Assembly: GCA_947172415.1 (NCBI GenBank)
Contig: OX359195.1
Coordinates: 2,232,001 to 2,296,000 of the forward strand
Direction: 5' to 3'
Length of the DNA stretch: 64,000 nucleotides
From: Chondrosia reniformis
Taxonomy: Eukaryota; Porifera; Demospongiae; Chondrillida; Chondrillidae
A model generated the notes under the pieces. It saw only the letters and a list, made by a program, of their open reading frames with translations. It was not told where the DNA came from and did no database searches. Of this stretch, positions 1 to 64,000 are shown piece after piece. The translations under genes were made by a program, and so were the position numbers. The first letter of the stretch is position 1; every line of letters starts with the position of its first letter.

Positions 1-35
1 TGTGCATGTGTATATAGTATAGCGGTGACACTCAC

Positions 36-525
36 ATTAGTTCCATAGTTCTGCAAAAGGGAAGGTTCACATAAAGTTGGAACAGTCAAGCAAAGTGATT
101 GAGGTAGAAAATGTGAGTCCTTTCTAAGGATATATATGAAACATGAGAGGAGGTAGCGCTAAATAGAAATAATACCGGTACCACATGAATATAGCTCAGT
201 CCTTAGTGTTCCACTGACTGCACGGCTTCTCTATATCCAACAATGTATTATTCTGACTTGTTGCATTGATCATTTTGAAGTGGAACACTTTAACTCGCTT
301 TGAAAAATTAAAAATTTGATGGATATCAAGTGGATTTCCAAAGTAATCGTAAACACCATAGTGCTTGTTTCCACTTCTGAGGGCATCCACCATCTGATGT
401 AAATTCTCTACGCATTCCTTCCTGTAATTTTCCTCTCCACTTGTGTGTCTGACTTGAAGCAGTGCTAGCATCAGTAAGCATACAGTAAAGGTAGAAGATA
501 GAGGACACTTCAGAGTAGTCATCAT
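36..525 (-). pseudogene. Receptor copy 1, exon 1 only (exon 2 lies before the window)
   Basis: This is the first exon of the 7TM receptor-like family. It opens with a signal peptide (start codon at 522-520, aligned with the other copies, or 525) and keeps the HTSGEEN cleavage region and the NATSQNNT glycosylation block. It ends at a GTGAGT donor (complement of 30-35). Two lesions are visible. The Cys codon of the NTKDCDIF segment has become TGA near position 196. An ATAT insertion near 130-135 shifts the frame before the RKD motif. The second exon would lie to the left of position 1, so the rest of this copy cannot be judged. I am confident of the family and of the stop. Confidence 0.75.
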
Positions 526-1640
526 AGCACTTTAATCAGCTGCAGAGATGGACAATTAACAAAAAATTAAAGAATTAACAGGCTAGCTGTGGTTTTATTT
601 ACCACGTGAATATACACTGTGCTATATTGGTAATGGCACACATTTATTTATGCTAGGACTTGTGAGTAAAGAATTGCTTATTATATTTTTCGTTTCATCA
701 TTTGGTTATTAATTATAAAATTAAAGTGTGTGTAATCATGGATTCTATACGTACATAATAAGATTTGTTACACCAAGTATGTAGTATGTATTACAGTTGC
801 GTATATATGTTGACTATATATCTGAATTTCATTATCCATTAGGATATATATTCAACCTACATAGTTAGCAGCTAAATAATATTAAAGGTAGAGATGGTTT
901 GCCATAATAAATGGAACGAAAAACAAGCTCATATTAGGTTTAATCAGCTTGAATTGAAGAGCATAATGTTGGTACCTATCATTTAAATTTAAGGAAAATT
1001 TCTTACCTATTGATCAGGCTCTTTTTGAAAATAGCAATTTTGAGTGTAATTTCACTTTCTTCCAGTGTTACCAGTTGAATATGTATATATATATATATAA
1101 TGTATATGTATCTTCTTACCATGCATATATACACTGTATAGTGTATATATATACTGTATGGTGATGCCTTTTGCACGGACGGTCTTGACTTGGTCACATT
1201 AAACATATACGTATGTACTTAAAATTGATGTTAATCATGCGCTTGCAAAGTTCCACTATCACACTCAACGACATACAATCCATTAGTTTTCATCCCATAC
1301 ATGTAGAAAAATAACTCATTCAAACTTTTAAAGTTTACAAACGTAGACCTTTTCAGTAAAGGTTAGCAGTTTCAAAGGTATATATATACGTACGTATTTA
1401 GCTAGCATTTCAATTTTATCTAGGAACTATATGTTTATAACACCAACTACTGCCTATATAAGTCAATTTAGCTGAATTGACTCATTGTTTAAAATGTTGA
1501 AGAAGGTGTATATTTGTATTTTAAAACACATACACATATGGAGTATTCAATGAATTCTAAGTTATAAGCTTGTGACTAAAAATGATATTTCATGTACATA
1601 CGTATATTTATTTAATCTGGAACTATAAATATTGTGCATG
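526..1640. other. AT-rich spacer, gamma/delta-like
   Basis: No gene is supported here. The part next to copy 1 matches the conserved 5' flank of the other receptor exons. From about 930 it matches the spacers at 28.0 kb, 51.7 kb and 59.1 kb, including TTTAATCAGCTT, a GTTACCAG block and a short TATATG-type simple repeat at 1081-1110. The MRI1 fragment found at the equivalent place in gamma units is absent. Confidence 0.5.
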
Positions 1641-1881
1641 AAAAATCTAAGATACCATTTTCCTACATGCTATGCCTATTCTGTTAAAAGAGCCTATAGG
1701 GGAACTAAACCTGAAGAGAGCTTTGGATGAAGATACAGGAGTCTTTTCTTCCTTCTTTTCCCTTCTTTCATTTCTTCTCCACTGGGTCAGACAGCCGTTT
1801 CTGGGAATTTCACCCTTCATCAGTGATCCTGGGAGTCTCTGTCTTTTTCTTTGTCTTGATCTTCTGTGAATCCTTGGCATG
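1641..1881. mobile_element. About 240-bp insertion flanked by GCATG
   Basis: Compared with the matching spacers near 28.71 kb and 52.34 kb, this copy carries about 240 extra bases between two GCATG pentamers (1636-1640 and 1877-1881), which fits a 5-bp target duplication. The insert is much less AT-rich than its surroundings and purine-rich on the minus strand. No terminal inverted repeat or coding similarity was recognised, so its class is unknown. Confidence 0.4.
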
Positions 1882-2207
1882 TTTAATATAACTTCAAGTA
1901 AATGGGTTTGAGAAATACGGTATATAATATAATATGGTATTTTTCAAGCTCATTTAATAATAATTGGACCATGCAATGGACATGCTATTCTTCACTGTAT
2001 AATAAAAAGTATAATATTTAGGAAGAAAGGTATTATACGTACATATGAATCAGATACATATTAATGGATATATACGTATACTAGTAGTGTATCCCATTGC
2101 CACAAAATCCTTAATGCATAATTAGTATGTATATATATGTTGCATAATTGCTTCCATATATAAAGGTTCACACAAACACTAATATATTGACTTGCGATTG
2201 ATTATGA
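1882..2207. other. Spacer downstream of receptor copy 2
   Basis: This AT-rich spacer is shared with the sequence just 3' of receptor copies 5, 6, 10 and 11, for example the GTATCCCATTGCCACAAAA block. It probably contains the 3' untranslated region of copy 2. No gene is visible. Confidence 0.4.
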
Positions 2208-3998
2208 TCAGTATGGTAACATGCCCACATCCTCCCTTCTTTCATCTTCATTATTATCATCATCACCTGCTTCATACCAATCCTTCACCTTCTTCTTCCC
2301 AAAATAACCAAGAGCAGCCACTAACAAGGTTGATATTACATACTCCATCAGCTTGGTGCTGTCAAAGAGAGGTGACACATCCTTGTAATGGTTCAATAAG
2401 GCAGTTACATACAGTGACATACCTGTAAAAATGAACACTATAGCAATGCAAAAGAAGATAGTTGCATGGTTGCTACAAATGCAACAAGTTTTAGGATGTC
2501 TCAACATCAGATACACTTCATGTAGAATGACTACAATTGCTGCTAGTTGTAAAATGTAGCAGAAACTGTAAGTTACAGCTTCTAAGGGTGATTTAATAAA
2601 GTATATTCCAAGATACACAATGGCTACTCCAAACACCTGAATACTATAGACCCAACCCGCCCATCCAAGGGATATTGCATGACACCTGATCACTCTCCTC
2701 AATCTTGTGGATATTTGCTGCTGGTTATTAGATGACTCATTAGTTAATTTGTTTATTTTACCATAAATAAGTGGATATTGACCTATGAAGCTAATGAACA
2801 TAAACACAGCAATTATGAGAGCAATCACACAGTCCGGAAGGAAAATATCGGGATAGTATTCTTCATGTGACATCAAAATTACAGTACACTATAGGTTGCT
2901 CCAAGAATAATAACAAATAAGTAAAAGAAGGAAGCACCAACTAAAGAGTTTCACTTCCGTTCTTTTTTGTCTCTTTTGACTCTGATTAAGAATAAAAATT
3001 AAAATTTTATTCTCACTTCTGATGACTTGTATAATTAGCAAATTTCCAAGAAGTATTATACCAAGAATAACAATATTCTTTGCAAGAGTGAAGGTCCATA
3101 TTCGAGGAATATTTGTTACATGAAAAGGTGTAAGTGTAGTCAATGATATTCCATATGGCTTTCCCTCATGCCACATTGGCACATATCGAAAGAACACTCC
3201 TTGTGAGTCATTCATCACCTTTTTAATAGAAAATATTATATATTACTTATAATGAAAATGCCTACTCGTGCATATTTAATAATAATAAAGGAATATTAAT
3301 CCTGTATATTTTACATAAATGTCAAATGAAATTACCTATATATTAAAATTAATAGTTCAATAATAATATTCAATTTGTGATTAATTCTTTTATAAAAGAA
3401 TTTAGCCAACAAAAGTGAATATAGTCTCTAGCTGTAATATAATTGTATCAAGTGATATGGCGTATAGCTAGGGCACAAGTTGTGCATGTGTATATAGCAT
3501 AGTGGTGACACTCACATTAACTCCAAAGTTCTGCAAAAGAGAAGGTTGACATAAAGTTGGAACAGTTAAGCAAAGCGATTGAGGTAGAAAATGTGAGTCC
3601 TTTTTGAAGAAATGAAACATGAGAGGAGGTAGCATTAAATAGAAATAATAGCGGTACCACACAAATATATCACAGTCCTTAGTGTTCCTCTGACAGCACG
3701 GCTTCTCTATATCCAACACTGTATCATTCTGACTTGTTGCATTGATCATTTTGAAGTGGAACACTTTGACTCGCTTTGAAAAATTAAAAATTTGATGGAT
3801 GTCCAGTGGATTTCCAAAGTAATCGTAAATACCATAGTGCTTGTTTCCACTTCTGAGGGCATCCACCATCTGATGTAAATTCTCAACGCAATCCTTTTTG
3901 TAATTTTCCTCTCCACTTGTGTGTCTGACTTGAAGCAGTGCTAGAATCAGTACGTAGAAAGTAAAGGTAGAATATAGAGGACACTTCAGAGAAGTCAT
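2208..3998 (-). pseudogene. Receptor copy 2 (alpha type), single premature stop
   Basis: This is a two-exon member of the 7TM receptor-like family. Exon 1 is 3998-3516 and intact: signal peptide, HTSGEEN, sequons NFS, NAT and NDT, and Cys residues in KPCC, KDC, SLCL and TLC. It stops at a GTGAGT donor. Exon 2 is 3218-2208, after a TTAAAAAG acceptor. The frames join in phase 0. Exon 2 keeps one frame throughout, except that the Gln of the SNLQC motif at the end of TM2 is TAG (2889-2891), which would remove TM3-TM7. The start of exon 2 has the alpha-type segment VPMWHEGKPYG and NIPRIWTF instead of EPLWYEG and NIPSRWTF. Only copy 11 shares this. A sequencing error at one base would restore it, but the simplest reading is a pseudogene. 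Confidence 0.8.
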
Positions 3999-4947
3999 AA
4001 TGGCACTTTAATCAGCTGCAGAGATGGACAATTAACAAAAAACATTTAAGAATTAACAGGCTAGCTGTGGTTGCATTCACCTTATACACTGTGCTATATT
4101 GATAATGGCACGCATTTATTTATGCTAGCACTACCGAAAAAAGAATTGTTTATTATATTTTTCATTTCATCATTTGGTTACTAAAATTACAGTGTGTGTA
4201 ATCATGGATTCTATACGTACATACGTAGTAAGATTTGTTATTATATACATTAATACACCAAGTATGTAGTATATATTACAGTTGCGTATATAGGTTGACT
4301 ATATTATATAGGTTAATTTCATTTTCTATTATGATAATAGACTTGTAAAGGGAATAGACTTGGTGGAAATTGAAATGGGAATAGACGTGGCGGTTTTGAA
4401 ATAAGAATAGACATATATGGTATACAGAAATTTTAAGGCTGCTGACTAGTATTACTTCTCAAGTATATGGACGTAACTAACTTATCTTTAGAGGTTTCAC
4501 TTTGTTACTCCTGTTTAATTGATAATGCGTAGCAGTCTTATGGCTAACCAATAGTTGGTCCAAATAATGTTCTCCTACAAAAGTTATGTAATAACTGTAT
4601 AGTTTATCAGCAAAAGTGTTCATTTGAGATGAGAGATGTGTCTTGTGTGGTATAAGTTCAAATGGTCGATCTTTATGACCAGTCCAATCCATTTAATTAT
4701 TAGAGAGCGCTCTGCTCATTCACTGTTCTCTCATATCAACTGGTATGTAGAGACTGGAAGTGCTGTCTCATTTCCATGTACAGTTATTCCCACCTGCACA
4801 ATGTTTACATCATGTCAACAACCTTGTTCTGAGCAGAAGACATTTATTGTTACATCCACTCAATGGTGACTTCATATTTCAGTTGACACATTTGTATAGT
4901 GTATTCTCATGTGTATATCACATCTCTGTTATGTGTAGTGTATACAG
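3999..4947. other. Divergent intergenic region between receptor copy 2 and the LRR fragment
   Basis: This region is conserved in every unit that has an LRR fragment. It holds the receptor 5' flank on the minus strand and, at about 4325-4415, four spaced AATAGAC motifs resembling a decayed minisatellite. Further right are short open stretches on both strands that contain stops in some copies, so I do not call a gene. Confidence 0.45.
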
Positions 4948-5650
4948 GAAGGTCTCACTGATCTTGTAGAATGTGGAGTTGGACAGTGCAAGACACTCAG
5001 GAAGGTCACCATGGGAGCTGGTAGACATCAAACACTGTCCTCCAATATATTGAAGGGAATGATCCAGAATCCTTCATTGGAACAAGTTCAACTGAAGGGA
5101 TGTGACTTGGAAGGTAAGTTCTATAACTTTATGTACAGAATGTATTGCCTATGGATTTCAGAGGTTTCATCAGCTATGAGGATCATGTACTTGCAGGATA
5201 TCACTAAAGAAAATGTTTTGACATCAGTTGAACAATCTGTCAAGGAGAACACTACACTAGAGAGGTTGAAGTGAGTAGTGCATGGAGTACAAGGAACTGG
5301 AGGAATTTTCAGAGAGCATTCTAAAGGGAGCAGCATCCAGTCAGAATCTCAGAAAGTTGGAACTGTGGATGGATAAAAAATACAAAGAATATGCTCCTAA
5401 ACAGGAAGTGATTGATAATGTAAGAAAAGTCAACAATAAATTGAGACTTATTGTTCACTTAGGTAAGTGGATGTCTTTCATCATCTGTTGTACATGTAGT
5501 TAGTAATTTGATTTGCTAATTTCAATCCAAATAGTGTCACATGTGGACTGTTATTTATATGAATACATTATACATGATGTTACATAACTTGCATGTAATT
5601 CTTCTCTTTTTGTCTTTTCAGGACTTCATCTCTTGACTGTTATTTTTTAA
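4948..5650 (+). pseudogene. LRR-gene 3' fragment (alpha unit 1)
   Basis: This is a decayed 3' part of a gene with ribonuclease-inhibitor-type leucine-rich repeats, the kind found in NLR proteins. Exon a (4948-5113) follows a TATACAG acceptor and encodes CKTLRKVTMG and NPSLEQVQLKGC before a GTAAGT donor. Exon b starts at 5197 after TTGCAG and encodes NVLTSVEQSVKENTTLERL. The next repeat, SESILKGAASSQNLRKLEL, follows about 50 nt later but in a shifted frame, because TTGGAAG has become TTGAAG near 5268. Exon c ends at a GTAAGT donor at 5463. Exon d (5622-5650) after TTTTCAG adds a short tail and a TAA stop. There is no NACHT or effector domain upstream. All copies share the LRR frameshift, so it predates the amplification. 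Confidence 0.65.
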
Positions 5651-5729
5651 AACATTAAATTTTATTGTTTGTACTGAATCTGTTGTCAGACATTTTATAA
5701 GTTGTTGAATATCAAATAACCTTTACACT

Positions 5730-6130
5730 TAACTGTTAACAGAGAAAAGAATCGGTTGCTGTAAAGGAACTGATTTAGAGAGTGCTGTACTGTCCCTTCA
5801 GTCTCCTAGCAACTATGTAGTCCCATGTGGGTGGAGGGTCTACCTCGTATGGACTCCCACTGGTACACCTTGCTCAATAAGCTGGATGTCTTCTCATCAT
5901 CAATGAGTACCTCCTCAGGAGGAATATTCCATGGCATGGAAGTTAGTTTTCTGCTGTAGCGATGCCATCTGAAGAACATGGCCTATAGCTATCTCTTCAC
6001 AAAGTTCCTTCTTCTCATCCTTTGTCAGCTTTGAAACAATCTTGAACAAGTGACTCTATCCAGGTTGCCCCTCAAATCTGCTCCATCTCCCTCAAGCAGT
6101 CTATAGCTATGACATGTATTAACGTCTGTC
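5730..6130 (-). pseudogene. Unassigned minus-strand coding remnant (alpha unit 1)
   Basis: Two blocks of minus-strand reading frame lie here, one base out of register. The upstream block contains KLTKDEKKELCEEI. The downstream block contains NIPPEEVLIDDEKTSSL and VYQWESIRGRPSTHMG, ending in TAG. The second block also reads open in the diverged delta units, where the changes are conservative (K to R, S to A). That suggests it was once a real exon. I do not recognise the protein. It lies just 3' of the ADAR remnant on the same strand but does not look like ADAR. Confidence 0.35.
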
Positions 6131-6327
6131 TATATAGCTAGATAAACTCGTGATCAAGGTGTTGTATTGCATGATTCCCTTAAAGTAAATGAAAATCTAA
6201 GAAAAATCTAAAATGTATGACTTGTCTTTCTAGTATATATAATTTTTTTAGTTCCAAATGATACTGGAGTATATATATAGATCATATATAGAGACGCTGT
6301 TTATATTTGAATATAATAAGAATTGAA

Positions 6328-7420
6328 GGTGTTTCAAATTGACTTGTTTCTCTCGACTTTCTCATCCACTTTCCAAATCCTATATATCTCTGCAGCTCCA
6401 GCTACGAGAGCCTTAATTTTTTGCCAACTGGTATTCCACTGAACTGGTCCATAACAAGTTTCCAACTTCACAACCATAGATTACATCAGTCTTAGAGGAG
6501 GGAAGTGGCCTGCTACTCCCATCATCAACCATGCAACTCTGCCTCAAGTCTCCTAGTGACCAGTTGATACTGCAGTTGCAAGTTTTTTCAGTGTATCTCC
6601 TCATCTCACACCCCATGGCCAAATGGATGGTTTACCTATTAAGGAATAGCTGTATTAAAGGGTTGGGTAATCCCCAGACCAGCAGCAGACATCCATTGAA
6701 AGATGGCCACATGATGGTGGAGACTGCCCAGTATGAGAGGACATGTATATAGATGGGATGAATGAACCTGCTTATTCCACTTTGCCAACTTAATTGTCAC
6801 TGCGACTCATTTTCCTCATATGACAGGACACTCATGATCATCTCATCCTCTGAAGTGTCTCCTTGTGAGAACTGTGCCTCATCTCCACAGGGGGCAGTGC
6901 TAATGTACAAGTGGAATTAAATATATACCTTCTTTCAGTTGGACTTTGTAAGGAGCAATATATATAAATCTCTTGTGGTTGCCATGTGGATAGAATTCCA
7001 ATTGTTGATAAAAGAATCTACATAATTAATAATTGCCTAGCAACCACTTCTGCAGGGGCTACTGTTCCCCGCAAACTCAACTTGTCTCCTTCCACACATT
7101 TAGTGCCTGTTCCTATGGTAACTACAGTGGGCGTGGCATTGTCAGAGAAGGTCATCACAAACCCAGCCACCATCTTTCTCCCAGGTTGAGCAATGGGGAG
7201 ACTGGCTGAGAGGCGACTGCATTTCTGGTGTATCAACATTGACATGTGGGCCACAAACAAGACAGAAAATTTCGAAGGTTAGGGTCTGGCACAGGCAGAC
7301 ACTCCTGGCAGCCATCTTGCTGTAGGGAGCACTAGCACTGTATCCTTTGCAGGGCCAGATCAGCAACTTTGAAGTATAGCACTCTCCCAACTTGACTGCC
7401 ACCGCCCACCGCTTAAGCAT
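6328..7420 (-). pseudogene. ADAR-like deaminase pseudogene (alpha unit 1)
   Basis: ADAR enzymes convert adenosine to inosine in double-stranded RNA. Reading the minus strand, this remnant shows the end of a dsRNA-binding domain (AVKLGE, near 7385-7405), then a deaminase start with RKMVAGFVM and VVTIGTGTKCVEGDKLSLRG (7235-7060). The zinc/catalytic HAE motif should follow but here reads A-P-A-E (7048-7059). The second zinc motif is preserved as FHLYISTAPCGDEAQF (about 6870-6918). Further on come KLAKWN, ILGSLHH, SINWSLGD, EYQLAK and a C-terminus IGFGKWMRKSRETSQFE (near 6335-6390), which aligns well with the ADAR end. These pieces are in several frames with stops. It is non-functional as a deaminase, and the family call is strong because the motifs occur in the right order. 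Confidence 0.8.
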
Positions 7421-7496
7421 TCCAGCCTTTTAATTTGTCAGTATAGATCCTGTGGAGGATATATATATATTGACTACATACATATACTTTTACATA

Positions 7497-7588
7497 CTGT
7501 GGAACCTCTCTATAACGGACACTTTGCGAACTGAAAGGGAGAGAGAGGTTTCTGCTATTTGGGGAGTCCGTTATAGGAGGTTCCACTG
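7497..7588. mobile_element. Pogo-like MITE (copy 1)
   Basis: A 92-bp element whose ends form an inverted repeat, (C)TGTGGAACCTCTCTATAACG and the complementary CGTTATAGGAGGTTCCACTG, flanked by TA. The ends resemble Tc1/mariner-superfamily pogo/Tigger termini (CAGTGGAACC). It is too short to code for anything. The left end carries a base change relative to the copies at 33.9 and 40.5 kb. Confidence 0.65.
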
Positions 7589-8537
7589 TATATATATGAT
7601 TGTCTAATTCTGCCGAAAAATTATACCTGTGCACGAGGAGTTTTAAATCTTACTATAGGAATAAATAAAACCTAAGGCCAAATATAAGTTCCTTGGACTA
7701 AATAGGAGACTAAATAGGAATATTTATATATGTCCTTGGAGGCACTGGTGACATGATTGGAGAATTATAGTTTATTTACGTATATGCACTCCTGTATGTA
7801 CTGTATGATGATGGCTGTTGCATGGATGATATCACTTTGTCACATTAAACATGTAATTAAAATTGATGTTTAGCACTTGCAAAGTTTCCATTATCACACT
7901 CACACAATCCATGTACTTCATCCCATGTAGAGAAACTACTCATTTAATCATATACGAACGTATAGACCTTAAAGTTTTCAGTAAAGGTTATATAAATATA
8001 GCCGTTAAAAGGTATCTGGCATTTCAATTTCATATAGGAACTGTTCATAATAACAACTACTGCCTAAATAATTGTAAATTCAACTCAATTTACTCATTGT
8101 CAAAATAATTTCATTATAAAACGGTGATGGTAAATTTGTATTTTAAAACACATACACATAGTATTCCATGAATTCTTAAGTTATAAGCTTGTGATTTAAC
8201 TTTCAGTTTGAGTGAAATAATATTTCATGTACTTATGGGTACATGTGTTCATTTAATCTGGAGCTAAAATATTGCGCATGTTTAATTTTTTATATATGAA
8301 TTTGAGGTATACAGTTAAGATCAAACAATTCGAAGCACGTACAATTAATCCTAAAAGCATAGTATATACGTATACATATATAGTAAATTTGAACTTCACT
8401 GTACAAAGTACGTATATACGTAAACGTATTTAGAAAGAAAGGTATCAAATGAAAAGGATTTATAAAGCTACTTACAGTACGTAATTATTGCATAATTGTT
8501 TCCATAAAGTTTCACACACACTAATATATTAACCTGA
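7589..8537. other. AT-rich spacer before receptor copy 3
   Basis: Shared almost base for base with 33958-34957 and 40593-41588. No coding feature is supported. It contains several TACGTA-type palindromes and presumably the 3' end of receptor copy 3. Confidence 0.4.
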
Positions 8538-9812
8538 TCAGTATAATAACATGCCCACATCCTCCCTCCTTTTATCTTCATTATTATCATCACCTGCTTC
8601 ATACCAATCCTTCATTTTCTTCTTCCCAAAGTAACCAAGACCAGCCACTAACAAGGTTGATATTGCATACTCCATCAACTTGGTGCTATCAAAGAGAGGT
8701 GACACATCCTTGTAATGGTTCAACAAGGCAGTAACATACAGCGACATGCCTGTAAAAATGAACACTATAGCAATGCAGAAGAAGATAGTTGCATGGTTGC
8801 TACAAATGCAACAATTCTTAGGATGTCTCAACATCAGATACACTTCATGTACAATGACTACAATTGCTGCTAGTTGCAAAATGTAGCAGAAACTGTAAGT
8901 TACAACTTCTAAGGGTTGGTGTATAAACCATATTCCAAGATACACAATGGCTACTCCAAACATCTGAATACTATAGACCGGACCCGCCCATCCAAGGGAT
9001 ATTGCATGACATCTGATCACCCTTCTCCATCTTGGAGGTATTTGCTGCTGGTTATTAAATGACTCATTAAGTAATTTGTTTATTTTGCCATAAATAAGTG
9101 GATATTGACCTATAAAACTAATGAACATAAACACTTCAATTATGAGAGCAATCACACAGTCCGGAAGGAAAATATCGGGATAATATTCTTCATATGACAT
9201 CAGAAATACAGTACATTGTAGGTTGCTCCAAGAATAATAATTAATAATTAAAAGAAAGAAGCACCAAGTAAAGAGTTTGACTTTAGTTATTCTTTTTTGT
9301 CTCTTTTGACTCTGCTTCAGAATAAAAATAAAAATTTTATTTTCACTTCTGATGACTTGTATCACTAGCAAATTTCCAAGAAGTATTATACCAAGAATAA
9401 CAATATTCTTTGCTAGAGTGAAGGTCCATCTTGAAGGAATATTATCTGCTTCAAAAAGAGGTGTAAGCGTAGTCAATGATATTCCATATGGCTTTCCTTC
9501 ATACCACAACGGTTCATATTGAAAGAACACTCCTTGTGAGTCATTCATCACCTTTTTAATAGAAAATAATATTGAAAATGCCTATTCATGCATATTTATT
9601 TATAATAAAGGAATCTTGTATAACATTAAATGTCAAATGAAATTGCCTATATACTGATATAAATTAATAGATTCAATTAATAATATTCAATTTGTGGTTA
9701 TTTTTTATAACAGAATTTAGCCAACAAAAGTGTATAGAATCTCTAGTTATAGTATAATTATATCAAGTGATATATATGGCGTATAGGGATATATTATTAC
9801 AAGTTTTGCATG

Positions 9813-10150
9813 TTGATTATCACATCGATTATTCTGTGGTTGATGGTGGCCAGCGACCCATTGGTTAAGATGGCCCCTCCCACTGGAAATGGGCTGGGTC
9901 TTGATTATCAACTTGTCTGATGAAGTGAATCACCACTAAGAATGTACACTGATTATTTGTTGTAGTTAGTTTAAGAGGGAGAACATGGGAGAGGCATTGC
10001 TGTGGCAGTTGTAGCTCAGTGGCAGAGCAACTGGTGGTTATAACCAGCTGTCCTGGGTTCAATTCCCAGCAATTGCTTCTTTCGTGTTTTTCCCTCTTTA
10101 TGATGTTTCATTGATTATTACTTGTGGTTTGATTATCACATCGATTATTC
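9813..10150. mobile_element. tRNA-related non-autonomous element in the intron of receptor copy 3
   Basis: No other copy has this segment. Its two ends are the same 22-bp sequence (TTGATTATCACATCGATTAT plus TC at 9813-9834 and 10129-10150) in direct orientation. CATG flanks both sides and may be the target duplication. Inside are a tRNA-like fold (10005-10076) and, near 9848-9901, a second stretch with a tRNA-Ser-like A box (TTGGTTAAGATGG). A composite tRNA-derived SINE is the best guess. Terminal direct repeats of this kind are unusual for a SINE, so the class is uncertain. Confidence 0.5.
10005..10076 (+). tRNA. tRNA-like sequence, probably not a functional tRNA
   Basis: It folds as a cloverleaf: a 7-bp acceptor stem (GCAGTTG with CAATTGC), D stem GCTC/GAGC, anticodon stem CTGGT/ACCAG, T stem CTGGG/CCCAG with TTCAATT loop. 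Promoter boxes are good: A box TAGCTCAGTGG and B box GGTTCAATTCC. The anticodon loop GGTTATA lacks the invariant U33 and there is an extra base before the anticodon stem, so no amino acid can be assigned. It is probably the RNA polymerase III head of the surrounding element. Confidence 0.45.
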
Positions 10151-10662
10151 ATGTGCAAATAGTATATTAGTGACACTCACTTTAGCTCCAAAGTTCTGTA
10201 AAAGGGAAGGTTCACATAAAGTTGGAACAGTCAAGCAAAGTGATTGAGGTAGAAATTGTGATTCCTTTTTGAAGATATGAAACATGAGAGGAGGTAGCAC
10301 TAAATAGAAATAATAGCGGTACCACACGAATATATGACAATCCTTAGTGTTCCACTGACAACAGGGCTTCTCTATATCTAATATTGTATTATTCTGACTT
10401 GTTGCATTGATCATTTTGAAGTGGAACACTTTGACTCCAATTGAAAATTAAAAATTTGATGGATGTCCAGTGGATTTCCAAAGTAATCGTAAATACCATA
10501 GTGCTTGTTTCCACTTCTAAGGGCATCCACCATCTGATGTAAATTCTCTACGCAATCCTTCTTGTAATTTTCCTCTCCACTTGTGTGTCTGACTTGAAGC
10601 AGTGCTAGAATCAGTAAGTAGACAATAAAGGTAGAGGGTAGAGGACACTTAAGAGAAGTCAT

Positions 10663-11599
10663 AATGGCACTTTAATCAGCTGCAGAGATGGACAATTAAC
10701 AAAAAACATTTAAGAAGTAACAGGCTAGCTGTGGCTTCATTCACTACACCTTATACACTGTGCTATATTGATAATGGCACGCATTTATTTATGCTAGCAC
10801 TACCGAAAAAAGAATTGCTTATTATATTTTTGGTTTCATCATTTGGTTACTAAAATTACAATGTGTGTAATCATGGATTCTATACGTTTATACGGAGTAA
10901 GATTTGTTATTATATACATTATTACACCTAGTATGTAGTATGTATTACAGTTGCGTATATAGGTTGACTATATTATATAGGTGAATTTCATTTTCTATTA
11001 TGATAATAGACTTGTAAAGGGAATAGACTTGGTGGAAATTGAAATGGGAATAGACGTGGCGGTTTTGAAATAAGAATAGACATGGTATACAGAAATTTTA
11101 AGGCTACTTACTAGTATTACTTCTCAAGTATATGGACATAACTAACTTATCTTTAGAGGTTTCACTTTGTTACTCCTGTTTAATTGATAATGCATAGCAG
11201 TCTTATGGCTAACCAATAGTTGTTCCAAATAATGTTCTCCTACAAAAGTTATCTAATAACTGTATAGTTTATCAGCAAAAGTGTTCATTTGAGATGAGAG
11301 AGGTATCTTATGTGGTGCAAGTTCAAATGGTCGATCTTCATGACCAGTCCAATCCATTTGATTATTAGAGAGTGCTCTGCTCATTCACTGGTATGTAGAG
11401 ACTGGAAGTGCTGTCTCATTTCCATGTATATAGTTATTCCCATCCACACAATGTTTACATCATGTCAGCTAATCTTGTTCTCAGCAGAAGACATTTTATT
11501 GTTATAACCACTCAATTGTGAGGGGATATTTCAGTTGACACTTTTGTATAGTGTATTCCCATGTGTATATCACATCTCTGTTATGTGTAGTGTATACAG
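10663..11599. other. Divergent intergenic region (beta unit 1)
   Basis: Same content as 3999-4947, including the spaced AATAGAC motifs at about 11000-11090. A stretch around 11380 lacks the CTCTCAGATCAACTGG segment present in other copies. No gene is supported. Confidence 0.4.
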
Positions 11600-12470
11600 G
11601 AAGGTCTCACTGATCTTGTGAATGTGGAGTTGGACAGTGCAAGACACTCAGGAAGGTCACCATGGGAGCTGGTGAACATCAAACACTGTCCTCCAATATA
11701 TTGAAGGGAATGATCCAGAATCCTTCATTGGAGCAAGTTGAACTGAGAGGATGTGACTTGGAAGGTAGGTTTTATAACTTTATGTACAGAATATATTGCC
11801 TATGGACTTAAGAAGTTTCATCAACTTTGAGGATCATGTACTATACAGTCATCTCTATAGAATGGTTGTGTTCAGTCTGCTTATAACAAGTTTAGATTTA
11901 TTTGACCAGCTTGTTCCAGTATATGGTCTCTGAGTGTTTTAGATTAGTATAATCACTTCATATTGTAGTATACATACATGTATACCTATACTAGATGTAC
12001 ATTTGTATATTACGTATACCCATGAAGGATATCACTAAGAAAATGTTTTGACATCAGTTGAACAATCTGTCAAGGAGAACACTACACTAGAGAGGTTAAA
12101 GTGAGTAGTGCATGGAGTACAAGGAACTGGAGGAATGTTGCAGAGAGCATTCTAAAGGGAGCAGCGACCAGTCAGAATCTCAGAAAGTTGGAACTGTGGA
12201 TGAATAAGAAATACAAAGAATATGCTCCTAAACAGGAAGTGATTGATAATGTAAGAAAAGTCAACAATAAATTGAGAATTATTGTTCACTTATATAGGTA
12301 AGTGGATGTCTTTCATCATCTGTTTGTACATGTAGTTAGTAATTTGATTTGCTAATTTCAATCCAAATAGTGTCACATGTGGATGAATACATTATACATG
12401 ATGTTATATAACTTGCATATAATTCTTCTCTTTTTGTCTTTTCAGGACTTCATCTCTTGACTGTCATTTT
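11600..12470 (+). pseudogene. LRR-gene 3' fragment (beta unit 1)
   Basis: Equivalent to 4948-5650, with extra lesions. One T is missing in GATCTTGTGAATG near 11618, which shifts exon a. The exon b acceptor has changed from GCAG to GAAG and an A is lost in ACTAAGAAAATG (near 12035). About 190 extra bases, including GTATAC-rich sequence, separate exons a and b. The last LRR (SILKGAATSQNLRKLELWM) is preserved. The terminal exon lacks the TAA seen in alpha units, reading TTTTTCAAAAC instead. Confidence 0.6.
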
Positions 12471-12554
12471 TCAAAACATTTTATTGTTTGTACTGAATCT
12501 GTTGTCAAACATTTTATAAGTTGTTGAATATCAAATAAAACTTAACTGTTAACA

Positions 12555-12940
12555 GAGAAAAGAATCGGTTGCTGTAAAGGAACTGATTTAGAGAGGTCTG
12601 TACTGTCCCTTCAGTCTCCTAGCAAATATGCAGTCCAATGTGAGTGGAGGGTCTACCTCGTATGGACTCCCACTACTACACCTTGCTCAATAACCTGGAT
12701 GTCTTCTCATCATCAATGTGTACCTCCACAGGAGGAATATTCCATGGCATGGAAGTTAGTTTTCTGCTGTAGCGATGCCATCTGAAGAATATGGCCTATA
12801 GCTATTTCTTCACAAAGTTCCTTCTTCTCATCCTTTGTCAGCTTTGAAACAAACTTGAACAAGTGACTCTGTTCAGGTCACCCCTCAAATTTGCTCCATC
12901 TCCCTCAAGCAGTCTATAGCTATGACATGTATTAACATCT
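12555..12940 (-). pseudogene. Unassigned minus-strand coding remnant (beta unit 1)
   Basis: Counterpart of 5730-6130. The VYQWESIRGRPSTH-type block is recognisable but more changed here (for example GGAGTCCATACGAGG kept while the TGGTACACC end reads ACTACACC). Confidence 0.3.
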
Positions 12941-13221
12941 GTCTATATAGCTAGATACACTCGTGATCAAGGTGTTGTATTGCATGATTCCCGTAAAGTA
13001 AATGTATGACTTGTCTTTCTAGTATATATAATATTCTTAGTTCCAAATGATACTGGATTATATATATAGATCATATATAGAGACGCTGTTTATATTTAAG
13101 AATTGTCATTTATACATGCAATTACAAGCTGCAATGAAAGGATCAAAAAGGTTGATCATACAATTAAAGTTATTAAAGTATATATAACTTGTACAACAGT
13201 GCAATTGGTCATTGGGTTTAA

Positions 13222-14780
13222 GGTGTTTCAAATTAACTTGTTTCTCTCGGCTTTCTCATCCACTTTTCAAATCCTATATATCTCTGCAGCTCCAGCTACG
13301 AGAGCCTTAATTTTTTGCCAACTGGTACTCCACTGAACTGGTCCATAACAAGCTTCCCAACTTCACAACCATAGATACATCAGTCTTAGAGGAGGGATGT
13401 GGCCTGCTACTCCCATCATCAACCATGCAACTCTGCCTCAAGTCTCCTAGTGACCAGTTTATACTGTAGTTGCAAGTTTTTTCAGTGTATCTCCTCATCT
13501 CACACCCCATGGCCAAATGGATGGTCTACCTTATAAGGAATAGCTGTATTAGAGAGTTGGGTAATCCCCAGATCGGCAGCAGACAGCCATTGAAAGATGG
13601 CCTTGATGGTGGAGACTGCCCAGTATGAGAGGACATGTATATAGATGGGATGAATGAACCTGCTCATTCCACTTTGCCAACTAAATTGTCACTGCGACTC
13701 ATTTTCCCCATATGACAGGACACTCATGATCACCTCACCCTCTGAAGTGTCTCCTTGTGAGATCTGTGCCTCATATCCGCAAGGGACAGTGCTAATGTAC
13801 AAGTGGAATTAAATATATCTTCCTTCAGTTGGACTTTGTAAGGAGCAATATATATAAATCTCTTGTGGTTGCCATGTGGATAGAATTCCAATTGTTGATA
13901 AAAGAATCTACATAATTAATAATTGCCTAGCAACCACTTCTGCAGGGACTACTGTTCCCTCCAAACTCAACTTGTCTCCTTCCACCCATTTAGTGCCTGT
14001 TCCTATGGTAACTCCAGCGGGCGTGGCATTGTCGGAGAAGGTCATCACAAACCCAGCCACCATCTTTCTCCCAGGTTGAGCAATGGGGAGACTGGCTGAG
14101 AGGCAACTGCATTTCTGGTGTATCAACATTGATATGTGGGCCACAAACAAGACAGAGAATTTCGAAGGTTAGGGTCTGGCACAGGCAGACACTCCTGGCA
14201 GCCATCTTGCTGTAGGGAGCACTAGCACTGTATCCTTTGCAGGGCCAGATCAGCAACTTGGAAGTGTATAGCACTCTCCCAACTTGACTGCCACCACACA
14301 AGTGTTCTGGCCCTCCACTTTCTTCTCCTTGACCTCTATGAGGAATGAGGAATGATAATGGTAAAATCTGAAGTGGAAACTGAGACAGAGCATCAGTTAG
14401 TTCAGAGTTGGAAGGATTTTCCATTTCCATGTAATCTTATTCATCAGTTCTTTGATCTTCAGACCAGCCAATCTCATCAGTGTTCTAATGTTTATATGAA
14501 TCTATCCAGTGATCATATATACTCCACAAAGTGACAGCTCCATTGAGGACTACACCTCTTTCATGAACAGGACATCTGGGACACCTAAGAGTATTTCCAC
14601 TTCCAATTTTGATTGTGAAAGTGGATATCAGAGTCCTTGCTCAGAGACAACCGCATCTCATCACCACTCCTCTGCATTTGTGGCCAGGTGGTAGCTACTC
14701 CTCAAGAATGTCCGCATATCGATCCCTCTTCAGCATGACCTTATTTGGATATCATCCTCAATAGTGAATCCTCCTGCTGG
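13222..14780 (-). pseudogene. ADAR-like pseudogene with dsRBD region (beta unit 1)
   Basis: The deaminase part matches the alpha copy, with the same A-P-A-E in place of HAE and a zinc motif reading close to PCGDEAQ but with a changed context (TCATATCCGCAAGGGACAG, near 13780) that no longer spells PCGD. Unlike alpha it continues upstream. A dsRBD end reads KEKKVEGQNTCVVAVKLGEC (about 14265-14330), preceded by an ELMNK segment near 14440. Still further upstream, minus-strand sequence shared with the delta winged-helix region lies at about 14665-14780. The 14520-14660 piece between them is inverted relative to delta units. Stops and frame changes are present throughout. Confidence 0.7.
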
Positions 14781-16175
14781 GTTTGAGGGAGTGAGATGCA
14801 TGGGAGTGAGGGTCCTTGAGGTTGATTATTGCCATCTGTTGCAGTTTGAAATTGAATTTTGTCTCTTCTTTGTTGTTGTCATGGATACCTCCAGCTGCAT
14901 CCCAAAATTGTAGTATTGGGTGTGTTGCAATGGAAACTGATGAAACTGATGCTGTTGCTATAGAAACTGCTGATGGTTGAACATCCTCATCTATTGTTAG
15001 TATAGAAATTTGTTCAGGAGGGAAATCCCCCCCTCTAGTGCATGGTTATGGAACACTCATATATATAATTGTCGTAGAGCCAACGGGACACAGAGGTAAG
15101 AGAGGGAAAGGGATTGAGAGGAAGAGGGAGGAGAGAGGAAAAGGAGAAAGAGAGCTCAAAGGGGATCCTGTGTGAACTGTGTGATGCATGATGGGTGTTG
15201 CATGGATGATATAACTTTGTCACAATTAACATGTATTTAAAATTGATGTTTAGCACTTGCAAAGTACTAGTTCCACTATCACAATTGTATATACGTACAA
15301 TACGTACATGGCCATTAGTTTTCATCCCATGCATGTGGAGAAACTACTCATTTAAACTTATTTATACAAACTTATTGACCTTTCTAGTAATGAAAGGTTA
15401 GCAGTTTAAAGGTATTGGGTTTTTAATTTCATCTAGGAACTGTTCATAATAACAGCTACTGTCTTAATAAAAGTAAATTCAACTCAATTTACTCATTGTC
15501 AATAATAATTTCATTATAAAATGGTGATGGTGCAAATTTGTATTTTAAAACACATACACATAGTATTCCATGAATTCTTAAGTTATAAACTTGTGACATA
15601 ACTTTCAGTTTGAGTGAAATAATATTTCTAGTATGTATGGGTACATGTTTTCATTTAATCTGCATGGGGCTAAAATATTAAGCAAGTTTATATTTAATGT
15701 ATGTATACATGTATATACGTTTTTGACTATTCGTGCTTAAGGTTGTTGTATCTTATTCATTATTTCACAACCTTTTTTATCTGACACCTGATTTATCCGA
15801 CATTTTTGGTTGAAACAAACAGTGCCGGTTAAACCAGGGCCCACTGTATATGCATTTGATGTATATATGCAGCATATACATCAAAACTTTTATGCACGTA
15901 CAATTATAATCCTAAAAGCATAGTATATATTGCAGATGCCTAATATTAATACATATATATATAGTTATATATATTATATTATATTATATTATTATACATA
16001 TAGTAAATTCAAACTTCGAACACTGTACAAAGTATATACGTAAACGTATTTTAGCAAGATGAATAAGGATTTAGTCCCACAAAATCCTTTATATATACAT
16101 AGCTGTGTACAGTATCTATATTATTTTGCAATTGTTTCCATAAAGGTTCTAACACACACTAATATATTAACCTGA
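14781..16175. other. Spacer with purine tract, half of a pogo-like terminus and AT repeat
   Basis: No gene is supported. Notable items: an almost pure GA run on the plus strand at about 15098-15154; a CCGGTTAAACCAGGGCCCACTG stretch at about 15826-15847 followed by TA, which looks like one end of a second pogo/Tigger-type element with no clear partner; and a TATATTATATTATATT-type repeat at about 15950-16000. The same items recur at 47.78, 48.49 and 48.61 kb. Confidence 0.45.
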
Positions 16176-18025
16176 TTAGTATGATAACATGCCCACATCC
16201 TCCCTTCTTTCATCTTCATTATTATCATGATCACCTGCTTCATACCAATCCTTCATTTTCTTCTTCCCAAAGTAACCAAGAGCAGCCACTAACAAGGTTG
16301 ATATTGCATACTCCATCAACTTGGTGCTATCAAAGAGAGGTGACACATCCTTGTAATGATTCAACAAGGCAGTAACATACAGTGACATGCCTGTAAAAAT
16401 TGACACTACAGCAATGCAAAAGAAGATAGTTGCATGGTTACTACAAATGCAACAATTTTTAGGATGTCTCAACATCAGATACACTTCATGTAAAATGACT
16501 ACAATTGCTGCTAGTTGTAAAATATAGTTGGAACTGTAAGTTACAGCTTTTAAGGGTGAGTTAATAAAGTATATTCCAAGATACACAATGACTACTCCAA
16601 ACACCTGAATACTATAGACCGGACCCGCCCATCCAAGGGATACTGCATGACATCTGATCACCCTCCTCCATCTTGGGGGTATTTGCTGTTGGTTATTAGA
16701 TGACCCATTAAGTAATTTGTTTATTTTGCTATAAATAAGTGGATATTGACCTATGAAGCTAATGAGCATAAACACCTCAATTTTATGAGAGCAATCAAAC
16801 AGTCCGGAAGGAAAATATCGAGATAGTATTCTTCATATGACATCAAAATTACAGTACACTGTAGGTTGCTCCAAGAGTAATACTAATATTTAAAAGGGAG
16901 AAGCACCAAGTAAAGATTTTGACATCAGTTAATCTTATTTGTCTCTTTTGACTCGGATTCAGAATAAAAATTAAAATTTTATTTTCACTTCTGATGACTT
17001 GTATCACTAGCAAATTTCCAAAAAGTATTATACCAAGAATAACAATATTCTTTGCTAGAGTGAAGGTCCATCTTGAAGGTATGCCATCTGCTGCAAAGAG
17101 GTGTAAGCATAGTCAATGATATTCCATATGGCTTTCCTTCATACCACAACGGTTCATATTGAAAGAACACTCTATGTGAATCATTCATCACCTTTTTAGT
17201 AGAAAAAAACATAATGAAAATGCCTCTTCATATATATTATATAATATTCAATTTGTTTCATTCATACTTGTCAAATTATTTTTCTCAAATTATTAAGGTT
17301 TAATATATAATGACTTATATTCTCTTATAACAGATTCAGCCTGGCTGTATTTACGTATATATATTTGACAGTGCCTCATTAGGTCTGTACCTTAGCACTT
17401 TATTGCACGTTTGTAAATAATAATTATTATTATAATTAGCATATATAATCTCTAGCTATAATAATTTATATATATCAAGTGAAATTCATATACGCATATA
17501 GGGAATATAATAAGCTGTGTATGTAGTTGTGACACTCACATTAGCTCCAAAATTCTGCAAAAGAGAAGGTTCACATAAAGTTGGAACAGTCAAGCAAAGT
17601 GATTGAGGTAGAAAAGCCGAGTCCTTTCTAAGGATATGAAACATGACAGGAGGTAGTGCTAAATAGAAATAATACCGGTACCACAAAAATATATCACAAT
17701 CCTTAGTGTTCCACTGACAACAGGGCTTCTTTATATCTAATATTGTATTATTCTGACTTGTTGCATTGATCATTTTGAAGTGGAACACTTTGACTCCGTT
17801 TGAAATATTGAAAATTTGATAGATATCAAGTGGATTTCCAAAGTAATCACGAATACCATAGAGCTTGCTTCCATTTCTGAGGGCATCCATCATCTGATGT
17901 AAATTCTCTATACATTCCTTATTCTTGTAATTCTCCTCTCCACTTGTGTGTTTAACTTGAAGCAGTACTAGCATCAGTAAGTAGACAGTAATGGTGGAGG
18001 ATAGAGGACACTTCAGCGAAGTCAT
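16176..18025 (-). pseudogene. Receptor copy 4 (gamma type), exon 2 multiply broken
   Basis: Exon 1 (18025-17540, 162 codons) is intact and belongs to a distinct gamma subtype: KNKECIENLHQ with one extra residue, NGSKLYGI, and NISNGVKVFHF in place of NFSKRVKVFHF. Exon 2 (17191-16176) keeps TM3 onward in frame. Before that, two bases are missing in the ATCTGCTGCAAAGAGG segment (near 17095), extra T residues lie in AATTTTATGAGAG (near 16783), and further changes occur around TM2. The copy cannot encode a full receptor. Its closest relative in the window is copy 9. Confidence 0.75.
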
Positions 18026-18731
18026 AACTGCACTTAATCAGAGATGGAGAATTAACAGCAATTAAAGAATTGACAGGCTAGCTGTGGTCTCTTTTATCAT
18101 GTCTTATACACTGTACTATATAATGGCACGCATATATTTATGCTAGCATTTGTGAGTAAAGAATTGCTTATTATATTTTTTGTTTCATCATTTGGTTACT
18201 AAAGTTACAGTGTGTGTAATCATTGATTCTATACATACATTCATGTATATATAAGTAGTATTATATAAGATTTGTTATTTATTATTATAAAGTATGTATT
18301 ACAGTTGCATATATTGATATACTTATAGTTGAATTTAATTTCATTTCAATTGTATATATTCAACTTACATAGCTAGCAGCTACATAATGGTTACAGTTAA
18401 AATTTATAAGTGAAAAGGGGCACTAGAGATGATTTGGTTTCTCGTCAGCAATAAAATTAATACACATGCAGGTATGTGTATGAATGCCTCAACCAGCCAT
18501 ATTGTGCTGCAGAACAACGGGTCAAATTGTTCAACTCATGTAATGCATGTGCAATTTATAATAATGGCCAATAGCTCAACTTTCAATCTCACTACTTGTA
18601 AATACATATAATATGTTTATTTAAGAGAGGCTTCACAACAACATATATAGCAGCCATTTCAAATGATCACATGAGTTACAGGTTTTATAAGAAAGTAAAC
18701 TATAAAATACTATAAAAAATATATAGCCAAA
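18026..18731. other. Spacer between receptor copy 4 and MRI1 fragment
   Basis: This holds the receptor 5' flank and then AT-rich sequence. A 60-codon plus-strand open stretch at 18429-18611 is shared with 51110-51292. It resembles no family I know and does not show obvious protein constraint. Confidence 0.35.
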
Positions 18732-18985
18732 TTAGCTTTCATCATTTTTCAATTGTAGTTCTGGATCAAGTGTAACAACTTGGCTTGGCATGAATATTCC
18801 TTTCTCAGTGATAAGGCCACCGGTTGCCAGCTCTGCTGGAGTAACATCAAAGGTAGGATTCCACGTATCAATTTCGGGTGCTTCAATCCTTATTCCAGTA
18901 ACTGTAACCAACTCACGCTCAGGGCGCACTTCAATTGGAATGTTTTCCCCCTTTTCCATACTGAAATCAAAATTAGAAGTTAGAG
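18732..18985 (-). pseudogene. MRI1 3' fragment (gamma unit 1)
   Basis: This matches the C-terminal part of methylthioribose-1-phosphate isomerase, the methionine-salvage enzyme. The minus strand reads from [15 protein letters not shown] through [12 protein letters not shown] and GGLITEKGIF to a TAA stop at 18732. Similarity begins abruptly upstream at about 18985, after which the sequence is unrelated, so the catalytic Cys and Asp regions are missing. Unlike the copy at 63 kb, this piece keeps the Lys codon in ITEKG. Confidence 0.75.
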
Positions 18986-19107
18986 TCTTACCACACCATC
19001 CGTTTCATCACCATTTGTGATAATAGCAATTGTGAGTGTCATTGGAATTTCTTCCAGTGTTACCAGTCGAGTATATACAGTGCAAGTTACAATATACTAA
19101 GGTAATC

Positions 19108-19153
19108 TAATATAATATAAATAAATAATATAATATAATATAATATAATATAA
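19108..19153. repeat. TAATA simple repeat
   Basis: A run of TATAATATAA-type pentamers at the left edge of the inserted block. Confidence 0.7.
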
Positions 19154-19155
19154 TT

Positions 19156-19362
19156 AATTCATATGGCTCCAAGAAAGAACCTAAAAACAAAATGGGCATA
19201 TCATCATAAAGTTTAGGGTATAAAACTCATTTTAAATTAAGGGATTTTTGATTTAGGCCTCCATTTGTTAGAAAACAGAGGACAAAGTCTGCATATAAAA
19301 GGCCATAGGACTATAGAAAACCTATGGGAAATTTATATGCAAACCACGTGTTATATTGATAA
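19156..19362. repeat. R1, direct repeat with 19859-20065
   Basis: Begins AATTCATATGGCTCCAAGAA and ends near TGTTATATTGATAA. The second copy is nearly identical (for example CCTCCATTTGTTAG versus CCTCCGTTTCTTAG). Confidence 0.8.
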
Positions 19363-19368
19363 TATATA

Positions 19369-19840
19369 ATCAAGTACTACACAGTGCAAGTTACAAATTT
19401 ATACATGGATGCAAGTGACTCCCAAGATAATCACACTGAGGTATATAATATAATACGGATGCAAATGACTCCCAAAATAATCACAATCAGGTATATTAAA
19501 CGCTACAAGACTTTAGCCACACTGAAAAACTGCTGCATACAGAGTAGTAGTCTCTACAGATCATATAAGGTTAAACGCATGGCCTTCCAATTACCTTTTC
19601 ACACCTTAGTATAGACTGAAGATGATGCATCTGCATGCCATTATCAGCAAAAATTCCAGTCTCAGGCAGGGGGTCTCAGCCAATAATCACCGCAGATTTG
19701 ACTTGCCGTGAGTGTGAGCTAGGAGTACCATTGGTTGCTTGCATGCATTCACATAAACAACAGGGTGAGAGACAATTTGGTAACTTGCACACAAGGGACA
19801 TAAAGGCTGGGGCCTTTAATTTATTTCATGAACAATGTCC
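19369..19840. repeat. R2, direct repeat with 20775-21250
   Basis: Begins AATCAAGTACTACACAGTGC. Contains an internal short duplication GGATGCAA(G/A)TGACTCCCAA(G/A)AT. The second copy differs by a few substitutions and small indels. Confidence 0.8.
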
Positions 19841-19858
19841 TAAATAATGTTGCTAAAT

Positions 19859-20065
19859 AATTCATATGGCTCCAAGAAAGGACCTAGAAACAAAATGGGC
19901 ATATCATCATAAAGTTTAGGGTATAAAACTCATTTTAAATTAAGGGATTTTTGATTTAGGCCTCCGTTTCTTAGAAAACGGAGGACAAAGTTTGCATATA
20001 AAAGGCCATAGGACTATAGAAAACCTATGGGAAATTTATATGCAAACCATGTGTTATATTGATAA
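19859..20065. repeat. R1', second copy of R1
   Basis: Follows R2 directly after a short ATAATGTTGCTAA junction, so R1-R2 appears to have been duplicated and then separated by 20066-20774. Confidence 0.8.
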
Positions 20066-20355
20066 AAATTTTCAGTTTGTCCGATAACTGTGAAATCAAC
20101 ATATATCATGGTACATGTGTATAAGAAACGTCTGGCGAAGTTTTGCTTAATTAAATGAGCAAAATAATCAAGATATAATGAAGAATTCAAAGTTACGATT
20201 GCGCAAGCTGGTGATGTATTATGATGTTCTTCGAATGCGTCATCAACACCTTCGTATGTCGCTCCGTACACACATTTTGTGAATCTTGTGACGTAGCGAA
20301 AACGTCACCGCCTCGTTGCTAAAGAAGATCATCCTTTCGAGAACGGCTATGACAA

Positions 20356-20690
20356 GTCGACGCTCTCCTACGAGAAGGAGCTACCGAATAAGCGAGTTGT
20401 AGCGAAGGTTAGATAAAGCGTATTTGTATACGTTCATGTTAAGTTTAAGCCAGAATTGTTGCTATATATTGATGTAAAAGAAATTCGTACTTTGGTAATT
20501 TAAGCTCTGTCTTAGTCGACGCTCTCCTACGAGAAGGAGCTACCGAATAAGCGAGTTGTAGCGAAGGTGAGATAAAGCGTATTTGTATACGTTCCCGTTA
20601 ATTTTGAGGCAGAATTGTCCCTATACTGATGCAAAAGAAATTCGTTTAGTCGACCGTATTAAAACTTTGGTAATTAAAGCTCTGTCTTCT
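20356..20690. repeat. Tandem duplication of a CpG-containing segment
   Basis: Two copies about 159 bp apart, starting at 20356 and 20515, each beginning GTCGACGCTCTCCTACGAGA and continuing AGGAGCTACCGAATAAGCGA. The first 80 bases are almost identical, the rest diverges. Within each lies a small hairpin, CTCCT-ACGAGA-AGGAG. The CpG content contrasts with the surrounding DNA. Confidence 0.7.
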
Positions 20691-20774
20691 CTTCTTATGT
20701 TTTTATTCATTTTTTACTTGCAATTGTCCATGTGTAGGAATAAGGAGTGTTATATATTATGCTTGTTTAAATAC

Positions 20775-21250
20775 AATCAAGTACTACACAGTGCAAGTTA
20801 CAAATTTATACACGGATGCAAGTGACTCCCAAGATAATCACACTGAGGTATATAATATAATACGGATGCAAATGACTCCCAAAATAATCACAATCAGGTA
20901 TATTAAACGCTACAAGACTTTAGCCACACTGAAATTCTCAACTGCCGCATACAGAGTAGTAGTCTCTACAGATCATATAAGGTTAAATACATGGCCTTCC
21001 AATTACCTTTTCACACCTAAGTATAGACTGAAGATGATGCATCTGGATGCCATTATCAGCAAAAATTCCAGTCTCATGCAGGGGATCTCAGCCAATAATC
21101 ACCGCAGATTTGACTTGCCTTGAGTGTCAGCTAGGAGTACCATTGGTTGCTTGCATGCATTCACATAAACAACAGGGTTAGAGACGATTTGGTAACTTGC
21201 ACACAGGGACATAAAGGCTGGGGCCTTTAATTTATTTCATGAACAATGTC
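20775..21250. repeat. R2', second copy of R2
   Basis: Direct repeat of 19369-19840. Its last part forms the left arm of the foldback that ends at 21300. Confidence 0.8.
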
Positions 21251-21300
21251 CCTTGTGTGCAAGTTACCAAATCGTCTCTAACCCTGTTGTTTATGTGAAT
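21159..21300. repeat. Near-perfect 52-bp foldback (inverted repeat)
   Basis: Left arm 21159-21210 (ATTCACATAAACAACAGGGT...) and right arm 21248-21300 are reverse complements over about 52 bases with a single 1-nt indel and a loop of about 37 nt. The right arm ends exactly where homology with the other spacers resumes. Confidence 0.85.
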
Positions 21301-21572
21301 GGTATTTTCAAACTCATTTAATAATAATTAGACCATGCAATGGACATACTATTCTTCACTGTATAATAAAAAGTATAATATTTAGAAAGAAAAGTATTAT
21401 ACGTACATATGAATCAGATATACATTAATGGATATATACGTATACTAGTAGTGTATCCCATTGCCACAAAATCCTTAATACATAATAGGTATGTATAATA
21501 TTTGTTGCATAATTGCTTCCATATATAAATGTTCACACAAACACTAATATATTGACTCGCGATCAATTATGA
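21301..21572. other. Spacer downstream of receptor copy 5
   Basis: Matches 52399-52672 closely and probably contains the 3' untranslated region of copy 5. No other feature is seen. Confidence 0.4.
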
Positions 21573-23350
21573 TCAGTATGATAACATGCCCACATCCTCC
21601 CTTCTTTCATCTTCATTATTATCATGATCACCTGCTTCATACCAATCCTTCACCTTCTTCTTCCCAAAATAACCAAGAGCAGCCACTAACAAGGTTGATA
21701 TTACATACTCAATCAGCTTAGTGCTGTCAAAGAGAGGTGACGCATCCTTGTAATGGTTCAATAAGGCAGTTACATACAGTGACATGCCTGTAAAAATGAA
21801 CACTATAGCAATGCAGAAGTAGATAGTTGCATGGTTGCTAAAATTGCAGCAATTTTTAGGATGTCTCAACATCAGATACACTTCATGTACAATGACTACA
21901 ATTGCTGCTAGTTGTAAAATGTAGCAGAAACTGTAAGTTACAGCTTCTAAGGGTTGGTTTATAAACAATATTCCAAGATCACAATAGCTACTCCAAACAC
22001 CTGAATACTATAGACCGGACCCGCCCATCCAAGGGATATTGCATGACATCTGATCACCCTTCTCCATCTTGGAGGTTGTTGCTGGTTATTAGATGACTCA
22101 TTAAGTAATTTGTTTATTTTGCCATAAATAAGTGGATATTGACCTATGAAACTAATGAGCATAAACACCTCAATTATGAGAGCAATCACACAGTCCGGAA
22201 GGAAAAAATCAGGAAAGTATTCTTCATGTGACATCAGAGTTACAATACATTGTAGGTTGCTCCAAGAATAAAAACAAATAATTAAAAGAAGGAAGCACCA
22301 ACTAAAGAATTTGACTTCAGTTAATCTTTTTTGTCTCTTTTGACTCTGCTTCAGAATAAAAATTAAAATTTTGTTCTCACTTCTGATGACTTGTATAATT
22401 AGTAAATTTCCAAGAAGTATTATACCAAGAATAACAATATTCTTTGCTAGAGTGAAGGTCCATCTTGAAGGAATATTATCTGATATATAAAGAGGTGTAA
22501 GCGTAGTCAATGATATTCCATATGGCTTTCCTTCATACCACAACGGTTCATATTGAAAGAACACTCCTTGTGAGTCATTCATCACCTTTTTAATAGAAAA
22601 TATTATTGAAAATGCCTATTCATGCATATTTAATTATAATAAAGGAATTTTATCTTGTATAACATTAAATGTCAATTGAAATTGCCTATATATTAATATA
22701 AATTAATAGATTCAATTAAAAATATTCAATTTGTGGTTATTTTTTATAACAGAATTTAGCCAACAAAAGTGTATAGAATCTCTAGTTATAGTACAAGTGA
22801 TATATGGTGTATAGGGATATATTATTACAAGTTGTGCATGTGTAAATAGTATAGTAGTGACACTCACATTAGCTCCAAAATTTAGCAAAAGGGAAGGTTC
22901 ACATAAAGTTGGAACAGTCAAGCAAAGTGATTGAGGTAGAGAACCTGAGTCCTTTCTAAGGATTTGAAACATGACAGGAGGTAGCACTAAATAGAAATAA
23001 TAGCGGTACCACACGAATATATCACAATCCTTAGTGTTCCACTGACAGCATGGCTTCTCTATATATAACATTGTATTATTCTGACTTGTTGCATTGATCA
23101 TTTTGAAGTGGAACACTTTGACTCGCTTTGAAAAATTAAAAATTTGATGGATGTCCAGTGGATTTCCAAAGTAATTGTAAATACCATAGTGCTTGTTTCC
23201 ACTTCTGAGGGCATCCACCATCTGATGTAAATTCTCTACGCAATCCTTCTTGTAATTTTCCTCTCCACTTGTGTGTCTGACTTGAAGCAGTGCTAGCATC
23301 AGTACGTAGACAGTAAAGGTAGAGGATAGAGGACACTTCAGAGAAGTCAT
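21573..23350 (-). pseudogene. Receptor copy 5 (delta type), one-base deletion in exon 2
   Basis: Exon 1 (23350-22868) is intact: 161 codons, signal peptide, HTSGEEN, sequons NFS, NAT and NNT, and donor GTGAGT. Exon 2 (22585-21573) is open except for one missing base in CCAAGATCACAATAG near 21977 (copy 10 has GATACACAATAG), which shifts the frame in the loop between TM4 and TM5. Both halves are otherwise preserved and very close to copy 10. This is either a very young pseudogene or an intact gene with a base-calling error. Confidence 0.75.
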
Positions 23351-24305
23351 AATGGCACTTTAATCAGCTGCAGAGATGGACAATTAACAAAAAAATAATC
23401 AATTAACAGGCTAGCTGTGGCTTCATTTACCACGTGCATATACACTCTGCTATATTGATAATGGCACGCATTTATATATTTATGCTAGCACTACCAAAAA
23501 AAGAATTGCTTATTATATTTTTCGTTTCACCATTTAGTTACTAAAATTACAGTGTGTGTAATCATGGATTCTATACGTTTATACGTACGTAGTAAGATTT
23601 GTTATTATATACATTATTACACCTAGTATGTAGTATGTATTACAATTGCGTATATAGGTTGACTATATTATATAGGTGAATTTCATTTTCTATTATGATA
23701 ATAGACTTGTAAAGGGAATAGACTAGGTGGAAATTGAAATGGGAATAGACGTGGCGGTTTTGAAATAAGAATAGACATGGTATACAGAATTTTTAAGGCT
23801 ACTGACTAGTATTACTTCTCAAGTATATGGACATAACTAACTTATCTTTAGAGGTTTCACTTTATTACTCCTATTTAATTGATAATGCGTAGCAGTCTTA
23901 TGGCTAACCAATAGTTGGTCCAAATAATGTTCTCCTACAAAAGTTATGTAATAACTGTATAGTTTATCAGCAAAAGTGTTCATTTGAGATGAGAGAGGTA
24001 TCTTGTGTGGTGCAAGTTCAAATGATCGATCTTTATGACCAGTCCAATCCATTTGATTATTAGAGAGTGCTCTGCTCATTCACTGTTCTCTCAGATCAAC
24101 TGGTATGTAGAGACTGGAAGTGCTGTCTCATTTCCATGTAGTTATTCCCATCTACACAATGTTTACATCATGTCAACAACCTTGTTCTGAGCAGAAGACA
24201 TTTATTGTTACATCCACTCAATTGTGACTTCATATTTCAGTTGACACGTTTGTATGGTGTATTCTCATGTGTATATCACATCTCTGTTATGTGTGGTGTA
24301 TACAG
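23351..24305. other. Divergent intergenic region (delta unit 1)
   Basis: Receptor 5' flank with TATA-like sequence, then the AATAGAC motifs (about 23700-23785). An 80-codon minus-strand open stretch at 23837-24079 is also open at 30739-30981 but has an in-frame stop in beta units, so it is not called as a gene. Confidence 0.4.
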
Positions 24306-25225
24306 GAAGGTCTCACTGATCTTATTGAATGTGGAGTTGGACAGTGCAAGACACTCAGGAAGGTCACCATGGGAGTTGGTGAACATCAAACACTAACCTA
24401 CAGTATATTGAAGGGAATGATCCAGAATCCTTCATTGGAGCAAGTGAGAGGATGTGACTTTAAAGGTAGGTTTTATAACTTTATGTACAGAATGTATTGC
24501 CTATGGACTTAGTTTCATCAACTTTGAGGATCATGTACTATACAGTCATCTCCGTAGAATGGTTGTGTTCAGTCTGCTTATAACAAGGTTTAGATTTATT
24601 TGACTAGCTTGTTCCAGTATATGGTCTCTGAGTGTTTTAGATTAGTATAATCACTTCATATTGTAGTATACATACATGTATACCTATACTAGATGTACAT
24701 TTGTATATATATTACGTATACCCATGCAGGATATCACTAAAGAAAATGTCTTGGCATCAGTTGAAGAAGCTGTCAAGGAGAACACTACACTAGAGAGGTG
24801 GAAGTGAGTAGTGCATGGAGTACAATGAACTGGAGGAATGTTGCAGGAAGCATTCTAAAGGGAGCAGCAGCCAATCAGAATCTCAGAAAGTTTGGAACTG
24901 TGGATGAATAAGAAATACAAAAAATATGCTCCTAAACAGGAAGTGATTGATAATGAAAGTCAGCAATCACAAGCAATTGAGACTCATTGTTCACTTAGGT
25001 AGGTGGATGTCTTTCATCATCTGTTTGTACATGTAGTTAGTAATTTGGTTAATAAACTTTATTAGTATAGTAGTAGTTTTATAATAGTTAATAGTAGATA
25101 TTGCTAATTTCAATCCAAATAGTGTCACATGTGCATGGACTGTGAATACATTATACATAATGTTATATAACTTGCATGTGAATATGTAATTCTTCTCTTT
25201 TTGTCTTTTCAGGACTTCATCTCTT
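24306..25225 (+). pseudogene. LRR-gene 3' fragment (delta unit 1)
   Basis: A diverged class of the LRR fragment. Exon a reads LIECGVGQCKTLRKVTMG, then a shortened repeat (SLEQVRGCDFKG, lacking the two residues before RGC). Exon b, after ATGCAG, reads ITKENVLASVEEAVKENTTL, then GAGAGGTGGAAG, where one T is missing relative to a continuous LRR frame (alpha and beta have lost a G here instead, so the two losses may be independent). A further T insertion in AGAAAGTTTGG near 24890 is absent from the sister copy at 55.4 kb. Confidence 0.6.
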
Positions 25226-25329
25226 GTGAAACAGACTGTTATTCTTCAAAAAAATTATTGTTTCTTCTGAATCTGTTGTCAAACATTTTATAAGTTGCAT
25301 ATCAATTAACCTTTACACTTAACTGTTAA

Positions 25330-25660
25330 CAGAGAAAAGAGTCGGTTGCTGTAAAGGAACTGATTTAGAGAGGTCTGTACTGTCCCTTCAGTCTCCTAGC
25401 AACCATGCAGTCCCATGTGGGTGGATGGCCTACCTCGTATGGACTCCCACTGGTACACCTTGCTCAGTAACCTGGCCGTTCTCTCATCATCAATAAGTAT
25501 ATGCCTCCTTAAGAGGAATGTTCCATGGCATGAAAGTTAGTTTTCTGTTATAGTGACGCTATCTGAAGAAAATGGTCTATCTCTTTGCAAAGTTCCTTCT
25601 TCTCATCCTCTGTCAGCTTTGAACAAGTGACTCTGCTCCATCTCCCTCATGCAGTCTATA
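25330..25660 (-). pseudogene. Unassigned minus-strand coding remnant (delta unit 1)
   Basis: The most diverged version of the 5730-6130 remnant. The frame reads LIDDERTARLLSKVYQWE followed by SIRGRPSTHMGLHG. Compared with alpha, several codons differ but the protein is similar, consistent with past selection on this frame. Confidence 0.35.
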
Positions 25661-25879
25661 GCTGTGGCATGTATATTAACGTCTGTCTATATAGTTAGAT
25701 ACACTCATGATCAAGATACTGTATTGCATGATTCCCTTAAAGTAAAAGTATGACCTATCTTTCTAGTATAATATTCTGTGTTTCAAATGATACTGGAGTA
25801 AATAGATCATAAAGACAACCTTTTTTTCATTTCATTGCAGCTTGCATGGTCCTCATAGTTGGCCTATGTGTGTATCCCA

Positions 25880-26960
25880 GGCAACCGGGTCACTCATCTC
25901 CCACTCTGAAGTGTCTCCTCGTGAGAGGCAGTGCTAATGTATAAGTGGAATGAAATGCCTTCCTTCAATTGGACCTTTGTACGGATGAATCTATAAAATT
26001 GCTCTTGTGGTTGTCACCTAGCAACCTCTTTTGCATGTGAATCATGGACTATTGTTCCCTCTTAGCTCAACTTGTCCCTTTCAACACATTTAGTGCCTGT
26101 TCCTATGGTAACTACAGTGGGCGGGGCATTGTCAGAGAAGGTCATCACAAACCAAGCCACCATCTTTCTCCCAGGTTGAGCAATAGGGAGAATGGCTGAG
26201 AGGCGACTGCATTTCTGGTGTATCAACATTGACATGTGGGCCACAAATGAGACAGAGAGGTTAGGGGTTAGGTTCTGGTATATATAGGCAGACACTTCAG
26301 GCAGCCATTTTGTTGCAGGAAGCACTGTATGTATCCTTCACAGGGCCAGATCAGCAGTTCTTCTCTTATATAGCCTCCTTCTTACTGGTAGTCTCCACCT
26401 CAAAATAGTACTCTCCCAACTTGACTGCCACTGCATTAACTGTTGTGGCCTTCCACTTGCTTGTCTCTGGTAAAATATGAAGTGGAACCTGAGACATCAT
26501 CAATTAATTCAGAGTTGGAGTCATCTTGTTCATCAGTTCTTTAATCTTCAGAAGTGAATCCGGAAACACCTTAGGTGTCCCATGGCCAGATGTCCTGTTC
26601 ATGAATGAGCTGTAGTCCTCAATGGAGCTGTCACTTTGTGGAGTATATAGTTCTCAGAGAGATCCTCCATTTGTCGGGAAGACTGTACTTCTCCTCTCTC
26701 CCTTCTCCTTCTAATTCGTTAATGGCCTCAAGGATGAGGTCATGACTGCATCTCATCACCTTATCAACTCCTCTGCATTCATGGCCAAGTGGTGCTCCTC
26801 CAGAACAGTAAGAATTTCCCTCTACAGCATGACCTTATTTGAATCATCCTCAATGGTTTCCAAGGTAAATCATCCTGCTGCATGAGCTGGAGGGAATGAG
26901 ATGGGAGTGAGGGTCTTCAGGTTGACTATTACCATCTGTTGTATTTTGAAATTGATTTGT
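25880..26960 (-). pseudogene. ADAR-like pseudogene with dsRBD and winged-helix-like region (delta unit 1)
   Basis: The most complete ADAR layout in the window, though broken. From the N-terminal side: a winged-helix-like stretch (about 26825-26655) with REILTVLEEHHLAMNAEE, then LILEAINELEGEGREE and LPDKWRIS, resembling the helix-wing order of Z-alpha domains. Next comes QSDSSIEDYSSFMNR (26645-26595), then a dsRBD with KELMNKMTPTLN, VAVKLGEYYFEV and TTSKKEA (26575-26365). The deaminase start has GRKMVAWFVM and IGTGTKCVERDKLS. The catalytic motif survives as DSHAKE (26026-26043), close to the ADAR CHAE. However, the second zinc motif is deleted: the frame runs FHLYISTA then SHEE with PCGD missing (near 25935). 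Several stops interrupt the frame. Confidence 0.75.
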
Positions 26961-27299
26961 CTCTTCATTGTAAATTTTTGTCATGCACTGCTACATATAT
27001 TATTATGCTTGTGGAATTGTATACCGATCAATGCTTCTTACTCATGATCATGATCAGAATATAATTCCTGATGTATGTTGTGTTTGCATCTCTACAACAC
27101 TGTGGCACACTTTGCCAAGTAAGTGCTGCAGACTTGTGAAGTTTTTCCCAAATTACGGTGGCTTACCTTTTAATTACAAATATATAGCAAAGATTATAAA
27201 TGTGTTATTATAAACTTCATTTTTTTGTATACAGAATTTCCGTTATGACATAGCCGAGGAAGGGGCTTGGCTCAAATTACTGGTCGAAGTTATTGTATT

Positions 27300-27605
27300 G
27301 TGAGAGATGGGCAAATTTGGACAAATATATATCAAAATTCATTGGAAACCTTTCATACATGTCTGTGAATATTGACACAAAGTACTAGTTGCAGCTTCAT
27401 ATCTCTCCATTTAATAAAGTTACAGCACTAAATGCTTATTAATTACTGGTATACAAAGACAATGTATGGTGAGAGATAAGGCAAATTTAGGCAGATATCA
27501 ATATTTGTAAAACTCTTTGGAAACTTTCATTCATTTTTGTGAAGACGGACATGCAGCTTCATATTTCATCTTTTGACAGAGTTACAGCACTAAATGTGCT
27601 TAAAA
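27300..27605. repeat. Diverged tandem duplication, about 165 bp
   Basis: The segments starting at about 27300 (GTGAGAGATGGGCAAATTTG) and 27470 (GTGAGAGATAAGGCAAATTT) align along their length. Both end in AGTTACAGCACTAAATG. The duplication also exists at 58385-58690, so it predates the super-unit duplication. Confidence 0.65.
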
Positions 27606-27932
27606 TTTTATTCTTAGAGATTTATTACCCTGGATAATATGTACTAGTTATTACCTTCATGCCCAAGGGCGAGTGCAATAAATATGCAATATGCCATTGT
27701 GAGCGTGTAATAAGTGGTTTATCGTTAAATTAATCGCTCTACAAATGCGCGACATTACTGTACTTGCACTGGTTTGCAATCAGTGTGTTTGTGTTGCTAG
27801 CCATACATGGAAGATGCGTGATGCGTGGGGGCTGTTTCTGCCTTAAAGCCATATAAGGAGGTGTTAGGGGCATTTACGTGTTACTGGCAGTTCTGGTAAC
27901 CTGTTTACCTGTACACCTTTCCCTTTGATGTA

Positions 27933-27940
27933 TGACGTCA
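27933..27940. promoter_or_regulatory. CRE-type palindrome TGACGTCA
   Basis: A perfect cAMP-response-element-type palindrome, conserved at 59022-59029. No gene start can be placed next to it, so a regulatory role is only possible. Confidence 0.2.
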
Positions 27941-28152
27941 TCATGTGATAAGTTGGCATATATCCCTGTTTAGCTACCCGAATACAGTGATATTAGGTTT
28001 AATCAGCTTGATGAGCATAATGTTGGTACCTATATATCAGTTAAATTTAAGAACAACTTCTTACCTATTGATCAAGCTCTTTGTGATAATAGCAATTTTG
28101 AGTGTCATTTCCATTGTTACCAGTCGAGTATATATACATGTACATATATACG

Positions 28153-28181
28153 TGTATATGTATATGTATATGTATATGTAT
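28153..28181. repeat. GTATAT microsatellite
   Basis: About five GTATAT units. The sister locus at 59239-59290 has about nine, so it has changed length since duplication. Confidence 0.8.
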
Positions 28182-29025
28182 CTTCTTACCATGCATGCAC
28201 TGTATATATGGTGATGGCTTTTGCATGGACAGTATGGACTATATCACATTAAACATATATGTACTTAAAATTGATGTTATTCATGCACCTGCAAAGTTCC
28301 ACTATCACACTCGATGACGTACAATCCATTAGTTTTCATCCAATACATATAGAGAAACAACTCATTCAAACTTAGAAAGTGTACAAACGTAGAATGTTTC
28401 AGTAAAGGTTACCAGTTTCAAAGGTATATTTATACGGACGTATTTGATATTTCTTAGCTAGCATTTCAATTTCATCTAGGAACTGCATGTTCATAACACC
28501 AACTACTGCCTATACAAGTAAATTCAACTGAATTGACTCATTGTTTAAAATGTTGAAGGAGGTGTATATTTATATTTTAAAACACATAAACATATGGAGT
28601 ATTCAATGAATTCTAAGTTATAAGCTTGTGACTAAAAATGATATTTCATGTACATATACATACGTATATTCATTTAATATGGAGCTGTAATATATATAAA
28701 TATTGTGCATGTTTAATATTATTTCTAACTTCAAGTAAATGGGTTTGAGATATACAGTATATAATATAATATGGTATTTTTTAAACTCATTTAATAATAA
28801 TTATACCATGCAATGGACATAATATTCTTCCCTTGTATATATATAAAGTACGTATATATTTAGAGAGAAAGGTATTATACATATTAATCGATATACGTAT
28901 ACGTATACTAGTAGTGCATCCCATTGCCACAAAATCCTTAATACATGTATATATATGTTACATAATTGCTTCCATATATAAAGGTTCACACAAACACTAA
29001 TATATTGACTTGCGATTGATTATGA

Positions 29026-30253
29026 TCAGTATGGTAACATGCCCACATCCTCCCTTCTTTCATCTTCATTATTATCATCATCACCTGCTTCATACCAATC
29101 CTTCACTTTCTTATTCCCAAAATAACCAAGAGCAGCCACTAACAAGGTTGATATTGCATACTCCATCAGCTTGGTGCTGTCAAAGAGAGGTGACACATCC
29201 TTGTAATGATTCAACAAGGCAGTTACATACAGTGACATGCCTGTAAAAATGAACACTATAGCAATGCAGAAGATAGTTGCATGGTTGCTACAAATGCAAC
29301 AATTCTTAGGATGTCTCAACATCAGATACACTTCATGTACAATGACTACAATTGCTGCTAGTTGTAAAATATAGCAGAAACTGTAAGTTACAGCTTCTAA
29401 GGGTGATTTAATAAAGTATATTCCAAGATACACAATGGCTACTCCAAACACCTGAATACTATAGACCGGACCTGCCCATCCAAAGGATATTGCATGAAAT
29501 CTGATCACCCTCCTCCATCTTGGAGGTATTTGCTGCTGGTTATTAGATGACTCATTAAGTAATTTGTTTATTTTGCCATAAATTAAAATAAAATTAATAG
29601 TTCAATAATAATATTCAATTTGTGATTAATTCTTTTATAACAGAATTTAGCCAACAAAAGTGAATAAAGTCTCTAGCTGTAATATAATTGTATCAAGTGA
29701 TATGGCGTATAGCTAGGGTATATATTATTACAAGTTGTGCATGTGTATATAGTATAGTGGTGACACTCACATTAGCTCCAAAGTTCTGCAAAAGAGAAGG
29801 TTGACATAAAGTTGGAACAGTTAAGCAAAGCGATTGAGGTAGAAAATGTGAGTCCTTTTTGAAGAAATGAAACATGAGAGGAGGTAGCACTAAATAGAAA
29901 TAATAGCGGTACCACATAAATATATGACAATCCTTAGTGTTCCACTGACAGCACGGCTTCTCTATATCCAACACTGTATCATTCTGACTTGTTGTATTGA
30001 TCATTTTGAAGTGGAACACTTTGACTCGCTTTGAAAAATTAACAATTTGATGGATGTCCAGTGGATTTCCAAAGTAATCGTAAATACCATAGTGCTTGTT
30101 TCCACTTCTAAGGGCATCCACCATCTGATGTAAATTCTCTACGCAATCCTTCTTGTAATTTTCCTCCCCACTTGTGTGTCTGACCTGAAGCAGTGCTAGA
30201 ATCAGTATGTAGAAAGTAAAGGTAGAATATAGAGGACACTTCAGAGAAGTCAT
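29026..30253 (-). pseudogene. Receptor copy 6 (alpha type), exon 2 truncated
   Basis: Exon 1 (30253-29771) is an intact 161-codon reading frame ending at GTGAGT, with NTTSQNDT and QWNTKDC blocks. Exon 2 is present only from the TM3-TM4 loop (YGKINKLLNESSNNQQQ, about 29580) to the stop at 29026. About 650 bases that should encode the juxtamembrane segment, TM1-TM3 and the splice acceptor are missing, so the retained part abuts intron sequence at about 29582. A 3-nt in-frame loss in TM6 (one Phe) is shared with copy 7. It cannot make a receptor, although exon 1 alone might give a secreted ectodomain if read into the intron. Confidence 0.8.
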
Positions 30254-31215
30254 AATGGCACTTTAATCAGCTGCAGAGATGGACAATTAACAAAAAACAT
30301 TTAAGAATTAACAGGCTAGCTGTGGTTGCATTCACCACACCTTATACACTGTGCTATATATTGATAATGGCACGCATTTATTTATGTTAGCACTACCGAA
30401 AAAGAATTGTTTATTGTATTTTTCGTTTCATCATTTGGTTACTAAAATTACAGTGTGTGTAATCATGGATTCTATACGTACATACGTAGTAAGATTTGTT
30501 ATTATATACATTATTACACCAAGTATGTAGTATGTATTACAGTTGCGTATATAGGCCTATAGGTTGACTATGAAATGGTGAATTTCATTTTATATTATGA
30601 TAATAGACTTGTAAAGGGAATAGACTTGGTGGAAATTGAAATGGGAATAGACGTGGCGGTTTTGAAATAAGAATAGACATGGTATACAGAAATTTTAAGG
30701 CTACTGACTAGTATTACTTCTCAAGTATATGGACATAACTAACTTATCTTTAGAGGTTTCACTTTGTTACTCCTGTTTAATTGATAATGCGTAGCAGTCT
30801 TATGGCTAACCAATAGTTGGTCCAAATAATGTTCTCCTACAAAAGTTATGTAATAACTGTATAGTTTATCAGCAAAAGTGTTCATTTGAGATGAGAGAGG
30901 TATCTTATGTGGTGCAAGTTCAAATGGTCGATCTTCATGACCAGTCCAATCCATTTGATTATTAGAGAGTGCTCTGCTCATTCACTGTTCTCTCAGATCA
31001 ACTGGTATGTAGAGACTGGAAGTGCTGTCTCATTTCCATGTATATATATAGTTATTCCCATCCACACAATATTCACATCATGTCAACAACCTTGTTCTGA
31101 GCAGAAGACATTTATTGTTACATCCACTCAATTGTGACTTCATATTTCAGTTGACACGTTTGTATGGTGTATCCTCATGTGTATATCACATCTCTGTTAT
31201 GTGTAATGTATACAG
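30254..31215. other. Divergent intergenic region (alpha unit 2)
   Basis: Counterpart of 3999-4947. No additional feature is seen. Confidence 0.4.
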
Positions 31216-31898
31216 GAAGGTCTCACTGATCTTGTTGAATGTGGAGTTGGACAGTGCAAGACACTCAGGAAGGTCACCATGGGAGCTGGTAGACATCAAA
31301 CACTGTCTTCCAATATATTGAAGGGAATGATCCAGAATCCTTCATTGGAACAAGTTCAACTGGAGGGATGTGACTTTAAAGGTAAGTTTTATAACTTTAT
31401 GTACAGAATGTATTGCCTATGGATTTCAGAGGTTTCATCAGCTATGAGGATCAGGAGAAAATGTTTTGACATCAGTTGAACAATCTGTCAAGGAGAACAC
31501 TACACTAGAGAGGTTGAAGTGAGTAGTGCATGGAGTACAAGGAACTGGAGGAATTTTCAGAGAGCATTCTAAAGGGAGCAGCATCCAGTCAGAATCTCAG
31601 AAAGTTGGAACTGTGGATGGATAAAAAATACAAAGAATATGCTCCTAAACAGGAAATGATTGATAATGTAAGAAAAGTCAACAATAAATTGAGACTTATT
31701 GTTCACTTAGGTAAGTGGATGTCTTTCATCATCTGTTTGTACATGTAGTTAGTAATTTGATTTGCTAATTTCAATCCAAATAGTGTCACATGTGGACTGT
31801 TATTTATATGAATACATTATACATGATGTTATATAATTTGCATGTAATTCTTCTCTTTTTGTCTTTTAGGACTTCATCTCTTGACTGTTATTTTTTAA
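31216..31898 (+). pseudogene. LRR-gene 3' fragment (alpha unit 2)
   Basis: Exon a is open (VECGVGQCKTLRKVTMG to NPSLEQVQLEGCDFKG). The intron a-b boundary has been deleted: GATCAGGAGAAAATG near 31450 joins what were separated sequences, removing the start of exon b. The common frameshift before SESILKG is present. The last exon is preserved with its TAA stop, but its acceptor reads TTTTAGG instead of TTTTCAGG. Confidence 0.6.
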
Positions 31899-31989
31899 AA
31901 CATTAAATTTTATTGTTTGTACTGAATCTGTTGTCAGACATTTTATAAGTTGTTGAATATCAAATAACCTTTACATGTACACTTAACTG

Positions 31990-32370
31990 TTAACAGAGAA
32001 AAGAATCGGTTGCTGTAAAGGAACTGATTTAGAGAGTGCTGTACTGTCCCTTCAGTCTCCTAGCAACTATGTAGTCCCATGTGGGTGGAGGGCCTACCTC
32101 GTATGGACTCCCACTGGTACACCTTGCTCAATAAGCTGGATGTCTTCTCATTATCAATGAGTACCTCCTCAGGAGGAATATTCCATGGCATGGAAGTTAG
32201 TTTTCTGCTGTAGTGATGCCATCTGAAGAACATGGCCTATAGCTATCTCTTCACAAAGTTCCTTCTTCTCATCCCCTGTCAGCTTTGAAACAAACTTGAA
32301 CAAGTGACTCTATCCAGGTTGCCCCTCAAATCTGCTCCATCTCCCTCAAGCAGTCTATAGCTATGACATG
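31990..32370 (-). pseudogene. Unassigned minus-strand coding remnant (alpha unit 2)
   Basis: Nearly identical to 5730-6130. The same +1 offset separates the KLT-DEKKEL block from the IDDEKTSSLLSKVYQWE block. Confidence 0.3.
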
Positions 32371-32689
32371 TATTAACGTTTGTCTATATAGCTAGATAAA
32401 CTCGTGATCAAGGTGTTGTATTGCATGATTCCATTAAAGTAAATGAAAAATCTAAGAAAAATCTAAAATGTATGACTTGTCTTTCTAGTATATATAATTT
32501 TCTTAGTTCCAAATGATACTGGAGTATATATATATATCATATATAGAGACGCTGTTTATATTTGAATATAATAAGAATCGTCATTTATACATGCAATTAC
32601 AAGCTGCAATGAAAGGATCAAAAAAGGTTGATCATACAATTAAAATTTATATATATAACTTGTACAACAGTGCAATTGGTCATTGTGTT

Positions 32690-33790
32690 TAAGGTGTTTC
32701 AAATTGACTTGTTTCTCTCGACTTTCTCATCCACTTTCCAAATCCTATATATCTCTGCAGCTCCAGCTACGAGAGCCTTAATTTTTTGCCAACTGGTACT
32801 CCACTGAACTGGTCCATAACAAGCTTCCCAACTTCACAACCATAGATACATCAGTCTTAGAGGAGGGATGTGGCCTGCTACTCCCATCATCAACCATGCA
32901 ACTCTGCCTCAAGTCTCCTAGTGACCAGTTGATATATACTGCAGTTGCAAGTTTTTTCAGTGTATCTCCTCATCTCACACCCCATGGCCAAATGGATGGT
33001 TTACCTTGTAAGGAATAGCTGTATTAGAGGGTTGGGTAATCCCCAGACCGGCAGCAGACAGCCATTGAAAGATGGCCACATGATGGTGGAGACTGCCCAG
33101 TATGAGAGGACATGTATATAGATGGGATGAATGAACCTGCTCATTCCACTTTGCCAACTTAAATGTCACTGCGACTCATTTTCCTCATATGACAGGACAC
33201 TCATGATCATCTCATCCTCTGAAGTGTCTCCTTGTGAGAACTGTGCCTCATCTCCACAGGGGGCAGTGCTAATGTACAAGTGGAATTAAATATATACCTT
33301 CCTTCAGTTGGACTTTGTAAGGAGCAATATATATAAATCTCTTGTGGTTGCCATGTGGATAGAATTCCAATTGTTGATAAAAGAATCTACGTAATTAATA
33401 ATTGCCTAGCAACCACTTCTGCAGGGGCTACTGTTCCCCGCAAACTCAACTTGTCTCCTTCCACACATTTAGTGCCTGTTCCTATGGTAACTACAGTGGG
33501 CGGGGCATTGTCAGAGAAGGTCATCACAAACCAAGCCACCATTTTTCTCCCAGGTTGAGCAATGGGGAGACTGGCTGAGAGGCGACTGCATTTCTGGTGT
33601 ATCAACATTGACATGTGGGCCACAAACAAGACAGAAAATTTCGAAGGTTAGGGTCTGGCACAGGCAGACACTCCTGGCAGCCATCTTGCTGTAGGGAGAA
33701 CTAGCACTGTATCCTTTGCAGGGCCAGATCAGCAACTTTGAAGTATAGCACTCTCCCAACTTGACTGCCACCGCCCACCGTTTAAGCGTT
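32690..33790 (-). pseudogene. ADAR-like pseudogene (alpha unit 2)
   Basis: Matches the alpha copy at 6328-7420: A-P-A-E instead of HAE, PCGDEAQF retained (near 33255), and KLAKWN, ILGSLHHH, and the FGKWMRKSRETSQFE C-terminus recognisable. The KLAKWN to VNHPF segment (33169-32975) is open for 64 codons here. The dsRBD is cut off just upstream of AVKLGE. Confidence 0.75.
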
Positions 33791-33865
33791 CCGACCTTTT
33801 AATTTGTAAGTATAGATCCTGTGGAGGATATATATATATTGACTACATACATATACTTTTACATA

Positions 33866-33957
33866 CAGTGGAACCTCTCTATAACGGACACTTTGCGAAC
33901 TGAAAGGGAGAGAGAGGTTTCTGCTATTTGGGGAGTGCGTTATAGGGGGTTCCACTG
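33866..33957. mobile_element. Pogo-like MITE (copy 2)
   Basis: CAGTGGAACCTCTCTATAAC at the left and its partner at the right, flanked by TA. Near-identical to 7497-7588, with a GTGCGTTATAGGGGG variant on the right arm. Confidence 0.65.
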
Positions 33958-34957
33958 TATATATATGTCTAATTCTGCCGAAAAATCATACCTGTGCACG
34001 TGGAGTTTTAAATCTTACTATAGGAATAAATAAAACCTATGGCCAAATATAAGTTCCTTGGACTAAATAGGAGACTAAATAGGAATATTTATATATGTCC
34101 TTGGAGGCACTGGTGACATGATTGGAGAATTATAGTTTATTTACGTATATGCACTCCTGTATGCACTGTATGATGATGGCTGTTGCATGGATGATATCAC
34201 TTTGTCACATTAAACATGTAATTAAAATTGATGTTTAGCACTTGCAAAGTTTCCATTATCACACTCACACAATCCATGTACTTTTCATCCCATGTAGAGA
34301 AACTACTCGTATAGACCTTAAAGTTTTCAGTAAAGGTTATATAAATATAGCCGTTAAAAGGTATCTGGCATTTCAATTTCATATAGGAACTGTTCATAAT
34401 AACAACTACTGCCTAAATAATTGTAAATTCAACTCAATTTACTCATTGTCAAAATAATTTCATTATAGAACGGTGATGGTCTGCGTAAATTTGTATTTTA
34501 AAACACATACACATAGTATTCCATGAATTCTTAAGTTATAAGCTTGTGATTTAACTTTCAGTTTGAGTGAAATAATATTTCATGTACTTATGGGTACATG
34601 TGTTCATTTAATCTGGAGCTAAAATATTGCGCATGTTTAATTTTTTATATATGCGTTTGAGGTATACAGTTAAGATCAAACAATTTGAAGCACGTACAAT
34701 TAATCCTAAAAGCATAGTACGTATATACGTATTGCATACACATAGTTATATATTGATTATTATACATATATAGTAAATTCGAACTTCACTGTACAAAGTA
34801 CGTATATACGTAAACGTATTTAGAAAGAAAGGTATCAAATGAAAAGGATTTACGTAGTCCCACAAATTTAATATCCTTTATATAAAGCTACTTACAGTAC
34901 GTAATTATTGCATGATTATTTCCATAAAGTTTCACACACACTAATATATTAACCTGA
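33958..34957. other. AT-rich spacer before receptor copy 7
   Basis: Same as 7589-8537 plus a short TTACGTAGTCCCACAAATTT segment near 34850. No gene is supported. Confidence 0.4.
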
Positions 34958-36746
34958 TCAGTATAATAACATGCCCACATCCTCCCTCCTTTTATCTTCA
35001 TTATTATCATCATCACCTGCTTCATACCAATCCTTCATTTTCTTCTTCCCAAAATAACCAAGAGCAGCCACTAACAAGGTTGATAATACATACTCCATCA
35101 ACTTGGTGCTATCAAAGAGAGGTGACACATCCTTATAATGATTCAACAAGGTAGTTACATACAGCGACATGCCTGTAAAAATGAACACTATAGCAATGCA
35201 GAAGATAGTTGCATGGTTGCTAAAATTGCAACAATTCTTAGGATGTCTCAACATCAGATACACTTCATGTAGAATGACTACAATTGCTGCTAGTTGTAAA
35301 ATGTAGCAGAAACTGTAAGTTACAGCTTCTAAGGGTTGGTTTATAAACAATATTCCAAGATACACAATGGCTACTCCAAACACCTAAATACTATAGACCG
35401 GACCCGCCCATCCAAGGGATATTGCATGACATCTGATCACCCTCCTCCATCTTGGGGGTATTTGCTGCTGGTTATTAGATGACTCATTAAGTAATTTGTT
35501 TATTTTGCCATAAATAAGTGGATATTGACTTATGAAACTAATGAGAATAAACACCTCAATTATAAGACCAATCACACAGTCCGGAAGGAAAATATCAGGA
35601 TAGTATTCTTCATGTGACATCAGAAATACAGTACATTGAAGGTTGCTCCAAGAATAATAACAAATATTTAAAAGAGAGAAGCACCAAGTAAAGAGTTTTA
35701 CTTCAGTTAATCTTTTTTGTCTCTTTTGACTCTGCTTCAGAATAAAAATTAAAATTTTATTCTCACTTCTGATGACTTCTATAATTAGTAAATTTCCAAG
35801 AAGTATTATACCAAGAATAACAATATTCTTTGCTAGAGTGAAGGTCCATCTTGAAGGAATATTATCTGCTACAAAAAGAGGTGTAAGCGTAGTCAATGAT
35901 ATTCCATATGGCTTTCCTTCATACCACAACGGTTCATATTGAAAGAACACTCCTTGTGAGTCATTCATCACCTTTTTAATAGAAAATAATATTGAAAATG
36001 CCTATTCATGCATATTTATTTATAATAAAGGAATATTAATCTTGTATAACATTAAATGTCAAATGAAATTGCCTATATATTAATATAAATTAATAGATTC
36101 AATTAATAATATTCAATTTGTGGTTATTTTTTATAACAGAATTTAGCCAACAAAAGTGTATAGAATCTCTAGTTATAGTATAATTATATCAAGTGATATA
36201 TGGCATATAGGGATATATTATTACAAGTTGTCCATGTGTATATAGTATATTAGTGACACTCACTTCAGCTCCAAAGTTCTGTAAAAGGGAAGGTTCACAT
36301 AAAGTTGGAACAGTCAAGCAAAGGGATTGAGGTAGAGAATCTGAGTCCTTTCTGAGGATATGAAACATGAGAGGAGGTAGCACTAAATAGAAATAATAGC
36401 GGTACCACACATATATATCACAATCCTTAGTGTTCCACTGACAGCACGGCTTCTCTAAATATAACATTGTATTATTCTGACTTGTTGTATTGATCATTTT
36501 GAAGTGGAACACTTTGACTCGCTTTGAAAAATTAACAATTTGATGGATGTCCAGTGGATTTCCAAAGTAATCGTAAATACCATAGTGCTTGTTTCCACTT
36601 CTGAGGTCATTCACCATCTGATGTAAATTCTCTACGCAATCCTTCTTGTAATTTTCCTCTCCACTTGTGTGTCTGACTTGAAGCAGTGCTAGAATCAGTA
36701 CGTAGAAGGTAAAGGTAGAGGGTAGAGGACACTTCAGAGAAGTCAT
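34958..36746 (-). pseudogene. Receptor copy 7, single nonsense codon in TM4
   Basis: Exon 1 (36746-36264) is intact, and its protein is identical to that of copy 8. Exon 2 (35971-34958) has one in-frame stop: CAG for Gln in the SIQVFG motif of TM4 has become TAG (35384-35386). Everything before and after is in frame. Copies 7 and 8 are a very recent 6.6-kb duplication, so the stop arose after it or one base is misread. TM6 lacks one Phe codon. Confidence 0.8.
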
Positions 36747-37696
36747 AATGGCACTTTAATCAGCTGCAGAGATGGAAAAACATTTAAGAAGTAACAGGCT
36801 AGCTGTGGCTTCATTCACCACACCTTATACACTGTGCTATATATTGATAATAGCACGCATTTATTTATGCTAGCACTACCGAAAAAAGAATTGCTTATTA
36901 TTTTTTTGTTTCATCATTTGGTTACTAAAATTACAATGTGTGTAATCATGGATTCTATACGTATATACGGAGTAAGATTTGTTATTATAATACATTAATA
37001 CACCAAGTATATATGTAGTATGTATTACAGTTGCGTGTATAGGTTGACTATATTATATAGGTGAATTTCATTTTCTATTATGATAATAGACTTGTAAAGG
37101 GAATAGACTTGGTGGAAATTGAAATGGAAATAGACGTGGAGGTTTTGAAATAAGAATAGACATGGTATACAGAAATTTTAAGGCTACTGACTAGTATTAC
37201 TTCTCAAGTATATGGACATAACTAACTTATCTTTAGAGGTTTCACTTTGTTACTCCTGTTTAATTGATAATGCATAGCAGTCTTATGGCTAACCTATAGT
37301 TGTTCCAAATAATGTTCTCCTACAAAAGTTATCTAATAACTGTATAGTTTATCAGCAAAAGTGTTCATTTGAGATGAGAGAGGTATCTTATGTGGTGCAA
37401 GTTCAAATGATCGATCTTCATGACCAGTCCAATCCATTTGATTATTAGAGAGTGCTCTACTCATTCACTGTTCTCTCAGATCAACTGGTATGTAGAGACT
37501 GGAAGTGCTGTCTCATTTCCATGTATATAGTTATTCCCATCCACACAATGTTTACATCATGTCAGCTAATCTTGTTCTGATCAGAAGACATTTTATTGTT
37601 ATAACCACTCAATTGTGAGGGGATATTTCAGTTGACACTTTTGTATAGTGTATTCCCATGTGTATATCACATCTCTGTTATGTGTAGTGTATACAG
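36747..37696. other. Divergent intergenic region (unit 6)
   Basis: Beta-type flank with AATAGAC motifs at about 37085-37165. No gene is supported. Confidence 0.4.
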
Positions 37697-38570
37697 GAAG
37701 GTCTCACTGATCTTGTGAATGTGGAGTTGGACAGTGCAAGACACTCAGGAAGGTCACCATGGGAGCTGGTGAACATCAAACACTGTCCTCCAGTATATTG
37801 AAGGGAATGATCCAGAATCCTTCATTGAAGCAAGTTGAACTGAGAGGATGTGACTTGGAAGGTAGGTTTTATAACTTTATGTACGTACAGAATATATTGC
37901 CTATGGACTTAAGAAGTTTCATCAACTTTGAGGATCATGTACTATACAGTCATCTCTATAGAATGGTTGTGTTCAGTCTGCTTATAACAAGTTTAGATTT
38001 ATTTGACCAGCTTGTTCCAGTATATGGTCTCTGAGTGTTTTAGATTAGTATAATCACTTCATATTGTAGTATACATACATGTATACCTATACTATATGTA
38101 CATTTGTATATTACGTATACCCATGAAGGATATCACTAAGAAAATGTTTTGACATCAGTTGAACAATCTGTCAAGGAGAACACTACACTAGAGAGGTTAA
38201 AGTGAGTAGTGCATGGAGTACAAGGAACTGGAGGAATGTTGCAGAGAGCATTCTAAAGGGAGCAGCAACCAGTCAGAATCTCAGAAAGTTGGAACTGTGG
38301 ATGAATAAGAAATACAAAGAATATGCTCCTAAACAGGAAGTGATTGATAATGTAAGAAAAGTCAACAATAAATTGAGACTTATTGTTCACTTATATAGGT
38401 AAGTGGATGTCTTTCATCATCTGTTTGTACATGTAGTTAGGAATTTGATTTGCTAATTTCAATCCAAATAGTGTCACATGTGGATGAATACATTATACAT
38501 GATGTTATATAACTTGCATATAATTCTTCTCTTTTTGTCTTTTCAGGACTTCATCTCTTGACTGTTATTT
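37697..38570 (+). pseudogene. LRR-gene 3' fragment (unit 6)
   Basis: Beta-type: one T missing in GATCTTGTGAATG, changed exon b acceptor (ATGAAGG), enlarged first intron. An insertion TACGTACGT near 37880 distinguishes it from the neighbouring copy. Confidence 0.55.
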
Positions 38571-38649
38571 TTCAAAACATTTTATTGTTTGTACTGAATC
38601 TGTTGTCAAACATTTTATAAGTTGTTGAATATCAAATAACTTAACTGTT

Positions 38650-39030
38650 AACAGAGAAAAGAATCGGTTGTTGTAAAGGAACTGATTTAGACAGGTCTGT
38701 ACTGTCCCTTCAGTCTCCTAGCAACCATGCAGTCCCATGTGGGTGGAGGGTCTACCTCGTATGGACTCCCACTGGTACACCTTGCTCAATAACCTGGATG
38801 TCTTCTCATCATCAATGAGTACCTCCTCAGGAGGAATATTCCATGGCATGGAAGTTAGTTTTCTGCTGTAGCGATGCCATCTGAAGAACATGGCCTATAG
38901 CTATCTCTTCACAAAGTTCCTTCTTCTCATCCTCTGTCAGCTTTGAAACAAACTTGAACAAGTGACTCTATCCAGGTTGCCCCTCAAATCTGCTCCATCT
39001 CCCTCAAGCAGTCTATAGCTATGACATGTA
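38650..39030 (-). pseudogene. Unassigned minus-strand coding remnant (unit 6)
   Basis: Alpha-like version, with IDDEKTSRLLSKVYQWES open up to a TAG after HMGLHGC. Confidence 0.3.
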
Positions 39031-39329
39031 TTAACATTTGTCTATATAGCTAGATAAACTCGTGATCAAGGTGTAGTATTGCATGATTCCCTTAAAGTAA
39101 ATGTATGACTTGTCTTTCTAGTATATATAATATTCTTAGTTCCAAATGATACTGGAGTATATATATATATATCATATATAGAGACGCTGTTTATATTTGA
39201 ATATAATAAGAATCGTCATTTATACATGCAATTACAAGCTGCAATGAAAGGATCAAAAAAGGTTGATCATACAATTAAAATTTATATATATAACTTGTAC
39301 AACAGTGCAATTGGTCATTGTGTTTAAGG

Positions 39330-40420
39330 TGTTTCAAATTGACTTGTTTCTCTCGACTTTCTCATCCACTTTCCAAATCCTATATATCTCTGCAGCTCCA
39401 GCTACGAGAGCCTTAATTTTTTGCCAACTGGTACTCCACTGAACTGGTCCATAACAAGCTTCCCAACTTCACAACCATAGATACATCAGTCTTAGAGGAG
39501 GGATGTGGCCTGCTACTCCCATCATCAACCATGCAACTCTGCCTCAAGTCTCCTAGTGACCAGTTGATATATACTGCAGTTGCAAGTTTTTTCAGTGTAT
39601 CTCCTCATCTCACACCCCATGGCCAAATGGATGGTTTACCTTGTAAGGAATAGCTGTATTAGAGGGTTGGGTAATCCCCAGACCGGCAGCAGACAGCCAT
39701 TGAAAGATGGCCACATGATGGTGGAGACTGCCCAGTATGAGAGGACATGTATATAGATGGGATGAATGAACCTGCTCATTCCACTTTGCCAACTTAAATG
39801 TCACTGCGACTCATTTTCCTCATATGACAGGACACTCATGATCATCTCATCCTCTGAAGTGTCTCCTTGTGAGAACTGTGCCTCATCTCCACAGGGGGCA
39901 GTGCTAATGTACAAGTGGAATTAAATATATACCTTCCTTCAGTTGGACTTTGTAAGGAGCAATATATATAAATCTGATGTGGTTGCCATGTGGATAGAAT
40001 TCCAATTGTTGATAAAAGAATCTACATAATTAATAATTGCCTAGCAACCACTTCTGCAGGGGCTACTGTTCCCCGCAAACTCAACTTGTCTCCTTCCACA
40101 CATTTAGTGCCTGTTCCTATGGTAACTACAGTGGGCGTGGCATTGTCAGAGAAGGTCATCACAAACCCAGCCACCATCTTTCTCCCAGGTTGAGCAATGG
40201 GGAGACTGGCTGAGAGGCGACTGCATTTCTGGTGTATCAACATTGACATGTGGGCCACAAACAAGACAGAAAATTTCGAAGGTTAGGGTCTGGCACAGGC
40301 AGACACTCCTGGCAGCCATCTTGCTGTAGGGAGCACTAGCACTGTATCCTTTGCAGGGCCAGATCAGCAACTTTGAAGTATAGCACTCTCCCAACTTGAC
40401 TGCCACCGCCCACTGCTTAA
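39330..40420 (-). pseudogene. ADAR-like pseudogene (unit 6)
   Basis: Alpha-type and almost identical to 32690-33790. It combines with a beta-type LRR in the same unit, which marks this unit as a recombinant between classes. PCGDEAQF is present near 39895. HAE is replaced by A-P-A-E. Confidence 0.75.
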
Positions 40421-40500
40421 GCGTTCCGACCTTTTAATTTGTAAGTATAGATCCTGTGGAGGATATATATATATTGACTACATACATATACTTTTACATA

Positions 40501-40592
40501 CAGTGGAACCTCTCTATAACGGACACTTTGCGAACTGAAAGGGAGAGAGAGGTTTCTGCTATTTGGGGAGTCCGTTATAGGAGGTTCCACTG
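40501..40592. mobile_element. Pogo-like MITE (copy 3)
   Basis: Best preserved of the three: CAGTGGAACCTCTCTATAAC at the left end and GTTATAGGAGGTTCCACTG at the right end, TA on both sides. Confidence 0.7.
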
Positions 40593-41588
40593 TATATATA
40601 TGTCTAATTCTGCCGAAAAATCATACCTGTGCACGTGGAGTTTTAAATCTTACTATAGGAATAAATAAAACCTAAAGCCAAATATAAGTTCCTTGGACTA
40701 AATAGGAGACTAAATAGGAATATTTATATATGTCCTTGGAGGCACTGGTGACATGATTGGAGAATTATAGTTTATTTACGTATATGCACTCCTGTATGTA
40801 CTGTATGATGATGGCTGTTGCATGGATGATATCACTTTGTCACATTAAACATGTAATTAAAATTGATGTTTAGCACTTGCAAAGTTTCCATTATCACACT
40901 CACACAATCCATGTACTTTTCATCCCATGTAGAGAAACTACTCGTATAGACCTTAAAGTTTTCAGTAAAGGTTATATAAATATAGCCGTTAAAAGGTATC
41001 TGGCATTTCAATTTCATATAGGAACTGTTCATAATAACAACTACTGCCTAAATAAAAGTAAATTCAACTCAATTTACTCATTGTCAAAATAATTTCATTA
41101 TAGAACGGTGATGGTCTGCGTAAATTTGTATTTTAAAACACATACATATAGTATTCCATGAATTTTTAAGTTATAAGCTTGTGATTTAACTTTCAGTTTG
41201 AGTGAAATAATATTTCATGTACTTATGGGTACATGTGTTCATTTAATCTGGAGCTAAAATATTGCGCATGTTTAATTTTTTATATATGCGTTTGAGGTAT
41301 ACAGTTAAGATCAAACAATTCGAAGCACGTACAATTAATCCTAAAAGCATAGTATATACGTATTGCATACACATAGTTATATATTGATTATTATACATAT
41401 ATAGTAAATTCGAACTTCACTGTACAAAGTACGTATATACGTAAACGTATTTAGAAAGAAAGGTATCAAATGAAAAGGATTTACGTAGTCCCACAAATTT
41501 AAAATCCTTTATATGAAGCTACTTACAGTACGTAATTATTGCATAATTGTTTCCATAAAGTTTCACACACACTAATATATTAACCTGA
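40593..41588. other. AT-rich spacer before receptor copy 8
   Basis: Nearly identical to 33958-34957. No gene is supported. Confidence 0.4.
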
Positions 41589-43380
41589 TCAGTATAATAA
41601 CATGCCCACATCCTCCCTCCTTTTATCTTCATTATTATCATGATCACCTGCTTCATACCAATCCTTCATTTTCTTCTTCCCAAAGTAACCAAGAGCAGCC
41701 ACTAACAAGGTTGATAATACATACTCCATCAACTTGGTGCTATCAAAGAGAGGTGACACATCCTTATAATGATTCAACAAGGCAGTTACATACAGCGACA
41801 TGCCTGTAAAAATGAACACTATAGCAATGCAGAAGAAGATAGTTGCATAGTTGCTAAAATTGCAACAATTCTTAGGATGTCTCAACATCAGATACACTTC
41901 ATGTAGAATGACTACAATTGCTGCTTGTTGTAAAATGTAGCAGAAACTGTAAGTTACAGCTTCTAAGGGTTGGTTTATAAACAATATTCCAAGATACACA
42001 ATGGCTACTCCAAACACCTGAATACTATAGACCGGACCCGCCCATCCAAGGGATATTGCATGACATCTGATCACCCTCCTCCATCTTGGGGGTATTTGCT
42101 GTTGGTTATTAGATGACTGATTAAGTAATTTGTTTATTTTGCTATAAATAAGTGGATATTGACCTATGAAACTAATGAGCATAAACACCTCAATTATAAG
42201 AGCAATCACACAGTCCGGAAGGAAAATATCAGGATAGTATTCTTCATGTGACATCAGAAATACAGTACATTGAAGGTTGCTCCAAGAATAATAACAAATA
42301 TTTAAAAGAGAGAAGCACCAAGTAAAGAGTTTTACTTCAGTTAATCTTTTTTGTCTCTTTTGACTCTGCTTCAGAATAAAAATTAAAATTTTATTCTCAC
42401 TTCTGATGACTTCTATAATTAGTAAATTTCCAAGAAGTATTATACCAAGAATAACAATATTCTTTGCTAGAGTGAAGGTCCATCTTGAAGGAATATTATC
42501 TACTACAAAAAGAGGTGTAAGCGTAGTCAATGATATTCCATATGGCTTTCCTTCATACCACAATGGTTCATATTGAAAGAACACTCCTTGTGAGTCATTC
42601 ATCACCTTTTTAATAGAAAATAATATTGAAAATGCCTATTCATGCATATTTATTTATAATAAAGGAATATTAATCTTGTATAACATTAAATGTCAAATGA
42701 AATTGCCTATATATTAATATAAATTAATAGATTCAATTAATAATATTCAATTTGTGGTTATTTTTTATAACAGAATTTAGCCAACAAAAGTGTATAGAAT
42801 CTCTAGTTATAGTATAATTATATCAAGTGATATATGGCATATAGGGATATATTATTACAAGTTGTCCATGTGTATATAGTATATTAGTGACACTCACTTC
42901 AGCTCCAAAGTTCTGTAAAAGGGAAGGTTCACATAAAGTTGGAACAGTCAAGCAAAGGGATTGAGGTAGAGAATCTGAGTCCTTTCTGAGGATATGAAAC
43001 ATGAGAGGAGGTAGCACTAAATAGAAATAATAGCGGTACCACACATATATATCACAATCCTTAGTGTTCCACTGACAGCACGGCTTCTCTAAATATAACA
43101 TTGTATTATTCTGACTTGTTGTATTGATCATTTTGAAGTGGAACACTTTGACTCGCTTTGAAAAATTAACAATTTGATGGATGTCCAGTGGATTTCCAAA
43201 GTAATCGTAAATACCATAGTGCTTGTTTCCACTTCTGAGGTCATTCACCATCTGATGTAAATTCTCTACGCAATCCTTCTTGTAATTTTCCTCTCCACTG
43301 GTGTGTCTGACTTGAAGCAGTGCTAGAATCAGTACGTAGAAGGTAAAGGTAGAGGGTAGAGGACACTTCAGAGAAGTCAT
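41589..43380 (-). CDS. Receptor copy 8: intact orphan 7TM receptor-like protein
   Basis: Two exons, 43380-42898 and 42605-41589, joined in phase 0 between a GTGAGT donor and a TTTTTAAAAAG-type acceptor, give 499 residues. Residues 1-29 are a signal peptide ending at HTSG. Residues 30-207 form an ectodomain with Cys 37, 101, 102, 109, 143 and 150 and sequons near 72, 86, 91 and 164. Seven hydrophobic helices follow at about 208-228, 253-277, 292-314, 344-371, 378-401, 415-438 and 454-470. Basic loops (KRQKR, PPRWRR, RHPK, GKKK) alternate with acidic ones, placing the N-terminus outside and the C-terminus inside. The tail ends in a charged EDKRREDVGMLLY. A hydrophobic patch at 112-131 is probably not a membrane span. 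There is no DRY or NPxxY. The GPCR-like topology is inferred and no family was recognised. Confidence 0.8.
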
Positions 43381-43480
43381 AATGGCACTTTAATCAGCTG
43401 CAGAGATGGAAAAACATTTAAGAAGTAACAGGCTAGCTGTGGCTTCATTCACCACACCTTATACACTGTGCTATATATTG
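43381..43480 (-). promoter_or_regulatory. Candidate promoter and 5' leader of receptor copy 8
   Basis: The 100 bases upstream of the start are conserved in all units. On the minus strand they contain TATAAGG (complement of 43457-43463) about 80 nt before the ATG and a second TATATAG 10 nt further. The ATG context is CCATTATGACT. A CTCTGCAG near the ATG could also be a splice acceptor of a 5' leader exon. Confidence 0.3.
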
Positions 43481-44334
43481 ATAATAGCACGCATTTATTT
43501 ATGCTAGCACTACCGAAAAAAGAATTGCTTATTATTTTTTTGTTTCATCATTTGGTTACTAAAATTACAATGTGTGTAATCATGGATTCTATACGTATAT
43601 ACGGAGTAAGATTTGTTATTATAATACATTAATACACCAAGTATATATGTAGTATGTATTACAGTTGCGTGTATAGGTTGACTATATTATATAGGTGAAT
43701 TTCATTTTCTATTATGATAATACACTTGTAAAGGGAATAGACTTGGTGGAAATTGAAATGGGAATAGACGTGGCGGTTTTGAAATAAGAATAGACATATA
43801 TGGTATACAGAAATTTTAAGGCTACTGACTAGTATTACTTCTCAAGTATATGGACATAACTAACTTATCTTTAGAGGTTTCACTTTGTTATTCCTGTTTA
43901 ATTGATAATGCATAGCAGTCTTATGGCTAACCAATAGTTGTTCCAAATAATGTTCTCCTACAAAAGTTATCTAATAACTGTATAGTTTATCAGCAAAAGT
44001 GTTCATTTGAGATGAGAGAGGTATCTTATGTGGTGCAAGTTCAAATGGTCGATCTTCATGACCAGTCCAATCCATTTGATTATTAGAGAGTGCTCTGCTC
44101 ATTCACTGTTCTCTCAGATCAACTGGTATGTAGAGACTGGAAGTGCTGTCTCATTTCCATGTATATAGTTATTCCCATCCACACAATGTTTACATCATGT
44201 CAGCTAATCTTGTTCTGAGCAGAAGACATTTTATTGTTATAACCACTCAATTGTGAGGGGATATTTCAGTTGACACTTTTGTATAGTGTATTCCCATGTG
44301 TATATCACATCTCTGTTATGTGTAATGTATACAG
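43481..44334. other. Divergent intergenic region (beta unit 2)
   Basis: Counterpart of 10663-11599 but with the CTCTCAGATCAACTGG segment retained. No gene is supported. Confidence 0.4.
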
Positions 44335-45209
44335 GAAGGTCTCACTGATCTTGTGAATGTGGAGTTGGACAGTGCAAGACACTCAGGAAGGTCACCATAG
44401 GAGCTGGTGAACATCAAACACTGTCCTCCAGTATATTGAAGGGAATGATCCAGAATCCTTCATTGGAGCAAGTTGAACTGAGAGGATGTGACTTGGAAGG
44501 TAGGTTTTATAACTTTATGTACAGAATATATTGCCTATGGACTTAAGAAGTTTCATCAACTTTGAGGATCATGTACTATACAGTCATCTCTATAGAATGG
44601 TTGTGTTCAGTCTGCTTATAACAAGTTTAGATTTATTTGACCAGCTTGTTCCAGTATATGGTCTCTGAGTGTTTTAGATTAGTATAATCACTTCATATTG
44701 TAGTATACATACATGTATACCTATACTAGATGTACATTTGTATATTACGTATACCCATGAAGGATATCACTAAGAAAATGTTTTGACATCAGTTGAACAA
44801 TCTGTCAAGGAGAACACTACACTAGAGAGGTTAAAGTGAGTAGTGCATGGAGTACAAGGAATTGGAGGAATGTTGCAGAGAGCATTCTAAAGGGAGCAGC
44901 GACCAGTCAGAATCTCAGAAAGTTGGAACTGTGGATGAATAAGAAATACAAAGAATATGCTCCTAAACAGGAAGTGATTGATAATGTAAGAAAAGTCAAC
45001 AATAAATTGAGACTTATTGTTCACTTATATAGGTAAGTGGATGTCTTTCATTATCTGTTTGTACATGTAGTTAGTAATTTGATTTGCTAATTTCAATCCA
45101 AATAGTGTCACATGTGGATGAATACATTATACATGCTGTTATATAACTTGCATATAATTCTTCTCTTTTTGTCTTTTCAGGACTTCATCTCTTGACTGTT
45201 ATTTTTTAA
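44335..45209 (+). pseudogene. LRR-gene 3' fragment (beta unit 2)
   Basis: Carries the beta lesions (GATCTTGTGAATG, ATGAAGGATATC, ACTAAGAAAATG). The methionine codon of KVTMGAG is changed to ATA near 44398. The final repeat and the alpha-like terminal exon with a TAA stop are kept. Confidence 0.55.
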
Positions 45210-45289
45210 AACATTAAATTTTATTTTTTGTACTGAATCTGTTGTCAGACATTTTATAAGTTGTTGAATATCAAATAACTTAACTGTTA

Positions 45290-45670
45290 ACAGAGAAAAG
45301 AATTGGTTGCTGTAAAGGAACTGATTTAGAGAGGTCTGTACTGTCCCTTCAGTCTCCTAGCAAATATGCAGTCCCATGTGAGTGGAGGGTCTACCTCGTA
45401 TGGACTCCCACTAGTACACCTTGCTCAATAACCTGGATGTCTTCTCATCATCAATGTGTACCTTCTCAGGAGGAATATTCCATGGCATGGAAGTTAGTTT
45501 TCTGCTGTAGCGATGCCATCTGAAGATCATGGCCTATAGCTATTTCTTCACAAAGTTCCTTCTTCTCATCCTTTGTCAGCTTTGAAACAATCTTGAACAA
45601 GTGACTCTGTTCAGGTCACCCCTCAAATTTGCTCCATCTCCCTCAAGCAGTGTATATAGCTATAACATGT
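45290..45670 (-). pseudogene. Unassigned minus-strand coding remnant (beta unit 2)
   Basis: As in beta unit 1. The VYQWES block is partly changed (ACTAGTACACC). Confidence 0.3.
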
Positions 45671-45965
45671 ATTAACTTCTGTCTATATAGCTAGATAAAC
45701 TCGTGATCAAGGTGTTGTATTGCATGATTCCCGTAAAGTAAATGTATGACTTGTCTTTCTAGTATATATAATATTCTTAGTTCCAAATGATACTGGAGTA
45801 TATATATATATATCATATATAGAGACGCTGTTTATCTTTGAATATAATAGGAATTGTCATTTATACATGCAATTACAAGCTGCAATGAAAGGATCAAAAA
45901 AGGTTGACCATACAATTAAAGTTTATATATATAACTTGTACAACAGTGCAATTGGTCATTGTGTT

Positions 45966-47530
45966 TAAGGTGTTTCAAATTGACTTGTTTCTCTTGACTT
46001 TCTCATCCATGCACTTTCCAAATCCTATATATCTCTGCAGCTCCAGCTACGAGAGCCTTAATTTTTTGCCAACTGGTACTCCACTGAACTGGTCCATAAC
46101 AAGCTTCCCAACTTCACAACCATAGATACATCAGTCTTAGAGGAGGGATGTGGCCTGCTACTCCCATCATCAACCATGCAACTCTGCCTCAAGTCTCCTA
46201 GTGACCAGTTGATATATACTGCAGTTGCAAGTTTTTTCAGTGTATCTCCTCATCTCACACCCCATGGCCAAATGGATGGTTTACCTTGTAAGGAATAGCT
46301 GTATTAGAGGGTTGGGTAATCCCCAGACCGGCAGCAGACAGCCATTGAAAGATGGCCACATGATGGTGGAGACTGCCCAGTATGAGAGGACATGTATATA
46401 GATGGGATGAATGAACCTGCTCATTCCACTTTGCCAACTTAAATGTCACTGCGACTCATTTTCCTCATATGACAGGACACTCATGATCATCTCATCCTCT
46501 GAAGTGTCTCCTTGTGAGAACTGTGCCTCATCTCCACAGGGGGCAGTGCTAATGTACAAGTGGAATTAAATATATACCTTCCTTCAGTTGGACTTTGTAA
46601 GGAGCAATATATATAAATCTCTTGTGGTTGCCATGTGGATAGAATTCCAATTGTTGATAAAAGAATCTACGTAATTAATAATTGCCTAGCAACCACTTCT
46701 GCAGGGACTACTGTTCCCTCCAAACTCAACTTGTCTCCTTCCACACATTTAGTGCCTGTTCCTATGGTAACTACAGTGGGCGTGGCATTGTCCGAGAAGG
46801 TCATTACAAACCCAGCCACCATCTTTCTCCCAGGTTGAGCAATGGGGAAACTGGCTGAGAGGCGACTGCATTGCTGGTATATCAACATTGACATGTGGGC
46901 CACAAACAAGACAGAGAATTTCGAAGGTTAGGGTCTGGCACAGGCAGACACTCCTGGCAGCCATCTTGCTGTAGGGAGCACTAGCACTGTATCCTTTGCA
47001 GGGCCAGATCAGCAACTTGGAAGTGTATAGCACTCTCCCAACTTGACTGCCACCACATAAGTGTTCTGGCCCTCCACTTTCTTCTCCTTGACCTCTATGA
47101 GGAATGAGGAATGATAATGGTAAAATCTGAAGTAGAAGCTGAGACAAAGCATCATTTAGTTCAGAGTTGGAAAGATTTTCCATTTCCATGTAATCTTGTT
47201 CATCAGTTCTTTGATCTTTAGACCAGCCAATCTCATCAATGTTGTATTGTTTATATGAATCTATCCAGTGATCATATATACTCCACAAAGTGACAGCACT
47301 CTTGAGGATTACACCTCTTTCATGAACAGGACATCTGGGACAGCTAAGAGTATTTCCATTTCCAATTTTGATTGTGAAAGTGGATATCAGAGTCCTTGCT
47401 CGGAGACAACCGCATCTCATCACCACTCCTCTGCATTTGTGGCCAGGTGGTAGCTACTCCTCAAGAATGTCCGCATCTCAATCCCTCTTCAGCATGACCT
47501 TATTTGGATATCATCCTCAATAGTGAATCC
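45966..47530 (-). pseudogene. ADAR-like pseudogene with dsRBD region (beta unit 2)
   Basis: Like 13222-14780 but with the alpha-like PCGDEAQ zinc motif retained (near 46540) together with A-P-A-E. The dsRBD end KVEGQN...VAVKLGEC is at about 47030-47090. A 225-codon minus-strand open stretch (47426-46749) runs across the dsRBD and deaminase regions, but in a frame that reads the conserved ADAR motifs incorrectly, so it is not the ancestral frame. The segment 47270-47425 is inverted relative to delta units. Confidence 0.7.
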
Positions 47531-48843
47531 TTGATTTGTCTCTTCTTTGTTGTTGTCATGGATACCTCCAGCTATATATATTGCCATGGAAAATGATGAA
47601 ACTGATGCTGTTGCTATAGAAACTGCTGATGGTTGAACATCCTCATCTATTGTTAGTATATATAGAAGTTTGTTCAGAAGGGAAATCCCCCTCTAATGCA
47701 TGGTTATGGAACACTCATATATATATATAATTGTCCTTTCAGGTGTTGAATTTAGAGCCAACAAGACACAAAGGTGAGAGAGGGAAAGGGATTGAGAGGA
47801 AGAGGGAGGAGAGAGGAAAAGGAGAAAGAGAGCTCAAAGGGGATCCTGTGTGAACTGTGTGATGCATGATGGGTGTTGCATGGATGATATAACTTTGTCA
47901 CAATTAACATGTAATTAAAATTGATGTTTAGCACTTGCAAAGTACTAGTTCCACTATCACAATTGTATATACGTACAATACGTACATGGCCATTAGTTTT
48001 CATCCCATGCATGTGGAGAAACTATCATTTAAACTTATATATTTATACGAACTTATTGACCTTTCCTGTAATGAAAGGTTAGCAGTTTAAAGGTATTGGC
48101 ATTTTAATTTCATCTAGGAACTGTTCATAATAACAACTACTGCCTAAATAAAAGTAAATTCAACTCAATTTACTCATTGTCAATAATAATTTCATTATAT
48201 ATAAAATGGTGATGGTGTAAATGTTTACTTTAAAACACATACACATAGTATTCCATGAATTCTTAAGTTATAAACTTGTGACATAACTTTCAGTTTGAGT
48301 GAAATAATATTTCATGTATGCATGGGTACATGTATTCATTAATCTGCATGGAGCTAAAATATTAAGCAAGTTTATATTTTTATGTATGTATATATGTATA
48401 AACGTTTTGACTATTTGTGCTTAAGGTTGTTGTATCTTATTTTGCAACCCTTTTTTATCTGACATTTTTGGTTGAAACAAACAATGTCGGTTAAACCAGG
48501 GCCCACTGTATATGCATTTTATGTATATATTCAGTATATACATCAAACATTTTATGCATGTACAATTATAATCCTAAAAGCATAGAATATATTGCAGATG
48601 CCTAATATTAATACATATATATATATAGTTATATATATTATATTATATTATATATATTATTATACATATAGTTAATTCAAACTTCGAACACTGTACAAAG
48701 AATATATGTAAACGTATTTTAGCAAGATAAATAAGGATTTAGTCTCACAAAATCCTTTATATATACATAGCTACGTACAGTATCTATATTATTATGCAAT
48801 TGTTTCCATAAAGATTCACACACACACTAATATATTAAACTGA
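47531..48843. other. Spacer with purine tract and half pogo-like terminus (gamma junction)
   Basis: Counterpart of 14781-16175: GA-rich tract at about 47775-47832, CGGTTAAACCAGGGCCCACT at about 48488, and a TATATTATATTATAT repeat at about 48610-48665. About 150 bp present in the first copy (TCCTGCTGGGTTTGAGGGAG...) is missing here. No gene is supported. Confidence 0.45.
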
Positions 48844-50699
48844 TTAGTATGGTAACATGCCCACATCCTCCCTTCTTTCATCTTCATTATTATCATGATC
48901 ACCTGCTTCATACCAATCCTTCATTTTCTTCTTCCCAAAGTAACCAAGAGCAGCCACTAACAAGGTTGATATTGCATACTCCATCAGCTTGGTGCTGTCA
49001 AAGAGAGGTGACACGTCCTTGTAATGGTTCAATAAGGCAGTAACATACAGCGACATGCCTGTAAAAATGAACACTATAGCAATGCAAAAGAAGATAGTTG
49101 CATGGTTGCTAAAATTGCAGCAATTCTTAGGATGTCTCAACATCAGATACACTTCATGTACAATGACTACAATTGCTGCTAGTTGTAAAATGTAGCAGGA
49201 ACTGTAAGTTATAGCTTTTAAGGGTGAGTAAATAAACAGTATTCCAAGATACACAATGGCTACTCCAAACACCTGAATACTATAGACCGGACCTGCCCAT
49301 CCAAGGGATATTGCATGAAATCTGATCACCCTCCTCCATCTTGGGGGTATTTGCTGCTGGTTATTAGATGACTCATTAAGTAATTTGTTTATTTTGCCAT
49401 AAATAAGTGGATATTGACCTATGAAGCTAATGAGCATAAACACCTCAATTATGAGAGCAATCAAACAGTCCGGAAGGAAAATATTGAGATAGTATTCTTC
49501 ATGTGACATCAAAATTACAGTACACTGTAGGTTGCTCCAAGAATAATAATTAATATTTAAAAGAAAGAAGCACCAAGTAAAGAGTTTGACTTCAGTTAAT
49601 CTCTTTTGTCTCTTTTGACTCTGCTTCAGAATAAAAATTAAAATTTTATTTTCACTTCTGATGACTTGTATCATTAGCAAATTTCCAAGAAGTATTATAC
49701 CAAGAATAACAATATTCTTTGCTAGAGTGAAGGTCCATCTTGAAGGTATACCATCTGCTGCAAAAAGAGGTGTAAGCGTAGTCAATGATATTCCATATGG
49801 CTTTCCTTCATACCACAACGGTTCATATTGAAAGAACACTCCTTGTGAGTCATTCATCACCTTATTAGTAGAAAAAAAGTTATAATGAAAATGCCTCTTC
49901 ATATATATTATATAATATTCAATTTGTTTCATTCATACTTGTCAAATTATTTTTCTCAAATTATAAAGGTTTAATATATAATGACTTATATTCTCTTATA
50001 ACAGATTCAGCCTGGCTGTATTTACGTATATATATTTGACACTGCCTCATTGGGTCTGTACCTTAGCACTTTATTGCACGTTTGTAAATAATAATTATTA
50101 TTATAATTAGCATATATAATCTCTAGCTATAATAATTTATATATATCAAGTGAAATTCATATACGCATATAGGGAATATAATAAGCTGTGTATGTAGTTG
50201 TGACACTCACATTAGCTCCAAAATTCTACAGAAGAGAAGGTTCACATAAAGCTGGAACAGTCAAGCAAAGTGATTGAGGTAGAAAACCAAGTCCTTTCTA
50301 AGGATATGAAACATGACAGGAGGTAGTGCTAAATAGAAATAATACCGGTACCACAAAAATATATCACAATCCTTAGTGTTCCACTGACAACAGGGCTTCT
50401 CTATATATATCTAATATTGTATTATTCTGACTTGTTGCATTGATCATTTTGAAGTGGAACACTTTGACTCCATTTGAAATATTGAAAATTTGATGGATAT
50501 CAAGTGGATTTCCAAAGAAATCGTAAATACCATAGAGCTTGCTTCCACTTCTGAGGGCATCCACCATCTGATGTAAATTCTCTATACATTCCTTATTCTT
50601 GTAATTCTCCTCTCCACTTGTGTGTTTAACTTGAAGCAGTACTAGCATCAGTAAGTAGACAGTAATGGTGGAGGATAGAGGACACTTTAGCGAAATCAT
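48844..50699 (-). pseudogene. Receptor copy 9 (gamma type), frameshift in exon 1
   Basis: Exon 2 (49860-48844, 338 codons) is entirely open after a CTAATAAG acceptor, with all seven helices. It even stays open about 70 bases into the intron. Exon 1 starts at 50699 with the gamma-type ectodomain (KNKECIENL, SGSKLYGIYDFFGN, ISNGVKVFHF). An extra TATA in CTATATATATCTAATATTG near 50405 shifts the frame before the KPCCQW block, and a further 3-nt difference follows. Exon 1 should end near 50208. The 7TM half is intact and the ectodomain is not. Confidence 0.75.
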
Positions 50700-51419
50700 A
50701 ACTGCACTTAATCAGAGATGGAGAATTAACAGCAATTAAAGAATTGACAGGCTGGCTGTGGTCTCTTTTATCATGCCTTATACACTGTACTATATATAAT
50801 GGTACGCATATATTTATGCTAGCATTTGTGAGTAAAGAATTGCTTTTTATATTTTTCGTTTCATCATTTGGTTACTAAAGTTACAGTGTGTGTAATCATT
50901 GATTCTATACATACGTTCATGTATATATAAGTAGTATTATATAAGATTTGTTATTATTACATAATTATTATAAAGTATGTATTACAGTTGCATATATTGA
51001 TATATTTATAGTTGAATTTAATTTCATTTCCATTATATATTCAACTTACATAGTTAGCAGCTACACAATGGTTACAGTTAAAATTTATAAGTGAAAAGGT
51101 GCACTAGAGATGGTTTGGTTTCTCATCAGCAATAAAATTAATACACATGCAGGTATGTGTATGAATGCCTCAACCAACCATATTGTGCTGCAGAACAACT
51201 GGTCAAAATGTTCAACTCATGTAATGCATGTGCAATTTATAATAATGGCCAATAGCTCAACTTTCAATCTCACTACTTGTAAATACATATAATATGTTAA
51301 TTTAAGAGAGGCTTCACAACAACATAGCAGCCATTTCAAAAATGATCACATGAGTTACAGGTTTTATAAGAAAGTATACTATAAAATACTATAAAAACTA
51401 TAGAGCCAAATTAGCTTTC
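50700..51419. other. Spacer between receptor copy 9 and MRI1 fragment
   Basis: Same as 18026-18731. No gene is supported. Confidence 0.35.
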
Positions 51420-51650
51420 ATCATTTTTCAATTGTAGTTCTGGATCAATTGTAACAACTTGGCTTGGCATGAATATTCCTTTCTCAGTGATAAGGCCACC
51501 GGTTGCCAGCTCTGCTGGAGTAACATCAAAGATAGGATATTCCACGTATCAATTTCGGGTGCTTCAATCCTTATTCCAGCAACTGCAACCAACTCACGCT
51601 CAGGGCGCACTTCAATTGGAATGTTTTCCCCTTTTCCATCCTGAAATCAA
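51420..51650 (-). pseudogene. MRI1 3' fragment (gamma unit 2)
   Basis: Same C-terminal piece as 18732-18985, with an additional base in GATAGGATATTCC near 51535 that shifts the frame between the ID(T)W and FDVTP motifs. The [20 protein letters not shown] part is still readable. Confidence 0.7.
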
Positions 51651-52672
51651 AATTAGAAGTTAGAGTCTTACCACACCATCCGTTTCATCACCATGTGTGA
51701 TAATAGCAATTGTGAGTGTCATTGGAATTTCCTCCAGTGTTACCAGTCGAGTATATATAAATATATATATACTTGTATTTATATGTATATGTATCTTCTT
51801 ACCATGCATGCACTGTCTATACTGTATGGTGATGGCTTTTGCATGGACAGTATTGACTTTCTCACATTAAACATATATGTACTTAAAATTGATGTTAATC
51901 ATGAACTTCCAAAGTTCCACTATCACACTCAATGACATACAATCCATTAGTTTGCATCCCATACATGTAGAAAAACAACTCATTCAAACTTAGATAGTAA
52001 TGTACAAACGTAGAATGTTTCGGTACAGGTTAGCAGTTTCAAAGGTATATTAATACGGATGTATTTGATATTTCTTAGCTAGTATTTCAATTTCATCTAG
52101 GAACTGCATGTTCATAACACCAACTACTGCCTATATAAGTAAATTCAACTGAATTGACTCATTGTTTAAAAAGAAGGCATATATTTGTATTTTAAAACAC
52201 ATACACATATGGAGTATTCAATGAATTCTAAAGTTATAAGCTTGTGACTAAAAATGATATTTCATGTCCATACGTATATATGGGTACATAGGTATATTCA
52301 TTTAATCTGGAACTGTAATATATATAAATATTATGCATGTTTATTATTATTTCTAACTTCAAGTAAATGGGTTTGAGAAATACGGTGTATAATATAATAT
52401 GGTATTTTCAAACTCATTTAATAATAATTAGACCATGCAATGGACATACTATTCTTCACTGTATAATAAGAAGTATAATATTTAGAAAGAAAGGTGTTAT
52501 ACGTACATATGAATCAGATATACATTAATGGATATATACGTATACTAGTAGTGTATCCCATTGCCACAAAATCCTTAATACATAATAGATATGTATAATA
52601 TTTGTTGCATAATTGCTTCCATATATAAATGTTCACACAAACACTAATATATTGACTCGCGATCAATTATGA
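51651..52672. other. Spacer (gamma to delta), undisturbed version of the 19-21 kb region
   Basis: This is the site that the 2.2-kb block replaces in super-unit 1. It contains a degenerate TATATG repeat near 51755-51800 and the common receptor 3' flank. No gene is supported. Confidence 0.45.
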
Positions 52673-54450
52673 TCAGTATGATAACATGCCCACATCCTCC
52701 CTCCTTTCATCTTCATTATTATCATGATCACCTGCTTCATACCAATCCTTCACCTTCTTCTTCCCAAAATAACCAAGAGTAGCCACTAACAAGGTTGATA
52801 TTACATACTCCATCAACTTGGTGCTGTCAAAGAGAGGTGACGCATCCTTGTAATGGTTCAATAAGGCAGTTACATACAGTGACATGCCTGTAAAAATGAA
52901 CACTATAGCAATGCAGAAGTAGATAGTTGCATGGTTGCTAAAATTGCAGCAACTTTTAGGATGTCTCAACATCAGATACACTTCATGTACAATGACTACA
53001 ATTGCTGCTAGTTGTAAAATGTAGCAGAAACTGTAAGTTACAGCTTCTAAGGGTTGGTTTATAAACAATATTCCAAGATACACAATAGCTACTCCAAACA
53101 CCTGAATACTATAGACCGGACCCGCCCATCCAAGGGATATTGCATGACATCTGATCACCCTTCTCCATCTTGGAGGTTGTTGCTGGTTATTAGATGACTC
53201 ATTAAGCAATTTGTTTATTTTGCCATAAATAAGTGGATATTGACCTATGAAACTAATGTGCATAAACACCTCAATTATGAGAGCAATCACACAGTCCGGA
53301 AGGAAAAAATCAGGAAAGTATTCTTCATGTGACATCAGAGTTACAATACATTGTAGGTTGCTCCAAGAATAATAACAAATAATTAAAAGAAGGAAGCACC
53401 AAGTAAAGAGTTTGACTTCAGTTAATCTTTTTTGTCTCTTTTGACTCTGCTTCAGAATAAAAATTAAAATTTTGTTCTCACTTCTGATGACTTGTATAAT
53501 TAGTAAATTTCCAAGAAGTATTATACCAAGAATAACAATATTCTTTGCTAGAGTGAAGGTCCATCTTGAAGGAATATTATCTGATATATAAAGAGGTGTA
53601 AGCGTAGTCAATGATATTCCATATGGCTTTCCTTCATACCACAATGGTTCATATTGAAAGAACACTCCTTGTGAGTCATTCATCACCTTTTTAATAGAAA
53701 ATATTATTGAAAATGCCTATTCATGCATATTTAATTATAATAAAGGAATTTTATCTTAAATGTCAATTGAAATTGCCGATATATTAATATACGTAAATTA
53801 ATAGATTCAATTAATAATATTCAATTTGTGGTTATTTTTATAACAGAATTTAGCCAACAAAAGTGTATAGAATCTCTAGTTATAGTACAAGTGATATATG
53901 GTGTATAGGGATATATTATTACAAGTTGTGCATGACATTGTGTAAATAGTATAGTAGTGACACTCACATTAGCTCCAAAATTTAGCAAAAGGGAAGGTTC
54001 ACATAAAGTTGGAACAGTCAAGCAAAGTGATTGAGGTAGAGAACCTGAGTCCTTTGTAAGGATTTGAAACATGAGAGGAGGTAGCACTAAATAGAAATAA
54101 TAGCGGTACCACACGAATATATCACAATCCTTAGTGTTCCACTGACACCATGGCTTCTCTATATCCAACACTGTATCATTCTGACTTGTTGTATTGATCA
54201 TTTTGAAGTGGAACACTTTGACTCGCTTTGAAAAATTAAAAATTTGATGGATGTCCAGTGGATTTCCAAAGTAATCGTAAATACCATAGTGCTTGTTTCC
54301 ACTTCTGAGGGCATCCACCATCTGATGTAAATTCTCTACGCAACCCTTCTTGTAATTTTCCTCTCCACTTGTGTGTCTGACTTGAAGCAGTGCTAGCATC
54401 AGTACGTAGACAGTAAAGGTAGAGGATAGAGGACACTTCAGAGAAGTCAT
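52673..54450 (-). CDS. Receptor copy 10: intact orphan 7TM receptor-like protein
   Basis: Exon 1 is 54450-53968 (161 codons) and exon 2 is 53686-52673 (337 codons), joined in phase 0 for 498 residues. The signal peptide and ectodomain differ modestly from copy 8: YKKGCVENL instead of YKKDC, KPWCQW instead of KPCCQW (one Cys lost), and LLLNFGAN at the splice. The juxtamembrane segment reads YISDNIPSRWTF. The TM3-TM4 loop is one residue shorter (QQQPPRW). TM5-TM7 are typical, and the tail is HDNNEDERREDVGMLSY. Copy 5 is its near twin, broken by one base. The loss of Cys 101 or 102 suggests these two adjacent Cys residues need not both be paired. Confidence 0.8.
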
Positions 54451-54560
54451 AATGGCACTTTAATCAGCTGCAGAGATGGACAATTAACAAAACAATAATC
54501 AATTAACAGGCTAGCTGTGGCTTCATTCACCACACCTTATACACTCTGCTATATTGATAA
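54451..54560 (-). promoter_or_regulatory. Candidate promoter and 5' leader of receptor copy 10
   Basis: Same arrangement as upstream of copy 8, with TATAAGG (complement of 54535-54541) about 85 nt before the ATG. Confidence 0.3.
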
Positions 54561-55404
54561 TGGCACGAATTTATATATTTATGCTAGCACTACCGAAAAA
54601 AGAATTGCTTATTATATTTTTCGTTTCACCATTTAGTTACTAAAATTACAGTGTGTGTAATCATGGATTCTATACGTATATACGTAGTAAGATTTGTTAT
54701 TATATTCATTATTACACCTAGTATGTAGTATGTATTACAATTGCGTATATAGGTTGACTATATTATATAGGTGAATTTCATTTTCTATTATGATAATAGA
54801 CTTGTAAAGGGAATAGACTTGGTGGAAATTGAAATGGGAATAGCCGTGGCGGTTTTGAAATAAGAATAGACATATATGGTATACAGAATTTTTAAGGCTA
54901 CTGACTAGTATTACTTCTCAAGTATATGGACATAACTAACTTATCTTTAGAGGTTTCACTTTGTTACTCCTATTTAATTGATAATGTGTAGCAGTGTTAT
55001 GGCTAACCAATAGTTTGTCCAAATAATGTTCTCATACAAAAGTTATGTAATAACTGTATAGTTTATCAGCAAAAGTGTTCATTTGAGATGAGAGAGGTAT
55101 CTTGTGTGGTGCAAGTTCAAATGATCGATCTTTATGACCAGTCCAATCCATTTGATTATTAGAGAGTGCTCTGCTCATTCACTGTTCTCTCAGATCAACT
55201 GGTATGTAGAGACTGGAAGTGCTGTCTCATTTCCATGTAGTTATTCCCATCTACACAATGTTTACATCATGTCAACAACCTTGTTCTGAGCAGAAGACAT
55301 TTATTGTTACATCCACTCAATTGTGACTTCATATTTCAGTTGACACGTTTGTATGGTGTATTCTCATGTGTATATCACATCTCTGTTATGTGTGGTGTAT
55401 ACAG
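54561..55404. other. Divergent intergenic region (delta unit 2)
   Basis: Counterpart of 23351-24305. AATAGAC motifs near 54795-54875. No gene is supported. Confidence 0.4.
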
Positions 55405-56320
55405 GAAGGTCTCACTGATCTTATTGAATGTGGAGTTGGACAGTGCAAGACACTCAGGAAGGTCACCATGGGAGTTGGTGAACATCAAACACTAACCTAC
55501 AGTATATTGAAGGGAATGATCCAGAATCCTTCATTGGAGCAAGTGAGAGGATGTGACTTTAAAGGTAGGTTTTATAACTTTATGTACAGAATGTATTGCC
55601 TATGGACTTAGTTTCATCAACTTTGAGGATCATGTACTATACAGTCATCTCCGTAGAATGGTTGTGTTCAGTCTGCTTATAACAAGGTTTAGATTTATTT
55701 GACTAGCTTGTTCCAGTACATGGTCTCTGAGTGTTTTAGATTAGTATAATCACTTCATATTGTAGTATACATACATGTATACCTATACTAGATGTACATT
55801 TGTATATATATTACGTATACCCATGCAGGATATCACTAAAGAAAATGTCTTGGCATCAGTTGAAGAAGCTGTCAAGGAGAACACTACACTAGAGAGGTGG
55901 AAGTGAGTAGTGCATGGAGTACAATGAACTGGAGGAATGTTGCAGGAAGCATTCTAAAGGGAGCAGCAGCCAATCAGAATCTCAGAAAGTTGGAACTGTG
56001 GATGAATAAGAAATACAAAAAATATGCTCCTAAACAGGAAGTGATTGATAATGAAAGTCAGCAATCACAAGCAATTGAGACTCATTGTTCACTTAGGTAG
56101 GTGGATGTCTTTCATCATTTGTTTGTACATGTAGTTTCTAATTTGGTTAATAAACTTTATTAGTATAGTAGTAGTTTTATAATAGTTAATAGTAGATATT
56201 GCTAATTTCAATCCAAATAGTGTCACATGTGCATGGACTGTGAATACATTATACATAATGTTATATAACTTGCATGTAAATATGTAATTCTTCTCTTTTT
56301 GTCTTTTCAGGACTTCATCT
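55405..56320 (+). pseudogene. LRR-gene 3' fragment (delta unit 2)
   Basis: Same class as 24306-25225, without the extra T, so the last part reads EVSSAWSTMNWRNVAGSILK and QNLRKLELWMNKKYKKYAPK in one frame. This shows that the region between exons b and c was originally continuous LRR coding sequence rather than a mini-intron. The missing base before EVSS still breaks the link to exon b. Confidence 0.6.
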
Positions 56321-56419
56321 CTTGTGAAACAGACTGTTATTCTTCAAAAAAATTATTGTTTCTTCTGAATCTGTTGTCAAACATTTTATAAGTTGCATAT
56401 CAATTAACCTTTACACTTA

Positions 56420-56770
56420 ACTGTTAACAGAGAAAAGAGTCGGTTGCTGTAAAGGAACTGATTTAGAGAGGTCTGTACTGTCCCTTCAGTCTCCTAGCAA
56501 CCATGCAGTCCCATGTGGGTGGATGGCCTACCTCGTATGGACTCCCACTGGTACACCTTGCTCAGTAACCTGGCCGTTCTCTCATCATCAATAAGTATAT
56601 GCCTCCTTAAGAGGAATGTTCCATGGCATGAAAGTTAGTTTTCTGTTATAGTGACGCTATCTGAAGAAAATGGTCTATCTCTTTGCAAAGTTCCTTCTTC
56701 TCATCCTCTGTCAGCTTTGAACAAGTGACTCTGCTCCATCTCCCTCATGCAGTCTATAGCTGTGGCATGT
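56420..56770 (-). pseudogene. Unassigned minus-strand coding remnant (delta unit 2)
   Basis: Nearly identical to 25330-25660. Confidence 0.3.
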
Positions 56771-56979
56771 ATATTAACGTCTGTCTATATAGTTAGATAC
56801 ACTCATGATCAAGATACTGTATTGCATGATTCCCTTAAAGTAAAAGTATGACCTATCTTTCTAGTATAATATTCTGTGTTTCAAATGATACTGGAGTAAA
56901 TAGATCATAAAGACAACCTTTTTTTCATTTCATTGCAGCTTGCATGGTCCTCATAGTTGGCCTATGTGTGTATCCCAGG

Positions 56980-58060
56980 CAACCGGGTCACTCATCTCCC
57001 ACTCTGAAGTGTCTCCTCGTGAGAGGCAGTGCTAATGTATAAGTGGAATGAAATGCCTTCCTTCAATTGGACCTTTGTACGGATGAATCTATAAAATTGC
57101 TCTTGTGGTTGTCACCTAGCAACCTCTTTTGCATGTGAATCATGGACTATTGTTCCCTCTTAGCTCAACTTGTCCCTTTCAACACATTTAGTGCCTCTTC
57201 CTATGGTAACTACAGTGGGCGTGGCATTGTCAGAGAAGGTCATCACAAACCAAGCCACCATCTTTCTCCCAGGTTGAGCAATAGGGAGAATGGCTGAGAG
57301 GCGACTGCATTTCTGGTGTATCAACATTGACATGTGGGCCACAAATGAGACAGAGAGGTTAGGGGTTAGGTTCTGGTATATATAGGCAGACACTTCAGGC
57401 AGCCATTTTGTTGCAGGAAGCACTGTATGTATCCTTCACAGGGCCAGATCAGCAGTTCTTCTCTTATATAGCCTCCTTCTTACTGGTAGTCTCCACCTCA
57501 AAATAGTACTCTCCCAACTTGACTGCCACTACATTAACTGTTGTGGCCTTCCACTTGCTTGTCCCTGGTAAAATATGAAGTGGAACCTGAGACATCATCA
57601 ATTAATTCAGAGTTGGAGTCATCTTGTTCATCAGTTCTTTAATCTTCAGAAGTGAATCCGGAAACACCTTAGGTGTCCCATGGCCAGATGTCCTGTTCAT
57701 GAATGAGCTGTAGTCCTCAATGGAGCTGTCACTTTGTGGAGTATATAGTTCTCAGAGAGATCCTCCATTTGTCGGGAAGACTGTACTTCTCCTCTCTCCC
57801 TTCTCCTTCTAATTCGTTAATGGCCTCAAGGATGAGGTCGTGACTGCATCTCATCACCTTATCAACTCCTCTGCATTCATGGCCAAGTGGTGCTCCTCCA
57901 GAACAGTAAGAATTTCCCTCTACAGCATGACCTTATTTGAATCATCCTCAATGGTTTCCAAGGTAAATCATCCTGCTGCATGAGCTGGAGGGAATGAGAT
58001 GGGAGTGAGGGTCTTCAGGTTGACTATTACCATCTGTTGTATTTTGAAATTGATTTGTCT
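56980..58060 (-). pseudogene. ADAR-like pseudogene (delta unit 2)
   Basis: Sister of 25880-26960: DSHAKE retained (near 57135), PCGD deleted, dsRBD VAVKLGEYYFEV with TTSKKEA retained, and winged-helix-like region present at about 57750-57925. The core reads VVTIGRGTKCVERDKLS, a change of the GTG turn not found in the sister copy. Confidence 0.75.
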
Positions 58061-58384
58061 CTTCATTGTAAATTTTTGTCATGCACTGCTACATATATTA
58101 TTATGCTTGTGGAATTGTATACCGATCAATGCTTCTTACTCATGATCATGATCAGAATATAATTCCTGATGCATGTTGTGTTTGCATCTCTACAACACTG
58201 TGGCACACTTTGCCAAGTAAGTGCTGCAGACTTGTGAAGTTTGTCCCAAATTACGGTGGCTTACCTTTTAATTACAAATATATAGCAAAGATTATAAATG
58301 TTCATTTTTTTGTATGCAGAATTTTCGTTATGACATAGCCGAGGAAGGGGCTTGGCTCAAATTACTGGTCGAAGTTATTGTATT

Positions 58385-58690
58385 GTGAGAGATGGGCAAA
58401 TTTGGACAAATATACATCAAAATTCATTGGAAACCTTTCATACATGTCTGTGAATATTGACACAAAGTACTAGTTGCAGCTTCATATCTCTCCATTTAAT
58501 AAAGTTACAGCACTAAATGCTTATTAATTACTGGTATACAAAGACAATGTATGGTGAGAGATAAGGCAAATTTAGGCAGATATCAATATTTGTAAAACTC
58601 TTTGGAAACTTTCATTCATTTTTGTGAAGACGGACATGCAGCTTCATATTTCATCTTTTGACAGAGTTACAGCACTAAATGTGCTTAAAA
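58385..58690. repeat. Diverged tandem duplication, about 165 bp (second copy)
   Basis: Same pair as 27300-27605. Confidence 0.6.
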
Positions 58691-59237
58691 TTTTATCCTT
58701 AGAGATTTATTACTCTGGATAATATGTACTAGTTATTACCTTCGTGCATGCCCAAGGTCGAGTGCAATAAATATGCAATATGCCATTGTGAGCGTGTAAT
58801 AAGTGGTTTATCGCTAAATTAGTCGCTCTACAAATGCGCGACATTACTGTACTTGCACTGGTTTGCAATCAGTGTGTTTGTGTTGCTAGCCATACATGGA
58901 AGATGCGTAATGCGTGAGGACTGTTTCCGCCTTAAAGCCATATAAGGAGGTGTTAGGGGCATTTACGTGTTACTGGCAGTACTGGTAACCTGTTTACCTG
59001 TTTACCTTTCCCTTTGATGTATGACGTCATCATGTGATAAGTTGGCATATATCCCTGTTTAGCTACCCGAATACAGTGATATTAGGTTTAATCAGCTTGA
59101 TGAACATAATGTTGGTACCTATATATCAGTTAAATTTAAGAACAACTTCTTACCTATTGATCAAGCTCTTTGTGATAATAGCAATTTTGAGTGTCATTAC
59201 CATTGTTACAAGTCGAGTATATATACATGTATATACG

Positions 59238-59238
<1 letters not shown>

Positions 59239-59281
<43 letters not shown>

Positions 59282-59290
59282 GATATGTAT
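59239..59290. repeat. GTATAT microsatellite, expanded
   Basis: About nine units, ending in a GGATAT variant. Confidence 0.85.
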
Positions 59291-60170
59291 CTTCTTACCA
59301 TGCATGCATGCAATGCGCGAATGGTGATGGCTTTTGCATGGACAGTATTGACTTTGTCACATTAAACATATGTATGTACTTAAAATTAATGTTAATCATG
59401 CACTTAGCAAAGTTCCACTATCACACTCAATGACATACAATCCATTAGTTTTCATTCCATACATGTAGAGAAACAACTCATTCAAACTTAGATAGTAATA
59501 TACAAACGTAGACCTTTTCAGTACAGGTTAGCAGTTTCAAAGGTATATTTATACGGACGTATTTGATATTTCTTAGCTAGCATTTCAATTTCATCTAGGA
59601 ACTGCATGTTCATAACAACAATTACTGCCCATATAAGTAAATTCAATTGAATTGACTCATTGTTTAAAATGTTGAAGAAGGTGTATATTTGTATTTTAAA
59701 ACACATACACATATGGAGTATTCAATGAATTCTAAGTTATAAGCTTGTGACTATACAAAAAGGATATTTCATGTACATACATATATGGGTACATACGTAT
59801 ATATATTCATTTAATCTGGAGCTGTAATATGCATGTTTATTATTATTTCTAACTTCAAGTAAATGGGTTTGAGAAATATAGAATATAATATAATATGGTA
59901 TTTTTCAAACTCATTTAATAATAATTAGACCATGCAATGGACTACTATTCTTCACTGTATAATAAAAAGTATAATAATTTAGAAAGAAAGGTATTATACG
60001 TACATAAGAATCAGATGCATTAATGGATATATACGTATACTAGTAGTGTATCCCATTGCCACAAAATCCTTAATATATACATAATAGGTATGTATATATA
60101 TGTTGCATAATTGCTTCCATATATAAAGGTTCACACAAACACTAATATATTGACTCGCGATTGATTATTA

Positions 60171-61943
60171 TTAGTATGGTAACATGCCCACATCCTCCCT
60201 TCTTTCATCTTCATTATTATCATGATCACCTGCTTCATACCAATCCTTCACCTTCTTCTTCCCAAAATAACCAAGAGCAGCCACTAACAAGGTTGATATT
60301 GCATACTCCATCAACTTGGTGCTGTCAAAGAGAGGTGACACGTCCTTGTAATGGTTCAATAAGGCAGTAACATACAGCGACATGCCTGTAAAAATTAACA
60401 CTATAGCAATGCAAAAGAAGATAGTTGCATGGTTGCTACAAATGCAACAATTCTTAGGATGTCTCAACATCAGATACACTTCATGTAGAATGACTACAAT
60501 TGCTGCTAGTTGTAAAATGTAGCAGAAACTGTAAGTTACAGCTTCTAAGGGTTGGTTTATAAACAATATTCCAAGATACACAATGGCTACTCCAAACACC
60601 TGAATACTATAGACCGGACCCGCCCATCCAAGGGATATTGCATGACATCTGATCACCCTCCTCCATCTTGGGGATATTTGCTGCTGGTTATTAGATGACT
60701 GATTAAGTAATTTGTTTATTTTGCCATAAATAAGTGGATATTGACTTATGAAACTAATGAGCATAAACACCTCAATTATAAGAGCAATCACACAGTCCGG
60801 AAGGAAAATATCGGGATAGTATTCTTCATGTGACATCAGAAATACAGTACATTGAAGGTTGCTCCAAGAATAATAACAAATAATTAAAAGAGAGAAGCAC
60901 CAAGTAAAGAGTTTGACTTCAGTTAATCTTTTTTGTCTCTTTTGACTCTGCTTCAGAATAAAAATTAAAATTTTATTCTCACTTTTGATGACTTGTATGA
61001 CTAGCAAATTTCCAAGAAGTATTATACCAAGAATAACAATATTCTTTGCAAGAGTGAAGGTCCATATTCGAGGAATATTTGTTACTTGAGGTGTAAGCGT
61101 ATGCAACGATACTCCATATGGCTTTCCCTCATACCACATTGGCACATATCGAAAGAATACTCCTTGTGAGTCATTCATCACCTTTTTAATAGAAAATATT
61201 ATATATTACTTATATTGAAAATGCCTACTTGTGCATATTTAATAATAATTAAAGGATTCTTGTATATTTTTCATAAATGTCAAATGAAATTGCCTATATA
61301 TTAATCTTAATAGATTAAAAAATTATATTCAATTTGTGATTAATTATTTTATAACAGAATTTAGCCAACAAAAGTGAATAGAGTCTCTAGCTATAATGGC
61401 GTATGGGGCATATATTATTACAAGTTGTGCATGTGTATATAGTATAGTGGTGACACTCACATTAGCTCCAAAGTTCTGCAAAAGGGAAGGTTCACATAAA
61501 GTTGGAACAGTCAAGCAAAGTGATTGAGGTAGAAAATGTGAGTCCTTTCTAAGGATATGAAACATGAGAGGAGGTAGCACTAAATAGTAATAATAGCGGT
61601 ACCACACGAATATATCACAATCCTTAGTGTTCCACTGACAGCATGGCTTCTCTATATCTAACACTGTATCATTCTGACTTGTTGCATTGATCATTTTGAA
61701 GTGGAACACTTTGACTTGCTTTGAAAAATTAACAATTTGATGGATGTCCAGTGGATTTCCAAAGTAATCGTAAATACCATAGTGCTTGTTTCCACTTCTG
61801 AGGGCATCCACCATCTGATGTAAATTCTCTACGCAATCCTTCTTGTAATTTTCCTCTCCACTTGTGTGTCTAACTTGAAACAGTGCTAGGATCAGTAAGT
61901 AGACAGTAAAGGTAGAGGATAGAGGACACTTCAGAGAAGTCAT
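60171..61943 (-). CDS. Receptor copy 11: intact orphan 7TM receptor-like protein (alpha type)
   Basis: Exon 1 is 61943-61461 (161 codons) and exon 2 is 61181-60171 (336 codons), joined in phase 0 for 497 residues. The juxtamembrane ectodomain is of the alpha type (YVPMWYEGKPYG and TPQVTNIPRIWTF). It carries changes not seen elsewhere: SKQVKVFHF for SKRVKVFHF, YRYYYYL for YRYYFYL, and IQVIKSEN in the first cytosolic loop. All seven helices, the NQSSNNQQQ loop and the HDNNEDERREDVGMLPY tail are present. It is the only intact alpha-type receptor in the window and begins the third super-unit. Its downstream neighbour on the right is MRI1, not the LRR/ADAR pair usual for alpha. Confidence 0.8.
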
Positions 61944-62060
61944 AATGGCACTTTAATCAGCTGTAGAGATGGAGAATTAACAAAACAAATTTAAGAAGTA
62001 AAAGGCTAGCTGTGGTTGCATTTACCATGCCTTATATACTGTACTATATTGATAATGGCA
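61944..62060 (-). promoter_or_regulatory. Candidate promoter and 5' leader of receptor copy 11
   Basis: Homologous to the flanks of copies 8 and 10. The TATA-like element here is TATATAAGG-like (complement of CCTTATATA, near 62030-62038). Confidence 0.3.
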
Positions 62061-63069
62061 CGCATTTATTTATGTTAGCACTAAGGAGTAAGTTATTATA
62101 TTTTTCGTTTCATCATTTGGTTACTAAGATTATACAATGTGTGCATGTAATCATGGATTCTATATATGCCTAGTAAGATTTGTTATTACATACATTATTA
62201 CATGTATTACAGTTGCATATATAGGTTGACTATATATATAGCTGAATTTCATTTGATAACAGACTTCAAAGGATAATTTAGGAGCAGCACTAGAGATGAT
62301 TTGGTTTCTGCAGCACAATATGGTTAACGCATTCATACCTGTACGTACGTACCTGTTTATTTATTTACATATTTTCATTATTGCATGCTGATGAAGACCC
62401 ATGGGTCAAAATGTTCAACCCATGTAGTGCAATTATATTAATGGACAATATCTCAACTAACTTTCAGTCTTATTACTTGTATATATATATAATATGTTAA
62501 ATTAAGAGAGGTTCCAGTATTTATATATATGAAGTTAAATAAAACATTCAAAAATGAATGAAATCTAGGGTAGCCTATTCCCTAGTTCGGAAACATTAAT
62601 GACGATTTAGTACTTGTGTGTACCTGCGTAAGTTCGCATGTTAGCGCTAGCTCATTTGAAAAAGGAAGAAGAAAAAATGAGGAATTTCAGAATTTGGCCT
62701 ATTTCGGTTTTACCACTTTGTGAAGGTTGTAGAGCATCGAAACATATTTTGGCGTTTAGAAAAGCATGCAAAAACGACTGCAAACACTCGAATATAACCG
62801 AAAATCCTATCGTTGTTGAATTACGAGGTGTTAATTGATAATACATTAGATAGGGCGGCCATGTTTTTTTTCGGCCATCTCTACTTTTAGAGTACTACCG
62901 TACTCTATGATATAAAATGTGTTATACCTAATTAAATTATATATCTAATTATATACGTACAACCACAACAACACATGTACATGTACAGCAGCCATTTCAA
63001 ATGATCACATGAGTTACAGATTATATAAGAAAGTAAACTATGAAATATTATAAAAGCTATAAAGCCAAA
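62061..63069. other. Spacer with a unique segment
   Basis: The left part matches the gamma spacer. About 62510-62970 is found nowhere else in the window. It has overlapping 65-codon open stretches on both strands (62638-62838 and 62846-62652), neither recognisable, and a small palindrome TAGAGTA-CTACCG-TACTCTA at about 62888-62907. From about 62985 it again matches the MRI1-flanking sequence. Confidence 0.4.
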
Positions 63070-63893
63070 TTAGTATTCTTCATTTTTTAATTGTAGTTCT
63101 GGATCAAGTGTAACAACTTGGCTTGGCATGAATACTCCTTACTCATTGATAAAGCCACCAGTTATCAGCTCTGCTGGAGTAACATCAAAGGCAGGATTCC
63201 ACGTATCAATTCCGGGTGCTGCAATCCTTATTCCAGCAACAGCAACCAACTCATGCTCAGGGCGCACTTCAATTGGAATGTCTTCCCCCTTTTCCATACT
63301 GAAATCAAAATTAGAAGTTGGAGCCGCAACATAGAATGGAACTCCAAAATATTTTGCCGCAACTGCAAGTGATAAGGTACCTATTTTATTAGCCACATCT
63401 CCCCTTTTTGCAACTCTGTCAGCTTCTACAATTACAGCATCTACCTTCTTCTGCTGTATGACTGCAGCTCCCATTGAGTCTGTGATCAATGTCCCTGGAA
63501 TTTTTTCTGTGACCAGTTCATAGGCTGTGAGCCAAGATCCTTGGTTGTATGGACGGGTCTCTGTGCAGTAGGCCATTTCAAGCTGCTCCATCTCATGCAG
63601 TTTCCTAATTACACCCAAGGCTGTACCATAGCCAGCCATTGCTAGGGAACCAGTGTTGCAGTGGGTGAGAATATATAGAGACTGTACTATCCTAAATTTT
63701 TGCCTTTAAGGATTGCTTTAGTTCCGTGCTCCCCAATTTTGAAATTATTCTCTTTATCAACAATCAGCATTTTCTCAATTTCATTGATAACGGCATTTCT
63801 CAATTTTTCTACATCATCCTCATCTTTAGCTTGTTCATCAAAGAATTTTAGCACATCTGAATTTGCCCTCTCCAAGTTACAAGCTGTCTTTAA
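63070..63893 (-). pseudogene. MRI1: MRI1 (methylthioribose-1-phosphate isomerase), damaged 3' half
   Basis: MRI1 converts methylthioribose-1-phosphate to methylthioribulose-1-phosphate in methionine salvage. This is the longest copy. The minus strand starts after an AAATTTAAAG acceptor at 63893 with TACNLERANSDVLKFF and continues to AILKGKN. It then changes frame: the catalytic-Cys motif LTHCNTG (near 63650) is one frame off, so a base has been lost or gained near 63660-63700. From [16 protein letters not shown] on, the frame is open through [21 protein letters not shown] (which holds the catalytic Asp) and [12 protein letters not shown]. Then the Lys codon of ITEKG is TAA (63139-63141), 22 codons before the ancestral stop at 63070. 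A small unusual intron or sequence error at the first lesion cannot be excluded. Upstream exons lie beyond the window or are absent. Confidence 0.75.
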
Positions 63894-64000
63894 ATTTGTG
63901 ATAATAGCAATTGTGAGTGTCCTTTGGACTTTCCCCCAGTGTTACCAGTCGAGTGTATTTATATGTATATGTAGCTTCTTACCATGCATGCATGCACTGC
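63894..64000. other. Start of a spacer matching 19.0 and 51.7 kb
   Basis: ATAATAGCAATTGTGAGTGT and GTTACCAGTCGAGT match the sequence right of the two shorter MRI1 fragments, showing that all three MRI1 pieces sit in the same repeat context. Confidence 0.5.

Follow-up and report, generated by a model that had tools for sequence, protein, structure and literature searches.

A tandem array and dispersed family of candidate seven-helix surface receptors in the sponge Chondrosia reniformis

On chromosome 7 of Chondrosia reniformis lies a tandem array of two-exon genes that measures about 140 kb in all. The window, by which we mean the whole stretch of 64,000 nucleotides that was analysed, is the middle of this array. 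When the exons of copy 11 were used as blastn queries against its minus strand, 11 copies of exon 1 and 10 of exon 2 were found between positions 36 and 61943, all on the minus strand, and tblastn in all frames returned the same copies (Table 1). Both exons are open, with an ATG, a GT donor and an AG acceptor, in three of the 11 copies: 8 (43380-41589), 10 (54450-52673) and 11 (61943-60171). The initial annotation had described eleven minus-strand copies of one two-exon gene, three of them intact, and each part of this description was confirmed. Copy 10, scored as intact, has W in place of C101, an ectodomain cysteine that is almost invariant in the family. The broken copies carry frameshifts (1, 3, 4, 5 and 9) or in-frame stops (2 and 7), and copy 6 has lost 450 bases at the start of exon 2.

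Table 1. Exons of the array in the window
Feature	Position	Strand	Method and remarks
Copy 1 exon 1 (frameshift)	36..522	-	blastn; exon 2 beyond left edge of window
Copy 2 exon 1 (open)	3516..3998	-	blastn
Copy 2 exon 2 (stop at residue 110)	2208..3218	-	blastn
Copy 3 exon 1 (1-base deletion)	10181..10662	-	blastn
Copy 3 exon 2 (open)	8538..9551	-	blastn
Copy 4 exon 1 (open)	17540..18025	-	blastn
Copy 4 exon 2 (frameshifts)	16176..17191	-	blastn
Copy 5 exon 1 (open)	22868..23350	-	blastn
Copy 5 exon 2 (1-base deletion)	21573..22585	-	blastn
Copy 6 exon 1 (open)	29771..30253	-	blastn
Copy 6 exon 2 (first 450 bases and acceptor missing)	29026..29583	-	blastn
Copy 7 exon 1 (open)	36264..36746	-	blastn
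Copy 7 exon 2 (in-frame stop at residue 196)	34958..35971	-	blastn
Copy 8 exon 1, intact gene: signal-like segment and ectodomain	42898..43380	-	blastn
Copy 8 exon 2, intact gene: seven-helix body	41589..42605	-	blastn
Copy 9 exon 1 (frameshifts)	50211..50699	-	blastn
Copy 9 exon 2 (open)	48844..49860	-	blastn
Copy 10 exon 1 (open; C101 is W)	53968..54450	-	blastn
Copy 10 exon 2 (open)	52673..53686	-	blastn
Copy 11 exon 1 (intact gene)	61461..61943	-	blastn
Copy 11 exon 2 (intact gene)	60171..61181	-	blastn

The donor GTGAGT is found in all 11 copies and the acceptor AAG in nine of the 10 copies of exon 2, copy 6 having lost it; in copies 4 and 9 one or two bases immediately 5' of the acceptor are changed. 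The intron is in phase 0 and exon 1 encodes 161 residues, the open stretch past ...GAN being intron and not part of the exon 1 coding sequence. No inverted repeat of at least 40 bases was detected in the stretch covered by the search (43381-48843). Upstream of copy 8, the open frame at 46752-47453 gave no Pfam match at E<=0.1.

The exon 1 product starts with a signal-like N-terminal segment, consistent with the signal peptide proposed before, and continues with an outer domain, about 130 residues long, that bears five or six conserved cysteines. An N-glycosylation sequon is shared by 21 of 24 exon-1 members (counted by eye), so that the predicted glycosylated cysteine ectodomain on its own exon stands. 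A Pfam scan of these 24 members returned no known outer domain, and none related to class B GPCRs. DUF5472, matched by three of them with a best E of 0.02, and three PDB matches of the ectodomain (E 0.22-0.48) were set aside as chance.

Exon 2 encodes the membrane body. Over 28 exon-2 proteins, seven hydrophobic regions exceeded a cut of 1.2; of these, TM7 and TM2, the latter split into three adjacent sub-peaks, are weak. Both this helix count and the N-out topology come from hydropathy and charge, with a cut and helix boundaries set by us. A hydrophobic stretch near residue 119 of exon 1 was rejected as an eighth helix, since its family mean (0.84) is below the cut used for the body. Inner loops 1-3 are rich in K/R, and the tail has acidic and basic residues in equal number. 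Seven helices with the N-terminus outside, as in any GPCR, are thus indicated by hydropathy and charge in the 28 members, and the GPCR-like orientation of the initial annotation agrees with this pattern. The cytosolic half of the helix is better conserved than the outer half in all seven helices (mean 0.51 vs 0.36), a difference reached by one of 128 label assignments, the true one, and by 10 of 337 circular shifts. Conserved motifs of the inner face are E/Q-Y-P-x-x-Y at the end of TM3, R-H-P-x-x-C-C in loop 3, which is H/C-rich, and G-Y in inner TM7. The TM2-TM3 loop HEEYYPEYFLP is also highly conserved.

The family extends beyond chromosome 7: it is clustered on chromosome 10 as well, and eight more chromosomes carry loci of it. 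The fetched loci contain 47 open exon-2 frames of nearly full length, spread over nine chromosomes. A complete open exon 1 precedes 39 of them, and in 37 cases it has an ATG and a GT/GC donor-like site in frame (phase 0); dropping one with an early exon 2 stop leaves 36 genes with both exons. At dispersed loci, 15 open exon-2 frames were seen, 13 of which are accompanied by an open exon 1 with ATG and donor. The idea of a pseudogene-rich array therefore holds in the window, where eight of 11 copies are broken, and is partly a local trait. A far relative on C8, only 28% identical over part of the body, still has a signal-like segment and the CC...C ectodomain motif; this recurrence of exon 1 with exon 2 speaks for the receptor reading given below. 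Profile-profile comparison (hhalign) linked the family to one C8 paralog with 98.7% probability, and a farther relative at C7:0.216 Mb looks similar, as judged by eye. Scans of prokaryote genomes and viral contigs gave 56 and 17 stretches that fit two peptide patterns per scan, and no relatives by tblastn.

We then considered selection. In the three larger groups pN/pS was 0.48, 0.59 and 0.57 for exon 1 and 0.50, 0.63 and 0.60 for exon 2, in groups that take in exons whose partner exon is broken and, for exon 1, comprise only 10, 5 and 9 sequences. With values of about 0.5-0.6, we read the family as being under purifying selection; one C10 paralog pair gave 1.5. An assembly artefact, or a repeat devoid of gene function, might be suspected from the many broken copies in the window. 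We regard this as highly improbable, since the copies are not identical and the DNA between them varies as well (69-96% identity where it aligns), open exon-2 frames occur on several chromosomes, and pN/pS is below one in both exons of the larger groups. Replacements in recent copies were not enriched on the outer side (Fisher p = 0.32, 0.91 and 0.14 in the three groups), and there is therefore no general sign of positive selection on the putative ligand face. This also bears on a role in self/non-self or gamete recognition instead of sensing of the environment or microbes: an outer domain and genes that turn over in tandem arrays suit such systems in general, but outer-side replacements are not in excess, and we consider this role quite unlikely. 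In the C10 group, local replacement peaks around loop 2 and outer TM5 were noticed post hoc, and we make no claim on them.

To which class might these proteins belong? No Pfam GPCR model matched any scanned member (the 28, plus more in further scans). The class A model 7tm_1 was absent from 28/28 members at E<=1, while the positive control L045 scored 122.8 bits with it. NPxxY at TM7, CWxP at TM6 and a DRY-type motif at TM3 were found in none of the 28; [DE]R[YWFH] occurs in two, before TM1 rather than at TM3, so the earlier statement that no class signature is visible was upheld. Like class A receptors, the family has seven helices and an outer N-terminus, and AqRho-A to E of Amphimedon likewise form sponge-specific clusters of neighbouring genes (excerpts of PMC4302439); unlike them, its ectodomain is conserved and lies on its own exon. 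Adhesion/secretin receptors (class B) also carry seven helices after an outer domain, but 7tm_2 was not listed for the 28 exon-2 members, nor was a known outer domain for exon 1. The class C model 7tm_3 was not listed for the 28 members either, its places in the genome lie elsewhere (by eye), and the family's outer domain is short compared with the large Venus-flytrap. The same genome has 16 class A places, numerous class B places and G-alpha matches.

Searches of the PDB were equally negative. The 28-row body profile had one match, a beta-1 adrenergic chimera at E 0.14 made of two inconsistent weak stretches, and a broader 14-row profile found no receptor, its matches at E 1 and 1.1 being chance. 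As controls, a three-row class A profile and a four-row class B profile from the same sponge retrieved 761 and 39 sequences. Pfam DUF6264 (one of 28 members, best E 0.0021) and DUF3139 (four of 28, best E 0.041) and the best NCBIfam match (one of 14 members, E 0.0014) were also discarded as chance. The family called unrecognised in the initial annotation thus remains so for the scanned members by sequence against Pfam, NCBIfam and PDB. Besides, a literature search confined to open-licence PMC texts and to the terms used found no description of it.

Profiles can miss ties. When the family was compared by hhalign with class A and class B receptors of this sponge, no link emerged, but class A against class B at the same depth gave none either, so this comparison has no power. 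A very divergent branch of a described 7TM class, with a signal too weak for Pfam models, is accordingly conceivable, though we doubt it. GOST/Hi-GOLD proteins are an example: they have a single outer domain directly before the 7TM body, and Hi-GOLD is reported in sponges (excerpts of PMC12716839). In contrast, GOST_TM (PF06814) was not among the 14 families listed for the 28 members at E<=1, and its six places in the genome are all on C2, at 7.38 and 10.05 Mb, away from the family; the two were compared by sequence and layout. A seven-helix non-receptor (transporter, lipid enzyme or trafficking factor) amplified for dosage seems unlikely to us. No receptor class was matched above chance, the HEEYYPEYFLP loop and the H/C-rich loop 3 could form a catalytic or metal site, and a transporter or trafficking protein could likewise be conserved on its inner side and variable on its outer side. 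Nevertheless, matches to such families in Pfam, NCBIfam and PDB were at chance level, none being the strong match to a known non-receptor membrane family that would speak against a receptor, and amplification for dosage would not favour the 30-40% identity seen among dispersed open members.

Nematode serpentine chemoreceptors and other large chemosensory 7TM families form tandem clusters with pseudogenes and have intact paralogs elsewhere. The sponge family resembles them in this gene arrangement, with numerous tandem copies, gene birth and death, and members that stay intact, as expected of a large chemosensory-type receptor family, and differs from them in giving no Pfam match in 28 members. 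Altogether, these genes probably encode an unrecognised, GPCR-like family of 7TM surface receptors. We favour, with somewhat better than even confidence, a seven-helix cell-surface receptor family with outer ligand binding, inner signalling and tandem turnover. The outer domain and outer helix halves would bind a small or peptide ligand, which may come from the water, symbionts or neighbouring cells, and the conserved inner face would relay the signal to a partner in the cytosol, for which a G protein is the likeliest candidate. New copies would arise by tandem block duplication, most decaying in the window and others being kept by selection.

Sponges have no neurons, yet they sense water, microbes and each other. 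A surface-sensor family that existing receptor catalogues would miss is the most likely meaning of these results. The GPCR survey of Amphimedon relied on GPCR_A-clan matches (excerpts of PMC4302439) and that of Halichondria on Pfam annotation (excerpts of PMC8242945). More tentatively, the family could form a class of its own among the seven-helix receptors of animals, with an outer domain peculiar to it, expanded in this sponge beyond class A (47 open frames vs 16 places) and missed by design in Pfam-based surveys; it may even be the main sensor set for a dense microbiome or for self. With so many open seven-helix exons against so few class A places, and scanned members that match no Pfam GPCR model, counts of early-animal receptors would be incomplete. 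For tests of ligands and localisation, the family provides a well-delimited set of genes.

We searched the Chondrosia reniformis genome (117,379,552 bases in 15 contigs), in which the window lies on chromosome 7, a chromosome of 8.46 Mb according to the genome note (PMC12181767). Blastn queries made from the copy 11 exons detected 11 copies of exon 1 and 10 of exon 2 on the minus strand of the window, where tblastn in all frames gave no additional family copies. The GTGAGT donor is present in 11/11 copies and the AAG acceptor precedes GTGATG in 9 of the 10 copies of exon 2; in copy 6 it is gone, along with the first 450 bases of the exon. The intron is in phase 0; exon 1 encodes 161 residues from the ATG to the donor and exon 2 about 336, and both reading frames are intact in 3 of the 11 copies (8, 10 and 11). 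These searches uphold the two-exon gene model and the copy number of the initial annotation. In most listed copies of the C7 and C10 arrays, TCTCTGCAG, an acceptor-like site, was observed about 17-23 bases upstream of the ATG, and may indicate a 5' non-coding exon; the listed dispersed members lack it.

Intergenic DNA recurs together with the genes along the array. The stretches next to copies 4 and 5 are 96% identical to those of copies 9 and 10 across 1.3 and 5.8 kb, and the remaining aligned pairs are 69 to 95% identical. It was also observed that copies 4-5 and 9-10, with their upstream DNA, look like one duplicated two-gene block. The intron of copy 3 carries a roughly 300-base tRNA-derived insert, flanked by a repeated stretch of about 21 bases, which looks like a SINE with its target-site duplication. 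Since tRNA-like inserts are also found in two other array copies, the insert probably entered before duplication; the one further copy scanned has none. Altogether, the repeated intergenic DNA and the insert counterparts point to array growth by tandem block duplication.

Genome-wide, 89 places match the copy 8 body, some being fragments of a single copy. Using profiles of both exons on the fetched loci, and counting an open exon-2 frame when at least 300 of 330 positions were covered, we obtained 47 such frames, distributed as listed in the table. Of these, 39 are preceded by a complete open exon 1; the 8 that are not include C10:551879, where the fetched sequence runs out. For 37/47, exon 1 has an ATG and, by pattern match, a donor-like site (GT or GC) in frame; one of these genes has an early exon 2 stop, leaving 36. 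Among 24 exon-1 members examined closely, 20 have a canonical phase-0 donor where expected. By eye, the donor is GC in locus L017 and GTAATA in L010; the frame is lost ahead of the donor in L018, and L026 is the fourth member without a clear canonical donor. Remoter relatives were found on C8, C3 and C7, the latter two supported by E-values of 1e-4 to 1e-5 only. Two neighbours were observed: a gene resembling TRAF, with a MATH domain and weak RING hits, adjoins the dispersed C7 cluster, and two members on C10 adjoin a 307-residue open frame of SYLSTVTITLC-type repeats.

Positions of family members and associated features (C-numbers are contigs, L-numbers fetched loci)
Feature	Location	Position	Open exon-2 frames
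Window	C7	2,232,001-2,296,000	
C7 array	C7	about 2.16-2.30 Mb	13
C10 members	C10	0.55-0.63 and 1.97-2.00 Mb	14
C10/C12 group	C10/C12		5
Other loci	C2, C3, C4, C6, C7, C13, C14		15
Remoter relative	C8	7.626-7.628 Mb	
Remoter relative	C3	9.18 Mb	
Remoter relative	C7	0.216 Mb	
TRAF-like gene	L012 (C7:6.719 Mb)	1-1011	
Two members beside repeat frame	L011 (C10)	750000-756700	
Copy 10 exon 1	window	53968-54450	
Block, copies 4-5	window	16176-28000	
Block, copies 9-10	window	48844-60170	
Copy 3 intron insert	window	9813-10149	
tRNA-like part of insert	window, + strand	10004-10079	
tRNA-like inserts, other array copies	C7	2.160 and 2.204 Mb	

The proposed seven-helix topology holds by hydropathy and charge in 28 members: seven hydrophobic regions were detected (TM2 and TM7 being weak), loops 1, 2 and 3 are basic, unlike the outer loops, and the tail carries mixed charges. 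Residues conserved in all 28 include W46, W100, E126, F132-L133, Y154-P155, Y158, H186, G191-W192, E240, R246-H247-P248, C251-C252 and G310-Y311. With helix boundaries that we set from hydropathy, the cytosolic half was more conserved than the outer half in 7/7 helices (mean 0.51 versus 0.36, 11 deep representatives). Only the true label assignment of 128 reached this difference, as did 10 of 337 circular shifts, four of which are shifts of one to four residues. No enrichment of recent replacements on the outside was found in three groups (p = 0.32, 0.91 and 0.14). Pooled pN/pS was 0.50, 0.63 and 0.60 for exon 2 (C7, 12 sequences; C10, 13; dispersed, 11) and 0.48, 0.59 and 0.57 for exon 1 (10, 5 and 9 sequences), the C7 groups taking in open exons from copies broken in the other exon; values of 0.45 and 1.50 came from two small groups.

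In the ectodomain, cysteines 37, 102, 109 and 143 are invariant among 24 exon-1 members and cysteine 101 nearly so, with an extra cysteine near 150 in the C7, C10, L009, L019 and C8 members. An N-x-S/T site is common to 21/24 (counted by eye). Copy 10, otherwise intact, was seen to have W in place of cysteine 101. The C8 relative keeps the signal-like segment and the CC...C motif, and by eye the C7 relative at 0.216 Mb resembles it. Pfam (24 members) and PDB (24-row profile) gave chance-level matches only.

We then compared the body with known receptors. A Pfam scan of 28 members listed 14 families at E<=1, no GPCR model among them, and Pfam placed the family neither in GPCR classes A, B or C nor in GOST, the known seven-helix proteins with an outer GOLD domain. 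Against the PDB at E<=10, the 28-row profile gave one match and the 14-row profile two, the best being a beta-1 adrenergic chimera (E 0.14) in two inconsistent stretches. The control was informative: with a cut-off of E<=0.001, three class A and four class B proteins from the same genome retrieved 761 and 39 sequences from the PDB, and three of these seven gave clear matches in a Pfam scan. The genome also holds 7tm_1 at 16 places (14 above cut-off), 7tm_2 at 95 and 7tm_3 at 68, the 7tm_2 and 7tm_3 places being exon pieces rather than gene counts; by eye, none overlaps a family locus. G-alpha matches were found as well.

An Amphimedon survey retained GPCR_A-clan Pfam matches (PMC4302439) and would thus leave out a family that has none. 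A 2025 choanoflagellate GPCR paper names further families, among which Hi-GOLD is present in sponges (PMC12716839). We favour, with somewhat more confidence than doubt, a receptor role as the best reading of the family, which might couple to G proteins and might serve in sensing.
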